IMG/VR virus record: IMGVR_UViG_3300032294_001228
Span: 54,685-118,684 of that record
Strand: one strand, 5' to 3'
Source: a virus
DNA: 64,000 nucleotides
Part shown: positions 1 through 64,000 of the stretch, piece after piece
Position numbering within the stretch: the stretch's first letter is position 1
Layout: each line of letters opens with the position of its first letter
The notes under the pieces: model-generated
What the model saw: only the letters and a program-made list of their open reading frames with translations
What the model was told of the DNA's origin: nothing
The model's database searches: none
Made by a program: the position numbers and the translations under genes

Positions 1-2277
1 TTAAACTCGCAATCTGGTTGGATCACTGGGTTTTTACCTACTCAGGTCGCTTACCAACTTTCATATGATTTTGAAGTAATTGTTTATAAGCGTGATTATC
101 CTACCTATCAAACAAGTCAGTTATTTTCTATCACAGTTTTAGGCGACCTGTATAATACAATTGAGTGGGTAACACCTAGTTTTCTTGGTGAGATACAAAA
201 TGGCTCAGTCAGTGATCTAAGTGTTTTAGCTATTAATCCCCAAGGTAGGCAAATTTATTATTACTACACCCCTGGCTCCTATCTAAATCAGGTTCAGGGA
301 TTAAGACTAGAACCAGACGGACTACTTAGTGGTCGAGCAAGTTTCCAGTTGTTTAAACTAGATGGGGGCACAACAATATTTGACGGTGACTTTTTTACAG
401 GTGAACCTACTACTACGTTCGATCATACATTTGAATTTTCAATTACCGCCCAGACATTTGATCAAACTACTAGTTCAAATAGAATTTTCAGAGTATTAGT
501 ACGTGAAAGAAATTCAAGACCATATGAAAACTTATATCTAAAAGCCATTTTAAATAAGTATCAACGATTAGAATTCAGAGATGTTATTCAAAATCAAAGT
601 GTGTTTCCATCCGATTTAATCTACAGATCAACTGATCCTTGGTTTGGCGTGGCCAGAGATTTAAGAATGTTATTTTTACCAGGATTAAATCCTAGTACGT
701 TAGGCGAATATGCTGCCGCCATTGAAACAAATCATTTTAGAAAAAGACTATTGTTTAGTGAAGTTAAAACAGCAGTAGCACGTCGTGATGGCGTATACGA
801 TGTAATAGAAACAGCGACTGGGGATGTAATAGGTACTTATAACATTTACAACACGGTTTTCATTCCTACTGATTTTAGTAGAGGATACACAGTGGCCAAC
901 GTTATCCCTAGCGATACATCTATAGGTGATCAAACTATTAAATATGAAGTGGTTTATGCAGAAATAAAAGACGAAAACACCAACAGTTTAGGTCAAGGTC
1001 CAGCCGATGTAATAGATCTAAACGGAGTCATACGAAATCCATATCTGGTAGGAGGTAATTCTTATGTAATTGCAACTCCCAATGCATTTACTAATATGGA
1101 CAATGCTGTGGTTAATAACATTGGTTATCAGGATAAAGGTGTATTACCTGATTGGATGACTAGTATCCAACCAAATGGCACACAACTAGGATTTGTACGT
1201 GCAGCTGTGTTGGCTTATGTTCAGCCTGGAGCAGGAAAGACTGTAGCTTGGAGATTTAATGAATTAGGATATAACCTAAACGAGATTAATTTTACGGTTG
1301 ATCGTTATTATCTTGACAATGTTTACACTAGTAATTTCGACATCTCTGCAAATACATTCATCAGCAGTAGAGAAACCACATTTGATAGATATCCTGCCTT
1401 ACCAACTTCCTTTAATAATATTGCCAGTGTTGACTATGCTGTTGATATTCCGTTCCAAGAAATCAATGAGCGTACTGTTGGGCAAATAGGTCTCAATGGC
1501 GGATTAGATGGTATTACTTCCTTCCGTAACGGTGAACGGTTAATTTTCTTTAGTCAAGAATTCCAGACTGCTGTCGATATCAGTGACAACTATAATCAAG
1601 GTTGGACCTATAGTATAGATCCTTGGGACGATCCTGGAACATGGGACTTTGATTTTGCATGGGATCCAGCAACTTATGTACCTGGCTATAGAGAATGGTT
1701 GGCTAGTAGACAATTTATCGACAGCAACGAGTTATTTTCAGTACCTAATCAACGTATAGCTATATGGCAAATTAATATAGATGGAAATAATTATGTTAGA
1801 TTGACATTGGCCAATGTGACTACTACAGTTTCTTCAATATCTGCTAATACCACTGGTTTTGGTAGTAATGTAAGATTGTCTAGCACAGAAAATTTATTTG
1901 TAGGCATGCCAGCCAGAGCCAATGGTCTAGCAAATACCACAGTTATCACCGACATAGTAGGCGCAAACGTTGTACTGTATCCGGCACCATCTGGAGGTAT
2001 TAGTAGTACAATAACATTTATACCAACACCAAATTACAATGATGTTGTATACGTAAGAAACGGAACTTCGCACGGTGGAGTTAACGTTTACTACAACCCA
2101 ATTATTCCTTCAGGAAATATTGTTCCTGGTTGGAGCGAAATTCCGCAAGAAATCAAAACAGTTGGTACTACGTTTGATGGTGACGGAACTAAATTCTACG
2201 ACTATAGAGACAACTATGTAATACCTCAACAAGGTGAAAAACAGGTTGTGTTTCCTCGTCAGAATGTTTTTATATAA
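1..2277 (+). CDS. Large virion structural protein, C-terminal part (5'-truncated by window)
   Basis: Frame 1 is open from the first base, so the gene begins upstream; 758 residues are visible. An in-frame TTG at 349 is not a convincing start. The N-terminal visible part has repeats resembling immunoglobulin-like putative-Ig (He_PIG/cadherin-like) units, with a 'LEPDGLLSG' turn near residue 105. The rest is beta-rich, aromatic and Asn/Thr-rich and ends in a 'YDYRDNYVIPQQGEKQVVFPRQ' type tail. No enzymatic motif is visible. A late-type promoter and another structural gene follow directly, which fits a tail, baseplate or fibre component of a T4-like virion. The exact role cannot be told. Confidence 0.65.
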   Translation, partial: LNSQSGWITGFLPTQVAYQLSYDFEVIVYKRDYPTYQTSQLFSITVLGDLYNTIEWVTPSFLGEIQNGSVSDLSVLAINPQGRQIYYYYTPGSYLNQVQGLRLEPDGLLSGRASFQLFKLDGGTTIFDGDFFTGEPTTTFDHTFEFSITAQTFDQTTSSNRIFRVLVRERNSRPYENLYLKAILNKYQRLEFRDVIQNQSVFPSDLIYRSTDPWFGVARDLRMLFLPGLNPSTLGEYAAAIETNHFRKRLLFSEVKTAVARRDGVYDVIETATGDVIGTYNIYNTVFIPTDFSRGYTVANVIPSDTSIGDQTIKYEVVYAEIKDENTNSLGQGPADVIDLNGVIRNPYLVGGNSYVIATPNAFTNMDNAVVNNIGYQDKGVLPDWMTSIQPNGTQLGFVRAAVLAYVQPGAGKTVAWRFNELGYNLNEINFTVDRYYLDNVYTSNFDISANTFISSRETTFDRYPALPTSFNNIASVDYAVDIPFQEINERTVGQIGLNGGLDGITSFRNGERLIFFSQEFQTAVDISDNYNQGWTYSIDPWDDPGTWDFDFAWDPATYVPGYREWLASRQFIDSNELFSVPNQRIAIWQINIDGNNYVRLTLANVTTTVSSISANTTGFGSNVRLSSTENLFVGMPARANGLANTTVITDIVGANVVLYPAPSGGISSTITFIPTPNYNDVVYVRNGTSHGGVNVYYNPIIPSGNIVPGWSEIPQEIKTVGTTFDGDGTKFYDYRDNYVIPQQGEKQVVFPRQNVFI

Positions 2278-2286
2278 AATTTTAGT

Positions 2287-2294
2287 TATAAATA
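2287..2294 (+). promoter_or_regulatory. T4-like late promoter box TATAAATA
   Basis: Exact TATAAATA in the 60-base gap upstream of the structural gene at 2338. It is identical to the T4 late -10 box, recognised in T4 by gp55 sigma with gp33 and the gp45 clamp. Confidence 0.6.
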
Positions 2295-2305
2295 CACTTG
2301 TACTA

Positions 2306-2313
2306 GATAAATA
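2306..2313 (+). promoter_or_regulatory. Second late promoter box GATAAATA
   Basis: A second late-type box lies 19 nt downstream of the first, in front of the same structural gene, so tandem late starts are likely. Confidence 0.45.
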
Positions 2314-2337
2314 ACTACATATTTGAGAGACTTATAA

Positions 2338-3234
2338 ATGAGTAATATTAACCCACAAAACATTGATGGAAGTTTTCCTATAGCAGGCCAAGATAATAAC
2401 AGCCAGGGTTTTAGAGATAACTTTACCAACACAATTAATAATTTTACCTTTGCTGCCGCTGAGTTAACTGATCTTCAGACTTATGCGGTGTTAAAAGGAC
2501 CATTAGGTTCTGTTGGGCAAACTGGTACTCCTATCAATGACATGAATTATGCTTTTATTACAGCACCACAGTTAGTAGAAGCAGTTGAAACTATTAACCA
2601 AATTGGTAATGTTTCAGTAGGCGGTAGCCAGACCATAGATTGGACAGACGGGCATTTCCAAACACTCAGCGTTACAGGATCTGCCACACTAAGTTTTGCT
2701 AGTACTTGGCCACCAACTAATCATTGGACTAAATTAAGATTACGTATACTTTCATACGGTAGTACTGCACTTACTTTTCCAGCAACAGTTACAGAAAATA
2801 TCGCAAGTATTAATGGATTTGTCAGCGGCACAACTGTTAATTTAAGCGCAGGTATACATGAATACGAATTAACTACCTACAACAACGGTAGTATCGTGGC
2901 TATTCATGATTTGATGTCTAATCTAGGTCCGGTTTTACAACAATTAAGACCAACAGCTAACGTAGCTATTACAGCTAATATCGGAACAGATCGATTATTG
3001 ATTACTCCGACACCAAGTGGTGGTATTACTAGTTTCTTCCTTGATGTAACATTACCAAATGTTCAAACAAATGGCGCAACGATTTCTATTTCATCAAACG
3101 TAGCCGTTGGAACATTTAGAGCGTTGCCAAGTTACACCAGCAGTGTTTCACCTAGTGCTAATACAACTATTGCCGCTGGATCATCAGTTAGTTACGTTTA
3201 CGTATCAGCTGACAACAGATGGTATAGAGTATAA
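2338..3234 (+). CDS. T4-like/cyanophage-type virion structural protein
   Basis: 298 aa. The N-terminus (SNINPQNIDGSFPIAGQDNN followed by SQGFRDNFTNT) is a signature I recognise from structural proteins of T4-like cyanophages, where 'NIDG.FPVAGQDNDSQGFRDNF' opens tail-fibre-like virion proteins. The remainder is beta-rich, Ser/Thr/Ala-rich and has no enzymatic motif. It has its own pair of late promoter boxes and follows the large structural gene, consistent with late virion expression. Assignment to a specific particle part (fibre or tail accessory) is inference. Confidence 0.7.
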   Translation: MSNINPQNIDGSFPIAGQDNNSQGFRDNFTNTINNFTFAAAELTDLQTYAVLKGPLGSVGQTGTPINDMNYAFITAPQLVEAVETINQIGNVSVGGSQTIDWTDGHFQTLSVTGSATLSFASTWPPTNHWTKLRLRILSYGSTALTFPATVTENIASINGFVSGTTVNLSAGIHEYELTTYNNGSIVAIHDLMSNLGPVLQQLRPTANVAITANIGTDRLLITPTPSGGITSFFLDVTLPNVQTNGATISISSNVAVGTFRALPSYTSSVSPSANTTIAAGSSVSYVYVSADNRWYRV

Positions 3235-3259
3235 TTAGGTTAATCTTTAACCAAAATCA

Positions 3260-3309
3260 TTGACTCCTTATATAAACTAGCGTATAGTTAGTTATATAAG
3301 GAGTTTTCT
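3260..3309 (+). promoter_or_regulatory. Promoter nested in a terminator-like hairpin that covers the mazG ribosome binding site
   Basis: A 13-bp perfect stem (3263-3275 with 3292-3304) followed by a T-rich run looks like a terminator for the structural gene. Its right arm contains AAGGAG (3298-3303), the Shine-Dalgarno of mazG (ATG 3313). A sigma70-like promoter, TTGACT (3260-3265), 17-nt spacer, TATAGT (3283-3288), sits within the left arm and loop. Transcripts from this promoter would start around 3295 and lack the left arm, leaving the SD free. Read-through transcripts would fold the SD away. Confidence 0.7.
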
Positions 3310-3312
3310 TTT

Positions 3313-3747
3313 ATGCAAATCGATTTAAACAAATATCAAGAATTTGTCAAGATAGTAACCAGCGAGCCTAGTAACGATCTAACTACATTCATGAACCGGT
3401 GTGATGAACTGGATGCCAATTATGATGGTAGTACACAAACACATGGCCCGGATATCAACGTACCATTACTATTAACAGCCTGTTTAGGCTTAGCTGCCGA
3501 ATCGGGCGAATTTTGCGAAATTCCAAAGAAAATGTTTTTCCAAAGTAAACCACTTAACGAAGAAAACGTGTTTCACATGAAACGTGAGTTAGGTGATATC
3601 ATGTGGTATTGGGTTAATGCTTGTCGTGCGCTAAATCTAGATCCTAATGATGTTATCGCTGAAAATGTCAACAAACTCAAAGCCAGATATCCGGGCGGTG
3701 AATTTGATGCTTATTATAGCGAAAATAGAAAAGCAGGAGACTTATAA
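3313..3747 (+). CDS. mazG: MazG-like nucleotide pyrophosphohydrolase
   Basis: 144 aa all-alpha NTP-PPase. The metal-binding ExxE signature is in 'AAESGEFCE' (about residues 59-67), and the second acidic motif is 'KRELGDIMWYW' (about 90-100), the classic MazG/dCTPase E..ED..D layout. MazG proteins hydrolyse (d)NTPs to monophosphates and PPi. Phage versions have been linked to (p)ppGpp or dNTP pool control, but the substrate here is unknown. The SD AAGGAG is 9 nt before the ATG and lies in the regulatory hairpin. The gene opens an overlapping run of genes (next ATG overlaps this stop by one base). Confidence 0.88.
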   Translation: MQIDLNKYQEFVKIVTSEPSNDLTTFMNRCDELDANYDGSTQTHGPDINVPLLLTACLGLAAESGEFCEIPKKMFFQSKPLNEENVFHMKRELGDIMWYWVNACRALNLDPNDVIAENVNKLKARYPGGEFDAYYSENRKAGDL

Positions 3748-3998
3748 TGCACCCATTGGCTCCAGATCTTGTGGGATTAAGCGATGAAGAATTGCATAAA
3801 AAACGCAGTGAGCTACAGGGTCGATTGAATTATGCTTATCGTATTGGTAGTACAGATATGGTAAATCAGTTACAATTATTGTTACAAGATTATGCCATAG
3901 AAGTAGAGAGACGAAACCAAAAAATGCTAGATGATGCACAAAAGGCTGGTAGGATAAGTAAACCTGGTGATGATACAGCCAAGGATATTACTAGTTGA
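3747..3998 (+). CDS. Small helical hypothetical protein
   Basis: 83 aa, start overlapping the mazG stop (TAATG), hence translationally coupled. The central part (residues 10-60) is amphipathic helical and charged, with 'LSDEELHKKRSELQGRLNYA', and suggests a short coiled coil. The C-terminus is polar. No known domain recognised. Its position between mazG and the PolIII-like fragment suggests early expression. The minus-strand ORF on the same bases is a shadow. Confidence 0.6.
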   Translation: MHPLAPDLVGLSDEELHKKRSELQGRLNYAYRIGSTDMVNQLQLLLQDYAIEVERRNQKMLDDAQKAGRISKPGDDTAKDITS

Positions 3999-4507
3999 AA
4001 TACGATCAATACGGACAGGCCTATACAGATAGTAACGAATTGTGTAACTTACTGTATAAAAACCCTACGCTAGATATCAGCAGATTCCAAGTTGAAGACA
4101 GCCTAGAATATAATCGCAGTGTAGCAGAACTACATGCTGAATTGGACCTATTAGACAGTTATCACGAAATTACCCAAACAGTAGAAGAATTTGATAATAC
4201 ACTACAAAAAAACTGGCACATGCCCAAAGAATATAAGGATTTAGACATCGCTGCGTATGTATTAGGATTATGTCGAGAAGAACACGAATTACAACGTGTA
4301 GGTCAAGAATTATTGCTGTATCAGGAACGTGATCTATTTGATCTATTACGTTATTTGAAATATTTGGTAGATACATTACGTAAGAATAACGTAGTTTGGG
4401 GTGTGGGTCGTGGTAGTAGTGTAGCTAGTTATGTGCTGTTCTTATTGGGCGTACATAAGATCGACAGTCTATACTATAATTTAGACATCACCGAATTCTT
4501 GAAATAA
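3995..4507 (+). CDS. DNA polymerase III alpha-subunit-like fragment
   Basis: 170 aa, TTG start overlapping the previous stop. The C-terminal segment 'GVGRGSSVASYVLFLLG' followed by 'IDSLYYNLDITEFL' matches the DnaE active-region signature (GRGS..GSLVAYLLGIT.IDPL.Y.L.FERFLN). The rest of the catalytic core, including the downstream Asp motifs, is missing. At about 15% of DnaE length it cannot polymerise DNA alone. Similar fragments occur in T4-like phages, from memory. It may be a domesticated binding domain, for example one that competes with or recruits host Pol III, but that is inference. A late box overlaps its stop codon. Confidence 0.6.
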   Translation: MKYDQYGQAYTDSNELCNLLYKNPTLDISRFQVEDSLEYNRSVAELHAELDLLDSYHEITQTVEEFDNTLQKNWHMPKEYKDLDIAAYVLGLCREEHELQRVGQELLLYQERDLFDLLRYLKYLVDTLRKNNVVWGVGRGSSVASYVLFLLGVHKIDSLYYNLDITEFLK

Positions 4508-4510
4508 ATA
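4503..4510 (+). promoter_or_regulatory. Late promoter box AATAAATA
   Basis: Overlaps the stop of the PolIII-like gene and precedes the gene at 4534 by 23 nt; followed by an AGGAG ribosome binding site. Confidence 0.45.
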
Positions 4511-4533
4511 CGCATATAATAGGAGAAACACAA

Positions 4534-4977
4534 ATGGCAGCACAACATAGATCAGCCCGCGGCATACCAGTAGATATGGATAGATTACGTTTAGCTAACG
4601 AAACTTCTATTGCTGTGGGAAATATGAAAGTAAACGCTCGAGGTGATCAACTAGGACCCGGTGGCAAGATTGTTAAAACACGTGCCCAAATACTAGCAGA
4701 AAAAAATAAATTGTATGGTTCTTTAGCAGACGACACTCCTGTGCTTGAAAGCATACCGGAAGAGCAGGCACTTCCAGATTTTACTATTCCCTCTAACAAT
4801 ATTGTGCAACAACCTGCACAGGATACACCTGTGGCAGAAACAGCTGGGTCACCTGTAAAACCCAGAGGAAGTTTTGCTGAAAGTTTGGCCAAGGAAACGG
4901 TAGTTGAACAAGAATTGTTAAATCCAAAAGAAGTTTTAAATACTCCTGCAAATCAACCAGGTATTAAAAGAATCTAA
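4534..4977 (+). CDS. Conserved T4-like phage protein, disordered, probably virion-associated
   Basis: 147 aa. The N-terminal block 'RGIPVDMDRLRLANETSIAVGNMKVNARGD' followed by 'GGKIVKTRAQI' is a pattern I recognise from short conserved proteins of T4-like cyanophages. The C-terminal half is Pro/Ala/Glu-rich and probably disordered. It has a late promoter box upstream and an AGGAG SD, so late expression and a structural or assembly role are reasonable guesses. No enzymatic motif is present. Confidence 0.65.
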   Translation: MAAQHRSARGIPVDMDRLRLANETSIAVGNMKVNARGDQLGPGGKIVKTRAQILAEKNKLYGSLADDTPVLESIPEEQALPDFTIPSNNIVQQPAQDTPVAETAGSPVKPRGSFAESLAKETVVEQELLNPKEVLNTPANQPGIKRI

Positions 4978-4986
4978 GAGGTCACT

Positions 4987-5343
4987 ATGTCATCAGCATA
5001 TGAAGCTAAACAAATTAAATCTATCAGACCATTACATGATCATGTGTTAATAACAGACATGAATTTTAAAGAGCGTGTGACATCAACTGGTATTATTATT
5101 CGAAGCACAGATGGTAAATTAGAAGGTATACATGCCCGTTGGGGCCGCGTTTATGCTGTGGGCAAGGATCAAAAAGATGTGCGTCCAGGGCAGTACATAT
5201 TAGTTAAACATGGTCGCTGGACTCGCGGTACGCTAATCGAAGATCAAGAAGGTGAGAAGACTATTCGCCGTATTGATGACGCTGATATTCTTCTAGTCAG
5301 CGACGAGCCCATGCAGGACGAAACTATCGGTCAAGGTCTATAA
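4987..5343 (+). CDS. groES: GroES-like co-chaperonin (T4 gp31 analogue)
   Basis: 118 aa. 'SIRPLHDHVLITDMNFKERVTSTGIII' (residues 11-37) is the GroES beta-barrel start, with the mobile-loop region around 28-40, and 'WGRVYAVGKDQKDVRPGQYILVKHGRW' is the second barrel strand set. It lacks the normal GroES 'EKP..G.V' spacing but matches cyanophage GroES homologues. It would cap host GroEL during folding of the major capsid protein, as gp31 does in T4. SD GAGG precedes the ATG by 7 nt. The C-terminus is short and acidic. Confidence 0.8.
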   Translation: MSSAYEAKQIKSIRPLHDHVLITDMNFKERVTSTGIIIRSTDGKLEGIHARWGRVYAVGKDQKDVRPGQYILVKHGRWTRGTLIEDQEGEKTIRRIDDADILLVSDEPMQDETIGQGL

Positions 5344-5574
5344 TTGGAAGAAGAAGTAAAATACGTTCCCCACGAAGTAGTAAGCGCAATCAGAGAACTA
5401 GCACGAAATGCCAGCAGTCCATATTCTGATGGCTTTAGTGCCTGTGCTTATAAACACGATCTCTATATATTAAAATGTTTTATAGAAGACATGTATAAAA
5501 GCTGCCCAGATTTTCCTCAACAGGAACGAGAATGGGAACAGGCAAGACTAATGGAGATATTGAAAAGAAAATGA
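5344..5574 (+). CDS. Small acidic hypothetical protein
   Basis: 76 aa. The TTG start follows the groES stop immediately. Predominantly helical and charged, with two Cys (C29, C36) and an aromatic-rich middle; no recognised motif. Expression is probably coupled to groES. Its last codons overlap a sigma70-like promoter region that serves the clamp loader. Coding status is supported by tight packing on both sides, not by homology. Confidence 0.5.
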   Translation: MEEEVKYVPHEVVSAIRELARNASSPYSDGFSACAYKHDLYILKCFIEDMYKSCPDFPQQEREWEQARLMEILKRK

Positions 5575-5648
5575 AGATATTGGCCTTGATTGTTCTTATA
5601 ATCTTTGTTATAATAGTGTTATTAAATATTGGCAAGGATAGAAAATGA
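5571..5648 (+). CDS. Possible 25-aa membrane peptide
   Basis: ATG overlaps the stop of the preceding gene (ATGA), and its own stop overlaps the clamp-loader ATG (ATGA). It encodes a short hydrophobic helix followed by a basic tail (GKDRK), like a single-pass miniprotein. The same bases hold a good promoter (TTGATT-N17-TATAAT, 5586-5614), whose AT-richness could create such an ORF by chance, so confidence is low. Confidence 0.3.
   Translation: MKILALIVLIIFVIIVLLNIGKDRK
5586..5614 (+). promoter_or_regulatory. Sigma70-like promoter for the clamp loader
   Basis: TTGATT (5586-5591), 17-nt spacer, TATAAT (5609-5614). The expected start near 5621 gives a short leader carrying 'AAGGATAG' before the ATG at 5645. 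Confidence 0.55.
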
Positions 5649-6568
5649 AACAACTTTGGGTAGAACAGTATCGTCCAAAAACCTTAGATGGGTATGTATT
5701 CCAAGATGATAGTATGCGTGAACAAGTGCAAAGCTGGATTCGTGCAGGCACTATTCCGCATTTACTATTACATGGTGGTCCTGGCACAGGTAAAACAACC
5801 TTAGCAAAGATGCTGATTAACGAATTAGGCGTTGACGAATACGACGTACTATTTGCTAACGGAAGTAAAGAAGCACGTAAGATTGAGTGGGTTGATAAGT
5901 TAATTAGTTTCTGTCAGACAATGCCATTTGGTCAATTTAAAATTGTGCTAATTGACGAAGCAGACTATATGAATGCTGTAAGTGTTCAACCAGCACTGCG
6001 TAATCTGATGGAAGAATACAGCGATACAGTTCGTTTTATCCTTACCTGTAACTATCCAAATAAAATCTTACCGCCAATACACAGTCGGTGTCAAAGTATT
6101 CATGTCAACAAAGCAGATCATACAGAGTTCACAGCACGTGTAGCAACTGTGTTGGTAGCAGAAGGTGTTGAGTTTGATCTAGATACACTAGACAACTATG
6201 TACGTGCTACCTATCCAGATCTGCGCAAGTGTTTAAATCTTACGCAACAAAACTCAACAGAAGGCAAGTTACGTAGTCCTAAAGAAGGTGACAAAGCAGT
6301 GGGTGATTGGAAACTTGACTGTGTAGCACTGTTCAAATCAGGTAAGATTCGTGAAGCACGTAAACTTCTATGTGAACAAGCTGAAGCAGAAGAAATGGAT
6401 GGTGTGTTTCGCTGGATGTATGATAACTTAGATCTTTGGAGTAAAACAACAGAAGGACAAGACGAAGCTGTTGTTATTATACGCAAAGGTCTAGTTAATC
6501 ACAGCATGGTTGCTGATGCTGAAATTAATCTAAGTGCTACACTAGTGGAGTTAAGTCAAATTGGCTAA
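5645..6568 (+). CDS. 44: Sliding-clamp loader ATPase large subunit (T4 gp44-like)
   Basis: 307 aa AAA+ protein of the RFC/gp44 family. Walker A GGPGTGKTT is at residues 44-52, Walker B 'VLIDEAD' at 101-107, sensor I region 'FILTCNYPNKI' near 131-141 and the RFC-box 'SRC' arginine finger at 147-149. The C-terminal helical collar follows. It loads the gp45 clamp (gene at 50119) onto primed DNA for the gp43 polymerase (46464). Length is close to T4 gp44 (319 aa). The small gp62 subunit is not recognisable next to it, unlike in T4. Confidence 0.92.
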   Translation: MKQLWVEQYRPKTLDGYVFQDDSMREQVQSWIRAGTIPHLLLHGGPGTGKTTLAKMLINELGVDEYDVLFANGSKEARKIEWVDKLISFCQTMPFGQFKIVLIDEADYMNAVSVQPALRNLMEEYSDTVRFILTCNYPNKILPPIHSRCQSIHVNKADHTEFTARVATVLVAEGVEFDLDTLDNYVRATYPDLRKCLNLTQQNSTEGKLRSPKEGDKAVGDWKLDCVALFKSGKIREARKLLCEQAEAEEMDGVFRWMYDNLDLWSKTTEGQDEAVVIIRKGLVNHSMVADAEINLSATLVELSQIG

Positions 6569-6878
6569 ATTAGACATTTACTTATTAGCTACCTATGTAG
6601 CCCGACCTAAAAATCCTCGTCAGACTAGCCGTGCTGGATACATCACCAATCCAGATAATATACAATACGATGAAAATTTAGAAATCGTCCGAGGTTGGCG
6701 TGATCGATACATGAAATACAGTGTAGTATTAGATCTTACTAACGAAAAAGTTGTTAAGAATAGTTTTCATAATGGTAAGACTTTTGAAGAGTTATTCACA
6801 CACTATCACGAAGGTTTTGGTGAATATATCGAACAAACGGTTAATGATTTAAATGCGTCGCTCCAGCTTAAAGGATAG
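6561..6878 (+). CDS. Hypothetical protein in the clamp-loader gp62 position
   Basis: 105 aa, TTG start overlapping the gp44 stop by 8 nt. T4 gene 62 lies directly after gene 44, but this protein is much shorter than T4 gp62 (187 aa) and I see no sequence resemblance. It contains an Arg/Asn-rich stretch ('ARPKNPRQTSRAGYITNPDN') and an 'IVRGWRDRYMKYS' segment. It may be unrelated, or a very diverged accessory factor. Translational coupling to gp44 suggests co-expression with replication genes. Confidence 0.55.
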   Translation: MAKLDIYLLATYVARPKNPRQTSRAGYITNPDNIQYDENLEIVRGWRDRYMKYSVVLDLTNEKVVKNSFHNGKTFEELFTHYHEGFGEYIEQTVNDLNASLQLKG

Positions 6879-7173
6879 TGGCTCCCGCGGGTGGTTTATA
6901 GGTGACTTTGATGGTGCCGTGCATCGCACCAAAGACTTTGAAGTAACTTATCAGAAGAATCCGCGCGGTCAAACTGCCAGTCATATCCACAAACTAGCCT
7001 ATGAGATTACCTTGGTTATCAGTGGACGCCAGATCTGCAATGGTCAGATGTTTGCCGCAGGAGACATCTGCATCTTAGAACCCGGCGATATCAGCCAAAT
7101 TGAATATCTTGAAGAAACAGAAGTTGTTACTATTAAAACCCCTAGTGTTCCTTCAGATAAGCACTACCTTTAG
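6853..7173 (+). CDS. Cupin-fold protein
   Basis: 106 aa single-domain cupin. Cupin motif 1 is around 'SHIHKLAYEITLVISGRQICNG' (residues 38-59), with possible ligands H39, H41 and E46, and motif 2 around 'GDICILEPGDISQIEY' (residues 64-79). Small cupins in phages often sit with sugar or nucleotide modification genes, but the substrate cannot be told. It overlaps the upstream gene by 26 nt and ends one base before the convergent phoH stop. Confidence 0.65.
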   Translation: MRRSSLKDSGSRGWFIGDFDGAVHRTKDFEVTYQKNPRGQTASHIHKLAYEITLVISGRQICNGQMFAAGDICILEPGDISQIEYLEETEVVTIKTPSVPSDKHYL

Positions 7174-7908
7174 TTAAATTTCACCATAGATCGATAGGAT
7201 CTCCCTTACCGCTGGATGTCTTGCGATATCTCTCTGATTAAATTCAACACCGGCTACATACTTACTCTGTTGGTATGCTTCAACAAGACCTTTGAAGTCT
7301 AGTAAGCCATTGTCCTTATCACAACGGTCTGCCTGACGTGTATCACCTGTTACAACAATCTTAGAACCTTCACCGAGTCGCGTTAGGAGCATCTTTATCT
7401 GTCCAGGAGTGGCATTTTGCATTTCATCTGCAACGACCCAAGCCTCCTTAAATGTGCGACCTCTCATATATGCTAGTGGAGCTATCTCAATCACTTGTTC
7501 ATCTAGCATACGGGCTACATCTCTAGGACTGTAATACTCTTGGATCACATCAAAGAGTGGTCTAGTCCATGGTTCCATTTTTGCTGTTATATTGCCTGGT
7601 AGGAAGCCGTGCTTCTCATCGTCCACTCCTACCGCTGGACGTGTTAGGATAATTTTACTCACTGTGCCTTCTTTGAAAGCCTTAACACCTGCTTGCATGG
7701 CCAACATGGTTTTACCAGTACCAGCTGGTCCTGTAGCAAATACAATGTGTTTAGTGGAATCTGTTAGTAATTCGATATATGTTTCTTGGTTTAGGCTTTT
7801 TGGAATTAGTGTTACTGTCTTTCTCTGTTGAACGTATTGGTTAAAACTAAGTGTGTTGTTTACTTCTACTGCTGCTAAGTGTCTACTGCTAGTTCTACGT
7901 TTTGACAT
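7174..7908 (-). CDS. phoH: PhoH-like ATPase
   Basis: 244 aa. Walker A 'GPAGTGKTMLA' is near residue 60, and 'VVADEMQNATPGQIKMLLTRLGEGSKIVVTGDTRQAD' (about 157-193) holds Walker B (DEMQN) and the helicase-like motif typical of PhoH/PIN-PhoH family NTPases. PhoH is among the most common accessory genes in aquatic phages. Its role is uncertain; RNA metabolism and phosphate stress have been proposed. It is one of few minus-strand genes here and has an SD (GGGAG) 5' of the start. A 9-bp hairpin lies in its leader at 7928-7952. Confidence 0.9.
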   Translation of the reverse strand: MSKRRTSSRHLAAVEVNNTLSFNQYVQQRKTVTLIPKSLNQETYIELLTDSTKHIVFATGPAGTGKTMLAMQAGVKAFKEGTVSKIILTRPAVGVDDEKHGFLPGNITAKMEPWTRPLFDVIQEYYSPRDVARMLDEQVIEIAPLAYMRGRTFKEAWVVADEMQNATPGQIKMLLTRLGEGSKIVVTGDTRQADRCDKDNGLLDFKGLVEAYQQSKYVAGVEFNQRDIARHPAVREILSIYGEI

Positions 7909-7927
7909 AATGCTCCCTGTTGATGAG

Positions 7928-7952
7928 TTTGTAGATTAAAGGCATCTACAAA
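7928..7952 (-). promoter_or_regulatory. 9-bp hairpin in the phoH leader
   Basis: Perfect inverted repeat TTTGTAGAT (7928-7936) / ATCTACAAA (7944-7952) with a 7-nt loop, between the minus-strand methyltransferase gene and phoH. No T-run follows on the minus strand, so it is not a typical terminator. It may be a processing or stability element of the phoH mRNA. Confidence 0.4.
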
Positions 7953-8017
7953 GATATTTAAGGAGAGGAATTTTATTTTTTTCTGACTAGTTTAATTTTT
8001 AATCTCGTGACTAAATA

Positions 8018-8536
8018 TTAAGCTGACCTGGACCATTCAGCGTAGATCCTATTATTATCCCAACAGCAGATCATTAGCTTAAATCCAAATAGTTCTGATA
8101 GTTTTACGTGTTCTTCAATAGACCACTGATAAAAATTTATATCCTTGCATTCGTCGTTGCCATGATCTGCGATTCCAGGATTACATCGCCAATAGATGCG
8201 TGCGGTAGGTTTAAGACAATTAATCACACAGGCGATCTGATTCATGATAGTTAGCTTGTCGCCAAAATTAATACTGCCTAGGCATAGTGCAACATCAAAA
8301 CGATCGACAGTATTAAATTTTTCTATACTAACTTTATAGTCGGCAGCATCATTAGCAGGATCTATACCTACAAGATTAACTATGCGAGATTTGAATTCGT
8401 TAAACCCGCAACCAACATCTAAGACTAGTTCATTAGACTGTATTTTGTCTACTAATGCCCAGCCAGAATACTGATATCGATCTATGTCTGATTTCCACAC
8501 TGTGGAAAAATATTTGTCAAGTTCTTCTTGTTTCAT
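8018..8536 (-). CDS. Class I SAM-dependent methyltransferase-like protein
   Basis: 172 aa. Motif I 'LVLDVGCGFNEFK' (residues 33-45) is the SAM-binding glycine loop, 'VGIDPAND' is the acidic end of strand 2 and 'FDVALCLGSINFGD' the post-motif IV region. The later part 'CLKPTARIYWRCNPG' corresponds to strand 5. Small UbiE/COQ5-like fold. The substrate is unknown. It is transcribed toward phoH, probably in the same minus-strand unit. Confidence 0.72.
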   Translation of the reverse strand: MKQEELDKYFSTVWKSDIDRYQYSGWALVDKIQSNELVLDVGCGFNEFKSRIVNLVGIDPANDAADYKVSIEKFNTVDRFDVALCLGSINFGDKLTIMNQIACVINCLKPTARIYWRCNPGIADHGNDECKDINFYQWSIEEHVKLSELFGFKLMICCWDNNRIYAEWSRSA

Positions 8537-8565
8537 AAGTAATTATATACGTAGTTAACTTATTT

Positions 8566-9150
8566 ATGAATTTACCTAATCACATATTTTTTACTGGAGC
8601 ACCAGGTAGTCGTTGGAGCGGCATAGCGCAGACTATCGAATCTATTCCTGGGTTTAATACCAGCGACCGTAATCCCAATCGTGAATACACACACAATAAC
8701 TACAGTGGGCATCTAGGTGCTTACTTTGGCGAAGGTATGGAATGTATATTAATTACCAATGGCGATTACATAGATAGACAGTGGGCAGAGCCTGGCGGTA
8801 CCAAGCTGATTAAAAGCCATGAGTGGGCCTTCCATTTAACCGGTATACGTAAGAAAAAACAGTGGCGAGATAGCTGGGTTATGATGGTATATCGACCTGA
8901 CATGGCTTGCTACAGCTGGTGGCATGAAGCAGGTGGATTTAACATTAAATACCCCAACTATAGTGCATATAAAAACAGCAACAATATGCTGACTGAAATT
9001 GTCAAACAAAATGAGGCAATTTTGGCTTACGGAAAGATAAATAACTGCAAGTGGGAGTATTTTACTTCTTCTTGGATATCCGAGAATTTCGGTGTAGAAA
9101 TAGATGTAGCTAAGGTCTGGCCAGATATATTAGTTACATTAATTAAATAA
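8566..9150 (+). CDS. Sulfotransferase-like P-loop protein
   Basis: 194 aa. 'HIFFTGAPGSRWSGIAQ' (residues 6-22) resembles the 5'-phosphosulfate-binding loop of sulfotransferases or an atypical P-loop, and 'SWVMMVYRPDMACYSWW' (about 104-120) sits where the family's R-D/P 3'-phosphate motif is found. I recognise homologues in T4-like cyanophages ('PNHIFFTGAPGS.WSG'). The acceptor is unknown; host surface glycan or a phage glycan are possibilities. The start codon follows the divergent methyltransferase by 29 nt. No SD is obvious. Confidence 0.62.
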   Translation: MNLPNHIFFTGAPGSRWSGIAQTIESIPGFNTSDRNPNREYTHNNYSGHLGAYFGEGMECILITNGDYIDRQWAEPGGTKLIKSHEWAFHLTGIRKKKQWRDSWVMMVYRPDMACYSWWHEAGGFNIKYPNYSAYKNSNNMLTEIVKQNEAILAYGKINNCKWEYFTSSWISENFGVEIDVAKVWPDILVTLIK

Positions 9151-9153
9151 ATA
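9146..9153 (+). promoter_or_regulatory. Late promoter box AATAAATA
   Basis: Overlaps the end of the upstream gene and precedes the diiron protein gene at 9176, with an AAGGAAA ribosome binding site between. Confidence 0.45.
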
Positions 9154-9175
9154 ACTTTATATAAAGGAAATTAAC

Positions 9176-9865
9176 ATGAACTCAAAACAATTTGTTGCTA
9201 AACTAGCACAAGATAATGAAGCACTATTTCAAGCAAGTGAAATGAACGTTGAAGCATATTTTAATAGTAATCCAACAACTGAACAACTAGTTGAACACTT
9301 CACAGGCCGTATGGTTAATGAACGTATGAACATGGTTGAAATCTCAGCTAAGATTGCTAGTGCACCAGCTTCAACAACTACAGAAGAACTAGCATTACTA
9401 AGCAAACAAGCATTAGATGAAGCTAATCACTTCCGTATGGTTAAAGAAGTTATTGAACACATCACAGGCAAAGAAGTTGACGTAGAAGCTGCTATTTCGG
9501 CAGAAGCTGCAAAACCAACTGCTAAAGGTGCTGCACTATTAGCCAAATACGAAGCAGAAAGCGATCCATTAGCTCTTGCAGCTTATCAGTTTATCGCTGA
9601 AGGTCGTGCAGAACGTGTATGGAACAAAATGGCTGAATGTATTCAAGACGAATTCATTTCAACAACATACGCTAAAATTGCTCGCGATGAAGGCTTCCAC
9701 AGCAACATCGGCCGTCGTAGTTTAGAGTTATTAGCTACTGATGCTGAAACACAAGCACGTGTAGAAGAAATTGCTCGCACAATGCGCATGGACTTGTTTG
9801 CTATTAGCTGCATGAACACAACTGCAACAGCAGAAGCTAAAAAATTAATGGGTGTTGCTTACTAA
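9176..9865 (+). CDS. Ferritin-like diiron protein
   Basis: 229 aa, almost entirely helical. Two ExxH metal motifs can be seen, 'LDEANHFRMV' (about residues 80-89) and 'ARDEGFHSN' (about 168-176), each preceded by a helix with an upstream Glu (around E47-E55 and 'AEGRAERVW' near 140). This is the E..ExxH / E..ExxH layout of ferritin-like diiron oxidases and hydroxylases (PaaA/PaaC, MiaE and aldehyde-oxygenase relatives). Subfamily and substrate cannot be assigned. It has its own late promoter and terminator, forming a monocistronic, probably abundant transcript; codon choice is also unusually regular. Confidence 0.68.
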   Translation: MNSKQFVAKLAQDNEALFQASEMNVEAYFNSNPTTEQLVEHFTGRMVNERMNMVEISAKIASAPASTTTEELALLSKQALDEANHFRMVKEVIEHITGKEVDVEAAISAEAAKPTAKGAALLAKYEAESDPLALAAYQFIAEGRAERVWNKMAECIQDEFISTTYAKIARDEGFHSNIGRRSLELLATDAETQARVEEIARTMRMDLFAISCMNTTATAEAKKLMGVAY

Positions 9866-9890
9866 GCATAATTAATTTTATAAGCACAGG

Positions 9891-9915
9891 AAAGGGAGCT
9901 TATGCTCCCTTTTTT
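9891..9915 (+). terminator. Rho-independent terminator
   Basis: AAAGGGAGC (9891-9899), TTAT loop, GCTCCCTTT (9904-9912), then a T-rich tail. It terminates the diiron gene. The loop contains an ATG that opens the following reading frame. Confidence 0.85.
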
Positions 9916-9919
9916 ATTG

Positions 9920-10153
9920 ATGACAAAAGATTACACAAGATATGTAAAATGGTTTGCCGCTACGATGATTTTATGCGCTATGCCGTTGCACATCTTAGGC
10001 ATCACCCCGTACAATAGTATATTACAAATTGTAGGTGCACTTAGTTGGGTGTATGTTGGCGTCAAGTGGAATGAACGCTCACTTGTGCTTAATTTTCTTC
10101 CGCAGATTTTTATGATTATTGCCGGACTTATTTACTTTGCATATTTTAAATGA
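9920..10153 (+). CDS. Small integral membrane protein
   Basis: 77 aa from the ATG at 9920. An in-frame ATG at 9902 exists but lies inside the loop of the terminator, so the later start is preferred. Three hydrophobic segments ('WFAATMILCAMPLHILGI', 'ILQIVGALSWVYVGV', 'FLPQIFMIIAGLIYFAY') predict three membrane helices. No family assigned. The stop overlaps the next ATG (ATGA), suggesting coupling to the amidotransferase. Confidence 0.6.
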   Translation: MTKDYTRYVKWFAATMILCAMPLHILGITPYNSILQIVGALSWVYVGVKWNERSLVLNFLPQIFMIIAGLIYFAYFK

Positions 10154-10689
10154 AAATAGCAATCAGTCAACGAGAAATAGTACACAATAATATCACATAC
10201 GATTGCCTTGAACAAGGGTGGTATAGGTCATTGTCTCAGCATGAAATACGACCAATCCCCAATGTTTCAAATATTGCCTTAGATTTTGACATGTTGATAT
10301 TGTCTGGTGGTAACACTAGTCCCAATCGCACTACAACAGAAACAATGTATTATAATATAGCATTGTTGAAAGGTGTGCCGATATTAGGTGTCTGTCATGG
10401 TGCATTTTTTATAAATGAATTTTATGGCGGTATTAATCAACCTATAGCAGGGCATCAAAACACTGCTCATAAAGTTGTACTAGATGGATACGAAGAATAT
10501 GTTAATAGCTTTCACACTAACAGCATCGGCCTAATAGGTAGAGATTTATTGCCTTTAGCAATCTGCCCACAAGATAATACTGTAGAAGCATTCAAACATG
10601 CCAGCCTGCCCATATGGGGCACTGTGTGGCATCCTGAACGTACTGGAGGATTTATACCAAAAGATTTACATAGGATATTAAATGCCTAA
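10150..10689 (+). CDS. Class I glutamine amidotransferase-like hydrolase (peptidase C26/PuuD type)
   Basis: 179 aa. Nucleophile elbow 'ILGVCHGAFF' (Cys near residue 82), 'ILSGG' oxyanion region (about 51-55), and the catalytic His/Glu pair in 'VWHPERTGG' (about 157-165). It is shorter than PuuD (254 aa) but carries the complete Cys-His-Glu triad. Stand-alone members hydrolyse gamma-glutamyl amides or act in nucleotide-sugar and capsule loci. The substrate here is unknown. It overlaps the following P-loop gene. Confidence 0.78.
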   Translation: MKIAISQREIVHNNITYDCLEQGWYRSLSQHEIRPIPNVSNIALDFDMLILSGGNTSPNRTTTETMYYNIALLKGVPILGVCHGAFFINEFYGGINQPIAGHQNTAHKVVLDGYEEYVNSFHTNSIGLIGRDLLPLAICPQDNTVEAFKHASLPIWGTVWHPERTGGFIPKDLHRILNA

Positions 10690-11317
10690 GATGCTGATAC
10701 TTACAGGACCGCAAGGTGCTGGCAATCATCTGTGGAGTAAAATATTCAGCTTACATCCTGAAGTCTATGGGTGGAAAACTCTACTAGACAACTATTGGGA
10801 GGCACATCGTTTCTCAGAGCCATTTGCCCAACACTGGCGTGATCATGCGCTATTAGATGACTTTGATTGGTCGCAGAGTGACTATTACTTTACCAGTATC
10901 AGCTGTCCGTTAGGTATCATAGGCAGTGAAGTGAATCCTGTATGGAATCCAAATGTGGCAAAATTTGCTGAACGTGTCGCTAGTTTAGGTATTGAGATAG
11001 AAGTAGCTGTTATAGGTCGCGATCAAACGATACTGGCTAATCAACAGACTCGTATCCGTACTCAATCCACAGTAGATATGCTATTAACACAGTTACCTGA
11101 TATTATTGATCCAACGTTTTTAAGTTACGAATTATTATATCTATACAAACAAGACTATCTTAAAAGTTTAAAATTTAATATACCTGTGGCCTGGAATGAC
11201 CCTAGAGTTAATAGCATACTCGCTGATGATGCTAATGCCAAATACATTCACAGTGTGGAGTATAATCCTCTAGATGAGGGTAATAAACAAGGGATAACAT
11301 TCGCAAATAAACCATGA
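10682..11317 (+). CDS. Sulfotransferase/kinase-like P-loop protein, copy 1 of tandem pair
   Basis: 211 aa. N-terminal 'MLILTGPQGAGNHLWSKIFSLH' (from residue 4) is a P-loop-like GxxGxGNH in which the usual GK[ST] is replaced by GNH, as in phosphosulfate-binding loops. Later 'NDPRV' and 'KYIHSVE' motifs recur in the next protein, so the two are paralogues by tandem duplication. Function unknown; a glycan-modifying sulfotransferase or kinase is plausible. Overlaps both neighbours by a few bases. Confidence 0.6.
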   Translation: MPKMLILTGPQGAGNHLWSKIFSLHPEVYGWKTLLDNYWEAHRFSEPFAQHWRDHALLDDFDWSQSDYYFTSISCPLGIIGSEVNPVWNPNVAKFAERVASLGIEIEVAVIGRDQTILANQQTRIRTQSTVDMLLTQLPDIIDPTFLSYELLYLYKQDYLKSLKFNIPVAWNDPRVNSILADDANAKYIHSVEYNPLDEGNKQGITFANKP

Positions 11318-11967
11318 AGAAACTACTGATCATAACGGGTCCTCAGGGCAGTGGAAATCACGTGTTCAGCCGCATATTCAGCATGCACGAATGTGTGGGT
11401 GGGTGGAAAGAACTAGTAGACAAGTATTGGGTACCTAGTGATCTAGAGCCCTTTGCCGAATATTGGGTCTACCCTGAACGTCTAACTACAGATGCCTTTG
11501 AAGGATACGAATATTGGTTGGCTAATGTAAGTGTGCCCTTTGTCTACGATGGTGTGCGTCAAACTCCTAAGATCCTAGAGTTTGCCCAAAGAGCCAAATC
11601 ATTAGGCATAGATGTTTCTATAGCTATAATTGTGCGTGATCAAAATATACAAGCAGCGCAACAGTTGCGAGTGCGAAAGGAAATAACCTTGCCTATAGCG
11701 CAGGAATACTACTACAATCACCTCTTAACCAGCAATTTTCCTGTATATTTCTTGGATAATGAGGCCTTATTTTTACACCGTGAGCACTATCTTAAATACG
11801 TCAGCAGACTATTAGATTTTCCCGTTTGTTGGTATGATCCTAGAGTATTTAAATTCATCGAAGAAGATCCCAATCGCAAGTATGTCAAACATGTAGAAGA
11901 ATATTGGTTAGACCAAGAAGTATGGCACGGTATACAGCCCAAGAGTGCTCGCGGTCTAGATAAATAA
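11314..11967 (+). CDS. Sulfotransferase/kinase-like P-loop protein, copy 2 of tandem pair
   Basis: 217 aa, ATGA overlap with copy 1. Shares 'LLIITGPQGSGNHVFSRIFSMH', 'GGWKELVDKYW', 'AIIVRDQN', 'WYDPRVFKF' and 'KYVKHVEEYW' with equivalent places in copy 1. Divergence is considerable, so the duplication is old or both were acquired together. The Lys of a true Walker A is absent here too. A late box overlaps its stop. Confidence 0.6.
   Translation: MKKLLIITGPQGSGNHVFSRIFSMHECVGGWKELVDKYWVPSDLEPFAEYWVYPERLTTDAFEGYEYWLANVSVPFVYDGVRQTPKILEFAQRAKSLGIDVSIAIIVRDQNIQAAQQLRVRKEITLPIAQEYYYNHLLTSNFPVYFLDNEALFLHREHYLKYVSRLLDFPVCWYDPRVFKFIEEDPNRKYVKHVEEYWLDQEVWHGIQPKSARGLDK
11959..11966 (+). promoter_or_regulatory. 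Late promoter box GATAAATA
   Basis: Overlaps the stop of the P-loop gene, 19 nt before the next start at 11986; an AGAGTAGGA ribosome binding site lies between. Confidence 0.5.
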
Positions 11968-11985
11968 TGTAAAGAGTAGGAAATT

Positions 11986-12528
11986 ATGAGTAAAGTAATC
12001 ACTGACGTAATTGAAAATACCAAAGAAATCTTTATGACTGACAGCAGTCTGGCTACTCTGCTAGATTTTGAACGTGTTTTAGATGAACTTGATCTATATG
12101 TGTTTGCACATTGGAAAGATGGCGAACTTGTTGAAGGTCCAGTTTATGAAAAATATTTTGTAACTTGTACATTCATGTGGCCTTACAAACTAATGCCAGA
12201 TCCACGTGGAGGTGAGCGCCTAATAGACTACGACTGCGAAGTATATTATGCTAAAGATACACTAGAATATCCTATTAAGGTCAAAACGCCAGATGATTTT
12301 GAGCCAGGCACTAAAATGCCTAAAATGGGCAAAAAACCCGTTTGGTTAGTGACAGTAGTTATGCCTAAGAAACTCATGCAAGAAATACAACAAGGCAGTC
12401 TAGATTTAGAAAGTGCTACTCTTGACATGGAAGACATTGAAAAAGCCTACGAGGAAGGAGAAGGTAACGAAGCTAGTTTTTCTCCAGAAGATGAGATGAA
12501 TCAAAACAATGCACAATTACAATTTTAA
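11986..12528 (+). CDS. Conserved hypothetical acidic protein
   Basis: 180 aa. The middle has alternating beta and loop segments ('YFVTCTFMWPYKLMPDP', 'VWLVTVVMPKKLMQEIQ') and the C-terminal 45 residues are strongly acidic and disordered. It reads like a T4-like phage conserved late protein, but I cannot name it. It has a late box and a good SD, and is followed by a coupled gene. Possibly a virion or assembly protein; this is inferred from promoter class only. Confidence 0.6.
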   Translation: MSKVITDVIENTKEIFMTDSSLATLLDFERVLDELDLYVFAHWKDGELVEGPVYEKYFVTCTFMWPYKLMPDPRGGERLIDYDCEVYYAKDTLEYPIKVKTPDDFEPGTKMPKMGKKPVWLVTVVMPKKLMQEIQQGSLDLESATLDMEDIEKAYEEGEGNEASFSPEDEMNQNNAQLQF

Positions 12529-12529
12529 T

Positions 12530-13084
12530 ATGCTAAAAGAAAACTTAGAGCACGGTGATCTTAAACGATTGATTCACTCTGAACTGCACATTGACGAATA
12601 CAAAAGTAAAATGGGAGATGATGCAGATATTTGTGTGTTAAGTTTTAAAGTTTCAGGTAAAGAACCTAGTACTGATTTAGTTAACTTCATCGAAAAAGGT
12701 TACGATTATGTATTAGATGCGGACGTAAGTTCAGGAGAAAAGGAGGGCGGAGATTACTTAGTCTTTGTCGAACTAGATAGAACTCCAGAACTACCTAGTC
12801 AGATATTTCAAATAATTGAGGATATTTTAAATTTAACAAAGCAAGACCTAGCTGATTGGCGTTTCCGTTATCGCAAATCCCCAACAGATTATGATCTTAC
12901 TGAGGATAATTTGGAAAAAATTGTTCCGCTTACCCCAGACACATATAATAAGAAATATGAAAAAGAGCAACGAGACCAAAAAGAACTCGATGCTCTTAAA
13001 ACAGCCGCTGGTGTAGATGTAGATGCCACTGCACCTGTGAATGATTTTACGGAGAGCCTAAGAGTAGCGGCAGGACTAAAATAA
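12530..13084 (+). CDS. Conserved hypothetical protein paired with the upstream gene
   Basis: 184 aa from the ATG at 12530, one base after the upstream stop. An in-frame ATG at 12509 would add seven residues and overlap the upstream gene by 20 nt. It has an alpha/beta N-terminal region and 'LADWRFRYRKSPTDYDLTE' near residue 110, followed by a charged helical tail ending 'SLRVAAGLK'. That ending recurs in the 64-aa protein at 15073 ('LKSAAGLI') and at residues 165-171 here ('KTAAGVD'). Function unknown. It lies directly upstream of the endolysin. Confidence 0.58.
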   Translation: MLKENLEHGDLKRLIHSELHIDEYKSKMGDDADICVLSFKVSGKEPSTDLVNFIEKGYDYVLDADVSSGEKEGGDYLVFVELDRTPELPSQIFQIIEDILNLTKQDLADWRFRYRKSPTDYDLTEDNLEKIVPLTPDTYNKKYEKEQRDQKELDALKTAAGVDVDATAPVNDFTESLRVAAGLK

Positions 13085-13103
13085 TTTTTGAAAGGAATCA
13101 ACT

Positions 13104-13946
13104 ATGCAAATCACAGCAGGACATATCAAAGCACTATTTCCCAAATACAAATATCCAGAAGATCTAGCTGAAGCCCTAACAGAATCTTTTGACAAGTATG
13201 ATATCAATACTGTCAATCGTGCGGCAGGTTTCCTAGCACAATGCGGACATGAAAGTGCTGGATTTACTATTTTACAAGAAAACTTAAACTATAGTGCCGA
13301 CGGTTTGAACAAGATATTTAAGAAATACTTTCCAACAGTAGCAGATGCTACACCTTATGCTCGCAATCCACAAAAGATCGCTAACAAGGTCTACGGTGGA
13401 CGTATGGGCAACGGTCCTGAGTCCAGTGGTGATGGCTACAAGTTCCGTGGTCGCGGTGCTATCCAGTTAACTGGTCGTGACAACTACACACAGTTTGCCA
13501 AAGCTGTAGGTCTTACATTAGATGAAGCTGTAGCAGACTTAGAAACACTTGACGGTGCTATCGAGTCAGCTTGCTGGTTCTGGAAGAAGAACGGCTTAAA
13601 TGCTATCTGTGACAAAGATGATCTTGTTCTAATGACTAAGCGTATCAACGGTGGCACTATCGGTCTTGAAGATCGTAAGAAACACTACGAACATGCTAAA
13701 CACGTATTAGGTGGCGATCATGTAGCCGAATCACATAGTGCGCCGGCCGCTACAGAATATGTAACAGTACGTTTAGGAAGTAACAACGACACAGTTAAAG
13801 CAGTGCAACGAGCATTAGGATTAACAGCAGATGGTGCATTTGGTCCTGGCACAGAACGTGCAGTCAAAGCCTGGCAAACTAAAAATGGGCTAGCCGCTGA
13901 CGGTATCGTTGGTCCTGCTACTATTAAAAAGATGCTAGGCGAATAA
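13104..13946 (+). CDS. Endolysin: GH19 chitinase-like muramidase with C-terminal peptidoglycan-binding domain
   Basis: 280 aa. The N-terminal GH19-like domain (residues 1-200) has the catalytic Glu in 'QCGHESAGF' (near residue 52) and the hallmark 'FRGRGAIQLTGRDNY' (about 114-128). The C-terminal PG_binding_1 domain ('LGSNNDTVKAVQRALGLTADGAFGPGTERAVKAWQ', about 219-253) has the usual repeats. GH19 phage endolysins cleave the glycan strand of murein. No signal peptide is visible, so it depends on the downstream holin. Followed within 2 nt by the spanin-like genes, a typical lysis cassette. SD AAAGGA. Confidence 0.92.
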   Translation: MQITAGHIKALFPKYKYPEDLAEALTESFDKYDINTVNRAAGFLAQCGHESAGFTILQENLNYSADGLNKIFKKYFPTVADATPYARNPQKIANKVYGGRMGNGPESSGDGYKFRGRGAIQLTGRDNYTQFAKAVGLTLDEAVADLETLDGAIESACWFWKKNGLNAICDKDDLVLMTKRINGGTIGLEDRKKHYEHAKHVLGGDHVAESHSAPAATEYVTVRLGSNNDTVKAVQRALGLTADGAFGPGTERAVKAWQTKNGLAADGIVGPATIKKMLGE

Positions 13947-13947
13947 C

Positions 13948-14394
13948 ATGTGGTTATTACACTTCTTACCTGACAGTTTCTTACATACTATCATTAATAT
14001 AGTTCTATTTGCAGGATTAGGACTTACAGTTATAGGGTTCTTTTTGATAGGATTCATTCCTGGAGCACGTAACTACAAAACATTGGTACAAATTTTAGGT
14101 GTTGTTCTGTTAGTAGCAGGCATCTACTGGAAAGGTGGTTACGGTGTTGAGATGGAATGGCGTGCCCGTGTAGCAGAAGTTGAAAAGAAAGTAGCTATCG
14201 CAGAAGCCAAAGCTAAACAAGCTAACACTAAGGTACAAGAAAAAATCGTAACTAAGATCGTTAAGATCAAAGAAAAAGCTGAAATAGCCAAAGAAGGCAT
14301 ACGTAGAAATAAAGAAAAAATCAATGCAGAATGCAAACTCAGCGACGAAGCGGTCGCCGCTTATAATCAAAGTATCATCAAGGAGAAGAAATAA
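13948..14394 (+). CDS. Inner-membrane spanin-like protein (Rz-like)
   Basis: 148 aa. Two hydrophobic segments (about residues 12-35 and 43-62) are followed by a long Lys/Glu/Ala-rich coiled coil (70-130) with 'AEVEKKVAIAEAKAKQANTKV'. The membrane anchor plus periplasmic coiled coil and the position between endolysin and lipoprotein genes fit an i-spanin, although two transmembrane helices rather than one is atypical. The next ATG overlaps its stop. Confidence 0.65.
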   Translation: MWLLHFLPDSFLHTIINIVLFAGLGLTVIGFFLIGFIPGARNYKTLVQILGVVLLVAGIYWKGGYGVEMEWRARVAEVEKKVAIAEAKAKQANTKVQEKIVTKIVKIKEKAEIAKEGIRRNKEKINAECKLSDEAVAAYNQSIIKEKK

Positions 14395-14660
14395 TGCGTA
14401 ACTTACTCCTAGCCGGTTTATTGTTATTAACAGGTTGTGCTACATCGGTGCCGGTAACTATGAGTTTCCCACAGGCACCAGAAGCACTAGCTAAACCCTG
14501 CGATCTATTACTACCATTAGATCCCGCTAAACGTGAATTATCAGATCTATTAGAAAATACCACAGACAACTATGCCAAGGCCAAAGAATGTCATGCTAAG
14601 AGTAAGGCTTGGTTAGAATGGTACGAAACACAACGTAAAATATTTGAGGAAGTCAAATGA
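14394..14660 (+). CDS. Outer-membrane lipoprotein, candidate o-spanin 1
   Basis: 88 aa. Signal peptide with lipobox 'LLLLTGCAT' (Cys near residue 15), then a 70-residue hydrophilic domain with Pro-rich start and helical C-terminus ('YAKAKECHAKSKAWLEWYE'). Overlaps the i-spanin-like gene by one base. In Gram-negative phages the o-spanin lipoprotein pairs with Rz to fuse inner and outer membranes at lysis. Confidence 0.7.
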   Translation: MRNLLLAGLLLLTGCATSVPVTMSFPQAPEALAKPCDLLLPLDPAKRELSDLLENTTDNYAKAKECHAKSKAWLEWYETQRKIFEEVK

Positions 14661-15076
14661 AAAAATTAGCTATTGCTTTAACACTAGTCTTACTAACAGG
14701 TTGTGCGACTATACAACAGAGCACACTTTATCGTGCTTGGAATATGCCTAAGTTTGACAACAATGAATATAGCCAGATCAACACAATCCGTACAGTGGCT
14801 AACTTAGGTGCGGCTAAGTGTGGCACACCCGAAGTAGTGCCTGTGGTAGATAGCCTATTCTACAAGTCAGTAGAATTTAAAAATTATTCATCTAGTATTC
14901 CACACAATGAAGAAGTGATAAAGATGAGTGGTGAACTAGCAGAAATCATCAAAGGACTAAACACGAGATATCATGAGAAGGAACCTGTAAGTCCTTCATA
15001 TTGTACTCTCAAATTCGGCACTATTGAGAAAAACGCAGTAACAATACAAAATGTTATAGGAGCAAAACCACGATGA
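14657..15076 (+). CDS. Outer-membrane lipoprotein 2 in the lysis cassette
   Basis: 139 aa. Lipobox 'LVLLTGCAT' near residue 16, almost identical in signal region to the preceding lipoprotein, but the mature domain differs and carries a possible disulphide pair (Cys near 54 and near 118). It could be the real o-spanin, a second one, or an outer-membrane factor for superinfection exclusion. Two adjacent lipoproteins are more than the standard cassette needs. Confidence 0.65.
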   Translation: MKKLAIALTLVLLTGCATIQQSTLYRAWNMPKFDNNEYSQINTIRTVANLGAAKCGTPEVVPVVDSLFYKSVEFKNYSSSIPHNEEVIKMSGELAEIIKGLNTRYHEKEPVSPSYCTLKFGTIEKNAVTIQNVIGAKPR

Positions 15077-15267
15077 GTACCGTATCACAAGCACAAGAAT
15101 TAGATGCACAATATAAAGCTGGTAATTTATCAGCTAGTGAATATAAAGAACTATTAGAAGATCTTAAACATACTGCTGCCGTAAATGAAGCCGCAGGTGA
15201 TTTGGCAAAATTAACACAGATACATGAAGTATTAGATGGATTAAAGTCTGCCGCTGGCTTAATTTAA
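15073..15267 (+). CDS. Small helical hypothetical protein
   Basis: 64 aa, ATGA overlap with the lipoprotein gene. Alpha-helical, with no signal peptide or membrane segment. Residues 8-30 ('LDAQYKAGNLSASEYKELLEDL') resemble short helical-hairpin SHOCT-like peptides. Ends 'LDGLKSAAGLI'. Probably a late gene of the lysis operon; function unknown. Confidence 0.55.
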   Translation: MSTVSQAQELDAQYKAGNLSASEYKELLEDLKHTAAVNEAAGDLAKLTQIHEVLDGLKSAAGLI

Positions 15268-15275
15268 CCAAATGC

Positions 15276-15283
15276 AATAAATA
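15276..15283 (+). promoter_or_regulatory. Late promoter box AATAAATA for the holin
   Basis: Lies 31 nt before the holin ATG (15315), with a 'TAGGAG' ribosome binding site downstream. Confidence 0.5.
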
Positions 15284-15314
15284 CTATTATAATAAAGCAC
15301 TAGGAGCATAGACA

Positions 15315-15605
15315 ATGACATCAGCAGCAGAACAAAAAACAGCAGATTGGATGACCACTAAGTGGCGCCCATTGATGGCTGTAACATACATGGCTACAAT
15401 TTGGTTTGACTTCATCGTAGGTCCAATCATTTTTAACATATTACAATATCTTAATCCAGGTCAAGCTGTATCAAGCTGGACTCCTTTAACACTCCAAGGC
15501 GGTGGTTTATATCATTTGAGTATGGGTGCTATCTTAGGTATAGCGGCATTTACACGTGGTAAAGAAAAGATCGCGGAGATTGAAGCGGGAAAACCTCAGG
15601 GGTAG
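15315..15605 (+). CDS. Holin (3-TM family), zero-frame short product
   Basis: 96 aa. 'KWRPLMAVTYMATIWFDFIVGPIIFNIL' (residues 16-43) matches the Holin_3TMs family, followed by a second hydrophobic stretch near 69-80 ('LSMGAILGIAAFTRG') and a basic/acidic tail. It should form inner-membrane lesions that release the GH19 endolysin. Own late box and SD. The 3' end carries a frameshift signal (15587-15630), so this is the short form of two predicted products. Confidence 0.8.
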   Translation: MTSAAEQKTADWMTTKWRPLMAVTYMATIWFDFIVGPIIFNILQYLNPGQAVSSWTPLTLQGGGLYHLSMGAILGIAAFTRGKEKIAEIEAGKPQG

Positions 15606-15826
15606 GAACAGCCCCGGACGTAAGTGTTCCACAACAACCTCAATGGTTAAGTCAACCTGCACCAGAGAATAATGTTCCTGAGGCAGCCCCAGAGGTAATT
15701 CAAGAGTTTGAAGCGACTGAAATCGCAGATACTCAAGAGCTTGTGGAAATGCCTACAGAACCAGAGATTGCAGAAACTCCTGAAGCAGTAGATCCAAATC
15801 GCCCAGCGAGACGTAAGAAAAAATAA
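15315..15826 (+). CDS. Holin, predicted -1 frameshift long form (170 aa)
   Basis: Zero frame is read to Lys93 (15591-15593). After a -1 slip on GGGAAAA, reading resumes at 15593 and stays open for 77 codons to the TAA at 15824-15826. The extension is hydrophilic, Pro/Glu-rich, and ends in a basic cluster 'RPARRKKK', like the charged C-termini that regulate other holins. It has no usable start codon of its own and reads as coding in composition. If not a programmed event, the alternative is a one-base assembly error; the complete slippery site plus pseudoknot makes programming the better reading. Confidence 0.65.
15587..15630 (+). other. Programmed -1 ribosomal frameshift signal (slippery heptamer plus H-type pseudoknot)
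   Basis: Slippery heptamer G_GGA_AAA (15587-15593) is in the correct phase relative to the holin frame. A 5-nt spacer follows, then a pseudoknot. Stem 1 is GGGG (15599-15602) with CCCC (15612-15615); stem 2 is GGAACA (15605-15610) with TGTTCC (15625-15630). Loop 1 is 2 nt, the junction 1 nt and loop 3 is 9 nt. The zero-frame stop TAG is at 15603-15605. All elements match the canonical arrangement. Confidence 0.72.
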
Positions 15827-15839
15827 TCTAGTTTAGAAC

Positions 15840-15868
15840 TAGACATTAAATAAAAGGTAAGCTATAAT
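15840..15868 (+). promoter_or_regulatory. Sigma70-like promoter for the methyltransferase gene
   Basis: TAGACA (15840-15845), 17-nt spacer, TATAAT (15863-15868). The -10 lies in the left arm of the terminator hairpin (15852-15890), so initiation near 15875 starts inside the hairpin and avoids it. Confidence 0.6.
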
Positions 15869-15890
15869 AACATATAGTTTACCTTTTTTT
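15852..15890 (+). terminator. Terminator after the holin
   Basis: AAAAGGTAAGCTAT (15852-15865) pairs with ATAGTTTACCTTTT (from 15874), with one G-T wobble, followed by a run of seven Ts. It ends the lysis transcript. Confidence 0.75.
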
Positions 15891-15905
15891 ATCAATGGAG
15901 TTATA

Positions 15906-16619
15906 ATGGAATACGTCGAAGAGCAGGGCCCTTTATTAGAAAGTCTGGTTTATCTTAATCAAGCCAAAGTTATCGTAGAAGTTGGTGTAGCAGAAGCCAA
16001 GTCAACAGATTGGTTATGCCGTGGTGCCAAACTACGCAATGGATTCGTCTATGGATATGATCTATGGGACACACATGGTTTGATGAATCAATTTCAACAT
16101 TGGTCCAGCAAAGAAAAATGTGAAGCGTATCTACAATCAAAAGGTCACACAAATTTTGAATTAACCAAAATCAATTCAAGAACTCCAGAATTTGTAGAAC
16201 TAATTAAAACTAAACATCCTGTAATTGATTTGGCATTTATCGACGGATGCCATAGCTATGATGGTATTAAAAATGACTTTGATGCTATCTATCCACAACT
16301 AAGTGAGTGTGGTGTTATCGTATTCCATGATACATTACGTATCGATGGTTGCAGAGAATTCATGATTGATCTACGCACCAAGTTCTGGGATGGCACGTAT
16401 GATCTTATCACTTTTCCTTTTGGTAGCATGTTCTACAGCGATGGTAATGTAGTAGATCGCCGTACAGGGATCAGTGTATTGGCTAAACGTAGCTTTGCTA
16501 CATTAGACTTACCAATCGACGAACAGTGTAACTTAGATGAACACTACCAAGAAATCTACGTTAAAGAAGAAGAGTGGTACGAAGCAGAACTTAAACGTGC
16601 CGCTAAAATGAAAAAATAA
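15906..16619 (+). CDS. Class I methyltransferase (Methyltransf_24 type)
   Basis: 237 aa. 'VIVEVGVAEAKSTDWL' (residues 22-37) is a SAM-loop variant, 'VYGYDLWDTHG' the strand-2 acidic end, 'IDLAFIDGCHSYDGIKNDFDAIYPQLSECGVIVFHDT' (about 104-140) is the hallmark of Methyltransf_24 proteins, which usually modify sugars or small molecules. Present in many T4-like phages near glycan genes; the acceptor is unknown. SD TGGAG; early-type promoter upstream. Confidence 0.8.
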   Translation: MEYVEEQGPLLESLVYLNQAKVIVEVGVAEAKSTDWLCRGAKLRNGFVYGYDLWDTHGLMNQFQHWSSKEKCEAYLQSKGHTNFELTKINSRTPEFVELIKTKHPVIDLAFIDGCHSYDGIKNDFDAIYPQLSECGVIVFHDTLRIDGCREFMIDLRTKFWDGTYDLITFPFGSMFYSDGNVVDRRTGISVLAKRSFATLDLPIDEQCNLDEHYQEIYVKEEEWYEAELKRAAKMKK

Positions 16620-16623
16620 AGAA

Positions 16624-16652
16624 TAGACAAGATAAACATTTTCTTGTAATAT
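16624..16652 (+). promoter_or_regulatory. Sigma70-like promoter giving a leaderless dnaJ mRNA
   Basis: TAGACA (16624-16629), 17-nt spacer, TAATAT (16647-16652). The ATG at 16660 is 7 nt after the -10, at the expected transcription start. No SD precedes it. Confidence 0.55.
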
Positions 16653-16659
16653 AAACAAT

Positions 16660-17517
16660 ATGGCTGATGCATATGAAACGTTAGGTGTGCCCAGAGGGGC
16701 ATCTGAAGACGAGATCAAAAAAGCATATCGAAAACTAGCGGCAAAACATCACCCAGATCGTGGTGGTGATACTGCTAAGTTCCAAGAGATACAGACTGCT
16801 TACGATACTCTTTCAGATCCTCACAAACGTGCCGCACACGATAATCCAAGTCCGTTTAGTCAATTTGACAACGGCAATGGCACTCATTTTGAATTTCATT
16901 TTGGACATGACAATATCAATGACATATTCAGTCAGGTATTCCGTCAACATGGCCATCCATTTGGCGGACCAAACCCGTTCAATCAACGTCAGCCTAGACG
17001 CAACAAAGACCTAAGGGTACAATTACATATAAATCTTTCCGACACTTTAACGACACAGCGTAAAACCATAGCTGTGCAAACTACTAAAGGTGATCGCTAC
17101 AGTGTAGATGTTGAAATACCTCGAGGGATTAGTAACGGGACTACTATCAAGTATAGCGGTATGGGCGATAACATGTTTGATTCCTTGACAAGAGGAGATT
17201 TATATGTTATAATAGTTGTAAACAATGATACTTCGTTTGACATTCAAGGCGTAAATCTAATATACACAGCAACTATTGACAGTATTGATGCTATGTTAGG
17301 AACAGAAAAAATTATACGTGGTATTGACGGTAAAGAATATTTAGTGAAAATACCGCAGGGATGTCAACCAGATACAAGGTTTGGTTTAGGCGGACAGGGG
17401 CTATTTCAAATGAATGCCACTGTGAGAGGTGATATAATAGTTGTTGTTAACATTGTAACTCCTTCACTGTCCCAAGAACAATTAAACATACTTAGAACCA
17501 TTAGACCTATCAACTAA
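16660..17517 (+). CDS. dnaJ: DnaJ/CbpA-like co-chaperone
   Basis: 285 aa. The J domain (residues 3-65) has the Hsp70-stimulating HPD motif in '[11 protein letters not shown]'. A Gly/Phe/His/Asn-rich linker (66-115) and two C-terminal peptide-binding beta domains follow ('[32 protein letters not shown]'). The cysteine zinc-finger is absent, as in CbpA-type (class B) Hsp40. It should redirect host DnaK, perhaps together with the adjacent ClpA-like unfoldase. The promoter predicts a leaderless transcript. Confidence 0.88.
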
Positions 17518-17539
17518 ATATTTTATATTGAGGTGTACT

Positions 17540-19846
17540 TTGTCAGAAAAAATGCGATCAAATCCTGAAATTGAAAAAATTATTAGTACTGCTTGTTTGT
17601 TAGCAAAAGAATACAGGCATCAATATGTTACCTTAGAACATCTATTGATTGCATTAATTGAATTTGAAAATTTCAATACTTTACTAATTGATTTTGGGGT
17701 TGATGTAGAAAACTTATTGCGTGATCTCTACGATTATGTAGGTAAACAAGATAATCTTGCGACTTTAGAAGATACAGATGTAACTCCACAGCGCACACAT
17801 GCACTAGAGCGTGTGTTCAATCGAGCATTTACACAAGTGTTGTTTAGTGCCCGCGAAGAAATGTTGCCTATTGATCTTTTTCTAAGCATAAGTCAAGAAC
17901 CTCAAAGCCATGCAGCATACTTCTTGCTGAAATGGGGTGTAGCACGTAAACAGCTAGTTGAATTTTTCACAGAAAGAAATGCCGACAAACTAGGCAAAAA
18001 CACTAAACGCGAATCAAACAAAAAAGACTTTGCTGAAAAAATTCTTGACGAGTTCTGCACAAATCTAAACAAACAGGTCACAGAAGGTAAAATTGATCCT
18101 TTAATTGGGCGCCACAGCGAAGTTGAAGAAATCACACAGGTTCTAGCCCGTCGTCATAAATCAAACGTACTGATGATTGGTGATCCAGGTGTAGGTAAAA
18201 CTGCTATCGCTGAAGGTTTAGCCTACAAAATTGTTAACGCCGACGTGCCAGAATATTTGAAACCATATACTGTATACAATCTTGAGATTGGTAACCTGCT
18301 AGCAGGCAGCAAGTATCGCGGTGAGTTTGAAGAAAAACTCAAAGATGTCCTAGCCGCATTGAATGCCAAAGGCAACACGATCTTGTTTATTGATGAAGCA
18401 CACCAAATGCAAGGTGCAGGTGCAGGCGGTAGCAGTAATGTAGACTTTGCTAACATGCTTAAACCAGCATTAGCCAAAGGTGGTATTAAAGTTATCGCTT
18501 CAACGACCTACGAAGAGTACACACAGTCATTTGAAAAAGATCGTGCTTTAATGCGCAGATTTTATAAACTAAACGTAGACGAGCCTACTCCGCAGATTGC
18601 TAAAGATATCTTGTATGGTCTGCGCAATCACTTTGAAAAATTCCACGGTGGTGCCATTGCTGACGAAGCAATTGAATCAGCAGTCGATCTAAGTGTGCGT
18701 TATCAAACAGACAAACGCTTACCCGACAAAGCTATTGACTTGATTGACATGAGTTGTGCCAAGGCTAAGATTGTAAATCAAGACTTTATAATTAGCCGTG
18801 AGGAAATTGTAGACACTATCAGTAAAGCTACTAAAATTCCACGTGAGAATCTGATGTCAGAAAAAGCCAAAAGCAGTCTTATTAATTTAGAAGAAACTAT
18901 TAAAGATCGACTATACGGTCAAGACACGGCTGTTGAACAAGTACTAGAAAAGATCTATGTAGCCAAGGCCGGAATGAAAGCACATAATAAACCTGTGGGT
19001 AATTTCTTGTTCTTAGGACCAACCGGTACAGGTAAAACAGAATTATGTAAACTTTTAAGTGAAGCATTGGGTATGAAACTTATTCGCTTTGACATGAGTG
19101 AATATCAAGAGAAACACTCAATGGCTAAACTTATTGGTGCGCCACCGGGCTATGTAGGTTACGAAGATGGCAACCTAGGTGGTGGCTTGCTGATCAGCGA
19201 AATCGAACGCAACCCACATGCTATTATCTTGCTAGATGAAATCGAAAAAGCGCACCCGGACATCAGTAACTTGTTGCTACAGATCATGGATGAAGGCACT
19301 ATCACAGGATCCAATGGTAAAAAAGCAGATGCACGTCATTGTATTCTAATCTTAACTTCAAACTTAGGTGCGGCAGACGGTGAAGCTAATGCTATCGGCT
19401 TTGGACGCAGTTTAACCAAAGAAGGCACAGATGATGAAGCCGCTAAGAAATTCTTTAAACCAGAGTTCCGCAATAGGCTTGATGCTGTAGTTAAATTTAG
19501 TAAACTTGATAAGATGGCTATGAAGAAAATCGTTGTTAAATTCTTAAATGAACTTAATACTTTGTTAGTAGAAAAAAATATCAAGATTAATGCAACCGAG
19601 GCGTTAATAGATCACCTAGCAGAAGTTGGTTTTGACCCTGCAATGGGTGCTCGTCCTCTACAACGTAAAATTAATGAACTAATTAAGGTACCGTTGAGTA
19701 AGAGAATTTTATTTGATCACATTGAAGATGGTAGTGTGATTACAGCAGACTGGACCGATGATACTGTTAAGTTTACAGTTGCGGCACCTGTATTAGACCT
19801 ACTCGAAAACAAAACTGTAGATGAAAACGGTATCATAGTAGTATAA
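17540..19846 (+). CDS. clpA: ClpA-like AAA+ unfoldase
   Basis: 768 aa from the TTG at 17540, preceded by AGGTG; an in-frame TTG at 17528 would add four residues. Clp N domain, D1 with Walker A 'GDPGVGKTAIAEG' and Walker B 'ILFIDEAH', D2 with Walker A 'GPTGTGKTELCK' and 'IILLDEIEKAHPD'. There is no ClpB-type middle coiled coil, so it is ClpA-type. An 'AIGFGRS' tripeptide loop sits just before 'FFKPEFRNRLD', where ClpA has its IGL loop for ClpP. It therefore may dock onto host ClpP, since no phage ClpP is seen here. Follows dnaJ directly. Confidence 0.9.
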   Translation: MSEKMRSNPEIEKIISTACLLAKEYRHQYVTLEHLLIALIEFENFNTLLIDFGVDVENLLRDLYDYVGKQDNLATLEDTDVTPQRTHALERVFNRAFTQVLFSAREEMLPIDLFLSISQEPQSHAAYFLLKWGVARKQLVEFFTERNADKLGKNTKRESNKKDFAEKILDEFCTNLNKQVTEGKIDPLIGRHSEVEEITQVLARRHKSNVLMIGDPGVGKTAIAEGLAYKIVNADVPEYLKPYTVYNLEIGNLLAGSKYRGEFEEKLKDVLAALNAKGNTILFIDEAHQMQGAGAGGSSNVDFANMLKPALAKGGIKVIASTTYEEYTQSFEKDRALMRRFYKLNVDEPTPQIAKDILYGLRNHFEKFHGGAIADEAIESAVDLSVRYQTDKRLPDKAIDLIDMSCAKAKIVNQDFIISREEIVDTISKATKIPRENLMSEKAKSSLINLEETIKDRLYGQDTAVEQVLEKIYVAKAGMKAHNKPVGNFLFLGPTGTGKTELCKLLSEALGMKLIRFDMSEYQEKHSMAKLIGAPPGYVGYEDGNLGGGLLISEIERNPHAIILLDEIEKAHPDISNLLLQIMDEGTITGSNGKKADARHCILILTSNLGAADGEANAIGFGRSLTKEGTDDEAAKKFFKPEFRNRLDAVVKFSKLDKMAMKKIVVKFLNELNTLLVEKNIKINATEALIDHLAEVGFDPAMGARPLQRKINELIKVPLSKRILFDHIEDGSVITADWTDDTVKFTVAAPVLDLLENKTVDENGIIVV

Positions 19847-19871
19847 TAATTTTACAGCCTAATTTGTGTCC

Positions 19872-19879
19872 GATAAATA
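19872..19879 (+). promoter_or_regulatory. Late promoter box GATAAATA
   Basis: In the gap after clpA, 31 nt before the GTG start at 19910. Confidence 0.5.
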
Positions 19880-19909
19880 ATATGAGTATATTATTAAGGA
19901 ATCACAATC

Positions 19910-20071
19910 GTGGCAAAATTACATGAAGAAGTAATAGTAATTAAGGTAAGTAAATTACTCAAGGACAATGAACAAGCTGCACCTATCTTAGCTGGCGAAG
20001 TTGCTAGTTTAGAAGCAGTAGTACAAGAACTAGCAGGTGCTAATACCCTAGTTGAAATTCAAGTAGCATAA
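19910..20071 (+). CDS. Small conserved phage protein (53 aa)
   Basis: GTG start at 19910 with 'TAAGGAATCAC' upstream as SD; ends at 20071. Sequence begins MAKLHEEVIVIKVSKLLKDN and ends 'ANTLVEIQVA': a beta strand plus helix. I recall similar short proteins in T4-like cyanophages. Late box upstream; followed by the glycosyltransferase-like gene. Function unknown. Confidence 0.65.
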   Translation: MAKLHEEVIVIKVSKLLKDNEQAAPILAGEVASLEAVVQELAGANTLVEIQVA

Positions 20072-20096
20072 TTTTACATTTAAAGGTAGATTTTCA

Positions 20097-20939
20097 ATGA
20101 GCAAACAATCAAAACGTATCAAACCTAATTCACCCAGCATGATCAAAGCTGCACCTGGTGTACCTATGCAGATGCCAGCAGGTGGGCAATCTCAAGGTCA
20201 ACCATTTGACTTTACCAAAGTGCATATTCACTTTGGTATTCCTTGTTATGGTGGTCAGATTACAGAACCTTGTTTTACAAGTTTCTTACGTTTCATCTTA
20301 ATGGCATCACGTAGTGGGTTACAATGGTCATTAGACACTATGGTTAATGAGAGTTTAGTAACACGTGCCCGTAACAACCTAATGGCTAAGATGATGACTA
20401 ATCAGGCTGCTACACACTTCATGTTTATTGATGCTGACATTCGTTTCCAACCAGAAGCGATCTTCATGATGTTGGCTGCAGATAAAGATGTTATCGGTGG
20501 ATTATATCCTAAAAAAGCATTGCCAATTAGCTATGTAATTAATGTCAAACCTGGTACACAGATCATCAACGACATTTTCCCAGTAGATACCATGGGCACA
20601 GGCTTTATGATGTTTAAACGTCACGTATATGAGAAACTCTGCGCTGCTCATCCAGAGACCAAATACGTAGACGATGTTGGTCTAGGCAAACAATACGAGC
20701 CAACTATGTATTCAATCTTTGATACTGAAATCGACGAAAAAGGTCACTATCTAAGTGAAGACTGGACATTCTGTCGTCGTTGGGCAAAATTAGGTGGTGA
20801 GATCTATGCTCATGCTAAGGTATTATTGAACCATAGTGGTCATTATGAGTTTGCTGGTGATTTAAGTGTATTAACAGGTGGTAAACCAAGCATGCCTGAT
20901 ATCACTCCAGCTCAGATGGAAGCCAAAAAAGCACAATAA
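20097..20939 (+). CDS. GT-A fold glycosyltransferase-like protein
   Basis: 280 aa. After a 35-residue polar lead, 'VHIHFGIPCYGGQITEPCF' (about 41-59) opens a Rossmann-like GT-A fold. The metal-binding D-x-D is 'FIDADIRF' (near residue 117). 'MGTGFMMFKRHVYEKL' and 'LSEDWTFCRRW' are the acceptor/EDxxF region typical of family 2-like enzymes ('SED..F..R'). Widespread in T4-like aquatic phages. It may glycosylate a virion protein or a host glycan. The next two beta-sandwich genes usually travel with it, from memory. Confidence 0.75.
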   Translation: MSKQSKRIKPNSPSMIKAAPGVPMQMPAGGQSQGQPFDFTKVHIHFGIPCYGGQITEPCFTSFLRFILMASRSGLQWSLDTMVNESLVTRARNNLMAKMMTNQAATHFMFIDADIRFQPEAIFMMLAADKDVIGGLYPKKALPISYVINVKPGTQIINDIFPVDTMGTGFMMFKRHVYEKLCAAHPETKYVDDVGLGKQYEPTMYSIFDTEIDEKGHYLSEDWTFCRRWAKLGGEIYAHAKVLLNHSGHYEFAGDLSVLTGGKPSMPDITPAQMEAKKAQ

Positions 20940-20941
20940 TA

Positions 20942-21388
20942 ATGCAAGAAGAAAATCTTGAGTTTAAAATCAGCTTAACAGGAACTTTTTGGGATCGACG
21001 TCCACAGTTCTCTGTTTGGCTTGATGATCATGTGGTTATACAAAGTGAAATAGCTGGAGCCGCTGAACAGATAGTCAGTTTTGAGCGTAGGATCAGCAAA
21101 GGTGCACATGAACTTAAGATCCGTTTAGAAAACAAAACCAACGGTGATACTGTCGTAGAAAATGGCCAAGTAGTCAAAGACATGCTATTGAATATAGATG
21201 ATATTACTATAGATGATATCAGTCTAGGCAACTTACTTTGGTCCGCTGAATATGTGTTAGATCGTCCACAATTATATAAAGGCCAGGAAATAGACCATCT
21301 AGATGGCTGTGTTAATCTTGGGTGGAATGGTACATATATGCTTAAATTTACTAGTCCATTTTATATCTGGTTACTTGAGAAACTCTAA
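20942..21388 (+). CDS. Beta-sandwich (carbohydrate-binding-like) protein A
   Basis: 148 aa, two nt after the glycosyltransferase stop. Pattern 'FSVWLDDHVVIQSEI..EQIVSFERRISKGAHELKIRLENKTNGDT' resembles a jelly-roll or xylan-binding (CBM60-like) module. A related arrangement is seen at 22148, so the pair are distant paralogues. Likely late and virion-associated; the ligand is unknown. Confidence 0.5.
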   Translation: MQEENLEFKISLTGTFWDRRPQFSVWLDDHVVIQSEIAGAAEQIVSFERRISKGAHELKIRLENKTNGDTVVENGQVVKDMLLNIDDITIDDISLGNLLWSAEYVLDRPQLYKGQEIDHLDGCVNLGWNGTYMLKFTSPFYIWLLEKL

Positions 21389-21396
21389 GATAAATA
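21389..21396 (+). promoter_or_regulatory. Late promoter box GATAAATA
   Basis: Overlaps the end of the upstream gene, 22 nt before the nucleotidyltransferase at 21419. Confidence 0.5.
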
Positions 21397-21418
21397 TAGT
21401 AACATCTACGGATTTACT

Positions 21419-22138
21419 ATGTTTCTAATTGAAGTTCTTAAAGATAAACCTCGCAAACCAGTAGCATTCTGCTATGGTCGCGTCAATCCTCCTACTATAG
21501 GTCATGCGAGACTATTTAATACTACTGCACGTGCTAGTATGGGTGGTGACTATTGGATATTCTTAAGCCATACACAAGATCCCAAGAAAAATCCCCTAGA
21601 TTACAATACCAAAGTAGATTTCGTCAAGGCCATGTTTCCACAGCATGCTGATCATGTTAGCACTGGTGGATTAAAGACTATCATGCAGATCTTAGAATTC
21701 CTATATCATCAAAATTATACAGATATAACTTACGTATGTGGTAATGATAGATTACCAACATTTACTAAACTATTAAACGATTATAATGGACTAGAAGGTA
21801 AACCCACTTATTTTAAATTTGACAGTATCAATGTGGTCAGTAGTGGCCCAAGAGACCCAGATGATGATGGTATCGCTGGTGTTAGTGCTAGTGCTGCCCG
21901 TAAAGCTGCTGTTGAAAAAGATTTTGAAAAATTTAAAGAAATTACTGGAGCAGGTCGTTACGCTAAACAACTATATCGCGCAGTACGCAAGGGTATGAAT
22001 ATATTTAATGAAGATACCAGCGGCTATATACCCAAGAATAAGAAAGAAGCCAAGGACCCACGTTGGTCAAATGCGCTTACTGTAGATGTACATCCAGATA
22101 CTCCCAACAAAAACATGAAGGCACTTGGTTTGATATAA
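21419..22138 (+). CDS. Cytidylyltransferase-like nucleotidyltransferase with head-targeting-like N-terminus
   Basis: 239 aa. 'CYGRVNPPTIGHARLF' (residues 18-33) is the HxGH-type nucleotide-binding motif (TIGH), and 'GVSASAARKAA' (about 159-169) is the ISxTxxR-like signature, so an NMN/phosphopantetheine adenylyltransferase fold. Starts 'MFLIEVLKDK', with an LIE tripeptide at 3-5 that could be a T4 gp21-type cleavage site. A late promoter precedes it. Possibly packaged in the head; substrate unknown (NMN is one candidate). Confidence 0.72.
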   Translation: MFLIEVLKDKPRKPVAFCYGRVNPPTIGHARLFNTTARASMGGDYWIFLSHTQDPKKNPLDYNTKVDFVKAMFPQHADHVSTGGLKTIMQILEFLYHQNYTDITYVCGNDRLPTFTKLLNDYNGLEGKPTYFKFDSINVVSSGPRDPDDDGIAGVSASAARKAAVEKDFEKFKEITGAGRYAKQLYRAVRKGMNIFNEDTSGYIPKNKKEAKDPRWSNALTVDVHPDTPNKNMKALGLI

Positions 22139-22147
22139 GTTTATAAA

Positions 22148-22489
22148 ATGATTGTCAAACTCTCAGTTGAAGTCCATTGCCAAAAGCTACTCGATGATGG
22201 ACCTCATCTTAAATACAAAAATCAAAAACCTAGTAGATATCGAATTTATATTGACGATGATCTTATGACCGAACGCAACTGGATATGGGATCAAAATACT
22301 TTTATATGCGAAAATCTACTAGTAGACCTCCCAACAAATTCGTCACACAATATACGAGTAGATGTTCTTAATTATAGTGATATTGTAGGATATCGAATAC
22401 AGTTAGGGCTTGGTAATCTTATCGTTGATGGTATTCAACAAGATTTTTCCAATGATCACAGAGCTCAATTATCTTTTACAATAGCATAA
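22148..22489 (+). CDS. Beta-sandwich (carbohydrate-binding-like) protein B
   Basis: 113 aa. 'YRIYIDDDLMTERNWIWD' and 'LPTNSSHNIRVDVLN' give the same strand-turn pattern as the protein at 20942, so both are probably small beta-sandwich modules. No enzymatic motif. It sits between head-protein candidates and overlaps a late box at its 3' end. Function unknown; virion decoration or glycan binding are guesses. Confidence 0.5.
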   Translation: MIVKLSVEVHCQKLLDDGPHLKYKNQKPSRYRIYIDDDLMTERNWIWDQNTFICENLLVDLPTNSSHNIRVDVLNYSDIVGYRIQLGLGNLIVDGIQQDFSNDHRAQLSFTIA

Positions 22490-22492
22490 ATA
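22485..22492 (+). promoter_or_regulatory. Late promoter box CATAAATA, leaderless
   Basis: Ends 5 nt before the ATG at 22498, so the late transcript should start at or next to the start codon. Confidence 0.5.
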
Positions 22493-22497
22493 TACAT

Positions 22498-22665
22498 ATG
22501 AAAATATACGAAATACTAGAAGATAAGAAACTTAAAGAAGATGCCAGCAGCGGGGGTACAAGTTCAGGCGCTGTGGCTACTAGCATGGGTGGTGGTGCTG
22601 GATTTGGTACTAGTATTTTTATGCGCAGAAACCCTACACCAAAAAAGAACAAGGGTAAAAAGTAA
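22498..22665 (+). CDS. Small internal head protein candidate (55 aa)
   Basis: Begins 'MKIYEILEDKKLKEDASS', close to the T4 capsid-targeting sequence form (M-K-x-Y-x-x-[F/I]-x-E), with an ILE at residues 6-8. A Gly/Ser/Ala-rich middle and a basic tail ('PTPKKNKGKK') follow. No other domain. Late box at the start codon; its stop overlaps the Dps start. A small basic peptide like this would resemble T4 internal peptides. Confidence 0.6.
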   Translation: MKIYEILEDKKLKEDASSGGTSSGAVATSMGGGAGFGTSIFMRRNPTPKKNKGKK

Positions 22666-23102
22666 TGGACAAGTTTGCTAACCAATTAAAAATCGCATTT
22701 GCTAGCCAATATGCATTTGCTATCAAGGCACAAAACTTCCACTGGAACGTAGAAGGCAGTGATTTCTATCAACTGCACAACATGTTCGAAGATATCTATA
22801 ACGAAGTATATGGAACCATTGATGCATTTGCTGAAAACATCCGCAAGATCAAATCATATACACCGGCTAGCTTATATCGCTTTTCAGCACTGTCAGCGGT
22901 AGATGATGAAACCGCTGTACTAGACCCACAAGCCATGGTACAAGAATTATTGCGTGATGCAGAAAAAATGCAGGAGATCATGAAAGTGTTATTCCAAGAA
23001 TCGGAAGCTCGCCGTGAGCACGGACTTAGCGATTTTCTAGCAGGACGTCAAGATGCATTCGCTAAACACGCTTGGTTCTTGAGATCAACAGCAAAGGTAT
23101 AA
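22665..23102 (+). CDS. dps: Dps/ferritin-like DNA protection protein
   Basis: 145 aa. 'AQNFHWNVEGSDFYQLHNMFEDIYNEVYGTIDAFAENIR' (about 22-60) is the Dps helix pair with the ferroxidase ligands: His in 'NFHWNV', His in 'QLHNMF', Asp/Glu in 'FEDIY'. Dps oxidises Fe2+ with peroxide and coats DNA. It lacks a targeting-like N-terminus, but sits between two candidate head proteins and is translationally coupled to the 55-aa one. It may protect phage DNA from oxidative damage; a packaged SOD candidate lies at 44212. Confidence 0.85.
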   Translation: MDKFANQLKIAFASQYAFAIKAQNFHWNVEGSDFYQLHNMFEDIYNEVYGTIDAFAENIRKIKSYTPASLYRFSALSAVDDETAVLDPQAMVQELLRDAEKMQEIMKVLFQESEARREHGLSDFLAGRQDAFAKHAWFLRSTAKV

Positions 23103-23103
23103 C

Positions 23104-24585
23104 ATGGATATTAAAAATTTATTAGAAAAGATTGATCAGTTCGCCGGTCAAGCAGTTGGTCAAAAGCCTGGTGATCAATGGCGTGGAAGTGATAAAGCAC
23201 CTCCAGGTAAAAAACTAGTAGGCGACAGTATCCTAAAAGATTTGTCAAAAGGCAAAACACCTAAGTCCAAAGCAGAAGAACTAGCAGAAGAATACCAAGC
23301 ATTCCTAGAAGCAGAATTCAAAGACACAGTAGATAAACGTCCAGCACGTAAAAATGCTCGTCCAAGTCGTGGTCATGCACCACAACCAGGTTATAAAACT
23401 GTCAAAGCAGACGAAAGCTACATGAGCGACAAAGATATTGAATTACAAGATTATCGTTCAATGACTAATCAAGAATTCCAAACTGCATATGGTATTAGCA
23501 AGATGGAATGGATCAATCAAAACAAAGCAATAGTCATACAAAATCCTGATCTTAAACGAGCTTTAGGATTAGAAGAAGGTTGGGAAAGCGGCCCTGAAGA
23601 ATACAAAGAACCCTATGATGATGCAGATGATGCATATGACCGTATGCGTCAAGAAAAGATTGACACAGAAGCGGAAAAGGAATGGGCTAAGTTACCTAAA
23701 GTTTCAACATATAAACTAATTGGTCGTGGTCCTAACATGGAACCAAACTATGAGTTTGGTGATGAGTTTGACTCAATGGAACAGGCACTAGAATACCGTG
23801 CTAAGATCATGAAGGATCCCGATACACCACATCCAGAACACATTGGCATTAGAACTATTACTAGAGTTGTAGACAAACAACAAACTAATGAAGCAGTTTA
23901 TACAGCACCAAGAAATCAAGAAGATTATGATGCTAAGATGACTGCATTACAAGATTTACAAATGGATCCGAATACAGCTAATGATCCAGAGTTACAAAAG
24001 AAAATCATCATCTATATGGATAATCTACAAAAGATAGCGCATCAAAAAGGTTGGGCGACTCAATCTGCAGCAGAAAGCCGTGGTCATAAAATTATTGCTA
24101 ATAAACTAAAAGATATTGAACTCAGTAAAAAACCTCCAGTAGAGGTAGATCAAAAACAGCGCAAAGCCCAGGCCCGTGCAGAGTATGCAAAATATGTGGC
24201 CAAAATGCGTAAAATTAACCCTGATTATGTGCCATTATACAAAATGGACGAAGCTGGTGCTAATAACCCTCCTCAACAAAATATTTCTGATAAAACAACT
24301 GCTACGCCTCAACAGCAACAACAGATCAAAAATGTAGCACAAGGCACACAGGCACTCAAAGCCGCAGTTGGAGCCAGTGCATCAACTGATGTATTAGCCA
24401 AAGCGATTGATTCTGCTAGCAAAGGTACTGCTATAGACGCTACCAGTGCCAAGGCTTTAGAACCAATGATGGATGTGATCAAACAAGCAGCACAAGATCC
24501 TAATCTAGCTAACCAATTTAAGTCGTTAGCTAGCCAAGCTAAAACTAGTGCTGCAAAACAGCAAACTCAACAGCAAAAATCCTAA
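23104..24585 (+). CDS. Candidate internal head protein, large and disordered
   Basis: 493 aa, begins 'MDIKNLLEKIDQFAGQAVGQ' with an LLE at 6-8. Basic N-terminal region (residues 20-60 with 'PGKKLVGDSILKDL'), acidic middle, and a Gln/Ala-rich C-terminal quarter ('PQQQQQIKNVAQ', 'AAKQQTQQQKS'). The middle (about 200-260) has an alpha/beta segment 'YKLIGRGPNMEPNYEFGDEFDSMEQALEYRAKI' and the repeat-like 'AESRGHKIIANKL'. No known enzyme. Its size, disorder and N-terminus suggest an internal core protein. Convergent with the minus-strand gene. Confidence 0.6.
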   Translation: MDIKNLLEKIDQFAGQAVGQKPGDQWRGSDKAPPGKKLVGDSILKDLSKGKTPKSKAEELAEEYQAFLEAEFKDTVDKRPARKNARPSRGHAPQPGYKTVKADESYMSDKDIELQDYRSMTNQEFQTAYGISKMEWINQNKAIVIQNPDLKRALGLEEGWESGPEEYKEPYDDADDAYDRMRQEKIDTEAEKEWAKLPKVSTYKLIGRGPNMEPNYEFGDEFDSMEQALEYRAKIMKDPDTPHPEHIGIRTITRVVDKQQTNEAVYTAPRNQEDYDAKMTALQDLQMDPNTANDPELQKKIIIYMDNLQKIAHQKGWATQSAAESRGHKIIANKLKDIELSKKPPVEVDQKQRKAQARAEYAKYVAKMRKINPDYVPLYKMDEAGANNPPQQNISDKTTATPQQQQQIKNVAQGTQALKAAVGASASTDVLAKAIDSASKGTAIDATSAKALEPMMDVIKQAAQDPNLANQFKSLASQAKTSAAKQQTQQQKS

Positions 24586-24596
24586 TAAACTGTAGA

Positions 24597-25040
24597 TTAA
24601 TCGTCGGATTCTTCATAATTTGCTATAGTATTACCTGTGGTCTGCAGATCTTTGTCTAGACGTTTAATGTAGGTTTTGGCACTAGCTAACTTATTAAACA
24701 TACGAGTTGATCTCTTGCCATCTAGATAAACACTAAATTTTTTACCATCAGTCTTGACTTCTGCATTTACAGCCTTTAGATACCCTATTTTAGCAGTATA
24801 TACTGGTGGTAGGTCTATCAATGTATCAAAACCAAGCAAAATACTACCGCCTTTTTGACCAACTTTTACTAGATTTTGTGTAAATTCTCCGCTGGTATTT
24901 GCTGTACGCATAATCAGTGCCGCAGTGCGCACATCCATAGTTTGAATGAATCCTTCCTCATCCACCCAAAAATCTACACCTTCTTCGCGACCTTGATATG
25001 GATCTGTAATTACTTCTAATAGATTCTCTAGTTGTGTCAT
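24597..25040 (-). CDS. Hypothetical protein with early promoter (minus strand)
   Basis: 147 aa. N-terminus 'MTQLENLLEVITD' also has an LLE at 7-9 but the gene is opposite to the late cluster and has a near-perfect sigma70 promoter, so head targeting is doubtful. A C-terminal segment 'KKFSVYLDGKRSTRMFNKLASAKTYIKRLDKDL' resembles a small alpha/beta domain. No family recognised. Lies between convergent and divergent late genes, hence an isolated early gene. Confidence 0.6.
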   Translation of the reverse strand: MTQLENLLEVITDPYQGREEGVDFWVDEEGFIQTMDVRTAALIMRTANTSGEFTQNLVKVGQKGGSILLGFDTLIDLPPVYTAKIGYLKAVNAEVKTDGKKFSVYLDGKRSTRMFNKLASAKTYIKRLDKDLQTTGNTIANYEESDD

Positions 25041-25077
25041 GATTTAACCAATACCCTGAGTTGTTGATAATATAGGA

Positions 25078-25106
25078 ATTATAACATCTTTGTTTAACTT
25101 TGTCAA
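25078..25106 (-). promoter_or_regulatory. Consensus sigma70 promoter (minus strand)
   Basis: On the minus strand TTGACA (25106-25101), 17-nt spacer, TATAAT (25083-25078): exact consensus. It drives the gene at 24597-25040 with a leader of about 30 nt. Confidence 0.75.
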
Positions 25107-25119
25107 GACTTTTATTGTT

Positions 25120-25127
25120 GATAAATA
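25120..25127 (+). promoter_or_regulatory. Late promoter box GATAAATA
   Basis: 17 nt before the ATG at 25145, with an AGAGG ribosome binding site between. Divergent from the early minus-strand promoter. Confidence 0.5.
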
Positions 25128-25144
25128 CTCTATAGAGGAATCAT

Positions 25145-25495
25145 ATGCGAATTACTGATTTATTTGAATACAATGCATGGCATGGTACTGATGATCAATG
25201 GTACAGCCAAAGCTCAGATCCTTGGTATAACGGTAACGATCAATGGCACGGTAAAGATAGCGGTAACATGATGGAAGAAGATTTTGCAGTGGCCAACATC
25301 GTAGCCACAGAAGGCACAGCAGAATTCAGCGATATTGTTACAGCCAGAGAGTTAATTGGGTCAGCAGCACGTGATCCGCAGAACGAAAAGCACAAATATT
25401 TTGAATTCCTCAAACATTTAAGAACTAAACACGGTGCAGAATATAGTACTCGTGTACATCAAAAAGCCGCAGAGCTAGCAAGACAAAAGGCATAA
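25145..25495 (+). CDS. Candidate internal head protein with Trp-rich repeats
   Basis: 116 aa, begins 'MRITDLFEYNAWHG' (LFE at 6-8). Residues 10-40 hold Trp/Asp/Asn-rich near-repeats: 'WHGTDDQWY', 'DPWYNGND', 'QWHGKDSG'. The rest is an alpha-helical, charged segment. T4-like late promoter upstream. No known family; the repeats look like a binding or folding module. It precedes the glycine-rich adhesin. Confidence 0.58.
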   Translation: MRITDLFEYNAWHGTDDQWYSQSSDPWYNGNDQWHGKDSGNMMEEDFAVANIVATEGTAEFSDIVTARELIGSAARDPQNEKHKYFEFLKHLRTKHGAEYSTRVHQKAAELARQKA

Positions 25496-25498
25496 CCA

Positions 25499-27808
25499 AT
25501 GGCAGATACTACCTATACCTTAATATTAGAACAATCCGGAATTAAAGCATTTACTATGCCAGATGGATTTTTCCCAGATGTTGAAATATACTGCTGGGGA
25601 GCAGGTGGCGGTACTGGATGGGGAGGTGCCTCGGGAGGTGGTGGTGGCTATGCCAAAACCACAGCTAACATAAATCCTGGAGATGAAGTTACTTTACAAA
25701 TAGGTCAACCCGGAAGCAATGCTCCAGCAGCAACAGGTGTAGGTGGCGCGGGCGGACTAGATACTACGTATCGAAATTTCCGAGGTGGTAATGGAGGTGC
25801 GAGAGGTACATGGTGCGGACAAAATGGTGGTCCTTATCCTAGCGGTGGAGGTGGAGGTGCTAGTTTTGTTGCTATCGACGGATCATTTGTCTGCGTAGCC
25901 GCAGGTGGAGGCGGAGGTAGTGGATATGGTCACAATAATGTAAAATATCCAGGTTTACCGGGCGGCAGTTGGGATGGATTAGCGCCAGATTTTAGAGGTC
26001 AAGATGCTGCATATGGCGGTGGAGGTGGTGGCGGATATCCGCGAGGTGGTGCCGCAGGTACAGTTAGCGGACATACTGTAACACGTGGTAGTGGTGGTCA
26101 AAACTACGGAGATACAACTATTGCAGGCAGCGGAAGTTTAGGTGCTGGTAAAAATATAAGTTTATATCCGGGAGATAAAATCGGAGATGCTGGCTATCCT
26201 GGTTATATTGCGTTAAGATTGCGCAAGAAATTTAATGCATTTATTAAAGATGCCGATGGTTCAGGCGATTGGGTTAACTTAGAATCTGCTTATTTTAAAT
26301 TACCAACACAATCAATTAGTGTATCACAAACATCAGAAAGTCAAACATTAACTTATAATTCAGTAGGAACTAACACATTTACAGTACCTGCAGGAGTAAC
26401 ATCAATCCAGGTGGCTGTTATCGGAGGTGGTGGAGGTGGTGGATTCCCATCATCTGGACAAAGCGGATTCTCTCAAGGTGGAGGTGGTGGCGGAGGTGGT
26501 TCTGGTGGATTATCCTCAGGAATAATATCGGTTACCCCTGGAGAAACATTAACCGTTACTGTTGGAGCTGGCGGTGCTGCTGGACCTGGGATAAGTGGCA
26601 CTCTAGGCAATCCTGGTGGCACCGGTGGAACTTCATCAGTTAACAGATCATCTACTACATTACTCAGTGCCTCAGGTGGTGCGGGTGGAAGAGGTGGTCA
26701 AGGTAATCCTAATACTGGTGGCGCAGGTGGTGCGGGTGGAACTGGAACTACATCAAATGGTAATTCGGGATCTGCAGGCACAGCAGCCGGAGGTGGTGGA
26801 TTATCGTCAGGTGGAACCGGTGCTAGTTCAAGTTCGGGTGGTGCGGGAGGATCTGCAGGATTATTTCCAACCGCTGGAGGAACAGGGGGAACAGGTGCTG
26901 GTGGAGGTGGTGGATCAAGTTCTGGATTTAATCCTAATGATGTCGAAACATCAGCCGGCGCTGGCGGCGCTGGTAGAGTTACGATTTCTTATACTCCTGC
27001 TCCTTTTAATGTTACCATAGTGACGGGTGGGTGGAAACAAATTCAGCAGGCATTTATCAAAGTAAACAATTTTTGGAAGCCTATCCTAACTGATACAACT
27101 ATTGACTTATATAATTACCCAGCCAAACGTATCAAAGCCAATATTGTAATTAGCTCAGATACCAGCGATTATAATCTGTTTAATAATGTACCAGTGTCTT
27201 ACTTTGAAGGACTAATGGATATTGATGTTTGGGTGTTGCCGGGTGTTGAAATAACTGGTAATGCATCAGGCACAGCCTTTACTGTTTCAGGGTTTACGGA
27301 AGGTGATCGTATTACCTTACGCAATTATGGTTATCTAGCAGGTCGTGGAGGCCAAGGTGGTAACGGTGGTTATCGTTATACTGTTAATAAAAGCACATCT
27401 ACCGCCCCACCGTCAGCAGGCAGTAACGGTGGCACCGGATTATTACTTAACTACCCAATTACCTTAATAAATAATGGTAATATTGCGGGTGGCGGTGGCG
27501 GTGGTGGAGGTGGCTCAGTAACTACATTTAGTTCTGGTAAAAGTACTTCGTTTAATAACGGTGGTACAGGTGGTGGTGGCGCTGGATTTGGTGTAGGATT
27601 TAATAATGGTACACTTACATCAGGTGGTGCAGGACAATCTGCTGCAGGCGGTGGTGATGGTGGAGCTGGTGGTGCTAGAGGTCAGAACGGTGGAAATGGT
27701 GGTGGTGGCGGTGGCGGTGCAGGTGGAAGGGCAGGTCCTGCAATACAAGGCTCATTAAATTTAGTACCAGGTTCAATTCTAGGATCGTATTTTGGGGGTC
27801 TAGGTTAA
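25499..27808 (+). CDS. Glycine-rich adhesin-type tail fibre tip protein
   Basis: 769 aa. Very high glycine content in runs (GGGGG) separated by Ser/Asn/Thr, with three blocks (about 30-240, 310-500, 610-760). Polyglycine-II brush architecture like the S16 gp38-type adhesins at the end of long tail fibres. A compact Trp-containing segment (about 505-590, 'GGWKQIQQAFIKVNNFWKPI') separates the blocks and may be an attachment domain; 'GDKIGDAGYPGYIALR' also appears. It likely recognises the host receptor, and the Gly-rich loops can vary quickly. Confidence 0.72.
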   Translation: MADTTYTLILEQSGIKAFTMPDGFFPDVEIYCWGAGGGTGWGGASGGGGGYAKTTANINPGDEVTLQIGQPGSNAPAATGVGGAGGLDTTYRNFRGGNGGARGTWCGQNGGPYPSGGGGGASFVAIDGSFVCVAAGGGGGSGYGHNNVKYPGLPGGSWDGLAPDFRGQDAAYGGGGGGGYPRGGAAGTVSGHTVTRGSGGQNYGDTTIAGSGSLGAGKNISLYPGDKIGDAGYPGYIALRLRKKFNAFIKDADGSGDWVNLESAYFKLPTQSISVSQTSESQTLTYNSVGTNTFTVPAGVTSIQVAVIGGGGGGGFPSSGQSGFSQGGGGGGGGSGGLSSGIISVTPGETLTVTVGAGGAAGPGISGTLGNPGGTGGTSSVNRSSTTLLSASGGAGGRGGQGNPNTGGAGGAGGTGTTSNGNSGSAGTAAGGGGLSSGGTGASSSSGGAGGSAGLFPTAGGTGGTGAGGGGGSSSGFNPNDVETSAGAGGAGRVTISYTPAPFNVTIVTGGWKQIQQAFIKVNNFWKPILTDTTIDLYNYPAKRIKANIVISSDTSDYNLFNNVPVSYFEGLMDIDVWVLPGVEITGNASGTAFTVSGFTEGDRITLRNYGYLAGRGGQGGNGGYRYTVNKSTSTAPPSAGSNGGTGLLLNYPITLINNGNIAGGGGGGGGGSVTTFSSGKSTSFNNGGTGGGGAGFGVGFNNGTLTSGGAGQSAAGGGDGGAGGARGQNGGNGGGGGGGAGGRAGPAIQGSLNLVPGSILGSYFGGLG

Positions 27809-27830
27809 AAATTATTAATAAGGATATTCA

Positions 27831-28181
27831 ATGAGTAAAATTTCAATTAAAATAACAGAAGTAGATCAGAGATCAAGATCGATCGTTGTAAAATTTGCCA
27901 GTGAACAGAGTTTAAAACCATTAGATGATTATGATGGATTAGCATTTAATATTGCTAATTTTAATTCTGTAACACCTGAAGAATTTATAGCAAGTATAAA
28001 ACCTCAATTAAGTAAAATGGTAGCAGTTAGAGATCAAGCAGAAAGAATAGTAGAATCATTGGATCTGAGTGGTTGGATAAATTATACGACTACTGTTGAC
28101 AGTATTGAAATATTCGAAGTTGATCCAGCAGTTTCTCAACAAATCTTGATAGGTTTGGCTAATCCGGAAGTAGTCTTATGA
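27831..28181 (+). CDS. Hypothetical protein downstream of the adhesin
   Basis: 116 aa, SD AAGGA. Mixed beta then helical, 'KPLDDYDGLAFNIANFNS' and 'TPEEFIASIKPQLSKMVAVRDQAERIVESL'. No family named. The position suggests a fibre or adhesin assembly partner, by analogy with T4-like phages that encode a chaperone next to their adhesin. Confidence 0.5.
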   Translation: MSKISIKITEVDQRSRSIVVKFASEQSLKPLDDYDGLAFNIANFNSVTPEEFIASIKPQLSKMVAVRDQAERIVESLDLSGWINYTTTVDSIEIFEVDPAVSQQILIGLANPEVVL

Positions 28182-28690
28182 TCTTAAATAATAGTGTGAA
28201 CGCAGGCAATTTTATCTACTGTATGGCCTATTTTGGTCCACACGAAACCAACACCTATCTCAATGATGGTGATGGACATTATCATCAATTCATTTATATC
28301 GTAGAAGGTCGCGGCAGTGGTACTATAACAGCTACACCCGACGGTGAAGTTATACGATATGAAGATGGAGATAGTCAAGGTCAATTAATTGATCTAAGTC
28401 CGGCTAAAGGATACTATCATACAACTAAAACACAAGACGTTAGCCTAACAACTATAATGTTTAATCCAATACCTGCATCTAGGATATTGGATGTAGAAAT
28501 AGTCAAAGGTCCTATAATCAAAACAGCCGCCGCTACAGATAAAAGAGTTACTGTGGTCTGCATTACTGGTCCAATTACTGCCAATGATAAAACTCTGGTA
28601 AGCCTACAACATGCCAAAATATTTCCAGGTAAAACTGCTGAACTAAACCTACCAGAAAACACAGTCTGCGCCCTAGTGTCTGATAAGTAA
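28178..28690 (+). CDS. Cupin-like protein
   Basis: 170 aa, ATGA overlap with the previous gene. The first half holds a cupin metal motif 'GHYHQFIYIVEGRGSGTI' (about 30-48: H..H..E) with a later 'KGYYHTTKTQDVSL' (about 74-87) supplying the distal His. The second half is a beta-rich segment. May process a small molecule or sugar. Adjacent to the lipid module but separated from it by an intergenic gap of 30 nt. Confidence 0.6.
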   Translation: MILNNSVNAGNFIYCMAYFGPHETNTYLNDGDGHYHQFIYIVEGRGSGTITATPDGEVIRYEDGDSQGQLIDLSPAKGYYHTTKTQDVSLTTIMFNPIPASRILDVEIVKGPIIKTAAATDKRVTVVCITGPITANDKTLVSLQHAKIFPGKTAELNLPENTVCALVSDK

Positions 28691-28720
28691 TTATATACAT
28701 ACTTTATTCAGGGCGATCCA

Positions 28721-29959
28721 ATGGAACAATACGTAGTTACAGGTATAGGCATCTACAATAGCCTTGGCAAATCAGCTGAAGAAAGTTGGCGTAACCTACT
28801 AGCAGGTCAGTCAGCAGTTGGTCAAATCTCGTGGCCTGCGGATGATCCTACATCATATCCAGCAACATACTCTAGCGTAGCTAAAACACGTATTGCTGCC
28901 CCAGCTACAAAACTCACAGAAGATGACCTACACCCAGAACATTTTGACTATGGTTGGCGACATTGGGATCCTAATACTCGTGCTTGCTTGATGAGTGTTG
29001 ATGAAGCAGTGCGTGACAGTGGACTAGCATCGAAACGTGCCGGTGTTATCATTACTACTTTTGGTAGTGGAACAAGCCTAAGATTAGATTTGTTTAATGC
29101 TATAGACAAGGGTCGCACCAAATATCCTCCACGTAAAGTATTAAATATCGGGCTAGATTTTCCTGCCGCACAGGTAGCGGCTATCTATGGATTCAGTGGT
29201 ACAAATACTGCTATGGACAGTGCCTGCACTACAGGTATAACATCAATCGATTATGCTATCACCAGTCTCAAAGCAGACCCTAACCTAGATGCAATGATAG
29301 TAGGTGGTGCAGATCATCTATGCGAACCTATTAATATATTTTGGTTCCAAAGCCTCGGCGCATTATGTCCTAGTGACAATCCCCAAGACAATCGTCCATT
29401 TGATGTTAACCGCAGTGGTTTCGTCATGGGAGAAGGTGCAGCTACTATGGTTATTGAGCCGCTAAGTAAAGCCCAAGCCCGTGGTGCTAAAATCTACGGT
29501 GCTATCCTCAGCACAAACTTATACACATTGTTTGACAGCGACACCAGTCCAGATCCCACAGGTATTGGCGCACGTACCTGTGTGCAAGGTGCACTTGATA
29601 AAGCAGGCATCACAGCCAATGATGTAGACTTTGTTAACGCTCATGCTACCAGTACACCTGTCGGTGATGAAATAGAATTTAATGCCATGGCCAGCTTAAC
29701 ACCAGGTCGCACCATGGTTAGTAATAAAGGACAAATTGGACATAGTATGAGCACTGCTGGTATAGTTGAAACTATCTATACCCTACAAGGCATGCGTGAT
29801 AGTCAAGTTCCAGGTAATGCAAACCTAATAGATCCACTAGGTCACGGTATGACTCTACCCACAGAATCAGTAGAATTAGATGTTAAATACGCTATAAAGA
29901 ATAGTTTTGGATTTGGAGGAAGAAATGCCAGCATGGTTCTCGCTAGAATGGATAGCTAG
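28721..29959 (+). CDS. fabF: 3-oxoacyl-ACP synthase (beta-ketoacyl synthase, FabF/B type)
   Basis: 412 aa, full-length KAS II size. The nucleophile Cys is in 'AMDSACTTGITSID' (near residue 169), catalytic His in 'VNAHATSTPVGDE' (about 307) and second His in 'NKGQIGHSMSTAG' (about 343). It would condense malonyl-ACP with acyl-ACP in fatty-acid elongation. First gene of a four-gene run with two desaturases and an SDR. No clear promoter was found; a weak AGGGCG SD precedes the ATG. Rare in phages. Confidence 0.92.
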   Translation: MEQYVVTGIGIYNSLGKSAEESWRNLLAGQSAVGQISWPADDPTSYPATYSSVAKTRIAAPATKLTEDDLHPEHFDYGWRHWDPNTRACLMSVDEAVRDSGLASKRAGVIITTFGSGTSLRLDLFNAIDKGRTKYPPRKVLNIGLDFPAAQVAAIYGFSGTNTAMDSACTTGITSIDYAITSLKADPNLDAMIVGGADHLCEPINIFWFQSLGALCPSDNPQDNRPFDVNRSGFVMGEGAATMVIEPLSKAQARGAKIYGAILSTNLYTLFDSDTSPDPTGIGARTCVQGALDKAGITANDVDFVNAHATSTPVGDEIEFNAMASLTPGRTMVSNKGQIGHSMSTAGIVETIYTLQGMRDSQVPGNANLIDPLGHGMTLPTESVELDVKYAIKNSFGFGGRNASMVLARMDS

Positions 29960-30731
29960 ACAACTAAGACCTAGTCGTTGGTTTGCTAGCCTGATGCAGA
30001 TCACTGTATTCGTTGCTATTGCCTATGCCGTAAGTCTAGATGCCGCATGGTATTGGTGGGCAGGCACTGTATTCTTTTATCTAATCGTTTACTCGATGAT
30101 TGGTAATAACATCGCCCTACACAGATATTTTACACACGGGCACTTCTCAGTCAGCCGTCCTGTTGAATGGTTATTCTTATGGACCGGCAGTATGATTGGG
30201 CTTGGTGAGCCTTTAAGTTATGCTATGACTCATGCTGTACATCACAAATACAGTGATCAACCTGGTATCGACCCTCATGGTCCTACCAACGGCAAACGTT
30301 CAATCTTTATTTGGTTCCAACGTGAAGTAGATCCTGCTAAGACTCCTATCGTTAGTAAACATATCGTGGGATTAAGTCGTAAGTGGGGGTGGTTACATCG
30401 TTTTTATGTTCCATTTGTAGTAGTTAACGCCGCTATACTTTATCTGATAGATCCTTATGTATTCTTGTTCCTATGGTTGATACCAGCTGGTATCGCCTGT
30501 TGGGGCATTGGCTGGGCAGTATGGCGTCAACATTGGCACAGAACTCCGAACAATAGTCCATTGCATCGATGGGATTGGGTCTATGAAGGCCTACACTTAA
30601 ATCATCATGATTGGCCTATGGCTCCTAATACTGCTGTGCGTCCTGGGGAAATAGATTGGACTCATGAATTCAGCAAGATATTCAGACCTAAATTCAATTG
30701 GCAAGGACAACCTACAGATGTCAAAGAATAA
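29925..30731 (+). CDS. Membrane fatty acid desaturase 1
   Basis: 268 aa from the ATG at 29925, preceded by an excellent GGAGGA SD; an upstream in-frame ATG at 29907 is less likely. The three diiron histidine boxes are present: HRYFTH (HxxxxH), HAVHH (HxxHH) and HLNHH (HxxHH), as in SCD/OLE1-type delta-9 desaturases. Four to five hydrophobic segments. Overlaps fabF by 35 nt, indicating translational coupling. The acyl carrier (ACP, CoA or phospholipid) is not determinable. Confidence 0.9.
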   Translation: MPAWFSLEWIARQLRPSRWFASLMQITVFVAIAYAVSLDAAWYWWAGTVFFYLIVYSMIGNNIALHRYFTHGHFSVSRPVEWLFLWTGSMIGLGEPLSYAMTHAVHHKYSDQPGIDPHGPTNGKRSIFIWFQREVDPAKTPIVSKHIVGLSRKWGWLHRFYVPFVVVNAAILYLIDPYVFLFLWLIPAGIACWGIGWAVWRQHWHRTPNNSPLHRWDWVYEGLHLNHHDWPMAPNTAVRPGEIDWTHEFSKIFRPKFNWQGQPTDVKE

Positions 30732-31455
30732 GTGGATCCTACAACCTAACTACGTATGGATGACACTCATGCAGGTCATGCTACCTGTGTACGTTTATCT
30801 TGCGTGGGGTGCTGAACTGCACTGGTGGTTACTGGCTTTTGTATTCTATTTCCTATATCTCTGTATCGGCAACAATATTGGCATGCATCGCTACTATAGC
30901 CACAGATACTTTGAGATGAGTAAACCTGTAGAATACTTTGTAGCTTGGTGTGCGTTTATGGCCTGCTTGGGTAGTCCACTGAGCTATGTAAACATACACA
31001 ATGTCCATCACAAACACAATGACACTGGATTAGATCCACATGGTCGCCAACGTGGATGGAAGTCAGTGCTGTTTTGGTATCACAAACATCTATGGCCCTG
31101 TGATATGATATTCACACGTAATCTACTAAAACTAACAGCACGTTATAAACTGTTACATGATTACTATTGGTTATGGGTATTTGGCTGTGCTGGTTTGATG
31201 TATGTCCTAGGTGGATGGAATGTCCTATTATTCTGTTGGTTATTGCCTGCTAGTTTAACATTATGGGCCGTGGCATTTGTTCTATTATTACAACACGACA
31301 ATGCGGGTCCTAGCAACACACGAGCATACATGTGGTTTGGCTTTGGGGAAACATGGCACAAAAATCATCATGACGATCCTAGTTTAGTCGATCATAGTCT
31401 AGGCCAAGGTGTAGACTGGACCTACAAAATAACAAGGATCTTGGCAAAAAAATGA
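30718..31455 (+). CDS. Membrane fatty acid desaturase 2
   Basis: 245 aa from the ATG at 30718, overlapping the first desaturase by 14 nt. Histidine boxes HRYYSH, HNVHH and HKNHH are complete, with multiple hydrophobic segments. It is a paralogue of the preceding protein, differing across the loops, so the two may have distinct positional specificity. Ends overlapping the SDR gene (ATGA). Confidence 0.9.
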   Translation: MSKNKWILQPNYVWMTLMQVMLPVYVYLAWGAELHWWLLAFVFYFLYLCIGNNIGMHRYYSHRYFEMSKPVEYFVAWCAFMACLGSPLSYVNIHNVHHKHNDTGLDPHGRQRGWKSVLFWYHKHLWPCDMIFTRNLLKLTARYKLLHDYYWLWVFGCAGLMYVLGGWNVLLFCWLLPASLTLWAVAFVLLLQHDNAGPSNTRAYMWFGFGETWHKNHHDDPSLVDHSLGQGVDWTYKITRILAKK

Positions 31456-32099
31456 TTATAGGTATTACCGGAGATAGTATTGGTATTGGTAAGGCATTAA
31501 AAGACAAGTTCATTGAACAAGGACATATAGTTAAAGGATTTAGTCGTTCCAATGGATATGATGTGTCAGATGCAAAAATTCAAAACAAAATCATCGAACA
31601 AATAGTAGATTGTGACATTTTTATTAATAATGCTTATGCAGGACATGCACAAGCCGCAATGTTGACAAAATTAATAACTTTATGGAAAGATACAGACAAA
31701 TTAATAGTCAACATGAACAGCAAGGTTGCTCTTGCTCCACCAGTGCATCACCCAAAAATACAAAAGCAATCGAAACAGATTCAAGATTTTTTTGCTGACT
31801 ATTACATAAACAAAACAACACAGAATCAAATTATTGCCAACACATTGTTTATGGCATCACCAAAAATATTAAATGTGTTTTGTGGATTTGTTGATACTAA
31901 ATCTGCGGAATTTTTTAAATCACCTAATAAATTAACAGCCATTGATGTGGCTGAACTACTTTTAGATCTCATCAAGTATAAAGATAGAATATATATTCAA
32001 CAGATTACATTTGACGCGGTGGGTATTGATTATAATACTGTAGATTATGATTTTGATGCTATAATAACGTGGGGTTTACGTAACAAGTCAAATATATGA
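31452..32099 (+). CDS. Short-chain dehydrogenase/reductase
   Basis: 215 aa. 'IIGITGDSIGIGKAL' is the TGxxxGIG dinucleotide-binding motif, 'IFINNAYAGHA' the NNAG-like stretch, and 'YYINKTTQN' (about 117-125) supplies a YxxxK pair. Being shorter than FabG (about 244 aa), it may be a divergent 3-ketoacyl-ACP reductase partner for the phage FabF, or act on a sugar. Codon usage is more AT-rich than its neighbours. Coupled to both neighbours. Confidence 0.72.
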   Translation: MIIGITGDSIGIGKALKDKFIEQGHIVKGFSRSNGYDVSDAKIQNKIIEQIVDCDIFINNAYAGHAQAAMLTKLITLWKDTDKLIVNMNSKVALAPPVHHPKIQKQSKQIQDFFADYYINKTTQNQIIANTLFMASPKILNVFCGFVDTKSAEFFKSPNKLTAIDVAELLLDLIKYKDRIYIQQITFDAVGIDYNTVDYDFDAIITWGLRNKSNI

Positions 32100-32716
32100 A
32101 CAGTTTTATCCAAGTCAAAGAAACCCAACTAGATTTAGAACGCCTTAAACGTGATGCTCGCAGGATCAATAACAAAGTCTGTCGGCAACTAGGCCATCTA
32201 GAAGTTCCCGGCGATACAGCATATCAATCAACCCTCAAAGCTCAATTAGATGCAGCTCCTATGAGTAGCCGGTTACACGACTACTATAACGTGTTCTCAT
32301 TTCCCTACGATGGTATCAATGAATTATACAGGGAAGTATGTGCGTTCTTCAAAGAAATCTGTGAATATGATCAACCCTACTATATACACGCTTGGTTAAA
32401 TTACCTACAAAAAGATGATAGTGTGCCCTGGCATAACCATTGGGGTGCTCTAAGCGGACTTACACAGACCTATGTTTGTAGTGCTTATATTAACGCAGAA
32501 CCCAGCAATACCATATATAAATTTCCAGATGGGCACGTTTACGAAATAGAGAATCGCAACAATACTATAACCTTATATGAAGACATAGGTGACACACATA
32601 TGGTAGAACCCTGGACTGGTGATGAACCCAGGATCACTATCAGCATGGATATGGTGCCTATGAAATACATACAAGGAACGCCATTTTTACTCAATACTTG
32701 GATGCCTGTAGTATAA
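32096..32716 (+). CDS. 2-oxoglutarate/Fe(II)-dependent oxygenase-like protein
   Basis: 206 aa. Iron facial triad 'WHNHW' (about residues 102-106, HxH or HxD-like) and distal His in 'GDTHMVEPW' with 'EPRITISMDM' providing the 2OG-binding Arg: the double-stranded beta-helix pattern of P4H-like enzymes found in many T4-like phages. Substrate unknown (protein, nucleotide or lipid). ATGA overlap with the SDR. A perfect late box overlaps its stop. Confidence 0.75.
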   Translation: MNSFIQVKETQLDLERLKRDARRINNKVCRQLGHLEVPGDTAYQSTLKAQLDAAPMSSRLHDYYNVFSFPYDGINELYREVCAFFKEICEYDQPYYIHAWLNYLQKDDSVPWHNHWGALSGLTQTYVCSAYINAEPSNTIYKFPDGHVYEIENRNNTITLYEDIGDTHMVEPWTGDEPRITISMDMVPMKYIQGTPFLLNTWMPVV

Positions 32717-32719
32717 ATA
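32712..32719 (+). promoter_or_regulatory. Late promoter box TATAAATA
   Basis: Exact TATAAATA overlapping the stop codon of the oxygenase gene, 27 nt before the exported nuclease (ATG 32747), with an AAGGA SD between. Confidence 0.6.
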
Positions 32720-32746
32720 ATACTAGTATATAATTAAGGACTTAGA

Positions 32747-33460
32747 ATGAAACGACTAGTATTAGCATTAAGCCTATTTTTAAGCGCAACGGCTTGGGCA
32801 GGCATCAATCAAACGTGTGGGCAATTCACAGCCGCAGGGGTACCACAATACTCACCCAAAACAGGTGATCAAGAGATCTGCCATAAGAATTATGCTGTTA
32901 TCCATAGTTGTGCTGTAAAAGCACCTATCGCAGTATTCGAGCACTTGACACCAGCGGCCATGTCAGGAACAGCAACACGCAAAGACGACTTCCGTCCGGA
33001 TCCACAGGTAACATTTGCTTGTTCAGCTAGTTTAGCGGACTATGCTTCTGTAGGTAAGACACACGATCGTGGACACATGAGTCCAGCCAAAAATAACACT
33101 ATCAATCCAGAAATTATGAGTGAAAGTTTCTTTTTGAGCAATATGGTTCCACAGGTTGCTAACAACAATCGCGGTATCTGGAAACAGTTAGAAATGCAAG
33201 AACGCCAATGGGCAACGGCTCCGGGCACAGATTTCTACATCATCTCAGGTGGTATCTATGATGCAGGACACGCTAAAACTGGTAACGGTCTAGGTATTCC
33301 TACACGCCTATATAAGATCATCATCGAGAAAAATAGCAAGAAAGTTATGGCATACTTAATGCCCAATCAAGCACTACCAGTGGCAGATTTGCCTAAATAT
33401 CAAACTACTGTGGCAGAAGTTGAAAAAGCTACAGGATTTAAATTTCAATTACCTAAATAA
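32747..33460 (+). CDS. Exported DNA/RNA non-specific endonuclease (NucA/NUC1 family)
   Basis: 237 aa. A cleavable signal peptide (MKRLVLALSLFLSATAWA, about 18 residues) is followed by the beta-beta-alpha-metal nuclease with 'THDRGHMSPA' (catalytic His in DRGHM, about residue 107) and the metal Asn region 'NNRGIWKQLE' (about 141-150). Cysteine pairs fit a periplasmic disulphide-bonded enzyme. It would degrade nucleic acid in the periplasm or after lysis, possibly lowering competition from other phages or clearing extracellular DNA. Late promoter. Confidence 0.9.
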   Translation: MKRLVLALSLFLSATAWAGINQTCGQFTAAGVPQYSPKTGDQEICHKNYAVIHSCAVKAPIAVFEHLTPAAMSGTATRKDDFRPDPQVTFACSASLADYASVGKTHDRGHMSPAKNNTINPEIMSESFFLSNMVPQVANNNRGIWKQLEMQERQWATAPGTDFYIISGGIYDAGHAKTGNGLGIPTRLYKIIIEKNSKKVMAYLMPNQALPVADLPKYQTTVAEVEKATGFKFQLPK

Positions 33461-33461
33461 T

Positions 33462-33833
33462 ATGACAAATACTAACGAATTTTGGGGTTATCATCTAATA
33501 CTTGACTGTCGTGCTTGCCACGTGCCTAGCATACAGAGCAGAGACAACGTATATAATTGGATTAAACATCTGGTTAAAGCGATAGACATGGAGCCAATCG
33601 GTGAACCCCGCATCGAATATACCGCCGCAGAATTTCCTGATAAAGCAGGCTTCACAGCTATACAGGTTATCGTAACATCCAGCATCGTAGCACATTTTAT
33701 AGACTCAACAGGTGATGTTTATATCGATGTGTTTAGCTGTAAAGAGTTCGATAATGCCACTGTAATAGCCAGTATCAAAGATGCATTTATGCCTCAACGC
33801 ATACGCACTAACTATTTGACCCGCCAAGCATAA
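33462..33833 (+). CDS. S-adenosylmethionine decarboxylase-like protein
   Basis: 123 aa from the ATG at 33462; an upstream in-frame ATG would overlap the nuclease. 'WGYHLILDCRACHV' (about 8-20) and 'IVTSSIVAHFID..GDVYIDVFSCKEFD' (about 70-97) align by eye with SpeH-type AdoMetDC: pyruvoyl-forming Ser at 73 or 74, His at 78, and Cys at 93. The usual Glu before the Ser is replaced by Thr. Such speD-like genes are frequent in cyanophages and make polyamines that can condense DNA. Catalytic status needs checking. Confidence 0.6.
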   Translation: MTNTNEFWGYHLILDCRACHVPSIQSRDNVYNWIKHLVKAIDMEPIGEPRIEYTAAEFPDKAGFTAIQVIVTSSIVAHFIDSTGDVYIDVFSCKEFDNATVIASIKDAFMPQRIRTNYLTRQA

Positions 33834-33845
33834 AAAGCGTATAAT
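33816..33845 (+). promoter_or_regulatory. Sigma70-like promoter before the head-protein block
   Basis: TTGACC (33816-33821), 18-nt spacer, TATAAT (33840-33845). A late box follows at 33855-33862, so the block may be read from two promoter types. Confidence 0.45.
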
Positions 33846-33854
33846 AGTATTTGC

Positions 33855-33862
33855 GATAAATA
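33855..33862 (+). promoter_or_regulatory. Late promoter box GATAAATA, leaderless
   Basis: Ends 6 nt before the ATG at 33869, so transcripts should start at the codon. Opens the main head-protein block. Confidence 0.55.
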
Positions 33863-33868
33863 CTAGAT

Positions 33869-34402
33869 ATGCGATCAAACGAACTAATCAGAGCTACAGA
33901 GAACACTAAAATCTACCTAGACATGGATGGTGTTCTTGCAGACTTTTTTGCAGAATATGCCAAATTAGCAGGTGTAAAAAACTACAGAGATATTCCACCA
34001 GCCAGTGCGGACCCTACACTTAATAAGATGGTAGGCACAGATTTTTTCAGCAGATTACCAAAATTCCCCACAGCAGACAGCCTAGTAAAACTAGTATTAA
34101 AATACGTGAAATCATATGGTATATGCTCTAGTCCTTTGCGTGGTGATTTTAAAAATAGCGAACAACATAAACGTATCTGGATTAAAAATCATCTACATCC
34201 GCAACCCGCAGAAATCATCATTACCAGTCAAAAAGAACAACACGCTGTTAATGCAGATGGTAGCCCTAATATATTGATAGATGATCGCGGTGTAAATATC
34301 GTGGCTTGGCGTGCCCGAGGCGGTATTGGTATCAAGTATCAGGCCGATGAAGACAGTTTAGATGTAGTGGCACGAGGATTAGCACATGCTTTCGGACGTT
34401 AA
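33869..34402 (+). CDS. HAD-type 5'(3')-nucleotidase-like protein, candidate packaged protein
   Basis: 177 aa. 'IYLDMDGVLADFFAEY' (about 14-29) is the HAD motif I (DxDGV), 'CSSPLRGD' motif II with Ser/Thr near 88, and 'ILIDDRGVN' motif IV (about 131-139). Closest to NT5C-type nucleotidases. N-terminus 'MRSNELIRATENTK' looks like the head-targeting style but lacks a clean [L/I]xE, so packaging is uncertain. First gene of the block after the late promoter. Confidence 0.75.
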   Translation: MRSNELIRATENTKIYLDMDGVLADFFAEYAKLAGVKNYRDIPPASADPTLNKMVGTDFFSRLPKFPTADSLVKLVLKYVKSYGICSSPLRGDFKNSEQHKRIWIKNHLHPQPAEIIITSQKEQHAVNADGSPNILIDDRGVNIVAWRARGGIGIKYQADEDSLDVVARGLAHAFGR

Positions 34403-35138
34403 TTTATTTGAAGGTGGTAACGTTTTCAAGGATGCTAAAGGACAACCTTTAACTTCTCGTATCTCTCGTGAAAATGTAGTTGCTACTGTGCAATGGTTAG
34501 AACAATTAACTGGACTTAACCTACAAGATAATATGCTAGGGTCAACAGGTCGTGCTGAGACCTCAGGTGATTTGGATCTAGGGGTTGACAGTACCAAAGT
34601 TTCAAAAGATGTATTAATCAAGCAATTATTAAAACGTGGTATTAAAGCCGACGACATTAAAAAATCAGGTGATGCTGTACATGTTAAAACTCCTATCCTA
34701 GGTGATGCTAATAACGGTTTCGTACAGACAGATTTCATGTTCAGCGATAATCCCACACTACAAAGTTTTAGTCTAATGGGTGGTGCAGAAGGTAGCCAGT
34801 TTAAAGGATTACATCGTGCCATACTAATGGCTAGTATTGCCAAAGCACAGAACATGAAATGGTCACCAAAGTTTGGATTAGTTGATCGCGGCACAGATGA
34901 AGTCATCACAGCAGATCCAAAAGAGATCGCAGTGAAATTACTAGGTCAGGGTAATACCCCAAAGGATCTAACATCAGTGGAAACTATCATCAAAGCCATC
35001 AAGGATCGACCAGACTTTGAGCAATTAGTAGCAGATGCCAAAGAAAATTTCGGCCGTGACAATCTAGTATTACCAGAAAGCAGGCCTTTGCCAGGTACGG
35101 GTGCTTGGTTCCGTGCTTGGAAGAATAGGAGCATATAA
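34386..35138 (+). CDS. Nucleotidyltransferase-fold protein 1, candidate packaged protein
   Basis: 250 aa, overlaps its neighbour by 17 nt. 'LGSTGRAETSGDLDLGVD' (about 55-72) is the pol-beta GS..DLD motif and 'FVQTDFMF' supplies the third Asp (about 114). N-terminus 'MLSDVNLFEGGN' has LFE at 7-9, a T4 gp21-like site. No C-terminal regulatory or toxin-antitoxin pairing is seen nearby. The target (tRNA, nucleotide or protein) is unknown. A second protein of the same fold lies two genes on. Confidence 0.72.
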   Translation: MLSDVNLFEGGNVFKDAKGQPLTSRISRENVVATVQWLEQLTGLNLQDNMLGSTGRAETSGDLDLGVDSTKVSKDVLIKQLLKRGIKADDIKKSGDAVHVKTPILGDANNGFVQTDFMFSDNPTLQSFSLMGGAEGSQFKGLHRAILMASIAKAQNMKWSPKFGLVDRGTDEVITADPKEIAVKLLGQGNTPKDLTSVETIIKAIKDRPDFEQLVADAKENFGRDNLVLPESRPLPGTGAWFRAWKNRSI

Positions 35139-35683
35139 TGAGAGCTAAAGATTTCATAAACAAAATTGTAGAAGCAAATTTACCACAGGCTAGGGTACCT
35201 CAGAGTAAACAACCTAAACTTAAATTATCTCCGTTAATAAAAGGATTAGTTTATCATTGGTTTTTAATATATGATGGTGCACATAATTCTACTGAGCCAG
35301 AAATAGTTGCCGATCGTGCAGGATATCTACAAGATTTAAATAAAATAACTAAAGTATTAACACAGCAAGGATTTACTATACAATGGGTTGATAATCTACC
35401 AGATCTAGGAGATGGTGGAGGCGGTGAGGGAGTTTATCTCACACACGTTGCTAGTAAGCAAAGCATGGCCATTGATCAATATGATATAGAACAAGATTTT
35501 GAGAAATTTGCAGGTCCAGCGGCTAAAGCTATCTTTGGTACTCTAGAAGAAGCGACTAAAGACGCCTGCTACCATAAAGTTAAAAGCCGCTATAAAGTTT
35601 GGCCCAGTGCTTACGCAAGTGGTGCATTAGTAAGATGTCGAAAAGTAGGTGCTAAGAATTGGGGTAATAAGAGCAAAAAATGA
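35138..35683 (+). CDS. Candidate packaged protein with C-terminal VWPSAYASGAL basic module
   Basis: 181 aa, one-base overlap with the previous gene. 'MRAKDFINKIVEAN' has IVE at 10-12. Residues 30-140 form a small alpha/beta domain. The last 45 residues, 'CYHKVKSRYKVWPSAYASG' plus a basic Cys-containing tail, match a short module I recall as recurring at the ends of many phage and some giant-virus proteins. Function unknown; the basic Cys-rich end could bind nucleic acid. Confidence 0.6.
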   Translation: MRAKDFINKIVEANLPQARVPQSKQPKLKLSPLIKGLVYHWFLIYDGAHNSTEPEIVADRAGYLQDLNKITKVLTQQGFTIQWVDNLPDLGDGGGGEGVYLTHVASKQSMAIDQYDIEQDFEKFAGPAAKAIFGTLEEATKDACYHKVKSRYKVWPSAYASGALVRCRKVGAKNWGNKSKK

Positions 35684-36411
35684 AATCGATTGAATTTATC
35701 ATTGAACGCTGTTGGAAAGGCTACAAGCAGGTGGGTGGCAAGAAAAAAGGTGGCCGCATGGTTCCTAACTGCGTGCCTGTAGAAGAGTCACGTCGCGACC
35801 CTACAGAATTGTTCAAACCCGAAGACAGCGAGTTAGATGATCTGCATCACAAATACATAGCCACTTGGACTATGTTAGATCATCACATATTGGAAAAGAC
35901 CTATGCGTTCGCAGACGATGATACTGCTGAACAGTTCATTGACATGGTAAACGAATTTAGTGAAGTCATGGATCACAATGCGGTAATCACGCAGGACAAT
36001 GCAGAAGTCAAACTACAGATCACTACCAATGATGTCAAAGGCCTAACCATACTAGATTTTGAATTTGCCTTGCGTGCAGATGATGCGGCTGACACACTAG
36101 ATGGTCAATCTCAAGGTCATCCAACAAACGCTGTGAACGAAAATCTACGTGACTGGTTTGGTAAAGGCAAGCAAGGTGGTGCAGGTGGTGGAGGTTGGGA
36201 CAGATATAATACCAAAGGTGAACGCATAGGCAAGTGTGGAGATCGTAAGCCAGGTGAAGGTAAACCTAAATGCCTAAGCAAGAGCAAAGCCGCGGCACTC
36301 CGAGCTAAAGGTGGTAAGAAAGCTATCGCAGCTGCCGTAAGACGTAAACGTAGTAAAGATACAAATCCTGAACGCAAAGGTCCAGCCATAAACGTGAGCA
36401 ATAAGATATGA
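35680..36411 (+). CDS. Candidate packaged protein with basic Cys modules at both ends
   Basis: 243 aa. 'MKSIEFIIERCWKGY' (IIE at 7-9) leads into 'CWKGYKQVGGKKKGGRMVPNC', a basic Cys..Cys module. The middle (about 55-140) is acidic alpha/beta. The end is a strongly basic, Gly/Lys-rich tail with 'CGDRKPGEGKPKC' and 'KGGKKAIAAAVRRKRS'. The charge layout suggests binding to packaged DNA. ATGA overlaps both sides. Confidence 0.62.
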   Translation: MKSIEFIIERCWKGYKQVGGKKKGGRMVPNCVPVEESRRDPTELFKPEDSELDDLHHKYIATWTMLDHHILEKTYAFADDDTAEQFIDMVNEFSEVMDHNAVITQDNAEVKLQITTNDVKGLTILDFEFALRADDAADTLDGQSQGHPTNAVNENLRDWFGKGKQGGAGGGGWDRYNTKGERIGKCGDRKPGEGKPKCLSKSKAAALRAKGGKKAIAAAVRRKRSKDTNPERKGPAINVSNKI

Positions 36412-37823
36412 GAGCTAGAGACCTAACTAAAGGCAACATAGCCTATCACGATGAGCTGAATCCCCAAGTATGGAATGGTCGCGACTTACGAGTCGATGTC
36501 CGCTATAAACTATTAGAGATAGCCAAACGTTTCATTGAATATCTAGAAGTTCCCAACTTTAAATTAGAAGATGTGATCTTACGTGGTAGCTTAGTAAATT
36601 ATAACTATACTGCCTATAGTGACTTTGACTTACACATCGTCACAGACTTTAGTACACTAGACTGCGACATCACAGAAGCATTCTACATGGCTAAGAAACG
36701 TATATGGAACGATGAGCATGATATCACTATCAAAGGTCATGAAGTAGAATTATATGTAGAAAACAAGGATGCTAAGAATGTATCAGAAGGTACCTACAGC
36801 GTGTTAGATGCTCGATGGTTACGGACTCCAAAATATCAACAGCCAGATATTGACGATCGTGCTGTTAACGCTAAAGCTCGCGATCTAATGACCCAGATAA
36901 ATCGTGCTATTAAGTCTGGCAGTGTAGAAGATATCACACGCTTACAAGACAAGATCAAAACCCTGCGTCAAGGTGGATTAAATCGTGCTGGTGAGTTCTC
37001 AACAGAGAATCTAGCGTTTAAGATCATACGTAACAAAGGTTATCTAGATCGCTTGTACAAAAACAAAAACTCTAAATTTGATCAAGAACTAAGTTTAGAT
37101 GAAGATATAAAAACAAATACACTCATGGCGGCATTGATAGCAGCATTGAGCGGTACGCCAGCACAGGCAGACTATTACTGTAATCCAGAAACCACACAGG
37201 CACATCCTAATCAATCACAAAATGCTATAACAATAATGAGAGGAATCAACAACGTTAAAAATCTAGAACGTGCTGGTATGCATATAGAAGCTGTTGGTGA
37301 AGCGGCCAAACTATTTAAAAATATCAGCAAGATGCCTAACAAAGATTGTGTTGCACCTATAGTAAAAGATCAACTACCACCACTACAAGATTCTGTAAAT
37401 GAACGCAAGAAATCTAAAAAGAAACGATCAAAGCGTAGATATCCTGCGGGTGGATATTATGGATACTATTGGGGCGGACATAATGATAGCTCAGACAGTG
37501 CTGGTGATGCTGGAGGTGGTGGAGATGGCGGCGGCGAAAGCATGTACGAAAGCCAAGCGAGATTAGATCCTGAAGTAGAAGAATTCCTAGATGGATTAAC
37601 TCCAGATGATGTCGGCTATGATCTAGTAGGTGATTACATTGTCCACTATGAAGGATTTACTGATCAATGCCAAGACTCTGAAGAATATCAAAATGATCCA
37701 GAAGCAGTATTCAATGATGTATGGGGTGATTTTAAGCGTCGCATGGGTGACAAAGATCCCGTTAATTATGGCATAGTTGGCGAGCATGACTATCCTATTG
37801 TCTATAGTGTGTTTAGAAAATGA
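36408..37823 (+). CDS. Nucleotidyltransferase-fold protein 2 with internal signal-peptide-like segment
   Basis: 471 aa. NTase motif 'RGSLVNYNYTAYSDFDLHIV' (about 64-83; GS plus DFD) and third acid in 'VELYVE' (about 110-115). At about 243-261 a hydrophobic stretch 'TLMAALIAALSGTPAQADYY' looks like a signal peptide with an AQA cleavage site, followed by a domain with several Cys, then a Lys-rich and Gly-rich linker ('KKSKKKRSKRR', 'GGGGDGGGES') and an acidic C-terminal domain. N-terminus 'MRARDLTKG' lacks [L/I]xE. A fusion or two-step processed protein is likely. Confidence 0.65.
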   Translation: MRARDLTKGNIAYHDELNPQVWNGRDLRVDVRYKLLEIAKRFIEYLEVPNFKLEDVILRGSLVNYNYTAYSDFDLHIVTDFSTLDCDITEAFYMAKKRIWNDEHDITIKGHEVELYVENKDAKNVSEGTYSVLDARWLRTPKYQQPDIDDRAVNAKARDLMTQINRAIKSGSVEDITRLQDKIKTLRQGGLNRAGEFSTENLAFKIIRNKGYLDRLYKNKNSKFDQELSLDEDIKTNTLMAALIAALSGTPAQADYYCNPETTQAHPNQSQNAITIMRGINNVKNLERAGMHIEAVGEAAKLFKNISKMPNKDCVAPIVKDQLPPLQDSVNERKKSKKKRSKRRYPAGGYYGYYWGGHNDSSDSAGDAGGGGDGGGESMYESQARLDPEVEEFLDGLTPDDVGYDLVGDYIVHYEGFTDQCQDSEEYQNDPEAVFNDVWGDFKRRMGDKDPVNYGIVGEHDYPIVYSVFRK

Positions 37824-39121
37824 GAGCACGTCAGTTTATATTAGAATACAATCAACAGGCCACAGCACAACGCTTTGGTGATAAACTCTTACAGGCTGCT
37901 GTAAAAGATCCTAGTCCAGAGATTTATAACATCTATTCTTTATTAAACGATCGCAAAGAGTTCAAAGATTTTAACTTAGATCCAAATACTAAAACCAATA
38001 TCCTAATCTCAATCATGCAGGCCATTGAAGGTGCAGATCCAACTAAGAACAAAGAATACACAGTGTTCCTGGCTAAGATGTATGCCCAGGGTGGATGGGG
38101 TGCTCGTATCGAAGACTTAGAAAGTAAAGTCAAACCAGCATTAGAAAAATTCCACTTATTAAAACTTAAGAAGAAAATACCAGCACCACGTAACGATATC
38201 ATGCGTTACAGTGACCTAGCAGACTTTGTAGCGGTAATAGATGAATATCCAGATCCAGAAGAAAAGAAACAAGTAGACAAAGGCACTGCCAAAACAGTAT
38301 TTGAAAATGATGCTGTGCGCATAGTCGTTCCAGAAGATCAAAATGCCGCTTGCTATTATGGTCAAGGCACACGTTGGTGTACAGCCGCTAAGACCAGCAC
38401 CAATTACTTTAATCATTACAGCAAAGAAGGCAACTTATATATACTTCTACCTAAACAACCCAAGCACGATGGTGAGAAATATCAACTGCACTTCCCTAGT
38501 GAACAGTTCATGGATGAAAATGACTATGGTGTTGAAAATATAGTCAACTTATTAGAACACCGCTTTGGCAATTTAGTGCCATGGTTCCAAGAACACGAGC
38601 CAGCTATACGTGAGTGGGTTATGTTTGCCCGTGATGAAGATTTAAAAGAGCCCTTGATGCAGATTGGCGAAATCGTCATGGAACATGTTTGGGAAATGAT
38701 CAATGATTGGGAAATAAACGATGACTACTGGTATGAGCATCTACGCAAAGAAGGCTATGTATATCCAGAAGGACATGAAGAAGAAGGCATGATTGACTGG
38801 GACAAGGCTGCAGAGGATGACGTCGATTATCTCAACTGGAACTATGATGCCAATGATTGGTTTCTCGCAGCCAAAGAAGCTGTTGAACTAAGTCCAACTC
38901 AGGCACGTCGTGGTGCAGAAGAGGGCTACGAAGAAGAAGGTGAAATAATCACCATGGGTGAACTGGAATTAATACCGGCCTACAATGTTCGCCAGGCATT
39001 CCTCCGCAGCCGTGATGGTGATGGTGGATTAGAAGAGTGGATACACAAACGTATCGTCATGCAGAAAGATGGTGACAAGTGGGTGGCTAAATTTTATACT
39101 CCACCTAAGAAAACGACATAA
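37820..39121 (+). CDS. Candidate packaged protein with GTRWCTA motif
   Basis: 433 aa, 'MRARQFILEYNQ' (ILE at 7-9). A central motif 'YGQGTRWCTAAKTSTNYFNHYSKEGNLYILLP' (about 175-206), with invariant-looking Cys and His, resembles a domain I recall from many uncharacterised phage proteins ('GT.WCTA...F..Y...G.LY'). The C-terminal half is acidic with Trp/Asp/Glu-rich runs. The Cys and His could be catalytic or structural. No known enzyme class. Confidence 0.6.
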   Translation: MRARQFILEYNQQATAQRFGDKLLQAAVKDPSPEIYNIYSLLNDRKEFKDFNLDPNTKTNILISIMQAIEGADPTKNKEYTVFLAKMYAQGGWGARIEDLESKVKPALEKFHLLKLKKKIPAPRNDIMRYSDLADFVAVIDEYPDPEEKKQVDKGTAKTVFENDAVRIVVPEDQNAACYYGQGTRWCTAAKTSTNYFNHYSKEGNLYILLPKQPKHDGEKYQLHFPSEQFMDENDYGVENIVNLLEHRFGNLVPWFQEHEPAIREWVMFARDEDLKEPLMQIGEIVMEHVWEMINDWEINDDYWYEHLRKEGYVYPEGHEEEGMIDWDKAAEDDVDYLNWNYDANDWFLAAKEAVELSPTQARRGAEEGYEEEGEIITMGELELIPAYNVRQAFLRSRDGDGGLEEWIHKRIVMQKDGDKWVAKFYTPPKKTT

Positions 39122-39191
39122 CCCAGGACCGTTTGGTGTTATGAGGCGGCTGCTGCCTTGGAGGGATGCCTAGAGTGAGCAAAGAAAAATT
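39122..39191 (+). other. GC-rich intergenic gap
   Basis: 70 bases with locally higher GC ('GGCGGCTGCTGCCTTGGAGG') than the AT-rich surroundings. No tRNA, terminator, or gene is recognised; it ends in 'GAGTGAGCAAAGAAAAATT' before the next ATG. The composition suggests a foreign or structural RNA remnant, but nothing can be assigned. Confidence 0.3.
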
Positions 39192-39767
39192 ATGCTAACA
39201 TTAGAACTATTTGAAGACAGTCCAGATACCCCCGCAGGTAGCCGTACCAAAGATCTCAACCTTGGTAAGCTATGGTTGCTGACAGAATTAAAGCGTTTGG
39301 GCATGGATGAATTTGACACTGTGTATGTCTTGGGCAGTTGGTATGGTAGCATGGGTCCTTACTTGTTAGACAAACATATACGATTCCGTACAGCATATTT
39401 GATAGACGTCGCAGCAAAAAACACTGAATGGGTCCAGCAGATGGTTAAGAAATTAGGCATCAATGATCGCATCATTCCAGTGACTCAGGACTGCAATACC
39501 ACGGACTACAAAGGTCGTCGTATATTAGTGATCAATACCAGCTGTAATGATGTAGCTAATCAAGGATGGTTTGATCATATCCCAGCTGGCACAGTAGTAG
39601 CACTAGAAGGCCGTGATAATCAGCCCGATAATCCCACTAATACTACACAGTATCTCGACAAGTTTCATGCAGAATATCCATTAGAAGAGACCTATGTGCT
39701 AGATCAGATCCAGCTCAAGGGCTATGACGACAGTTACAATAGATTCCTCAAGATAGGTACAAAATAA
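39192..39767 (+). CDS. Methyltransferase-like Rossmann protein, candidate packaged protein
   Basis: 191 aa, 'MLTLELFEDSPD' (LFE at 6-8). 'VYVLGSWYGSMGPYLL' (about 44-59) sits where a SAM-binding motif I would be, followed by 'AYLIDVAAKNTEWVQQMVKKLG', which fits strand 2 and helix. It lacks a clear catalytic motif IV. Similar phage proteins are annotated as methyltransferase-like. Delivered with the genome it could act on host DNA, RNA or protein; this is inferred only. Confidence 0.6.
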   Translation: MLTLELFEDSPDTPAGSRTKDLNLGKLWLLTELKRLGMDEFDTVYVLGSWYGSMGPYLLDKHIRFRTAYLIDVAAKNTEWVQQMVKKLGINDRIIPVTQDCNTTDYKGRRILVINTSCNDVANQGWFDHIPAGTVVALEGRDNQPDNPTNTTQYLDKFHAEYPLEETYVLDQIQLKGYDDSYNRFLKIGTK

Positions 39768-39770
39768 ATA
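39763..39770 (+). promoter_or_regulatory. Late promoter box AATAAATA, leaderless
   Basis: Ends 6 nt before the ATG at 39777 in the pattern ATAAATACATAATATG, shared with the gene at 42069. Confidence 0.5.
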
Positions 39771-39776
39771 CATAAT

Positions 39777-42059
39777 ATGCGTTATGATCAGTTCAAAATT
39801 AACCTACTAGAAGCTATCTTAGATGAAGCGGAAATGTCGCCTAAAGCGTTCCAAGAGTTCCTAAATAGTCCTTTAGTTACGGGTATGAAGATGGGTTTTG
39901 AACTAGAAGCAGTGATACATAATGTGCGTGAATACGGCGATGACAGTGAAAATGACTACAGCTATGATGAACGTGTCTATGATATAGAAAATATCTTAGA
40001 GTTCTTCCGTGGTGGCGAAGATCCCAATGGTGATAACACTATCAATAAATTACGTAATGACTTATATGATGATTTCATGGAGTGGCAGGATGCTGAGTTT
40101 GATGACTACATGAGAACTGACGAAGCACAAACTAATTTAAAAGAACTTACTCGTGAAATACTTGATGATCGAGACTACGATGAACGTCAGATAAAACTAG
40201 CATTTACTCAAGCTGAAGAAGGTAAACCTAACGATGCCTACGTAGACGCCGAAATATCAGCGATGGAAAAAATGCGTGACGAATGGCAGGACGGTGATGG
40301 TGGTAGCTTTGAGAAATACTGCGATGTTATGGACATGAACTACATGAGTGATGTGCAGAACAAATACGAACACTATCTATATTGGCCTTATACCACCTAC
40401 AGTGACGAAGAATACTTGAACACAGAATATGTAGCAGATCAATTAAAATATGAAACAGGCATTGATGCCTATGCTAGTGACAGCTATCACGGTACTAGCC
40501 GTGCTCGTGCCCAAGAAAAAGGACAGTGGATTATCGAACCTGATTCCAGCATCTCAGCAGATGGAAGTGACGAAGGTGGCTTAGAGTTCGTCAGTCCAGC
40601 ATTAGATATCCCTGAAGCGATTAAACAGATGCAACAGGTCCTAGAGTTTATCCGTGAGTATGGGTATACTAATACATCAACTGGCCTACACATCAACATC
40701 TCAGTGCCAGACTACAATGTAGACAAATTAGACTATGTTAAACTAGCGATATTCCTTGGTGATAAGCACGTGCTAGAACAGTTTGATCGCCTGAGCAATC
40801 ACTATTGCGACGGTGCTTATAAGAAGATTGGTAATAAAGTACAACAGATGAAAGGTGATGAGCTCAAAGCTGTGATGAACAAGATGAAAGAAGGCCTAAC
40901 ATTGGCCGCAAGTAAGATCATACACACAGGCTATACTAGCAAATATACATCAATCAACACCAAAGAAGGCTATATCGAATTCCGCGGTCCGGGTGGTGAT
41001 TATCTAGATAAAGATCCACAAGAACTAGCCAATACAGCCTTGCGCATGGCTCTAGCCCTACGTATCGCTACAGATCCAGAGATGTATAAGAAAGAATATC
41101 AAAAACGCTTATACAAAGTCTTAACTGACTCTGGTGAGAAAGATGACCTAGTCAAGTTCAAAGACTACGTGGCCCGTTTCCAAACTGCTGATAAAGAAAC
41201 AAGAGGCTACATCATACAGACTATACAAGCAGAACGTGAAGCACGCAAGGCTAAGAAGAAAAAGCCAGAAGGTGAGTCACGTCCATACTGGATGGTACGC
41301 CGTCGTGGTGACACCAGTGGTGGCGGTATGGCAGTGTTTGCTGACACAGCGTTTGATGCTGTTAAAGAAGTTGCTAAGTCCTGGAATATGGATCCTATCT
41401 ACTTGGTAGCAACACCGATGGCAGATGAAAAGCCCGATGATAGCTCACAAGGCGGTGGAATAGCCACAGGTGGAGTTACAGTTGACGGCAATGCTACAGG
41501 TAATTATCAACTGGTAAACAGCAATCGCAGCGTAGATCGAAGATTAACTAATGTCGATAGAGATACAGCAGAGCGCACTGCACGTCATATGGAACAAGAA
41601 CTTGGGTTAGAAAGTGGTAGTATACACGTGATGAGAATAAACCGTGACAATCAAGCAACTACTGGTGCGGCTGGACATAATTGGCGCATCTATGATGTAA
41701 ACAATCCTGATCTATTCACTGTGGTGGCTGCGGATAGCCGCACCAATGCTGCGGATCGTTGGTCTTACGTGAATCCAGAACGTCCAGCTGACATGGTAGA
41801 TGCTGTTCCTGATGAAGGTGCTATGAAGTATGAATTTACCATAGCACAACAGGCATTTAATCCTGATTCGACAGGCGATGCAGATAGATTCATCTATCCA
41901 GCAGAGCTATATCGTCAGAGAACAGGACGTGAAATGCCCGTTCGCAGAGTATGGGCTACTAACAAAGAACAAGCTATCAGCAAAGCTCGCACATTCTTCC
42001 CAAGAGATTTTGACACTATCCCAGAAGAATGGATAAAGATCAACGTAGTAGGTATATAA
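39777..42059 (+). CDS. Amidoligase-domain protein, candidate packaged protein
   Basis: 760 aa. 'MRYDQFKINLLEAILDEAE' (LLE at 10-12). Motifs of the COOH-NH2 amidoligase family (Amidoligase_2): 'MGFELEAVI' near 39-47, 'GGLEFVSPAL' near 262-271, 'STGLHINISVP' near 299-309 and 'YIEFRGPGGDY' near 396-406. After a linker (about 480-500), a C-terminal part holds three short similar units, each with an aromatic-x-[VT] start and a helix ('YWMVRRRGDTSGGGMAVFADTAFDAVKEVAK', 'WRIYDVNNPDLFTVVAADSRTNAADRW', 'VRRVWATNKEQAISKARTFFP'). The enzyme would make amide bonds between a carboxylate and an amine. Confidence 0.65.
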   Translation: MRYDQFKINLLEAILDEAEMSPKAFQEFLNSPLVTGMKMGFELEAVIHNVREYGDDSENDYSYDERVYDIENILEFFRGGEDPNGDNTINKLRNDLYDDFMEWQDAEFDDYMRTDEAQTNLKELTREILDDRDYDERQIKLAFTQAEEGKPNDAYVDAEISAMEKMRDEWQDGDGGSFEKYCDVMDMNYMSDVQNKYEHYLYWPYTTYSDEEYLNTEYVADQLKYETGIDAYASDSYHGTSRARAQEKGQWIIEPDSSISADGSDEGGLEFVSPALDIPEAIKQMQQVLEFIREYGYTNTSTGLHINISVPDYNVDKLDYVKLAIFLGDKHVLEQFDRLSNHYCDGAYKKIGNKVQQMKGDELKAVMNKMKEGLTLAASKIIHTGYTSKYTSINTKEGYIEFRGPGGDYLDKDPQELANTALRMALALRIATDPEMYKKEYQKRLYKVLTDSGEKDDLVKFKDYVARFQTADKETRGYIIQTIQAEREARKAKKKKPEGESRPYWMVRRRGDTSGGGMAVFADTAFDAVKEVAKSWNMDPIYLVATPMADEKPDDSSQGGGIATGGVTVDGNATGNYQLVNSNRSVDRRLTNVDRDTAERTARHMEQELGLESGSIHVMRINRDNQATTGAAGHNWRIYDVNNPDLFTVVAADSRTNAADRWSYVNPERPADMVDAVPDEGAMKYEFTIAQQAFNPDSTGDADRFIYPAELYRQRTGREMPVRRVWATNKEQAISKARTFFPRDFDTIPEEWIKINVVGI

Positions 42060-42062
42060 ATA
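42055..42062 (+). promoter_or_regulatory. Late promoter box TATAAATA, leaderless
   Basis: Exact late box ending 6 nt before the ATG at 42069; it overlaps the stop codon of the amidoligase gene. Confidence 0.6.
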
Positions 42063-42068
42063 CATAAT

Positions 42069-43076
42069 ATGCTAGCACTTGAATTATTTGAAGAATTGCA
42101 AGGACCGCCAGAGCCAACCTTAATTGATGCTCTGCGTGATTTCTTGCCTATAGCAGTCAAGCATCTGAAACTAAAACATCTTCCTAAAATCAAGCTCTTA
42201 CGTGATTTAGGCACCGAACATGTGCCATCATTTGGTAAATTCAGCAATGAAGATCGCATAGTCCATGTGGATATCGAAAATCGCCATCCAAATGATGTCT
42301 TACGCACTCTAGCACATGAACTCACACACTACGCACAGGGCGAACAGAATCGTTTAGACGCTGACAGCTGGCGGACAGGTAGCACCATAGAAGATGAAGC
42401 TAACGCCGAAGCTGGCGTTATCATGCGTAAATTTAACAAAAATTTTCCGCAGTATATGGCGCTCAAACCTATAGTGTTTGAAGCAGCCGACTACGAAAGA
42501 GACATGCAGTCAGATCCAAGTGACCCAATTCCGTTTCCTCCGGGCACTACTCTAGTAAATGTTAGTGATGTATATGATTGGTATAAACTGGGTATGGCAG
42601 TTCCTGCATTAGACAAAGCTGATCCTAGAATCTTTAATAAAGGTGTACCACATACAGTATTCGCATTTGGTACTGAAGAAGAAGAACACAGACTAGCGCC
42701 GTTACTTAAACGCCTAGGATTTACTCTACACGATATCGATAAACCAGAAGATTACGAAAAAGCCATACGAGCCAGTGATGTTGTTGAACACTTAGAACAG
42801 TATGTCGCTGAAAAGTGGACTAATAAATACAAAAAGAGTATCAACTGTAGTAATCCAAAAGGTTTTAGCCAAAAGGCCCACTGTGCTGGACGTAAGAAAA
42901 AAGCCAATGAAAACTTTGCTGATGGTAAAAAGCCTGGCCGCAAAGGATTAGCTAAACGTAGTGGAGTAGATTGCAAACAGTCAGTAACAAAATTAAGAAG
43001 CATCGCTAAGAATTCAAGCGGTGAACGTCAACGCATGGCGCATTGGTGTGCTAATATGAAATCAGGGAGAAAATAA
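42069..43076 (+). CDS. Zinc metalloprotease-like protein with basic C-terminal modules, candidate packaged protein
   Basis: 335 aa. 'MLALELFEELQG' (LFE at 6-8). 'TLAHELTHYAQGEQ' gives the HExxH zinc motif at residues 83-87, and a downstream Glu in 'EDEANAEAG' (E110 or E114) fits a gluzincin third ligand. The last 100 residues hold two basic Cys modules: 'NCSNPKGFSQKAHCAGRKKK' and 'SSGERQRMAHWCANMKSGRK'. Reads as a protease joined to nucleic acid-binding tails. Leaderless late promoter. The substrate is unknown; a host protein or a packaged precursor is possible. Confidence 0.7.
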   Translation: MLALELFEELQGPPEPTLIDALRDFLPIAVKHLKLKHLPKIKLLRDLGTEHVPSFGKFSNEDRIVHVDIENRHPNDVLRTLAHELTHYAQGEQNRLDADSWRTGSTIEDEANAEAGVIMRKFNKNFPQYMALKPIVFEAADYERDMQSDPSDPIPFPPGTTLVNVSDVYDWYKLGMAVPALDKADPRIFNKGVPHTVFAFGTEEEEHRLAPLLKRLGFTLHDIDKPEDYEKAIRASDVVEHLEQYVAEKWTNKYKKSINCSNPKGFSQKAHCAGRKKKANENFADGKKPGRKGLAKRSGVDCKQSVTKLRSIAKNSSGERQRMAHWCANMKSGRK

Positions 43077-43189
43077 TGCCTTTAATGACTCTAAAATTTG
43101 TAATAAACGGTAAAGAATATACAGTGCAGGCTAATAGCCTAGTCGAAGGTGCTAAAATGGCTGAAGCATTAGCTGCAGCAGATTTATAA
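43076..43189 (+). CDS. Small conserved peptide (37 aa)
   Basis: ATG overlaps the metalloprotease stop by one base; ends TAA at 43187-43189. A beta hairpin ('LKFVINGKEYTVQANSL') followed by an Ala-rich helix. No homologue recognised. Good packing between two genes supports coding. Confidence 0.5.
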   Translation: MPLMTLKFVINGKEYTVQANSLVEGAKMAEALAAADL

Positions 43190-43207
43190 AATTAATCAGG
43201 AATTATT

Positions 43208-43780
43208 ATGAAACCAACAGAATTTTTAAATTTAACTAAAACCATTAAGTCTATAAGTGAGGATATTGATCCAGCAGACGTAGGTGAATACGACCGCGAA
43301 GGCGAAATGGCCATTGACCAGTTAGAAACTGCTGCAGAAGCGGCTAACGAATTGCGCAGTATTTTAGATGCTGATGAGAACTTGCCTGAGTGGGTACAGA
43401 AAAAAATTACTCTAGCATTAGATTATTTAGACACCAGCCGCGATTATATGAAGTCACAAGATAACGACAGTGACGAAGAAACCTACGAAGGTGATGAGTT
43501 CTATGAAGCCTATGGTATCATGTGCGAAAACCTAGAAGAAGCAGAATACCGCGGACGCAAAGTTCCGTTAGGTAAACCAATGCAGGGGGATGTAAAAAAG
43601 TTCAAAGTATACGTTAAAGATCCTAAAACAGGCAACGTTAAAAAAGTAAACTTTGGCGATCCTAACATGCGCATTAAGAAATCAAATCCAGCACGCAGAA
43701 AATCATTCCGTGCTCGCCATAACTGCGATAATCCAGGACCGCGCACTAAAGCACGTTACTGGTCATGCCGTAAGTGGTAA
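43208..43780 (+). CDS. Candidate packaged protein with C-terminal CDNPGPRTKARYWSC module
   Basis: 190 aa. 'MKPTEFLNLTKTIKSISED' with ISE at 16-18. The N-terminal two-thirds is acidic and helical (16-120). The C-terminus is strongly basic, 'KKSNPARRKSFRARHNCDNPGPRTKARYWSCRKW', a Cys/His motif that I recall as recurring in T4-like aquatic phages, and which looks like a small zinc or DNA-binding unit. SD AGGAATT. Confidence 0.62.
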   Translation: MKPTEFLNLTKTIKSISEDIDPADVGEYDREGEMAIDQLETAAEAANELRSILDADENLPEWVQKKITLALDYLDTSRDYMKSQDNDSDEETYEGDEFYEAYGIMCENLEEAEYRGRKVPLGKPMQGDVKKFKVYVKDPKTGNVKKVNFGDPNMRIKKSNPARRKSFRARHNCDNPGPRTKARYWSCRKW

Positions 43781-43781
43781 T

Positions 43782-44210
43782 ATGAGAGAACTAATCACTC
43801 TAATAGAAGCAGTAAGTCGTGGTTGTCCAGTAGCAACTGCGGATATCCATGTCAATTTAAAAAACAGACAGCATGCCATTGATGAATATCATTATGGTCC
43901 TGCTAATCCAGATAAGCCAGAAGACTATTGGAAAAAATCTGCTAAAATATTTAACGTTAAAGAAGCCACTGCCAAGACCATGTTATGTGGTAACTGTGCG
44001 GCGTTTGATGTATCTGACAGTATGCGCGATTGTATCGCCAAGGGCATACAAGGCGACGAGAAAAACATAGATGCCAATGCCACTATTAATCTAAGCGACC
44101 TAGGCTATTGTAACTTCCTACACTTTAAATGTGCTGGTGAACGTAGTTGTTCTGCTTGGGTCACAGGTGGTCCTATTACAGAAAAAGACAAAGGTAAAAA
44201 AGCGGATTAA
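43782..44210 (+). CDS. Cysteine-rich conserved phage protein, candidate packaged protein
   Basis: 142 aa from the ATG at 43782, one base after the upstream stop. 'MRELITLIEAVSRGC' (LIE at 7-9). Cysteines in 'LCGNCAAFDVSDSMRDC' and 'LGYCNFLHFKCAGERSCSAW' suggest a four-Cys metal or iron-sulfur site. This pattern resembles a hypothetical protein common in T4-like cyanophages. Function unknown; could be a redox protein beside the SOD gene that follows. Confidence 0.62.
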   Translation: MRELITLIEAVSRGCPVATADIHVNLKNRQHAIDEYHYGPANPDKPEDYWKKSAKIFNVKEATAKTMLCGNCAAFDVSDSMRDCIAKGIQGDEKNIDANATINLSDLGYCNFLHFKCAGERSCSAWVTGGPITEKDKGKKAD

Positions 44211-44211
44211 T

Positions 44212-44745
44212 ATGAGAGCTTGTGAATTTTTAACTGAAAGTGAAGAAAAATTAGAGTTGGCCAAATTACCTTACTCTAGGACTGCTCTTGCCCCAGTTAT
44301 GAGTAAAAATACCATAGATAATCATTATGGTAAATTAGCCAAAGGATATGTTGATCGTTATAACAAGGGCGAAGGAGATGCCACATTCAATGCCGCTGGT
44401 GCTTACTTACATAATCTGTTCTTTCCACAGCTACGTGCGCCAAGATCAAGTAACAAACCAACAGGGCTAGTTAAAACTCTAATAGAACGCAAGTTTAAAA
44501 CTTTTGATAAATTTAAAGAAGAAATTGAAGAAAAGGCCATGAAGTTACAGGGTAGTCATTGGATTTATCTTAGTAAGACAGGTACTATTAAAACTATTCC
44601 CAATCATCAAAAACGTCATGACATTGCCTTGCTAATAGACTGGTGGGAACATGCGTGGGCATTAGACTACGGTACTGATAAGAAGAAATACCTGTCTAAT
44701 ATCTGGCGTATTATTAACTGGGATATTGTTAATCAACGTCTATGA
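44212..44745 (+). CDS. sodB: Fe/Mn superoxide dismutase with head-targeting-like N-terminus
   Basis: 177 aa from the ATG at 44212, one base after the upstream stop. 'MRACEFLTESEE' (LTE at 7-9). After that, 'LPYSRTALAPVMSKNTIDNHYGKLAKGYV' and 'DWWEHAWALDYGTDKKKYLSNIWRIINWDIVNQRL' are clear SodA/SodB signatures. Metal ligands H38, H67, D143 and H147 are present, and gateway Tyr is Y46. H30 of E. coli SodB is replaced by Leu. A loop of about 18 residues between the first two ligands is missing. It dismutates superoxide. Confidence 0.88.
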   Translation: MRACEFLTESEEKLELAKLPYSRTALAPVMSKNTIDNHYGKLAKGYVDRYNKGEGDATFNAAGAYLHNLFFPQLRAPRSSNKPTGLVKTLIERKFKTFDKFKEEIEEKAMKLQGSHWIYLSKTGTIKTIPNHQKRHDIALLIDWWEHAWALDYGTDKKKYLSNIWRIINWDIVNQRL

Positions 44746-45161
44746 ACAACTGGGAAGTCTATGTTAAAGAAAGTTATGAGCTCATCAAGCGAGCAGAAAA
44801 TGAGCTTACAATTAATTTAGCACACGAACTAGAAGCATACGTAGTGCACCTATTTGCTCATTATTTAGATAAACCTCGAGTCAATACAGTTCCAATAGGT
44901 GTTAAATTATTAAGTGCCGCAACTCTCCCAACCCAAGCTAAAAAAGAATTACTCAAATCAGTAGGTGACGAATGCTTGTTAATCAACAGTATGGAATGGG
45001 GTAAACACCGTTGGCCCACTGAAGTCTATTATAGTGATATGGGACAGATGGCCTATCTGAGCCGTGCTTATGCAGAACGTCCTCCGGAAGACTTATATGA
45101 TGATTTAGCTTATCAATTCCAAACCGCAACCAAAATACTACGCAAGTGTAGAATAAATTAA
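44742..45161 (+). CDS. Hypothetical protein after SOD
   Basis: 139 aa, ATGA overlap with the SOD gene. 'LAHELEAYVVHLFAHYLDKPRVNTVPIGVKLL' (about 27-58) and 'AYLSRAYAERPPEDLYDDLAYQF' (about 103-125), mostly helical. N-terminus 'MNNWEVYVKESYEL' lacks [L/I]xE. Last gene before the dsbA promoter. Function unknown. Confidence 0.55.
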   Translation: MNNWEVYVKESYELIKRAENELTINLAHELEAYVVHLFAHYLDKPRVNTVPIGVKLLSAATLPTQAKKELLKSVGDECLLINSMEWGKHRWPTEVYYSDMGQMAYLSRAYAERPPEDLYDDLAYQFQTATKILRKCRIN

Positions 45162-45170
45162 CCAAACCTC

Positions 45171-45199
45171 TAGACACGGTTAAATACTTCAAGTATAAT
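45171..45199 (+). promoter_or_regulatory. Sigma70-like promoter for dsbA
   Basis: TAGACA (45171-45176), 17-nt spacer, TATAAT (45194-45199). SD AAGGAA near 45213 precedes the ATG at 45226. Confidence 0.6.
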
Positions 45200-45225
45200 A
45201 TAATTTTAAATCAAGGAAAATTGAC

Positions 45226-45483
45226 ATGTCAAAAATGTTTTCAGGCGAACAAAAAGCCAAACTAACACAGTTAATCAACGAAGGTATCGCTGTTCTACAA
45301 GAAGTAGAAGATCTATCAGCGGGCCTAAACGATACGGTTAAAGCTGTCGCAGAAGAACTAGAAATCAAACCGGCGATCTTAAAGAAAGCTATCAAGATCG
45401 CACAAAAATCAAAATTAACTGAAACCAATGCTGATCACGAAACTCTAACAGACATCTTAGAAACAGTTGGTCGCACTGTTTGA
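45226..45483 (+). CDS. dsbA: T4 DsbA-like double-stranded DNA-binding protein
   Basis: 85 aa. Begins 'MSKMFSGEQKAKLTQLINEG' followed by a conserved 'EELEIKPAILKKAIKIAQKSK', matching the T4 DsbA protein that binds DNA and modulates late transcription. Helical and charged with basic C-terminal helix-turn region. Its promoter is of the early class. The next gene overlaps its stop. Confidence 0.8.
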   Translation: MSKMFSGEQKAKLTQLINEGIAVLQEVEDLSAGLNDTVKAVAEELEIKPAILKKAIKIAQKSKLTETNADHETLTDILETVGRTV

Positions 45484-46112
45484 TGAAAAAGTTTTCTGCG
45501 GTAGTTTATACTGCTGGGAGGACTGGTTCCCATTTAATAATTAATAATTTATGTAGACATTATCATGTCACTCGTCAACTAGATTCGGACAGATCTATCG
45601 TTGACGGTATAGTACATACTCACAATCCGTTATATATACCACCAACTGAAAATTTTATTGCTATCATAAGTCGGCGACATAATCAATTTGAATCAATTTT
45701 AAGTATGGAATTAACCAAACTAACCAATGAGTTTGTGGCATATACAAATAAAGAAATAACGCCATTCGCTATAAACCTAGCAAAATTTAAAAATTGTTAT
45801 CTTTTTCAAAAAGCATTTTATCAGGCGATTGATAGAACTAGGTATACTAAAGTAGTTGATATAGATTATGAAGATTTGATTTCTAACCCAACGTGTTTAG
45901 TATCTGATTTTAATGTTAAAATTGATTTATCATTAACTAAAAAATCTCCATACAATTATTATAATTTAGTTACAAATATCAAAGAGTTAAAAGAAACATT
46001 TCAAGAATTAGAACAAAAATCAATTACTCCAGAAGAAATTGAAAATTTTAAAAAAACAATAGAATCAGATTTAATGGATATACGGATAAATCATAAAGGA
46101 AATCGACTATGA
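45480..46112 (+). CDS. Sulfotransferase-like protein
   Basis: 210 aa. 'AVVYTAGRTGSHLIIN' (about 7-22) is a 5'-phosphosulfate-binding-like loop (T-x-G-R-T-G-S), and 'FIAIISRRHNQFESILSME' (about 59-77) sits where the 3'-phosphate-binding R..S is found; 'KVVDIDYEDLISNP' is a later conserved region. The acceptor is unknown. More AT-rich than surrounding genes. The alternative start is one codon downstream. Confidence 0.6.
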   Translation: MMKKFSAVVYTAGRTGSHLIINNLCRHYHVTRQLDSDRSIVDGIVHTHNPLYIPPTENFIAIISRRHNQFESILSMELTKLTNEFVAYTNKEITPFAINLAKFKNCYLFQKAFYQAIDRTRYTKVVDIDYEDLISNPTCLVSDFNVKIDLSLTKKSPYNYYNLVTNIKELKETFQELEQKSITPEEIENFKKTIESDLMDIRINHKGNRL

Positions 46113-46396
46113 TCGATTGGCATAGAACAATAAAATTTATCAGAGATGATTGGCACAGTCATCCCGTAAGATTATGTTTGGAAGTTTTTAATTGGTTTTT
46201 AAATATAATTGTTGTAGTTACGTTTGCGGCAACTGTACCTGATGTACCATTTTTAATAGTTTACCCATTGTTCTTTTGCTGTCTAGCAATTAGTATGTAT
46301 TCAGCATTAAGCAGAGGAAGTTTTGGTTTGTTCATGACCAGCTTGACAATTTTTCTAGTAGATCTTGTGGGATATGCTAGATTGCTATATAATTAA
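46109..46396 (+). CDS. Small membrane protein
   Basis: 95 aa, ATGA overlap with the previous gene. Two to three hydrophobic segments: 'FNWFLNIIVVVTFAATV', 'FLIVYPLFFCCLAISMY', 'LFMTSLTIFLVDLVGYA'. No family recognised. It ends 68 nt before the polymerase gene and covers the -35 of its promoter. Confidence 0.55.
   Translation: MIDWHRTIKFIRDDWHSHPVRLCLEVFNWFLNIIVVVTFAATVPDVPFLIVYPLFFCCLAISMYSALSRGSFGLFMTSLTIFLVDLVGYARLLYN
46365..46393 (+). promoter_or_regulatory. Candidate sigma70-like promoter for DNA polymerase
   Basis: TTGTGG (46365-46370), 17-nt spacer, TATAAT (46388-46393). Start near 46400, immediately before the two leader hairpins. Confidence 0.4.
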
Positions 46397-46406
46397 ATAT
46401 AAAGAC

Positions 46407-46419
46407 GCCCACGTTGGGC
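46407..46419 (+). promoter_or_regulatory. Small GC hairpin in the polymerase leader
   Basis: GCCCA-CGT-TGGGC, 5-bp stem with 3-nt loop, at the start of the predicted leader. Could stabilise the mRNA 5' end. Confidence 0.45.
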
Positions 46420-46429
46420 ATGTAGAGTG

Positions 46430-46451
46430 TGTGTGAGCTAGAAGTCGCACA
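46430..46451 (+). promoter_or_regulatory. Candidate autogenous operator hairpin for DNA polymerase
   Basis: A 7-bp stem (46430-46436 with 46445-46451, one G-U pair) closes an 8-nt loop (46437-46444, GCTAGAAG). The SD AAGGA is 3 nt downstream, ATG at 46464. In T4 and RB69, gp43 represses its own translation by binding a hairpin with an 8-nt loop next to the SD, from memory. Size and place match. Confidence 0.5.
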
Positions 46452-46463
46452 AAAAGGAAAAAG

Positions 46464-49121
46464 ATGAGTTACGTAGACGCATTGTTCGATAGAACAAAAG
46501 ATCGCATTTACATCGTTGAGCGTGTAAATGGACAAAGAGAGTATAAAGAGTTTCCAGCTAATTATACTTTTTATTATGATGACCCTCGTGGTAAATTCCG
46601 CACTATCTATGATACCCCAGTGTCACGTTTCAGCACACGCATAGGTAAAGAGTTCCACAAAGAACTTAAAATCAATAGTGGTAAAAAAATATGGGAAAGT
46701 GATATCAATCCCGTATTCCGCTGTCTAGAAGAAAATTATCTAGGACAGAAATCCCCTAAACTACAGACAGCATTCTTCGACATTGAAGTAGACTTTGACC
46801 CTGTACGGGGATTTAGTAAACCAGAGGATCCATTTAATCCAATTACCGCAGTGTCGGTATATCTAGATTGGCTAGACAAACTAGTGACCATGGTTATCCC
46901 ACCCAAGAGCATGAGCTGGGAAACAGCAGAAGAAATAGTTAAAAACTATGATAACTGTTTCCTAATGGAACGTGAAGAGGACCTGCTGAAAACGTTCCTG
47001 GACTTGATTGATGATGCCGATATACTGTCAGGTTGGAACTCGGAAGGCTTCGATATCCCATATATGGTACAGCGCACCAATCGTGTCTTGAGCAAAGATG
47101 ACACACGCAGATTTTGCTTATGGGGACAATTCCCTAAGCAACGTGAGTTTGAACGCTTTGGTGCGGCTAATTTGACATTTGACCTTATTGGTCGTGTGCA
47201 TATGGACTATATGCAACTGTATCGCAAATACACTTATGAAGAACGCCACAGTTATAGTTTGGATGCTATTAGTGAATACGAACTAGGTGAAAGTAAAACA
47301 CAGTATGAAGGCACATTAGATCAATTATATAACAAAGACTTTGCTAAGTTTATTGAGTATAATAGACAGGATACAGCCTTATTACATAAACTAGATGCAA
47401 AACTACGTTTCTTAGATCTAGCTAACGAATTGGCGCATGACAACACTGTGCTATTACAGACAACTATGGGCGCAGTAGCAGTTACAGAACAGGCTATCAT
47501 CAACGAAGCACATCAACTAGGTATGGTTGTACCAAATCGCAACCGTGATGAACAGTTTGACACACAGGCCGCAGGTGCTTATGTGGCAACGCCTAAAGCA
47601 GGTATGCATGACTATATCGGTGCTATTGACATTAACTCACTGTACCCGTCAGCTATTCGCGCACTTAACATGGGTCCAGAAACTATCGTAGGACAACTGC
47701 GTCCTACAATGACTGAACACTATATCAAAGAGAAACAAACAGCGGGCAGTAGTTTTGCTGACGCATGGGAAGGTTTGTTTGGCAGTTTAGAATATACCGC
47801 AGTTATGAATGGTGAAGTTGGCACAGAGATCACTATCGATTGGGCAAATGGTACCAGTGATGTATTAAGTGCCGCAGACGTTTGGCGATTAATATTTGAC
47901 AGCAATAAACCTTGGATATTATCAGCCAATGGTACTATCTTTAACAATGAACGCAAGGGTGTTATACCTGGTTTACTAGAACGTTGGTATGCTGAACGTA
48001 AAGAGATGCAGGCTAAAAAGAAAGAGGCGACTACAGATGAAGACACAGCATTCTGGGACAAGCGTCAGCTAGTTAAGAAGATTAACTTGAACAGTTTGTA
48101 TGGTGCTATTCTTAATCCTGGTTGTCGTTTCTTTGACAAACGCATTGGTCAATCAACTACATTAACTGGTAGAACTATTGCTAAACATATGGATGCTTAT
48201 ATCAATGAATGTATCACAGGCAAGTATGACCACGTAGGTGAAGCAATTATCTATGGTGATACAGACTCCTGTTACTTCTCAGCTTACCCAATGGTTCGTG
48301 CAGATGTTGAAGCAGGTAAGATGGAATGGAACAAAGACATTGCTGTGGGATTGTATGACAGTATCGCAGATCAAGTTAATGAAAGTTTTCCAGCATTCTG
48401 TGAACGTGCATTCCATACTCCACGTCGACAAGGTGAACTGATCAAAGGCGGTCGTGAACTGGTAGCACTTAAAGGCCTGTTTATCAAGAAGAAACGTTAT
48501 GCTGTATTGATTTACGACATGGAAGGTAACAGACTAGACACACACGGTAAACCAGGCAAAGTAAAAGCCATGGGCTTAGACTTAAAACGATCAGATACTC
48601 CAAAAGTCATCCAAGACTTCTTAAGTGATATCTTGTTAGACGTGCTTACAGGTACAGGTCGTGAAGCAATCATTGACAAAGTGCGTGAGTTTAAACTAGT
48701 GTTCACAGAACGTCCGGCCTGGGAAAAAGGTACACCTAAGCGTGTAAACAACTTGACCAAGTATACCAAAGAAGAGGAACGCCTAGGCAAAGCCAACATG
48801 CCAGGACATGTGCGTGCGGCTATGAATTGGAATAACTTAAAACGTATGATGGGTGATAACTATAGTATGCAGATCGTCGACGGTATGAAAACTATCGTAT
48901 GTAAACTCAAAGATAATCCATTGGGTTATAGTTCAGTAGGCTATCCCACAGATGAAACACATATACCTGCCTGGTTTAAAGAATTACCATTTGATGATGC
49001 CAGCATGGAAACCGGTATCGTAGATCAAAAGGTAGAAAATCTATTAGGTGTGTTGAAATGGCAAATCGCTGAGAATACACAGATCGCAACTACGTTTGAT
49101 AACTTGTTTAGTTTTGAATGA
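46464..49121 (+). CDS. 43: Replicative DNA polymerase, family B (T4 gp43-like)
   Basis: 885 aa, close to T4 gp43 (898). The 3'-5' exonuclease has ExoI 'FFDIEVDFD' (D106/E108), ExoII 'GWNSEGFDIPY' near 188-198 and ExoIII 'YNRQDTALL' near 298-306. Polymerase motif A is 'DINSLYPSAIRAL', motif B 'KKINLNSLYGAIL', motif C 'YGDTDS'. The C-terminal end 'IATTFDNLFSFE' is the likely clamp-binding peptide. An autogenous operator candidate precedes the gene; the 5' leader is AT/GT-rich. A downstream methyltransferase-like gene overlaps by 4 nt. Confidence 0.95.
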   Translation: MSYVDALFDRTKDRIYIVERVNGQREYKEFPANYTFYYDDPRGKFRTIYDTPVSRFSTRIGKEFHKELKINSGKKIWESDINPVFRCLEENYLGQKSPKLQTAFFDIEVDFDPVRGFSKPEDPFNPITAVSVYLDWLDKLVTMVIPPKSMSWETAEEIVKNYDNCFLMEREEDLLKTFLDLIDDADILSGWNSEGFDIPYMVQRTNRVLSKDDTRRFCLWGQFPKQREFERFGAANLTFDLIGRVHMDYMQLYRKYTYEERHSYSLDAISEYELGESKTQYEGTLDQLYNKDFAKFIEYNRQDTALLHKLDAKLRFLDLANELAHDNTVLLQTTMGAVAVTEQAIINEAHQLGMVVPNRNRDEQFDTQAAGAYVATPKAGMHDYIGAIDINSLYPSAIRALNMGPETIVGQLRPTMTEHYIKEKQTAGSSFADAWEGLFGSLEYTAVMNGEVGTEITIDWANGTSDVLSAADVWRLIFDSNKPWILSANGTIFNNERKGVIPGLLERWYAERKEMQAKKKEATTDEDTAFWDKRQLVKKINLNSLYGAILNPGCRFFDKRIGQSTTLTGRTIAKHMDAYINECITGKYDHVGEAIIYGDTDSCYFSAYPMVRADVEAGKMEWNKDIAVGLYDSIADQVNESFPAFCERAFHTPRRQGELIKGGRELVALKGLFIKKKRYAVLIYDMEGNRLDTHGKPGKVKAMGLDLKRSDTPKVIQDFLSDILLDVLTGTGREAIIDKVREFKLVFTERPAWEKGTPKRVNNLTKYTKEEERLGKANMPGHVRAAMNWNNLKRMMGDNYSMQIVDGMKTIVCKLKDNPLGYSSVGYPTDETHIPAWFKELPFDDASMETGIVDQKVENLLGVLKWQIAENTQIATTFDNLFSFE

Positions 49122-50053
49122 TGCACAATCTTAGCGACTCAATCAGTCTGAGAGATCAGCTTAATAAAGCTCTAGAGATAATATTAGATCTAGAGGTAAT
49201 ATTAGATACAACTCAAGCTGATCATCGATTAGAAATATTAAAACAACTCTCAGACAACACAGTGTTTATGTCTGAGAGGATAGCTGAATTTATCTCCGAG
49301 TATCAAGAATATATTAATCAATATCAATCTATTATCAGCATGTATAAACAATTAGTAGCTGATACAAATTTAGCTATTGAAGAAATAGGACAAAATATTG
49401 TCAACACTACACCACTATTATCAGATGAAGAATTAAGTAAATTGATGTCGAGCGAATGTGATGATCAATCAGTGCCAGTTGATGCTATTAATAGAATATA
49501 TCATTATACTAATGCGATATATCCTGGACTAGTAATTGCACCAACTTCATTTGAATATATTAATCTTATGGTTGCTTCGGACCCTTTGTATTTGTTAGGA
49601 ACTATTAGTAAATTGCAATCAGTTATAGAAAAATTCCCTGAACAATACCAAAATAGATTAAGACTTTATAGTGACGTTGAAAGTTTGCCAAAAAATCAAT
49701 TTTCTTTAATTTTTGTTACTTATCTTTTCCGTTGTTTACCATATGTGCAGGTAATAGAGTATCTTAGAACAATGTTAAAATTACTACGTCCGGGTGGGTG
49801 CATTATGTTTACCTACTATAATTGCGATATCCACAGAGTAGCTCAATTGTTTGAAAAGGGTTACGTACCATACTCTAGTCAAACTAGATTGTATCGGGAC
49901 TGCCAACAGTTAGGATATGAAATATTAGAATTTAACAATGAATCAGTTGATCTCGCTGCTGAAAAATACGTATCTTGGGTCCAATTACAAAAGCCAGGAG
50001 AACTTACTTCAGTTAAACGGGCGCAGGCATTAGGTAATATTCTTAGAAAATAA
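49118..50053 (+). CDS. Coiled-coil plus methyltransferase-like domain protein
   Basis: 311 aa, ATGA overlap with polymerase. N-terminal half (1-120) is coiled-coil-like helical. The C-terminal half has 'QFSLIFVTYLFRCLPYVQVIEYLRTMLKLLRPGGCIMFTYYN' (about 188-229), which resembles the later half of a class I methyltransferase (motif IV to strand 5), but a typical GxGxG motif I is not obvious. Function unknown; a diverged or degenerate methyltransferase. Confidence 0.5.
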   Translation: MMHNLSDSISLRDQLNKALEIILDLEVILDTTQADHRLEILKQLSDNTVFMSERIAEFISEYQEYINQYQSIISMYKQLVADTNLAIEEIGQNIVNTTPLLSDEELSKLMSSECDDQSVPVDAINRIYHYTNAIYPGLVIAPTSFEYINLMVASDPLYLLGTISKLQSVIEKFPEQYQNRLRLYSDVESLPKNQFSLIFVTYLFRCLPYVQVIEYLRTMLKLLRPGGCIMFTYYNCDIHRVAQLFEKGYVPYSSQTRLYRDCQQLGYEILEFNNESVDLAAEKYVSWVQLQKPGELTSVKRAQALGNILRK

Positions 50054-50066
50054 TTTATCAAAACAC

Positions 50067-50095
50067 TTGCATGATCTAAATACATCACGTATACT
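50067..50095 (+). promoter_or_regulatory. Sigma70-like promoter for the sliding clamp
   Basis: TTGCAT (50067-50072), 17-nt spacer, TATACT (50090-50095). AAGGAG at about 50107 precedes the ATG at 50119. Confidence 0.6.
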
Positions 50096-50118
50096 AACTT
50101 ATCATTAAGGAGAAACAC

Positions 50119-50850
50119 ATGAGAGACCATCTATTAGACATCGTTCGTAACACTTATGGCCTAGGTAACATTGACTTAGTTAAAATTGTGGGCACAGCAG
50201 AAGAAACATCAATCGAAGCATTAGCTGAAGATCGTTCAGTTATTGTTCAGGGCAAGTTAAACAGTTCAGTAAAAGAGTTTGTTGGTACTTTTGGTATGCC
50301 TAACTTAGGTAAACTAAACACAATCTTAGGTATTCCAGAATATAAAGAAAACGCTAAGATTACATTAAACACACAAGACCGTAACGGCGAAACAGTTCCA
50401 ACAGGCCTACATTTTGAAAATGCCGCAGGCGACTTTAAGAATGATTATCGATTCATGAGCCAAGAGATTATTTTGGACAAACTTAAATCAGTTAAGATGC
50501 GAGCAGTTAACTGGGCTGTGGAGTTTGAACCTACAGTTGCCGCAATCCAAAGACTTAAATTCCAAGCTAGTGCTAACGGTGAAGAAACTGTATTTACTGC
50601 TAAGAAAGAAGGCAATGATTTGAAATTCTTCTTTGGTGATCACAGTACACACGCTGGTAACTTTGTATTCCAAGCAGGTTCAGGTGGCAACTTAACTAAA
50701 GCATTAAGTTTCCCAGTAGCGGCGGTAATCAGCATCTTAAACTTAGCAGGTGACAAGAAATTTAGTCTAAGCGATGATGGTGTGGCACAGATCACTGTAA
50801 ACACAGGTATTGCAACTTACAACTACCTATTACCAGCACAGAGTAAATAA
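50119..50850 (+). CDS. 45: DNA polymerase sliding clamp (T4 gp45-like)
   Basis: 243 aa, near the T4 gp45 size (228). The region 'EFVGTFGMPNLGKLNTILGIPEY' (about 53-75) and later 'FPVAAVISILNLAGDKKFSLSDDGVAQITVNTGIATYNYLLP' are typical of the gp45 beta-clamp fold, seen in cyanophage gp45s. Trimeric clamp for gp43 and, in T4, mobile enhancer of late transcription with gp33/gp55, consistent with the T4-like late boxes in this genome. Strong SD and own promoter; very regular codon choice. Confidence 0.88.
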   Translation: MRDHLLDIVRNTYGLGNIDLVKIVGTAEETSIEALAEDRSVIVQGKLNSSVKEFVGTFGMPNLGKLNTILGIPEYKENAKITLNTQDRNGETVPTGLHFENAAGDFKNDYRFMSQEIILDKLKSVKMRAVNWAVEFEPTVAAIQRLKFQASANGEETVFTAKKEGNDLKFFFGDHSTHAGNFVFQAGSGGNLTKALSFPVAAVISILNLAGDKKFSLSDDGVAQITVNTGIATYNYLLPAQSK

Positions 50851-51422
50851 TGAATCGGTGGGCACACCTAGGACATACTTTAGGTGAGTGTTGGATTGAT
50901 CGTGATAAAGATATCACTTACGTGCATATACCTAAAAATGCCAGCAGTTTTATCAAAGGTTGCTTATTAGCAAGTTTAAAATTCACGCACAGTAACGTGC
51001 CTATTAGGACTAATAGATACTTAGTTGCAGTGCGTGACCCCATTGAACGTTGGGTTAGTGGAATGGCTGAGTATGAGTTCAATAGCAAACAACCAGATAT
51101 AGATTACCAACAAATAACATTCGATGATCATACAGAGACACAGGATTATTTTTTACAAGATATCGTAATTAAAAATACTGATTTTATTATGGTTAACGAC
51201 AATCTAAGAACAAACTTAAAACGTTGGTTTGATGAATTTGGGTATCGTATTGATGTTGATAATATGACGCAATATAACGCTAGTCTAAATACAAGCAAAC
51301 AATATTTAAAACTTAAATATCAGACAATCGTTGACAGCGACCCTAACTTTGTGTTAAACTTAAAGAAACACTACGCCAATGACTACAAATTAATTAATTC
51401 GGTAAAATATTATGGAACGTGA
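50850..51422 (+). CDS. Sulfotransferase family 2-like protein
   Basis: 190 aa, one-base overlap with the clamp gene. 'ITYVHIPKNASSFIKG' (about 24-39) is the PAPS 5'-phosphosulfate loop of Sulfotransfer_2 proteins (HIPKxAGS/T-like), and 'YLVAVRDPIERWVSGMAE' (about 64-81) is the 3'-phosphate motif (RDPxxRxxS). Clearest sulfotransferase in the window. The acceptor is unknown. Overlaps the dpdA start by 11 nt. Confidence 0.78.
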   Translation: MNRWAHLGHTLGECWIDRDKDITYVHIPKNASSFIKGCLLASLKFTHSNVPIRTNRYLVAVRDPIERWVSGMAEYEFNSKQPDIDYQQITFDDHTETQDYFLQDIVIKNTDFIMVNDNLRTNLKRWFDEFGYRIDVDNMTQYNASLNTSKQYLKLKYQTIVDSDPNFVLNLKKHYANDYKLINSVKYYGT

Positions 51423-52953
51423 TAACTTAACCAGCAAGCAACTAGACTATGCTGTATTCTTACCAGCATTAAGTGGCTTCTATGCTACCTATGTAGGTAA
51501 ACAACGTCATGATCCAAACTATGTAGATCCAGTACGTATCCCAGCAGACTTTGAGAATGGTATAGAAGGTCTTAATTGGCTAAATCCTGATGCGGCATAC
51601 TTTCCATATCATTGGGCACTGTATTCTGCAGGTCATGCGGAATTAGATGTAAACAAACACAGTCCTAAAGAAGATATGGTCAGAAATAGAGATCGTAGCC
51701 GCAGTTTTATCTTAGGTGATAGTGGTGGTTTCCAAATTGGTAAGGGTGTATGGGAAGGTGATTGGAAAGATCCCAACTGCCCCAAAGCACAGAAGAAACG
51801 TGAACTGGTATTGTCTTGGATGGATGCTTATATGGATCGTGGCATGATCTTAGATATTCCGGCGTGGGTTGCTCGTAGTCCAGCGGGTCGTAAGGCCACC
51901 GGTATCAACACATACATCGAAGCAGTGCAAGGTACTTACATCAATAACGATTACTTCATGAAGAATCGCACAGGTGCATGTAAGTTCTTAAATGTTCTAC
52001 AGGGTGAGAATCATGCTGACGCAGATGATTGGTATGATCGCATGAAGAAATACTGTGATCCAAAACAATACAGTCAACCATTTGAAGGTTGGGCCATGGG
52101 TGGTCAGAACATGTGTGATGTACACTTGGTTTTACGCAGATTAGTCGAATTACGCTTTGATGGGTTACTTGAAAAAGGTTTACATGATTGGATGCACTTC
52201 TTGGGTACAAGTAAACTTGAGTGGGCATGTTTATTAACAGACATACAGAGAGCAGTTAGAAAGTATCATAATGAAAACTTTACAATATCGTTTGACTGCG
52301 CTAGTCCATTCTTGGCTAGTGCTAATGGGCAGATCTATATCCAAACAGAAATCACCGACAGAGAAAAATGGGTCTACAGAATGGTACCTAGTGTCGATGA
52401 TAAAAAATATGCTACAGACACCCGCAGGTTTAGCGACGCAGTTCTTCAAGACAAGTTATTTGCTAATTTTACAGATAGTCCAATTAGTCAACGTTGCACT
52501 ATTAAAGATGTCTGCATTTATAAACCTGGTGATCTAAACAAGATCGGTAAAGAAGGTAAGACCAGCTGGGACAGTTTCAGTTATGCTATACAGATGGGGC
52601 ATAACGTTTGGAGCCATATCTCAGCAGTGCAAGAAGCCAATCGTCAATATGACCAAGGTGTTACTCCTCGTATGCTAGTGCAAGAAACATTTGATCGTGT
52701 TTACTTTAAAGATGTAGTAGAAGCTATCTTTGCTACCAGCAACAAAGGTGAAGCATTGGCTATCATCGAAGATTTCAGCAAGTTCTGGATGAGTATCATT
52801 GGTACACGTGGTGCTACAGGTAAGAAAACAGTTAATGCGTCAACTATGTTTAGTAGCTTATTCGAAAGTGAAGAACCTGAAGAACATCATGTAGATGACA
52901 GTGGATTAGATAAAACTAATTTAGATAATTTAGAAAACGAGTTAGGAGAATAA
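51412..52953 (+). CDS. dpdA: DpdA-like DNA 7-deazaguanine transglycosylase (TGT family)
   Basis: 513 aa. TGT-type (beta/alpha)8 barrel: 'ILGDSGGFQIGKG' (D103, the TGT DSGGFQ general acid/base) and 'SFDCASPFLASANG' (D295, the nucleophile position corresponding to 'FDC..PTR..RNG'). 'FLNVLQGEN' and 'EGWAMGGQN' correspond to the VQGG and GG(S)vGE-like substrate loops. DpdA proteins exchange guanine in phage DNA for preQ0-derived bases. With folE and queE 4-8 kb on, this implies modified DNA. The zinc site of tRNA TGTs is not apparent. Confidence 0.85.
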   Translation: MERDNLTSKQLDYAVFLPALSGFYATYVGKQRHDPNYVDPVRIPADFENGIEGLNWLNPDAAYFPYHWALYSAGHAELDVNKHSPKEDMVRNRDRSRSFILGDSGGFQIGKGVWEGDWKDPNCPKAQKKRELVLSWMDAYMDRGMILDIPAWVARSPAGRKATGINTYIEAVQGTYINNDYFMKNRTGACKFLNVLQGENHADADDWYDRMKKYCDPKQYSQPFEGWAMGGQNMCDVHLVLRRLVELRFDGLLEKGLHDWMHFLGTSKLEWACLLTDIQRAVRKYHNENFTISFDCASPFLASANGQIYIQTEITDREKWVYRMVPSVDDKKYATDTRRFSDAVLQDKLFANFTDSPISQRCTIKDVCIYKPGDLNKIGKEGKTSWDSFSYAIQMGHNVWSHISAVQEANRQYDQGVTPRMLVQETFDRVYFKDVVEAIFATSNKGEALAIIEDFSKFWMSIIGTRGATGKKTVNASTMFSSLFESEEPEEHHVDDSGLDKTNLDNLENELGE

Positions 52954-52954
52954 T

Positions 52955-53194
52955 ATGACCATGGGTAAACAAATATTCTACCATAATTTAAAAAATGGTG
53001 GCATTCCAGAATTGACGAGTTATTTAGAAATCCTAAAAGAGCAACATAAAGAATTAGAAAAAAAGATAGCCAATGGGTATACCCATTATCTAGATGACGA
53101 GCATCTCGGCAAAATCAAACATGAGAAGTTAAACATCAAAAGACGGATAGTTGAAATCGAAGAAAAGCTAAAGGCACATGAAAATGAAGCGTGA
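52955..53194 (+). CDS. YdcH/DUF465-like small protein
   Basis: 79 aa, 1 nt after dpdA. 'HKELEKKIANGYTHYLDDEHLGKIKHEKLNIKRRIVEIEEKL' (about 31-72) matches the DUF465/YdcH helical hairpin ('L...H..Ld..I....... d...l..LKk.KL.lKd.i..l'). Function in phages unknown. Confidence 0.65.
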   Translation: MTMGKQIFYHNLKNGGIPELTSYLEILKEQHKELEKKIANGYTHYLDDEHLGKIKHEKLNIKRRIVEIEEKLKAHENEA

Positions 53195-53711
53195 TTATGC
53201 AGATGGCGTAAAAGAAAACATAACATTCTTTACAGGTATAGAGATTGAACAGACTCCGGCCTACGGCATGAAGACATTGTTTGTTGTGGGCATACAATGC
53301 AGTGAAGAGATCATCGCACTAGCCAAGGAAAAAGATTGTAAACACATTTACTTTGGTGCTAATCAAAGTTTCCCTGCACTAGCTACAGACGATGCGGATT
53401 CGTGGCGTCCATGGGAACGTATGATCGATCAATGTTTAGATGCAGATCTTTGGTGCACTTTAGATTTTGATGTAAGTGCAGTTCAAGGTGTGCTTGAATG
53501 CATGTTTATCGGGCATCGACGTTTTATTCCACAAGTTTCGGTTAAATTACCATACTTGACACAGCTTGGATATAATGCTACAATTAAGCTAGACGACTTA
53601 GACTTTGAACACAGTAATCCAGGTGTTTGGTGCCATCGTCTACGTGATTTAACAACAACTGATACTTTTACTGATTGGGATCAGTATAGTAAGGATGAAA
53701 TAATCAAATGA
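53178..53711 (+). CDS. Conserved T4-like phage protein near dpdA
   Basis: 177 aa. Begins 'MKMKRDYADGVKENITFFTGIEIEQTPAYGMKTLFVVG', a pattern I recognise from conserved hypothetical proteins of T4-like cyanophages. Contains 'IYFGANQSFP' and 'LWCTLDFDVSAVQGVLECMF'; overall alpha/beta with a TIM-like repetition ('DLWCTLDFD', 'PQVSVKLPYL'). Resembles a radical-SAM-independent (QueE-associated) gene by position only. Overlaps the upstream gene by 17 nt and the QueD-like gene by 4 nt, so it may belong to the deazaguanine operon. Confidence 0.6.
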   Translation: MKMKRDYADGVKENITFFTGIEIEQTPAYGMKTLFVVGIQCSEEIIALAKEKDCKHIYFGANQSFPALATDDADSWRPWERMIDQCLDADLWCTLDFDVSAVQGVLECMFIGHRRFIPQVSVKLPYLTQLGYNATIKLDDLDFEHSNPGVWCHRLRDLTTTDTFTDWDQYSKDEIIK

Positions 53712-54136
53712 TATTAGAAGAACGTGAACGTATAGAACGGATCAAAAAATCTGCACAGAAAAAAGTATGGGTCACTTTCCAACGCGAAGGTATTCATTGT
53801 TTTCCAGCGGCGGCTAATGATCCTAAACTGGCAGATGTAGCATTTTTAGCTAGCCCACATCGTCATATATTTCATTTCCGTGTGGCAATAGATGTATTCC
53901 ATGATGATCGTGAACTAGAGTTTATACAATTTAAACGCTGGTTGGAAGCATTATATGTAAATACAGTATTACAACTAGATTATAAAAGTTGTGAAATGAT
54001 TTCAGATGATCTGTATCTACAAATTGCTCAAAAGTATCCCAATCGTGATGTTTGGATAGAAGTATCTGAAGATGGCGAAAACGGGAGTTATGCTGAGTAC
54101 AACCTTACTCGTCCTTACCAAACGGTAACTGTTTAA
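53708..54136 (+). CDS. QueD-like T-fold candidate (6-carboxytetrahydropterin synthase-related)
   Basis: 142 aa. By eye it aligns with QueD/PTPS: 'FQREGIHCFP' with the first zinc His, 'SPHRHIFHFRVAIDVF' with the HGH zinc pair, 'ELEFIQFKRWLEALY' with the 'MVxDFxxLK' helix, 'LDYKSCE' with 'LDHxxLN', and a final 'IEVSEDGENGSYAEY' with the 'VWETxxxxAEY' strand. The catalytic Cys before the HxH is missing. A divergent PTPS fold is plausible and fits between dpdA and folE/queE. A simple conserved hypothetical is the alternative. Confidence 0.45.
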   Translation: MILEERERIERIKKSAQKKVWVTFQREGIHCFPAAANDPKLADVAFLASPHRHIFHFRVAIDVFHDDRELEFIQFKRWLEALYVNTVLQLDYKSCEMISDDLYLQIAQKYPNRDVWIEVSEDGENGSYAEYNLTRPYQTVTV

Positions 54137-54137
54137 A

Positions 54138-54854
54138 ATGAAAATATTAGTAAGTGGATGTTCTTTTACTTCAGGTTTGAAATTTGAACTAGAAAAAAAT
54201 GACCCAAAAATATGGCCAAATTTGCTGTCGACTGCGTTAAATGCAGAAGTAGTTAATGTTGGTGTTTCTGGATACGACAACTCAGGTATTTTTTTAAATG
54301 CCGTTAGTGAGTTTACTGCTACTAACTATGATTTAATTTTAATACAGATAACTGCATTAAACAGAGTAGTAGTGTCACCTACGTTTGAAGGTTCGTATGT
54401 AATTACTCGATATAACAGTTCTTCCATTTTCTATAATATGGACGACGAAGAATATCAAAAATTTTACAAATCATTTACAAAGTTAAATAATGATTTTGAA
54501 CATTGGAAAAGACTAATACTTATTATTAAATCTCTGCAAAATTTTATCAATCAAGGATATAATATTAAAATTATAAATGGATTGATGGAATGGGATCAGT
54601 CATTTTTTACCACAGACGATTCTAATTTTGCTAAAAATATTTTAGATTTTCACATGTTGCCCGATAAGTTAATTCAAAAAGGATTAGATATTATTAATCT
54701 TGATAAAAAACTAATAAATTTAAATCATTGGATAAATCCATTTGATTCAATGAGAAAAATGCAAATAGATACCGTATTAAAATCTGATCAGCACCCAGGT
54801 CCTAAGACTCATAAACTAGTGGCTGATTTAATATTATCAAAATTAAATTTTTAA
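54138..54854 (+). CDS. SGNH/GDSL hydrolase-like protein
   Basis: 238 aa. Block I 'VSGCSFTSG' (nucleophile Ser near residue 9), block II-like 'NVGVSGYDNSG' (Gly/Asn oxyanion), and block V 'SDQHPGPKTHKL' (DxxH, about 218-229) as in SGNH hydrolases. May deacetylate or esterify surface polysaccharide, fitting with the glycosyltransferase and aminotransferase genes that follow. AT-rich compared with neighbours. Confidence 0.65.
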   Translation: MKILVSGCSFTSGLKFELEKNDPKIWPNLLSTALNAEVVNVGVSGYDNSGIFLNAVSEFTATNYDLILIQITALNRVVVSPTFEGSYVITRYNSSSIFYNMDDEEYQKFYKSFTKLNNDFEHWKRLILIIKSLQNFINQGYNIKIINGLMEWDQSFFTTDDSNFAKNILDFHMLPDKLIQKGLDIINLDKKLINLNHWINPFDSMRKMQIDTVLKSDQHPGPKTHKLVADLILSKLNF

Positions 54855-54872
54855 CCCCAAGGAGACATAATA

Positions 54873-54952
54873 TGCAATTAAATAAATTAGCAAAAGTAAA
54901 TGATAGTTTTACCGTAATCGCAGTATACAACACATCAACACTTGCTGACTAA
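54873..54952 (+). pseudogene. Possible small gene with a one-base frame disruption
   Basis: A strong AGGAGA site precedes the ATG at 54873, but the frame stops after 14 codons (TAA at 54915-54917). Reading resumes in another frame to 54952. A small T4-like gene broken by one base loss, a sequencing error, or chance. Not required by the surrounding genes. Confidence 0.3.
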
Positions 54953-54962
54953 GGAGAAAAAG

Positions 54963-55202
54963 ATGGCAGCACAACCAGTCTGGCTTAAAAAGTATCTACG
55001 CATGAGCCCAGAAGTAAGACAAATTTTCAATGACCTAGACGCATGGTGTAACTACTGTCGTTTCCGCATGATCAAGTTTGATCCAGCGGATCTTTATCGT
55101 AGCATAGAATACAAAGAATGGCAAGAGCGTCGCAAGAAACGCCAACAATGGCAGGCTCGCAACGGTGTTGTTCGCAACTACAATAATAACAGAGGTCAAT
55201 AA
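54963..55202 (+). CDS. Conserved T4-like phage protein
   Basis: 79 aa from the ATG at 54963, preceded by AAGGAG (54951). Begins 'MAAQPVWLKKYLRMSPEVRQIFNDLDAWCNYCRFRMIKFDPADLY', which matches my memory of conserved short cyanophage proteins. Helical, with CNYC and a basic tail. Stop overlaps the next ATG. Confidence 0.68.
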   Translation: MAAQPVWLKKYLRMSPEVRQIFNDLDAWCNYCRFRMIKFDPADLYRSIEYKEWQERRKKRQQWQARNGVVRNYNNNRGQ

Positions 55203-56278
55203 TGGCTGTATTTCTAGTTGATCTAGAAGCAGTTGAAACCAGGTACACGGGTCAATGGAAGACTCATGTACCCAATCTCTTACGAAAGGCGGGACATGAT
55301 GTATACGTTATACAAGGCCCTACCGATATTCCTCCAGCTACTACCCCCGGTGCTTTTCTCAACTTTGGTGGCACAAATGTTTACAAGGCTAATCAAGTTG
55401 AACAGATTGGGCGCCTGTTTACGGATGGTAAGATTTCTACTGGAGATCATTTCATTTTTACTGATGCTTGGCATCCTGGTATCATTAATCTTAAATACAT
55501 GTCCGAACTGTTGGGTATCAAAATAACAATCCACGCACTTTGGCATGCTGGTAGTTATGATCCGCAGGACTTCTTAGGACGACTGATTGGTGATGCGCCT
55601 TGGGTCAGACATGCTGAAAAAGCATTCTTTGAAGCTATTGACTATAACTACTTTGCCACAGACTTCCATGTCGACATGTTTACTTTTAACTTGTATAAAG
55701 CAAGAAAAAGTACATTTGGTAATAAAATAGTACGCAGTGGATGGCCGATGGAATATATGGCAGAAACACTTAAACCTTATGCTAGTGTACCTAAACGTAA
55801 TTTAATCTTATTCCCACATCGAATTGCACCTGAGAAACAGGTTAATATATTCCGTAATCTAGCTGTAGAATTACCTGAATACGAGTTCGTAGTATGTCAA
55901 GATCAAGAACTAACCAAAGAAGAATATCACACTTTACTTGGCGAAAGTAAAATTGTATTCTCAGCCAACCTACAAGAAACCTTAGGTATTAGTTGTTATG
56001 AAGGTATGCTGGTAGGTGCTATTCCAATGGTACCAGATCGACTAAGTTATAAAGAAATGTATGGTAGTTTGTTTAAATATCCCAGTGAATGGACAGAGTC
56101 ATGGGATAGTTATCACGATCATAAAGAAGATCTTAAAGCTCGTATCCGTGAACATATGGAAAATTTTGATGCTCGCCACGACTTTGTACGCAGTAACGCA
56201 GAACATCTTACACAAGAATTCTTTTCAGCAACTAAAATCTTAGAAACTATCAGTGGCAAATCCCTTCGAGAAGATTAA
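55202..56278 (+). CDS. GT-B glycosyltransferase
   Basis: 358 aa. The C-terminal half contains 'LILFPHRIAPEKQVNIF' and 'SANLQETLGISCYEGMLVGAIPMVPDRLSY' (about 257-286), the ExxxxxxxE acceptor/donor motif of GT4-type GT-B glycosyltransferases. The N-terminal half is a Rossmann-like domain with 'DLEAVETRYTGQW' start, a pattern I recall from T4-like phages. Presumably transfers a sugar to a phage or host glycan. The next gene, a partial aminotransferase, overlaps by 26 nt. Confidence 0.78.
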   Translation: MAVFLVDLEAVETRYTGQWKTHVPNLLRKAGHDVYVIQGPTDIPPATTPGAFLNFGGTNVYKANQVEQIGRLFTDGKISTGDHFIFTDAWHPGIINLKYMSELLGIKITIHALWHAGSYDPQDFLGRLIGDAPWVRHAEKAFFEAIDYNYFATDFHVDMFTFNLYKARKSTFGNKIVRSGWPMEYMAETLKPYASVPKRNLILFPHRIAPEKQVNIFRNLAVELPEYEFVVCQDQELTKEEYHTLLGESKIVFSANLQETLGISCYEGMLVGAIPMVPDRLSYKEMYGSLFKYPSEWTESWDSYHDHKEDLKARIREHMENFDARHDFVRSNAEHLTQEFFSATKILETISGKSLRED

Positions 56279-56837
56279 CGAATTTGAACAGGCTCTAGCC
56301 AAGTTTACAGGTGCACCTTATGCTGTCATGACAGACTGTTGCACTCATGCTATTGAGTTATGTTTGAGATATGATGCTATTACACGTGTGGTATTTCCAG
56401 CACATACCTATCTCAGTATACCAATGACCATGCACAAGCTAGATATTGAATACAGTTATAGCGACAAAACATGGATAGGTGAATATCAGTTCATAGGCAC
56501 ACGTATCTGGGACAGTGCTAGACTGCTTAAAGAAGGTATGTACCGTAAAAATCAGCTACAATGTTTGAGCTTTGGCTATACCAAACCACTTGAAATTGGG
56601 CGTGGGGGTGCTATACTTACTGATGATGTGGAAATTTATGACATCTTAAGTCAGCAACGTTACGATGGCCGTGATTTGAATATAAGTCCCTGGCAAAATC
56701 AAAAGACTTTTCGTGTAGGCTATCACTATAAACCCACAGTTGAAGAAGCTGTTAAAGGGTTGGAATTATTATCAGATGTTGATCAAACGCCTAAATATCA
56801 TCAATATCCGGACCTACGTGAAATTATTATCAAATAA
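56253..56837 (+). CDS. DegT/DnrJ-type aminotransferase, shortened
   Basis: 194 aa from a GTG at 56253; about half of normal length (about 370). 'FTGAPYAVMTDCCTHAIELCLR' and 'RVVFPAHTYLSIPMTMHKL' are the PLP-family N-terminal domain, and the catalytic Lys lies in 'LSFGYTKPLEIGRGGAIL' (about 109-126). The C-terminal small domain is missing. It may be functional as a compact variant of the sugar aminotransferase family, with homologues in phages. Works on nucleotide-sugar intermediates in other systems. Confidence 0.7.
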   Translation: MANPFEKINEFEQALAKFTGAPYAVMTDCCTHAIELCLRYDAITRVVFPAHTYLSIPMTMHKLDIEYSYSDKTWIGEYQFIGTRIWDSARLLKEGMYRKNQLQCLSFGYTKPLEIGRGGAILTDDVEIYDILSQQRYDGRDLNISPWQNQKTFRVGYHYKPTVEEAVKGLELLSDVDQTPKYHQYPDLREIIIK

Positions 56838-56839
56838 TC

Positions 56840-56868
56840 TTGACCTAGACCTAAATAACCTATATACT
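56840..56868 (+). promoter_or_regulatory. Sigma70-like promoter for folE
   Basis: TTGACC (56840-56845), 17-nt spacer, TATACT (56863-56868), giving a leader of about 35 nt before the ATG at 56911. Confidence 0.6.
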
Positions 56869-56910
56869 ATAACAATATGGCAATCCTCTGCCTTAACATC
56901 GGAGACTTAA

Positions 56911-57603
56911 ATGAGCAATAAAATCAGTGATATTATCCTTGAACGTATCAGTAATGATGGTACGAGATATTGGGCAGGTGATAATATATCAAAATATATC
57001 AAAGACGAAGAACGAGCACAGTTAGTAGATGAACTGACTGAGAAATTTGAAGGTGTGCTTGACAGTCTATTAATTGATCGACACACAGATCCAAACAGTC
57101 AAGGCACTGCACGTCGACTAGCAAAAATGTATCTATATGAGATCATGGCAGGACGTTATGATCCAGCACCAGATGCCACAGCTTTTCCAAATGATAGTGA
57201 GGATCGTTATGAAGGTATGCTGGTGGTTCGCAGTGAGCTTCGTAGTATGTGTAGTCATCATCATCAACCTGTAGCTGGCGTTGCTTATATTGGTATTATC
57301 GCCGCACAGAAACTTATTGGCCTTAGCAAGTATACTCGTATTGCTCAATGGTGTAGTCGTCGTGGCACACTGCAAGAAGAACTAGCTAACGACATCGCCC
57401 GAGAAATAATGAAAGCCACAGGCAGTGAAAATGTAGCAGTCTACATACAGGCCACACATGGTTGCTGTGAGAATCGTGGTATCATGGCACATAGCAGTCT
57501 AACACAGACTACTGTGCTTAAAGGTGCGTTCAAAGAAGATGGTAATACTAAGAAAGAATTCTTTGACAACATCAAACTACAACAGGAGTTTGCCCCAAGA
57601 TGA
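56911..57603 (+). CDS. folE: GTP cyclohydrolase I
   Basis: 230 aa, FolE size. Zinc ligands: Cys in 'RSMCSHHHQP' and Cys in 'THGCCENRG', with His after the first Cys; 'AAQKLIGLSKYTRI' and 'LTQTTVL' are conserved family segments. Converts GTP to dihydroneopterin triphosphate, the first step of preQ0 synthesis. With queE (58816), a QueD-like candidate and dpdA it supplies 7-deazaguanine for DNA modification. Own promoter. Confidence 0.93.
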   Translation: MSNKISDIILERISNDGTRYWAGDNISKYIKDEERAQLVDELTEKFEGVLDSLLIDRHTDPNSQGTARRLAKMYLYEIMAGRYDPAPDATAFPNDSEDRYEGMLVVRSELRSMCSHHHQPVAGVAYIGIIAAQKLIGLSKYTRIAQWCSRRGTLQEELANDIAREIMKATGSENVAVYIQATHGCCENRGIMAHSSLTQTTVLKGAFKEDGNTKKEFFDNIKLQQEFAPR

Positions 57604-57932
57604 TCGATTTAAAAGCCTTAAGTTTACGATATTTTTATCTATTTTCAAGTAAAAATTTAGATGAGATTAGTAAGATGTTCGCACCAGATTGCCAACTACG
57701 CGATTGGGAAAATGCAGCAGTAGGCAAAGATGATGTGGTAGCTGTCTATGAAAAGATTTTCAACAGCGTTGAAAGTATCGCAGTCACTCCAGGTGCAATA
57801 TATGAAGATGGAGATAACATCATAGCTGAACTATTGATTACTATCAACGGTACAGAACAAATATTTGTAACAGACGTCATTACCTACAACGAAGATGGTA
57901 AGATCATCAGCGTTAGAGCATACAAAGGATAA
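57600..57932 (+). CDS. SnoaL/NTF2-like small protein
   Basis: 110 aa, ATGA overlap with folE. 'SLRYFYLFSSKNLDEISKMFAPDCQLRDWENAAVGKDDVVAVYEKIF' (about 7-53) matches the SnoaL-like polyketide-cyclase/NTF2 fold. The cone-shaped beta fold binds small hydrophobic or cofactor molecules; role unknown. Confidence 0.68.
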   Translation: MIDLKALSLRYFYLFSSKNLDEISKMFAPDCQLRDWENAAVGKDDVVAVYEKIFNSVESIAVTPGAIYEDGDNIIAELLITINGTEQIFVTDVITYNEDGKIISVRAYKG

Positions 57933-57935
57933 ACA

Positions 57936-58238
57936 ATGCGTTGGATTAAACGTAAAATTTGCGGTTGGTTGGGTGTAGAACGCTACGATGATTGGGGTGA
58001 TGATGTGATGCCTATTAGAGATAGCGTAAGGATAAAAAGTGATGCCCCTAGTTTCTTTGATCGTAATCCAGAAAGCAATTTCCGTATCTATAATGCCACA
58101 GGTGGTATGATTCTCGAAGTCGGCCGCTGGGATAAGTCGCGTAGTGAATGGATCACAAACATGCATATTATAAATGATGATGAAGAGAACAAGACCGATG
58201 CTATTGCTAAGATTATGACCATGGAGTTAATGAGATGA
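57936..58238 (+). CDS. Conserved hypothetical protein
   Basis: 100 aa, follows the SnoaL gene by 3 nt. 'KKRKICGWLGVERYDD' type start, then 'FRIYNATGGMILEVGRWD' (about 48-65), a beta-hairpin with repeated strands. Pattern resembles cyanophage hypothetical proteins with 'FxIYxAxGGxVVExxxYD'. Overlaps the following gene (ATGA). Confidence 0.58.
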   Translation: MRWIKRKICGWLGVERYDDWGDDVMPIRDSVRIKSDAPSFFDRNPESNFRIYNATGGMILEVGRWDKSRSEWITNMHIINDDEENKTDAIAKIMTMELMR

Positions 58239-58780
58239 AAAAATTATATGTTAGTGACGTAGATATTAGAGAATACGTAAATCGTATCAGTTTTCAAATG
58301 TATAAAGATAACTGGCGTCCGGATTATATCGTGGGATTGACACGCGGCGGATTAGTTCCTGCTGTGTACATGAGTCACACATTAGATATCCCCATGCATA
58401 CATTAAAAGTAGCCTTACGTGATAACGCAGATACCGAAAGTAACTGCTGGATGGCTGAAGATGCTTTTGGCTACGTCAGTGCTAGTACTGTTCCTAGACC
58501 AGAGGGTGAACCCACTACGGATCCAGCTCTACGTAAAAACATTTTGATCTTAGATGACATCAACGATACAGGTGCTACATTAGATTGGATCATACAAGAT
58601 TGGCAAGGTAGCAATTTACCTAACGATCCAGCTTGGACAGACATATGGGGAAACAACGTTCGTTTTGCTGTACTATTTGATAATCTCAGCAGTAAGTTTA
58701 GTCGTTGCGTTGACTACTATGCTATGACTATAAACAAAGCAGAAGAAGATGTTTGGATTGTTTATCCATGGGAACATTAA
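58235..58780 (+). CDS. Phosphoribosyltransferase-like protein
   Basis: 181 aa. 'IVGLTRGGLVPAVYMSHTL' (about 32-50) and the PRPP motif 'ILILDDINDTGATLDWI' (about 108-124) are diagnostic for type I phosphoribosyltransferases (hypoxanthine-type). May salvage purine or be a regulatory PRTase. It sits between folE and queE, so a link to purine supply for deazaguanine synthesis is possible. Confidence 0.82.
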   Translation: MKKLYVSDVDIREYVNRISFQMYKDNWRPDYIVGLTRGGLVPAVYMSHTLDIPMHTLKVALRDNADTESNCWMAEDAFGYVSASTVPRPEGEPTTDPALRKNILILDDINDTGATLDWIIQDWQGSNLPNDPAWTDIWGNNVRFAVLFDNLSSKFSRCVDYYAMTINKAEEDVWIVYPWEH

Positions 58781-58809
58781 TTGACTTTATTCATAAACTC
58801 TAGTATAAT
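58781..58809 (+). promoter_or_regulatory. Sigma70-like promoter giving a leaderless queE mRNA
   Basis: TTGACT (58781-58786), 17-nt spacer, TATAAT (58804-58809). ATG at 58816 is 6 nt after the -10; no SD. Confidence 0.7.
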
Positions 58810-58815
58810 CACATT

Positions 58816-59670
58816 ATGAGCAAATTAAAAATATCCGAAATATTTTATTCAGCACAAGGCGAAGGACGCTTTGTGGGTGTGCCTAGTGTGTTCTTAAGAA
58901 CCTTTGGCTGTAACTTTACCTGTGGTGGTTTTGGTATGAGTAATCGAACACAGATGAGCACAGAGCGTGAGTTCATTGATCCCACACAGTATAGAATTTA
59001 TGAAGAACTACCTTTAGTTACCACAGGCTGTGACAGTTATGCAAGCTGGGATCCTAGATTTAAAAATTTTAGTCCCTTGTTAGAGATTAATGCTGTAGTC
59101 AACCGTATGCTAGATCTAGTACCTGGCAATAGTTGGATCATGCCCAACGGCAATGATACTCATCTGGTTGTCACGGGTGGTGAGCCATTGCTAGGTTGGC
59201 AACGTGCTTATCCGGAATTGTTAAGTCATAAGGATATGTATAATCTAAAGAACTTAACATTTGAAACAAATGGCACCCAGGAACTACATGAAGACTTTAT
59301 CAAGTATTTGAAGCTTTGGAAACGAGGTGGCAGAGAGATCACATTCTCAGTCAGTGCTAAATTAAGTGCGAGTGGTGAGAAGTGGGAAGATGCCGTTAAA
59401 CCTGAAATCGTTAAATCATATGAAAAGGTTGGAACTAGCTATCTTAAATTCGTAGTTGAAAATCCAGAAGACTTTGATGAAGTGGATCGAGCAGTAGCAG
59501 AATATCGTCGAGCTAAATTCAAAGGTGTTGTTTATATCATGCCCGTGGGTGGTGTAGTCAAAGTCTATGATGGAAATAAATTTAACGTAGCAGATGAAGC
59601 TATGCGTCGTGGTTATTATTACAGTCCAAGATTACATGTTGATCTTTGGGGGAATTCATGGGGCAAGTAA
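58816..59670 (+). CDS. queE: QueE-like 7-carboxy-7-deazaguanine synthase (radical SAM)
   Basis: 284 aa. 'FYSAQGEGRFVGVPSVFLRTFGCNFTCGGFG' is the QueE start (S.QGEG...G.P..F.R..GCN..C). The normal third cluster Cys (CX2C after the second Cys) is replaced; instead 'TTGCDSYASW' (about 70-79) provides a Cys, after an insertion of about 35 residues, as in cyanophage-type QueE. 'VVTGGEPLLG' is the SAM GGE motif. It makes 7-carboxy-7-deazaguanine from CPH4. Overlaps the DUF2061 gene. Confidence 0.85.
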   Translation: MSKLKISEIFYSAQGEGRFVGVPSVFLRTFGCNFTCGGFGMSNRTQMSTEREFIDPTQYRIYEELPLVTTGCDSYASWDPRFKNFSPLLEINAVVNRMLDLVPGNSWIMPNGNDTHLVVTGGEPLLGWQRAYPELLSHKDMYNLKNLTFETNGTQELHEDFIKYLKLWKRGGREITFSVSAKLSASGEKWEDAVKPEIVKSYEKVGTSYLKFVVENPEDFDEVDRAVAEYRRAKFKGVVYIMPVGGVVKVYDGNKFNVADEAMRRGYYYSPRLHVDLWGNSWGK

Positions 59671-59870
59671 AAGAAACACACAAAAGAACTATTGCTAGGA
59701 TGGTCAGTTATCGCATTACTGCCTGGCTTTTTACTATATTCTGGACATGGTTATGGACTGGAGATATTGTTAAGTCAACCGGCTTTGCTACAATATTACA
59801 TCTATTATTAAGTATCGACTACTATATACATGAACGTATATGGTTAAAAATTAAATGGGGAACTGAATGA
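59658..59870 (+). CDS. DUF2061 membrane protein
   Basis: 70 aa from the ATG at 59658, preceded by GGGGG; an upstream TTG would add four residues. 'HKRTIARMVSYRITAWLFTIFWTWLWTGD' and 'HLLLSIDYYIHERIW' match the DUF2061 two-helix membrane protein ('KR...KT.tyR...t......tG'). Usually found near sulfur or metabolism genes; role unknown. Stop overlaps metK ATG. Confidence 0.75.
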   Translation: MGQVKETHKRTIARMVSYRITAWLFTIFWTWLWTGDIVKSTGFATILHLLLSIDYYIHERIWLKIKWGTE

Positions 59871-60967
59871 GTTATTTGTTTACTAGTGAAAGTGTTAGCG
59901 AAGGACATCCAGATAAGGTAGCAGACGCTATATCAGATGCGGTATTAGATTTAATGATGCGCGAGCAGAATCCTGCTTATCGCTGTGCTTGCGAAACCTT
60001 AGTTACCACTAATCAAGTCGTCCTAGCTGGTGAATACAAAGGTATTTACAATCATTTAGAAGTTGAAAATGCAGTGCGTCGTGTTATCCGTGATATCGGT
60101 TACGAACAAGATGGATTCCATTGGAAAACTGCTAACATCATTAATTTAATGCATGGACAGTCAGCTGACATCGCTCTAGGCACAGACACTTTCGGTGCAG
60201 GTGACCAAGGACTGATGTTTGGCTATGCTATCAACGAAACACCGGATCTAATGCCTAGTGCTATCTATTACAGCCACAAAATCGTAAAAGAACTCACCTT
60301 ACGACGCAAGAATGGTGCCACATGGTTAGGTCCTGATGCCAAGTCACAGGTTACTATGGAATACAATGATGATGGTAGTGTTGCACGTATCGATAAGATC
60401 GTCTGTTCTACACAGCATTCAGCCGACATGGATATTAGCGAAGTGCGAGTAGCTGTTGAAACGTATATTAGAGAAGTATTACCCAAGGAGTTGATTGATG
60501 CTAACACTAAGTTTCTTATTAATCCTACTGGTCGTTTTGTTATTGGTGGTCCCGATGGTGATACTGGGCTTACTGGTCGTAAAATTATTGTTGATACTTA
60601 TGGCGGTTATAGCCCTCATGGTGGTGGTGCTTTTAGCGGTAAAGATCCTACTAAAGTTGATCGCAGTGCTGCTTATATGGCTAGGTATCTAGCTAAGAAT
60701 ATCGTGGCAAGCGGTCGTGCAACCAAAGCCACAGTTCAACTAAGTTATGCTATTGGCGTTAAAGAACCAACTAGTCTGTTTATCAAAACAGATCGAGGTG
60801 TTGATCTAGATTCAACCGATTGGATACAACAAAATGTTGATCTTACCCCACAGGGTATCATAAATAGATTTGAGTTGTTCCGTCCTATCTACAGTCAAAC
60901 AACTAACTATGGACATTTTGGTAAATCCAACTTACCATGGGAAACCATAGATTTATTCAAGGACTAA
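59867..60967 (+). CDS. metK: S-adenosylmethionine synthetase
   Basis: 366 aa, slightly shorter than E. coli MetK (384). 'TSESVSEGHPDKVADAISDAVLD' (residues 5-27), the ATP-binding 'GAGDQGLMFGYA' (about 111-122), and 'GGGAFSGKDPTKVDRSAAYMAR' (about 251-272) are all present. It raises SAM for the many phage methyltransferases, radical SAM enzymes and the AdoMetDC-like protein. Coupled to the DUF2061 gene. Confidence 0.95.
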   Translation: MSYLFTSESVSEGHPDKVADAISDAVLDLMMREQNPAYRCACETLVTTNQVVLAGEYKGIYNHLEVENAVRRVIRDIGYEQDGFHWKTANIINLMHGQSADIALGTDTFGAGDQGLMFGYAINETPDLMPSAIYYSHKIVKELTLRRKNGATWLGPDAKSQVTMEYNDDGSVARIDKIVCSTQHSADMDISEVRVAVETYIREVLPKELIDANTKFLINPTGRFVIGGPDGDTGLTGRKIIVDTYGGYSPHGGGAFSGKDPTKVDRSAAYMARYLAKNIVASGRATKATVQLSYAIGVKEPTSLFIKTDRGVDLDSTDWIQQNVDLTPQGIINRFELFRPIYSQTTNYGHFGKSNLPWETIDLFKD

Positions 60968-60968
60968 C

Positions 60969-61343
60969 ATGATAAAGAAATTAATCAAAGATTTATTCGG
61001 AACTAAACCTGAACCTGCTACTTTAAAAGAGCAAAAAACTAAAAAGACTCCTAAAGAATTAGCTACTGAACGTGGTGAGCCTTGGGTGGAAGTACTTGGT
61101 ATGGAAATCGATAAGGATAATCCCGGACAAGGTGCGTTTGAATTGGATTGGAATGACAAATTCGTAGCCAATCTCGTACGTGCTGGCTATCAAGGCAAAA
61201 CAGATCAAGACATAGTAGACAATTGGTTCCGTACAGTTTGCCAAAATATCGTAATGGAAAATTATGAACAAGCTATGGCAGATCCCGCTAATCGACAAAA
61301 TAACCGTCGTGATCTTGGTAACGGTAGAACGGAAGTCAGTTGA
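60969..61343 (+). CDS. Conserved T4-like phage protein
   Basis: 124 aa, directly after metK. 'PWVEVLGMEIDKDNPGQGAFELDWNDKFVANLVRAGY' (about 38-74) matches conserved proteins of T4-like cyanophages, from memory. N-terminal region basic, C-terminal 'ANRQNNRRDLGNGRTEVS'. The role is unknown. The rnh promoter overlaps its stop. Confidence 0.7.
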   Translation: MIKKLIKDLFGTKPEPATLKEQKTKKTPKELATERGEPWVEVLGMEIDKDNPGQGAFELDWNDKFVANLVRAGYQGKTDQDIVDNWFRTVCQNIVMENYEQAMADPANRQNNRRDLGNGRTEVS

Positions 61344-61368
61344 CTTTAACCAAATTTAGTAGTATAAT
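61340..61368 (+). promoter_or_regulatory. Sigma70-like promoter giving a leaderless rnh mRNA
   Basis: TTGACT (61340-61345), 17-nt spacer, TATAAT (61363-61368); ATG at 61375 is 6 nt after the -10. No SD. Confidence 0.72.
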
Positions 61369-61374
61369 GTTTAC

Positions 61375-62376
61375 ATGAGATATTTACTTGTAGACACAGC
61401 AAACACATTCTTCAGAGCCCGACATTCAGCGCATCGCCAAAGTGACACTTGGGATAAGTTGGGTTTCGCTATCCACGTAACCCTAGCTTCAGTAAACAAA
61501 TCATGGCGTGATCAAAAAGCTGATCATGTTATCTTTTGTCTCGAAGGACGCAGTTGGCGCAAGGACTTCTACGAACCCTATAAGAAAAATCGCAGTGTTG
61601 CCCGTACCGCACTTACTGAAAGCGAAGCAGAAGAAGATCGTTTATTCTGGGAGACATTTGATGCGCTCAAAACTTTCATCGCTGATAAGACAAACTGCAC
61701 AGTGCTCCAACATCCTGAGCTTGAAGCAGATGATCTTATCGCTGGATTCATCCAAGCTCATCCCGACGATCATCACACTATTGTTAGTAGCGACACTGAT
61801 TTCTATCAGCTACTTGCTGATAATGTTAATCAATATAACGGGATAAGCGACGAGCTTCATACACTAAAAGGTATCTTTGATAAGAAAGGCAAACCTGTAA
61901 TAGATAAGAAAACCAAAGAACCTAAAAAGATTCCTGATCCCAAGTTTATACTTTTTGAAAAGTGTATGCGTGGTGATCCTACAGACAATATATTTTCCGC
62001 ATTTCCAGGCGTGCGCACCAAAGGTAGTAAGAACAAAGTAGGTCTTGAAGAAGCCTACAGCGACAAAGATAAGAAAGGTTATAATTGGAACAACATGATG
62101 CTACAGCGTTGGGTTGACCATAATGGTCTAGAACATCGTGTGTTAGATGACTACGAACGCAATCGCATCCTAGTTGATTTAACAGCACAACCAGATGATA
62201 TAAAAATTAAGATGGCAGAAACTATTGCGGCCTCTCAGGTGCCAAAAAATCAACCCATGGTCGGTGCCCAGTTCTTGAAGTTCTGTGGCAAATACGATCT
62301 AGTTAAACTTAGTGACAATGCTAGCGCGATCAGTGAATGGTTGATGGCTGGCTATCCGCAGAAAAAAACAGGCTAA
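61375..62376 (+). CDS. rnh: RNase H / 5'-3' flap exonuclease (T4 Rnh-like)
   Basis: 333 aa, T4 RNase H is 305. 'YLLVDTANTFFRARHS' (about 3-18) is the N-domain Asp, 'HPELEADDLIAGFIQ' (about 116-130) and 'TIVSSDTDFYQLL' (about 138-150) are the FEN metal motifs, 'MRGDPTDNIFSAFPGVRTKGS' (about 199-219) the helix-3-turn-helix start. It removes RNA primers during Okazaki-fragment processing with gp43/gp45. Confidence 0.88.
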   Translation: MRYLLVDTANTFFRARHSAHRQSDTWDKLGFAIHVTLASVNKSWRDQKADHVIFCLEGRSWRKDFYEPYKKNRSVARTALTESEAEEDRLFWETFDALKTFIADKTNCTVLQHPELEADDLIAGFIQAHPDDHHTIVSSDTDFYQLLADNVNQYNGISDELHTLKGIFDKKGKPVIDKKTKEPKKIPDPKFILFEKCMRGDPTDNIFSAFPGVRTKGSKNKVGLEEAYSDKDKKGYNWNNMMLQRWVDHNGLEHRVLDDYERNRILVDLTAQPDDIKIKMAETIAASQVPKNQPMVGAQFLKFCGKYDLVKLSDNASAISEWLMAGYPQKKTG

Positions 62377-62382
62377 ATTTAA

Positions 62383-63516
62383 ATGTCACAGGTTATAACT
62401 AAATCAACTACTGCTTTTCCTATGTCGCTATCGACAGAAAATAATAAAATTAATTTACCAATTATCATATTCAATATCACTAACGTTTGTAATTTTAATT
62501 GTTCAGGATGTTATACCTTTAGTAATTTTAATTTTACAGGACATCAAAAATGGAGCGATTATGCCGAAATATATTCAGATTGGTCTACAAAAATAGATGC
62601 TCCTATATGGGAAATACTGGGTGGTGAACCTACACTTAATCCTGATTTTTTAAATTGGGTCAAAGGTGTTTCTACTCTATGGCCAAATGCCTCAGGTAGA
62701 ATAGCAACCAATGGGTCTAATACTAAAATGTTTAATCAAGAGTTTTATGATATTTTATGTAAAATTAAATCAGGTGCTACGATCAGAATAGAATTACACA
62801 ATGCATCATATCGCGAATCTACCCTGCACATGATAAAAAAATGGTTAAAAGGTCCGCTAGAAATTACTACATGTATTGATAATGATTTTGGATTTACTTC
62901 ACAATTAAATTATGCTATGCCAATTTGGATAGATAGTTATAAAAAAATAAAAGCAGATTCGTGGCCAGAATGTAATAGCGTAGAAGATTGGGAATCACTA
63001 CCTCAGAATATTAAAGATGAGTGCATCAATGATTTCAACCTAGACCCACCAAAAAAATATCTCGAGTCGGAATCCGGTATATTAGTTGTAGATAAAAATA
63101 ATATTACAGTTTTTATTGTAAACGGAGATAATTTTACCGAATGTCCATTGATCCCATCAGCTGATAAAACTACATTTAGATTACACAATAGTGACCCACT
63201 AGTCGCCCATGAATTGTGTAGTAGCAAAGGATGTCATTCGTTAATCAGGGGCAAATATTATAAGTGCCACCAAGTTGGGCATTTTGCAGAATTCGATCAA
63301 CAATTTAATATTATTTTTGATGATGAGAAAGATAGAGAATTACTATATAACTATAAACCAATAACTGTAGATCATTCCAACGAAGAAATGTTATTGGCTT
63401 TTGAAAATTTTAAAAATCCTCTAGAACAATGTAAATTTTGTTCAGAATCGTCTAAGGTAATTAAATTACAAGCAGAACCTAAAAAAATTGTTTTTAAAAA
63501 GAAGAAACATCAATGA
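62383..63516 (+). CDS. Radical SAM protein with C-terminal cysteine cluster
   Basis: 377 aa. 'NVCNFNCSGCYTFSNF' (about 34-49) is the CX3CX2C cluster and 'EILGGEPTLNPDF' (about 76-88) the GGE motif. The C-terminal part has 'CSSKGCHSLIRGKYYKCHQ' and 'CKFCSE', similar to SPASM/twitch auxiliary clusters. The substrate is unknown; the family includes peptide and sugar modifiers. AT-rich, unlike its neighbours, suggesting more recent gain. ATGA overlap with the next gene. Confidence 0.82.
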   Translation: MSQVITKSTTAFPMSLSTENNKINLPIIIFNITNVCNFNCSGCYTFSNFNFTGHQKWSDYAEIYSDWSTKIDAPIWEILGGEPTLNPDFLNWVKGVSTLWPNASGRIATNGSNTKMFNQEFYDILCKIKSGATIRIELHNASYRESTLHMIKKWLKGPLEITTCIDNDFGFTSQLNYAMPIWIDSYKKIKADSWPECNSVEDWESLPQNIKDECINDFNLDPPKKYLESESGILVVDKNNITVFIVNGDNFTECPLIPSADKTTFRLHNSDPLVAHELCSSKGCHSLIRGKYYKCHQVGHFAEFDQQFNIIFDDEKDRELLYNYKPITVDHSNEEMLLAFENFKNPLEQCKFCSESSKVIKLQAEPKKIVFKKKKHQ

Positions 63517-64000
63517 TAGCAGACGGAAAGTTCCTAGCATTAGACTTAGAGCTCAATCAACCATCAGGTAAGATCATACAGGTTGGAGTCGCCATAGGCG
63601 ACAAGAATACACGCTTCGAAGACTATGTTGTCCGTAAATGGTATATAGATCCGCAAGAACCCATCAGCGAGTTTATCAATGATCTGACAGGTATAACCGA
63701 TAGTGATATACGTGCAGAAGCATACAGTCACGAAACAGTGGCCCGTGAGCTAGGTGAGCTGATCAAGGAACATAAGGTCTTTGTCAACCCGGTGACCTGG
63801 GGCGGTGGTGATAGTGTGGAATTACTAGCAGAATTCTGCAAAAACCATGCAGATTTTCCGCATTTTGGCCGTCGTTGGATAGATGTTAAGACCTGGTACA
63901 CATACTTGATGCTGACACGTGCAAAACAACCTAGCGGTGGATTAGCGTCAGCCATGGGCTACTTTAAACTGCATTTCAAAGGTAAGGCACATCGTGCAGA
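63513..64000 (+). CDS. DEDD 3'-5' exonuclease-like protein (3'-truncated by window)
   Basis: 162 residues visible. 'FLALDLELNQPSGKIIQVGVAIG' (from residue 7) is the ExoI DxE motif; 'FVNPVTWGGGDSVELLAEF' (about 90-108) corresponds to ExoII; the window ends within 'GKAHRA', where the ExoIII Hx4D of DEDDh enzymes begins. RNase T/DnaQ-like. ATG 63513 overlaps the radical SAM stop. The final Asp is not in the window. Confidence 0.75.
   Translation, partial: MIADGKFLALDLELNQPSGKIIQVGVAIGDKNTRFEDYVVRKWYIDPQEPISEFINDLTGITDSDIRAEAYSHETVARELGELIKEHKVFVNPVTWGGGDSVELLAEFCKNHADFPHFGRRWIDVKTWYTYLMLTRAKQPSGGLASAMGYFKLHFKGKAHRA

Follow-up and report, generated by a model that had tools for sequence, protein, structure and literature searches.

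Candidate head-targeted cargo proteins with a common N-terminal tag in a large T4-like phage

Results

Genes of the two blocks

The window analysed here is a stretch of 64,000 nucleotides, bases 54685-118684 of a linear viral record of 118,684 bases (IMGVR_UViG_3300032294_001228), which is probably a fragment of a larger genome. Two blocks of the window hold the features listed below, where a caret marks the predicted cut after [LI]xE.

21419..22138, plus strand: cytidylyltransferase-like protein, N-terminus MFLIEVLKD
22498..22665, plus strand: 55-aa protein, start MKIYEILED; TAAATA 5 nt 5' of the ATG
23104..24585, plus strand: 493-aa protein, no assigned function, start MDIKNLLEK
24597..25040, minus strand: 147-aa protein, no assigned function, tag-like MTQLENLLEV, kept in the relative G002
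25145..25495, plus strand: 116-aa protein, no assigned function, start MRITDLFEYN (MLVKDLFEYD in G002)
33869..34402, plus strand: NT5C-like nucleotidase, left edge of the island, without tag; TAAATA 6 nt upstream
34386..35138, plus strand: nucleotidyltransferase-like protein (motif judged by eye), L[F/L]E^GGN
35138..35683, plus strand: protein with MRAKDFINKIVE^AN and a basic module at the C-terminus (phrog_727)
35680..36411, plus strand: protein with a pterin-4a-carbinolamine dehydratase domain and basic modules, start MKSIEFIIE
36408..37823, plus strand: phrog_36119 protein with a nucleotidyltransferase-like motif, start MRARDLTKGN
37820..39121, plus strand: 433-aa protein, no assigned function, MRARQFILE^YN, tag kept in 10/10
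39100..39191, plus strand: conserved structured leader, precedes an exchangeable cargo slot
39192..39767, plus strand: 191-aa protein, methyltransferase-like according to the original prediction, start MLTLELFED
39777..42059, plus strand: Amidoligase_2 protein, MRYDQFKINLLE^A; TAAATA 6 nt upstream
42069..43076, plus strand: HELTH metalloprotease-like protein (weak M78 match), MLALELFEE; TAAATA 6 nt upstream
43208..43780, plus strand: protein with a basic/Cys module at the C-terminus, MKPTEFLNLTKTIKSISE^D
43782..44210, plus strand: Cys-rich protein, start MRELITLIE^AV
44212..44745, plus strand: Fe/Mn superoxide dismutase (SOD) with an extra N-terminus, MRACEFLTE^S

The original prediction had singled out 14 of these proteins as bearing a T4-style capsid-targeting N-terminus, and all 14 open reading frames begin where it had placed them. 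The ATG starts of 43782 and 44212 are internal to longer TTG/GTG frames, and both are conserved in relatives. The evidence for a tag is weak in 21419, although the orthologue in G002 reads MFLTELFEQ. Some genes of the blocks appear to have late-type promoters, judging from TAAATA sites found in the sequence 5' of 22498, 25145, 33869, 39777 and 42069; the gap from TAAATA to several starts is 4-7 nt.

In no protein did Pfam recognise more than one enzyme domain, and the additional PHROG matches were all to modules without known function. For 23104 there was no PHROG match and only a sub-threshold match in Pfam, and the leader matched no family in Rfam. The proteins had been described as about 15 unrelated ones, which is slightly overstated: 35680, 42069 and 43208 have basic/Cys-rich modules in common.

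Frequency of the [LI]xE motif

In all 14 listed proteins the E of [LI]xE falls at residue 5-18, compared with 21 of the 142 other genes, a contrast whose P value is circular because the set was chosen by the motif. The block 33869-44742 was delimited by position alone. Here the motif is present in 10/13 genes (it is absent from 33869, 36408 and 44742) and elsewhere in 20/136 (Fisher P = 5e-6), that is, it is commoner than in other genes of the contig, as the original prediction requires. When residues 2-20 of each N-terminus were permuted in 5000 shuffles, the two blocks together (20 genes) were expected to hold 5.5 motifs; 15 were observed, a number that none of the 5000 shuffles reached. The other 136 genes match their expectation (20 observed, 18.3 expected). 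As a background, [LI]xE by itself is present in about 12% of internal windows. With a narrower rule, F-I-x-E, this contig taken by itself shows no significant excess (4 hits, 2.1 expected, P = 0.14), and a related strict T4-like rule becomes decisive only once relatives are added.

Syntenic islands in other viral contigs were delimited mainly by synteny, leaving out the window itself. Unique island N-termini contain [LI]xE in 58/96 cases against 12/65 downstream (P = 8e-8) and the strict T4-like form in 38/96 against 2/65 (P = 1.5e-8), counts that are not fully independent events because gene starts were assigned with a simple calling program, duplicates were dropped only when the first 12 residues were identical and the left edge was fixed by distance in most relative contigs. 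The consensus of the island tags is M[RK]AxEF[LI]xE[SA], which T4 MKTYQEFIAE resembles. One relative's island encodes a sigma-70 region 4 protein.

The tag and the folded body

The product of 44212 was identified as an Fe/Mn SOD by Pfam (Sod_Fe_N/C), by alignment and by a PDB profile. By the pattern of the family, its four metal ligands are H38, H67, D143 and H147. The SOD of G002 is 84% identical to it. Among viral contigs the SOD propeptides vary in length and sequence, and 46 of 47 unique ones keep [LI]xE (22 expected). In the first 13 positions of an alignment of 11 SOD sequences, E9 is the only invariant residue before the SOD domain.

Solved SODs align with the SOD of the window from about residue 15 in the PDB profile, and in its AlphaFold model only residues 1-11 have a pLDDT below 50. 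For 37820, residues 1-10 are the longest stretch of the model below 50, with three short loops also below. The models, together with the PDB alignment for SOD, thus suggest that in both proteins the tag lies outside the folded domain as an added segment. For 37820, a fold search of the PDB gave no significant match, and a viral library returned mostly uncharacterised proteins and one PA5oct "structural protein".

The tag of the window SOD reads FLTE^S, and T4 gp23 contains FLTE^A at its cleavage site.

Exchange of cargo behind a constant leader or tag

Depending on the contig, the slot behind the strongly conserved leader holds a member of the 39192 family or a 133-aa, 332-aa, 146-aa or 388-aa protein, and the bodies of these alternative cargos have no clear mutual similarity. 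The propeptide type MR[ED]L[IL]T[LI]xE is found here on the Cys-rich protein 43782 and in other viral contigs on SOD. The body of 42069 is kept in relatives while its tag is replaced (MNLYEMFE, MNLFEMFDTE). From these comparisons, phages appear to swap cargo genes while the tag or leader stays constant.

Phage type, protease and capsid protein

The DNA polymerase encoded on the record is T4-like, with the jumbo phages Phosso and Atu_ph07 as nearest relatives. A search of the record found neither gp21 nor gp23; homologues of both are present in G002, G001, Atu_ph07, MIJ3 and Vibrio 2.275. We assign the phage to the T4 superfamily because of its polymerase and of gp23 and gp21 in near relatives, and the latter also led us to drop a phiKZ-type reading. 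It is a large freshwater T4-like phage with an island of exchangeable genes, where "freshwater" is taken from related phages and the literature rather than from the record's own label.

In five gp23-type capsid proteins of relatives, L[MAV]E^[STN]A stands where the N-terminal region ends, and the relatives' gp21 homologues carry [IV]xE ahead of the conserved fold. Read from sequence, the gp21 and gp23 of near relatives thus have putative [LIV]xE sites that match the island tags. As a control we took 119 genes called in 90 kb of T4: the strict motif occurs in six, gp21, gp22, gp24, gp2, inh and gp61.1, of which the first five are head-associated.

Virion marks in PA5oct

Virion proteins of the jumbo phage PA5oct were taken from GenBank notes of ESI-MS/MS detection. 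Such marks are found on homologues of SOD (EST35_0261), 37820 (EST35_0205) and 34386 (153120-153833, without a clear [LI]xE), and an untagged cytidylyltransferase homologue has none. The list is permissive, because several enzymes of nucleotide metabolism and replication are marked too, among them ribonucleotide reductase, thymidylate synthase and ligase. Marks are also found on about 13/31 homologues of genes outside the block. Generic [LI]xE is not enriched among marked proteins (18/93, against 51/193 unmarked), and we rejected it as a means of predicting which PA5oct proteins are in the virion. In summary, the marks lend weak to moderate support to virion association of the homologues. In the literature on PA5oct and MIJ3 we found no mention of a virion SOD. 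For Atu_ph07, 131 virion proteins have been reported from proteomics.

Discussion

Head-targeted cargo as the preferred explanation

The block proteins are very probably cargo that is targeted to the head and trimmed by a protease, and would represent the internal-protein strategy of T4 in a widely elaborated form. Each late-type gene would give a protein with an N-terminal tag of 8-19 residues, which would probably dock the cargo on the prohead core during assembly, like T4 capsid-targeting sequences. A gp21-type prohead protease would then trim the tag after [LI]xE, leaving SOD, the amidoligase, the metalloprotease-like, nucleotidyltransferase-like and basic/Cys-rich proteins loose in the head, from where they would probably enter the cell along with the DNA. 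Taken whole, from docking and trimming to probable ejection, we consider this account of a tagged cargo island a good deal more probable than its rivals. Head targeting is likely and so is cleavage at [LI]xE; injection into the host is plausible by analogy. It is head targeting, as proposed originally, that is well supported: by the motif statistics and the retention of the motif across relatives, by cargo exchange behind a constant leader, by the matching gp21/gp23 sites in near relatives and by three homologues detected in PA5oct virions.

On the other hand, the tagged proteins might be prohead core or assembly factors that are kept in the capsid, so that the tag is real and there is no injected payload. 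Core proteins near the G002 portal do have similar N-termini (a 74-aa protein with MNLFEILE and a 308-aa one with MNKYEQLVEFIINDE), as has a core protein of PA5oct (MKINDIITEG). However, several cargos resemble metabolic or redox enzymes without an obvious scaffold role, and the cargos differ from phage to phage, which leaves this explanation rather unlikely. Less probable still, and to our mind quite improbable, is that the common N-terminus is another signal that merely resembles the T4 tag, such as a degron, a feature of translation starts or a signal for binding to some other phage structure. While some members, such as 36408, keep a MRA[RK]D start without [LI]xE, and TAAATA so close to several starts could constrain the early codons, the conserved part is the E of [LI]xE, the F-[IL]-x-E spacing is as in T4, the tetrapeptide FLTE recurs at the T4 gp23 cleavage site and there is agreement with the protease-type sites in relatives. 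Chance and selective reading of Glu-rich N-termini, for which the background frequency of the bare motif and the strict rule on this contig might speak, is strongly disfavoured by the independent islands, the shuffles and the SOD propeptides, and we regard it as highly improbable.

Comparison with known systems

The tags of T4, their role and their cleavage by gp21 have been reviewed (PMC9026906). T4 Ip1-3 have only the N-terminal leader in common and block different restriction enzymes, and phages related to T4 encode at least 10 internal proteins of this kind (PMC12373910). The island proteins resemble IPI, IPII and IPIII in the short N-terminal tag with [LI]xE, the unrelated bodies behind a common leader and the variable genes; IPI (MKTFKEFTSTTTPVSTITE^A) has the same layout as 43208. 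They differ in that the island tags are mostly EF[LI]xE, one residue shorter, that enzymes and large proteins make up many of the bodies and that about 10 tagged genes lie in one island. Alt of T4, an ADP-ribosyltransferase, is an injected enzyme and likewise a tagged one packaged in the head. Its tag looks like the ELFxE-type tags MLALELFEE and MFLTELFEQ. In the island, however, Pfam and PHROGs found no ADP-ribosyltransferase.

Polyvalent proteins and the P1 DarA/Ddr head proteins are also a diverse head-carried payload, but polyvalent proteins are multidomain (PMC5512222) whereas the island has mostly single cargos with a common tag; the island proteins do not fit that class, in which one long chain holds several effector domains. 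The ejection proteins of the giant phages SPN3US and phiKZ are similar in that a large phage carries many head proteins, some of them processed by a protease (PMC5694885), while the relatives of the window's phage have T4-type gp23 and gp21. That T4 internal proteins are unrelated apart from the leader is already known; the enzyme cargo and its breadth are new. In the open-access literature we found no description of an island of tagged enzymes in large phages of the T4 type.

If the proposal is true, the tag would let phage-injected effectors be listed directly from sequence, and, provided that many cargos bear a tag of this kind, what a phage injects before it expresses any gene would be predictable from N-termini. 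Predicted cargos in large environmental phages would then include SOD and a sigma-like protein, and a large set of phage proteins without known function would become testable as first-minute effectors. A broader version, to which we give an even chance, is that T4-like jumbo phages of fresh water have a payload island with exchangeable cassettes behind a universal head-loading tag, the enzymes being delivered at infection. The set delivered in that version would comprise SOD, the amidoligase and the protease-like and nucleotidyltransferase-like proteins, and in a relative the sigma-70 region 4 protein. Similar starts are also seen in the freshwater cyanophages S-SRM01 and S-CRM01, e.g. MKNFHQFITE and MISFDQFLSE.

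A conserved leader before exchangeable genes for probable cargo

The slot at 39192, in which different protein bodies follow one leader, is preceded by the following element:

39100-39191, leader roughly 90 nt long and conserved, with counterparts in the sequences L151-L160

Across the window and these counterparts the leader contains a hairpin with some compensatory changes, and the genes 3' of it differ, being various cargo genes (genes whose products are predicted to be head-packaged). In one case the amidoligase gene lies behind the leader, and in L153 the leader precedes an unrelated gene (MKTVICHFYNEEYLLPWW). An Rfam search with the leader matched no family.

Tagged proteins and their modules

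The proteins at 35138, 35680, 42069 and 43208 end in small basic/Cys-rich C-terminal modules (phrog_727, phrog_7595), some of which are common to several of the four. Such a module is found in a relative as DUF6321, and some modules of this type are carried by cyanophages too.

In a relative, the product of L089:3977-4576 carries the tag MRAKDFIKE, and Pfam recognises sigma-70 region 4 in it (E 9e-15), which makes the protein a candidate injected transcription factor. The tagged 331-aa protein of L009:10536-11528 has a further MRANEFISE internally, as if two cargos had been fused. In T4 itself, the N-terminus of the hypothetical protein gp61.1 (MKTFKEFIKED; NC_000866.4, 18966-19130) resembles a capsid-targeting sequence.

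Spacing of late-type sites

In the record holding the window (G000) and two near relatives (G002, G001), the distance from TAAATA to ATG falls into two main classes, about 15-24 nt and 4-7 nt, the shorter comprising 8, 8 and 13 genes, respectively. Examples, with further cases in G002 and G001, are:

22498, short-spaced TAAATA
33869, short-spaced TAAATA
39777, short-spaced TAAATA
42069, short-spaced TAAATA

Since 4-7 nt leave scant space for a ribosome site, this spacing suggests that the late mRNAs of this class are leaderless.

Other genes

At 28721-31455, a beta-ketoacyl-synthase-like gene is followed by two desaturase-like membrane proteins (assigned by eye), possibly a lipid-modifying cluster. 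A Dps/ferritin-like protein (Pfam Ferritin) without a tag is encoded at 22665-23102, with tagged genes as neighbours.

Follow-up and report, generated by a model that had tools for sequence, protein, structure and literature searches.

A predicted acyl-chain modification cassette with two desaturase paralogues in a probable jumbo myophage fragment

What would a phage do with a beta-ketoacyl synthase (KAS), two membrane desaturases (DES1 and DES2) and a small SDR-family reductase arranged in a single run of genes? The question is raised by the window (the whole 64,000-nucleotide stretch of DNA analysed here, part of a 118.7-kb virus record), in which these four genes lie head to tail on the same strand at 28721-32099. 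The original prediction described a lipid module of overlapping or coupled genes, and as to the genes and their arrangement it was correct. The set is wider than four genes, since a gene for a bicupin-like protein precedes it and one for a 2OG-Fe(II) oxygenase follows it in the same run (Table 1). The most likely start of DES1 is ATG 29925 rather than the program-called TTG 29907; GGAGGA is located just 5' of this ATG, and the gene read from it overlaps the end of KAS by 35 bases. For DES2, whose program-called reading frame begins at ATG 30664, the most likely start is ATG 30718, which falls within the end of DES1, while the DES2/SDR and SDR/oxygenase junctions are overlaps of 4 bases. A scan for promoters and terminators gave 37 promoter-like sites (28.5 expected) and 10 terminator-like sites (6.2 expected) and was set aside.

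Table 1. Genes of the locus and its neighbours, in window coordinates
Feature	Position	Strand	Evidence and remarks
Tail-fibre-like protein	25499..27808	+	phrog_863 tail fiber assembly, 4.6e-19, and further tail families; context, outside the enzyme set
p116, small conserved protein	27831..28181	+	Always adjoins the bicupin where a contig carries both
Bicupin-like protein	28178..28690	+	Pfam only 0.088; AlphaFold2 model, Foldseek
Beta-ketoacyl-ACP synthase, KAS-II/FabF-like	28721..29959	+	PF00109, PF02801, catalytic residues
DES1, stearoyl-CoA desaturase-type membrane fatty acid desaturase (predicted)	29925..30731	+	PF00487, model, ten invariant His
DES2, second membrane desaturase (predicted), separate paralogue clade	30718..31455	+	PF00487, 2.7e-12
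Small oxidoreductase of the SDR family; accessory, inserted between DES2 and oxygenase	31452..32099	+	Motif alignment
2OG-Fe(II) oxygenase, conserved partner	32096..32716	+	phrog_81, 5.3e-14
DNA/RNA non-specific endonuclease, downstream neighbour	32747..33460	+	PF01223, 5.8e-40; context
S-adenosylmethionine decarboxylase, downstream neighbour	33420..33833	+	PF02675, 9.1e-16; context

The KAS protein matched PF00109 (2.5e-35) and PF02801 (5.9e-24) above their cut-offs, which places it in the KAS I/II family of beta-ketoacyl-ACP synthases. Its active site is intact, as had been proposed: Cys169, His308, Lys336 and His341 are identical in all eight aligned phage copies and align to the ACTSG, NAHGTSTP and K..GH motifs of solved KAS II enzymes. 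With the FabF equivalog model TIGR03150, however, it scored 265.1 bits against a cut-off of 493.75, and by this measure it is a predicted KAS-II-like enzyme and not a FabF orthologue or equivalog. It shares fold family, catalytic residues and whole length with bacterial FabF (KAS II), whereas the best identity among 398 Pseudomonadota genomes was 37-39%, and its scores are below every listed NCBIfam cut-off. A bacterial donor of the gene was rejected, as all 26 matches at E<=1e-55 in these genomes were only 34-39% identical; when the genome contigs were scanned with the profile of the phage KAS, there were 26 pattern matches and no relative among them. KAS-like matches were also obtained in 29 records of phage isolates, all below 60% identity (maximum about 36%); these records are mostly unannotated and bacterial-looking in content, and were taken to be contamination or prophage-bearing assemblies. 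The KAS tree retains two very long branches (virL023 and virL035), whose placement is unsure.

DES2 matched PF00487 above the cut-off (2.7e-12; 47.4 bits as a protein and 48.3 in the six-frame search), while DES1 scored 28.6 bits as a protein (1.5e-6), just under the cut-off of 29.7, and 32.1 bits in the six-frame search, where it was marked as exceeding it. All three histidine boxes had been ascribed to both enzymes, and these boxes together with two more histidines (ten in total) are indeed invariant in 14 phage desaturases. The model of DES1 (pLDDT 89) has the fold of stearoyl-CoA desaturases (SCD), its best PDB matches being 4zyo, 4ymk and 6wf2 (probability 1.00, TMq 0.62-0.65; for 4zyo, Foldseek E 1.0e-5), and phmmer matched DES2 to SCD1 4ymk at 6.2e-9. 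Both proteins are thus predicted SCD-type membrane desaturases. In the desaturase tree, from which the DES1 row of contig L003 (more than 95% identical to that of the window) had been removed, DES1 and DES2 each form a clade of their own (10 and 11 rows, respectively, both with SH-aLRT 97) within one phage clade of 26 rows (support 100), which also includes five desaturases of contig L038. As to a bacterial donor, it was rejected here too: the 80 loci found in genomes showed 25-45% identity over the best segment, and none was close.

As for the remaining proteins, the SDR is weak to Pfam (adh_short 0.036, below the cut-off), yet the Rossmann and YxxxK motifs noted in it were found to be kept: TGxxxGIG, the Ser/Thr-Ser region and YxxxK are conserved across 14 aligned phage homologues, which identifies it as an SDR; relatives of it occur at 44 viral loci. 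The AlphaFold2 model of the bicupin (pLDDT 91.3) is all beta and was matched by Foldseek to cupins, pirin-like YhaK and BacB, and its HxH motif is nearly invariant. Wherever the upstream side of a cassette is on the contig (nine cassettes, window included), p116 and the bicupin are there.

The gene order in the relatives did not bear out a four-gene unit. In ten of the eleven other contigs with the slot in view there is no SDR between DES2 and the oxygenase, which directly follows and is overlapped by DES2; in the eleventh, L038, the slot before the oxygenase holds a different, FabI-like SDR. The SDR was consequently rejected as a member of the conserved unit. KAS is absent from one of the ten cassettes that could be judged, that of the window included (L016/L137 has both desaturases and no KAS). 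Judging from these comparisons, the lasting core is DES1-DES2-oxygenase, with KAS as a usual and the SDR as an accessory component. Every complete cassette within the clade has retained both desaturase paralogues; in the visible part of L135, L136 and L139 there is one related desaturase each. The largest set is that of L038, where KAS is accompanied by five tandem desaturases, the oxygenase and the FabI-like enoyl reductase, whose 12 best NCBIfam models are all FabI (best 3e-63, cut-offs not reached). KAS, DES1, DES2 and the oxygenase are under purifying selection, with median dN/dS of 0.157, 0.134, 0.062 and 0.058, respectively, taken from the pairs with dS<2 (26 of 28, 7 of 36, 17 of 55 and 12 of 36). 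As this gene order is found again in other contigs, where the genes are under purifying selection, it is not a matter of chance.

The record itself is likely to be one fragment of the genome of a jumbo myophage. The DNA polymerase of this phage is nearest to those of the jumbo phages Phosso and Atu_ph07, and the tmRNA is of the betaproteobacterial type, from which a betaproteobacterial host would be expected. Nothing was found when the record was searched with phrog_2, which we take to be a terminase family (the number may denote another one). The original prediction that the phage lacks an ACP, FabZ and FabI and depends on the host for them held insofar as no ACP and no FabA/Z were found in the record, but a true lack cannot be concluded, because the record is probably a fragment, in which missing partner genes prove nothing, and because G013, with a desaturase of the window's clade, has an ACP and L038 has the FabI-like reductase. 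No ACP was found in six other closest-kin records (G004, G007, G008, G009, G010 and G011). Of 20 records other than that of the window, five carry one. Across 26 records, that of the window included, FabA/Z was not found above the cut-off, nor was a 2Fe-2S plant-type ferredoxin.

The elongation and desaturation of acyl chains suggested originally are supported by the families, active sites and folds of the enzymes. Beyond this, we infer the substrates, the order of the steps, the product, its destination and the benefit to the phage, and slightly favour the following scheme. The KAS-II-like enzyme would take acyl chains off the host ACP and extend them by one malonyl unit, and DES1 and DES2, drawing electrons from host carriers, would introduce double bonds in succession in the membrane. 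The persistence of both as stable paralogues suggests that they may act at different positions on the chain. The 2OG oxygenase would probably hydroxylate the chain or its carrier molecule, the bicupin may assist, and the small SDR could be an optional reductase of this genome. Host acyl chains remodelled in this stepwise manner, with at least two modifications, would finally enter host lipids or a phage-made lipid. Counted against this scheme are the ACP, FabA/Z and ferredoxin searches described above, the cassette without KAS, the single desaturases of L135, L136 and L139, and the position of the ACP-bearing arrays (see below) outside the clade.

The published proposal for viral desaturases, also made in the original prediction, is a change of membrane fluidity (PMC7300359, PMC8228385 and PMC7678222, as far as the accessible parts of these papers go), and here it would mean that KAS II and delta-9-type desaturases raise the amount and length of monounsaturated phospholipid chains. 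The presence of KAS-II-like and SCD-like families agrees with this; however, it leaves unexplained why no complete cassette has lost either paralogue, why L038 has five desaturases and other phages have up to seven together with carriers, and why the oxygenase is conserved. We consider it rather doubtful, and serial modification of the acyl chain fits the gene sets of the relatives better than one-step fluidisation. It is quite unlikely that LPS, lipid A or some other surface lipid receives the modified chain and that the envelope remodelled in this way excludes superinfection. The tail-fibre-like gene directly upstream, the tail-fibre genes near the desaturase of pelagiphage Mosig and, by listing, near L038, and the oxygenase and cupin partners would suit such a role, but no acyltransferase or LPS gene was seen within the set, and the flanks of tail-fibre genes are common sites of cargo genes in phages. 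Functionless cargo, kept by chance near such a hotspot, might account for the patchiness of KAS and SDR; this reading is largely refuted by selection (median dN/dS 0.06-0.16, catalytic residues invariant over wide divergence) and seems extremely improbable. A role in defence was rejected as well, as none of the seven proteins matched the PADLOC-DB defence models at E<=0.01.

Synthesis of an antimicrobial polyyne by an alkyne/polyyne gene cluster is brought to mind by several small desaturases in tandem, in some phages with an ACP, and the phage desaturase profile did reach the bacterial clusters L120 and L109 with AMP-ligase-like, desaturase and rubredoxin- or ACP-like genes. The bacterial cluster described in the available part of PMC8406139 consists of jamABC with two desaturases, a thioesterase and a rubredoxin (core: fatty acyl-AMP ligase, ACP, thioesterase and rubredoxin), and resembles the scheme proposed for the window set in that several desaturases act together on one ACP-bound chain. 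Yet AMP-ligase, ACP and rubredoxin were not found in the window's (incomplete) record, and membership in such clusters was rejected on gene content. Among the 26 records the AMP-ligase PF00501 occurs only in G012 and rubredoxin in two, neither of which is in the window's clade; the desaturases of L109 and L120 group with other bacterial ones, outside the phage clade. We regard this explanation as very improbable.

Cyanophage lipid desaturases, said to have been described by Roitman et al. in 2018, are reportedly membrane desaturases borne by a phage, as are those of the window. In Pelagibacter phage Mosig EXVC030M (MT647606) an FA_desaturase gene adjoins Asp_Arg_Hydrox and tail-fibre genes, like in the window, but a single desaturase gene is present, its product 26.6% identical to DES2 across 65% of the latter, and there is no KAS. 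Viral contigs from Arctic brines and Lake Baikal carry SCD-type desaturases with three histidine boxes, like DES1 and DES2; the accessible text of these papers deals with single genes and membrane fluidity and mentions no KAS, FabI-like gene or tandem arrays (PMC7300359, PMC7678222). Close by description are the freshwater pelagimyophages PMP-D, or fonsimyophages, whose special genes speH, fabF, stearoyl-CoA desaturase and 2OG-Fe oxygenase (PMC7029224, available in part) all have counterparts of the same kind in the window. The comparison is by description, and the paper gives no gene order, number of desaturases or function; the jumbo-like DNA polymerase and the betaproteobacterial-type tmRNA of the window's phage speak against one lineage. 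The idea that such sets are rarely described in phages does not hold for fabF with a stearoyl-CoA desaturase, already in print for freshwater pelagimyophages, as single phage desaturases are; it does hold for desaturase arrays with KAS or ACP, for which searches of the open-access literature (most subscription journals and preprints being outside it) gave no report.

Such arrays are found in other tailed phages. The 66 distinct loci of viral desaturases counted here were picked by similarity rather than sampled at random; they remain from 124 after the merging of loci with an identical desaturase C-terminus, with desaturase ORFs shorter than 120 aa excluded. Of these loci, 29 have at least two desaturases and 22 at least two directly in tandem, up to seven per array. 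In L145, L146 and L150/L151/L154 the genes overlap in the order DES-ACP-DES (L145: ACP PF00550 at 6.3e-14, alongside an SU10 major capsid protein), and in L149, L181 and L187 an ACP, AcpS, type III ketosynthase and SDR adjoin three to seven desaturases; L181 and L187 also have T4-type head genes. The desaturases of the arrays with an ACP belong to lineages outside the window's clade, so that their link to the window set is one of analogy.

With relatives that have two to seven desaturases and sometimes their own carrier protein, certain phages appear to make fatty acids of an unusual kind and not just to loosen the membrane. A bolder proposal, which we put forward tentatively and think improbable as it stands, is that tailed phages have a pathway, both mobile and modular, to a dedicated acyl product, whether polyunsaturated, hydroxylated or acetylenic. 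Two to seven desaturases would act serially on a chain bound to ACP, and oxygenases, KAS, type III ketosynthase and reductases of the FabI-like or SDR type would be added as needed; the pathway would be fullest where the phage has its own ACP and AcpS, and the window set would be a reduced form using the host ACP. If true, this would be a phage natural-product pathway operating during infection. Viral desaturases have so far been read as lone membrane-loosening genes, and the cassettes and arrays raise the question of which acyl product is made and where it goes; the arrays constitute a natural series of desaturases, in which the chain position could be assigned gene by gene.

The genes for a beta-ketoacyl synthase (KAS), two membrane desaturases (DES1 and DES2) and a short-chain dehydrogenase/reductase (SDR), read in the original prediction as an operon altering membrane fluidity, are all real and lie at the positions proposed there. 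They belong to a longer run, whose consecutive genes overlap throughout from KAS to a 2OG-Fe(II) oxygenase. The source IMG/VR virus record comprises 118,684 bases, of which the window covers 54685-118684.

Coordinates of the features discussed (window positions unless a locus, L, is named; L032 is the window's own record)
Feature	Position	Strand	Remarks
Tail-fibre-like gene	25499-27808	+	upstream of enzyme run
p116	27831-28181	+	after tail-fibre-like gene
Bicupin-like protein	28178-28690	+	before KAS
KAS	28721-29959	+	KAS-II-like
DES1	29925-30731	+	membrane desaturase
DES2	30718-31455	+	membrane desaturase
SDR	31452-32099	+	between DES2 and oxygenase
2OG-Fe(II) oxygenase	32096-32716	+	after SDR
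Nuclease, S-adenosylmethionine decarboxylase, NT5C-like protein			downstream of oxygenase on the + strand, in this order
Adjacent 471-aa and 433-aa proteins	36408-39121		relatives in sister contigs vary in number and fusions
tmRNA	L032:9136-9424		upstream of window
GroEL-like chaperonin	L032:13299-14924		541 aa; upstream of window
KAS, five desaturases, 93-residue protein, FabI-like enoyl reductase	L038:5590-12297		single run
Desaturase-ACP-desaturase	L145:7122-8810		second desaturase overlapped by ACP
ACP, TauD-like, SDR, type III ketosynthase, AcpS, seven desaturases	L149:3678-13505		IMGVR_UViG_3300009703_000012

KAS matches PF00109 and PF02801 above cut-off, its closest solved structures are FabF/KAS II enzymes, and the active-site Cys, His, Lys and His are identical in all eight aligned phage copies; it misses the FabF equivalog threshold (265 vs 493.75 bits). 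Since its best matches among 398 Pseudomonadota genomes, ordinary-looking FabF proteins (26 genomes, E<=1e-55), are only 34-39% identical, and the phage copies form a separate long branch in the tree, KAS is, judging by sequence, a KAS-II-like enzyme of long residence in phages. DES1 and DES2 share 34% identity and fall into separate clades; ten histidines, including the three His boxes, are invariant across 14 phage desaturases. The DES1 structure predicted from the alignment of these 14, with the first residues omitted (pLDDT 89), matches the stearoyl-CoA desaturases 4zyo, 4ymk and 6wf2, with no different fold at E<=0.001. The SDR motifs are conserved across 14 aligned sequences. Relatives of this small protein occur at 44 viral loci, eight of which, with identical contigs unmerged, have a desaturase in view (L214, L217, L227, L242-L245, L248); at L181 the relative (37% over 104 residues) adjoins an acyl carrier protein (ACP) gene.

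Scanning viral contigs with two single proteins and two profiles revealed the arrangement in 11 further contigs (L002/L009, L003, L004, L005, L006, L008, L012, L013, L015, L016, L038). KAS is present in nine of the ten cassettes in which the contig extends far enough upstream (window counted, the cut L013 and L015 left aside; the exception is L016). In 10 of the 11 the SDR is absent and DES2 overlaps the oxygenase by 4-46 b; in L038, which has five desaturases, this place is taken by a FabI-like SDR together with a protein of 93 residues. Bicupin and p116 lie upstream in all nine cassettes showing that side. Median dN/dS, from pairs with dS<2, is 0.157 for KAS, 0.134 for DES1, 0.062 for DES2 and 0.058 for the oxygenase. 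L135, L136 and L139 each carry one desaturase belonging to the window's clade, and none of the three shows a KAS in the part in view; in L136 (record G013) an ACP lies 4.7 kb upstream of it.

The DNA polymerase is closest to those of Sinorhizobium phage Phosso (52%) and Agrobacterium phage Atu_ph07 (47%), whose genomes are 469-490 kb, so the record is probably a fragment of a larger genome. As to the host, the tmRNA, for which ARAGORN gives an unusual long tag peptide, is of the betaproteobacterial type (RF01850, 4.7e-47) and suggests a betaproteobacterium rather than Ca. Fonsibacter. The GroEL-like chaperonin shares 70% identity with GroEL of enterobacteria and 61% with that of a Vibrio phage.

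A profile built from 14 phage desaturases retrieved 77 viral loci. Once loci had been merged, the analysis comprised 66 distinct viral desaturase loci, a similarity-gathered set and no random sample, with one (37 loci), two (20), three (4), four (3), five (1) or seven (1) desaturases. An ACP match is in view at nine of them, a KAS match at nine (distant L023 included) and a type III ketosynthase at three. In L149, L181 and L187, ACP, SDR, type III ketosynthase and AcpS precede the desaturases in a row; L149, with seven in tandem, is by its predicted genes the fullest phage acyl pathway of those found here. L181 encodes a head scaffold protein along with a prohead protease of the T4 type; in L187 there is a head maturation protease. 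The desaturase-ACP-desaturase order recurs in L145, whose contig encodes an SU10 major capsid protein, L146 and L150/L151/L154. Four desaturases in L172 and three in L184 have neighbours resembling, by eye, GNAT, asparagine-synthase-like and Rieske proteins; both records contain rubredoxin, and L172 a phosphate-binding-like protein (PF12849). In the 114,735-b record G012 (L023/L049), which has genes on both strands, a divergent KAS and an AMP-ligase-like protein accompany four desaturases.

Virus-borne desaturases are already described in published work (PMC7300359, PMC7678222, PMC8228385), and PMC7029224 names fabF, stearoyl-CoA desaturase, speH and 2OG oxygenase in freshwater pelagimyophages. 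In the open-access literature searched, we found no description of phages that combine desaturase arrays with a KAS or an ACP. In the cultured-phage collection, DES2 matches only Mosig, an L149 desaturase Mosig and two Acinetobacter-named records, and the L181 ketosynthase only Streptomyces phage ZL12 (24%). Identity of the window's set with a polyyne cluster was rejected on gene content.

Plain adjustment of membrane fluidity seems to us an unlikely function, considering that both desaturase paralogues are retained and that desaturase arrays grow. For the same reasons we prefer, as somewhat the likelier account though not a proved one, several successive modifications of one acyl chain. KAS would extend a host acyl-ACP, DES1 and DES2 would act on the chain one after the other, and the oxygenase may hydroxylate it; the modified chain may end up in the membrane, in a surface lipid or in a secreted product. 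The electrons for the desaturases would come from host carriers; no plant-type ferredoxin was found in the 26 records searched. The pairing of KAS with a FabI-like reductase in L038 fits real elongation on ACP. The desaturases of the wider arrays come mostly from lineages other than the window's, so these arrays illustrate how phages use such genes rather than what this phage does.
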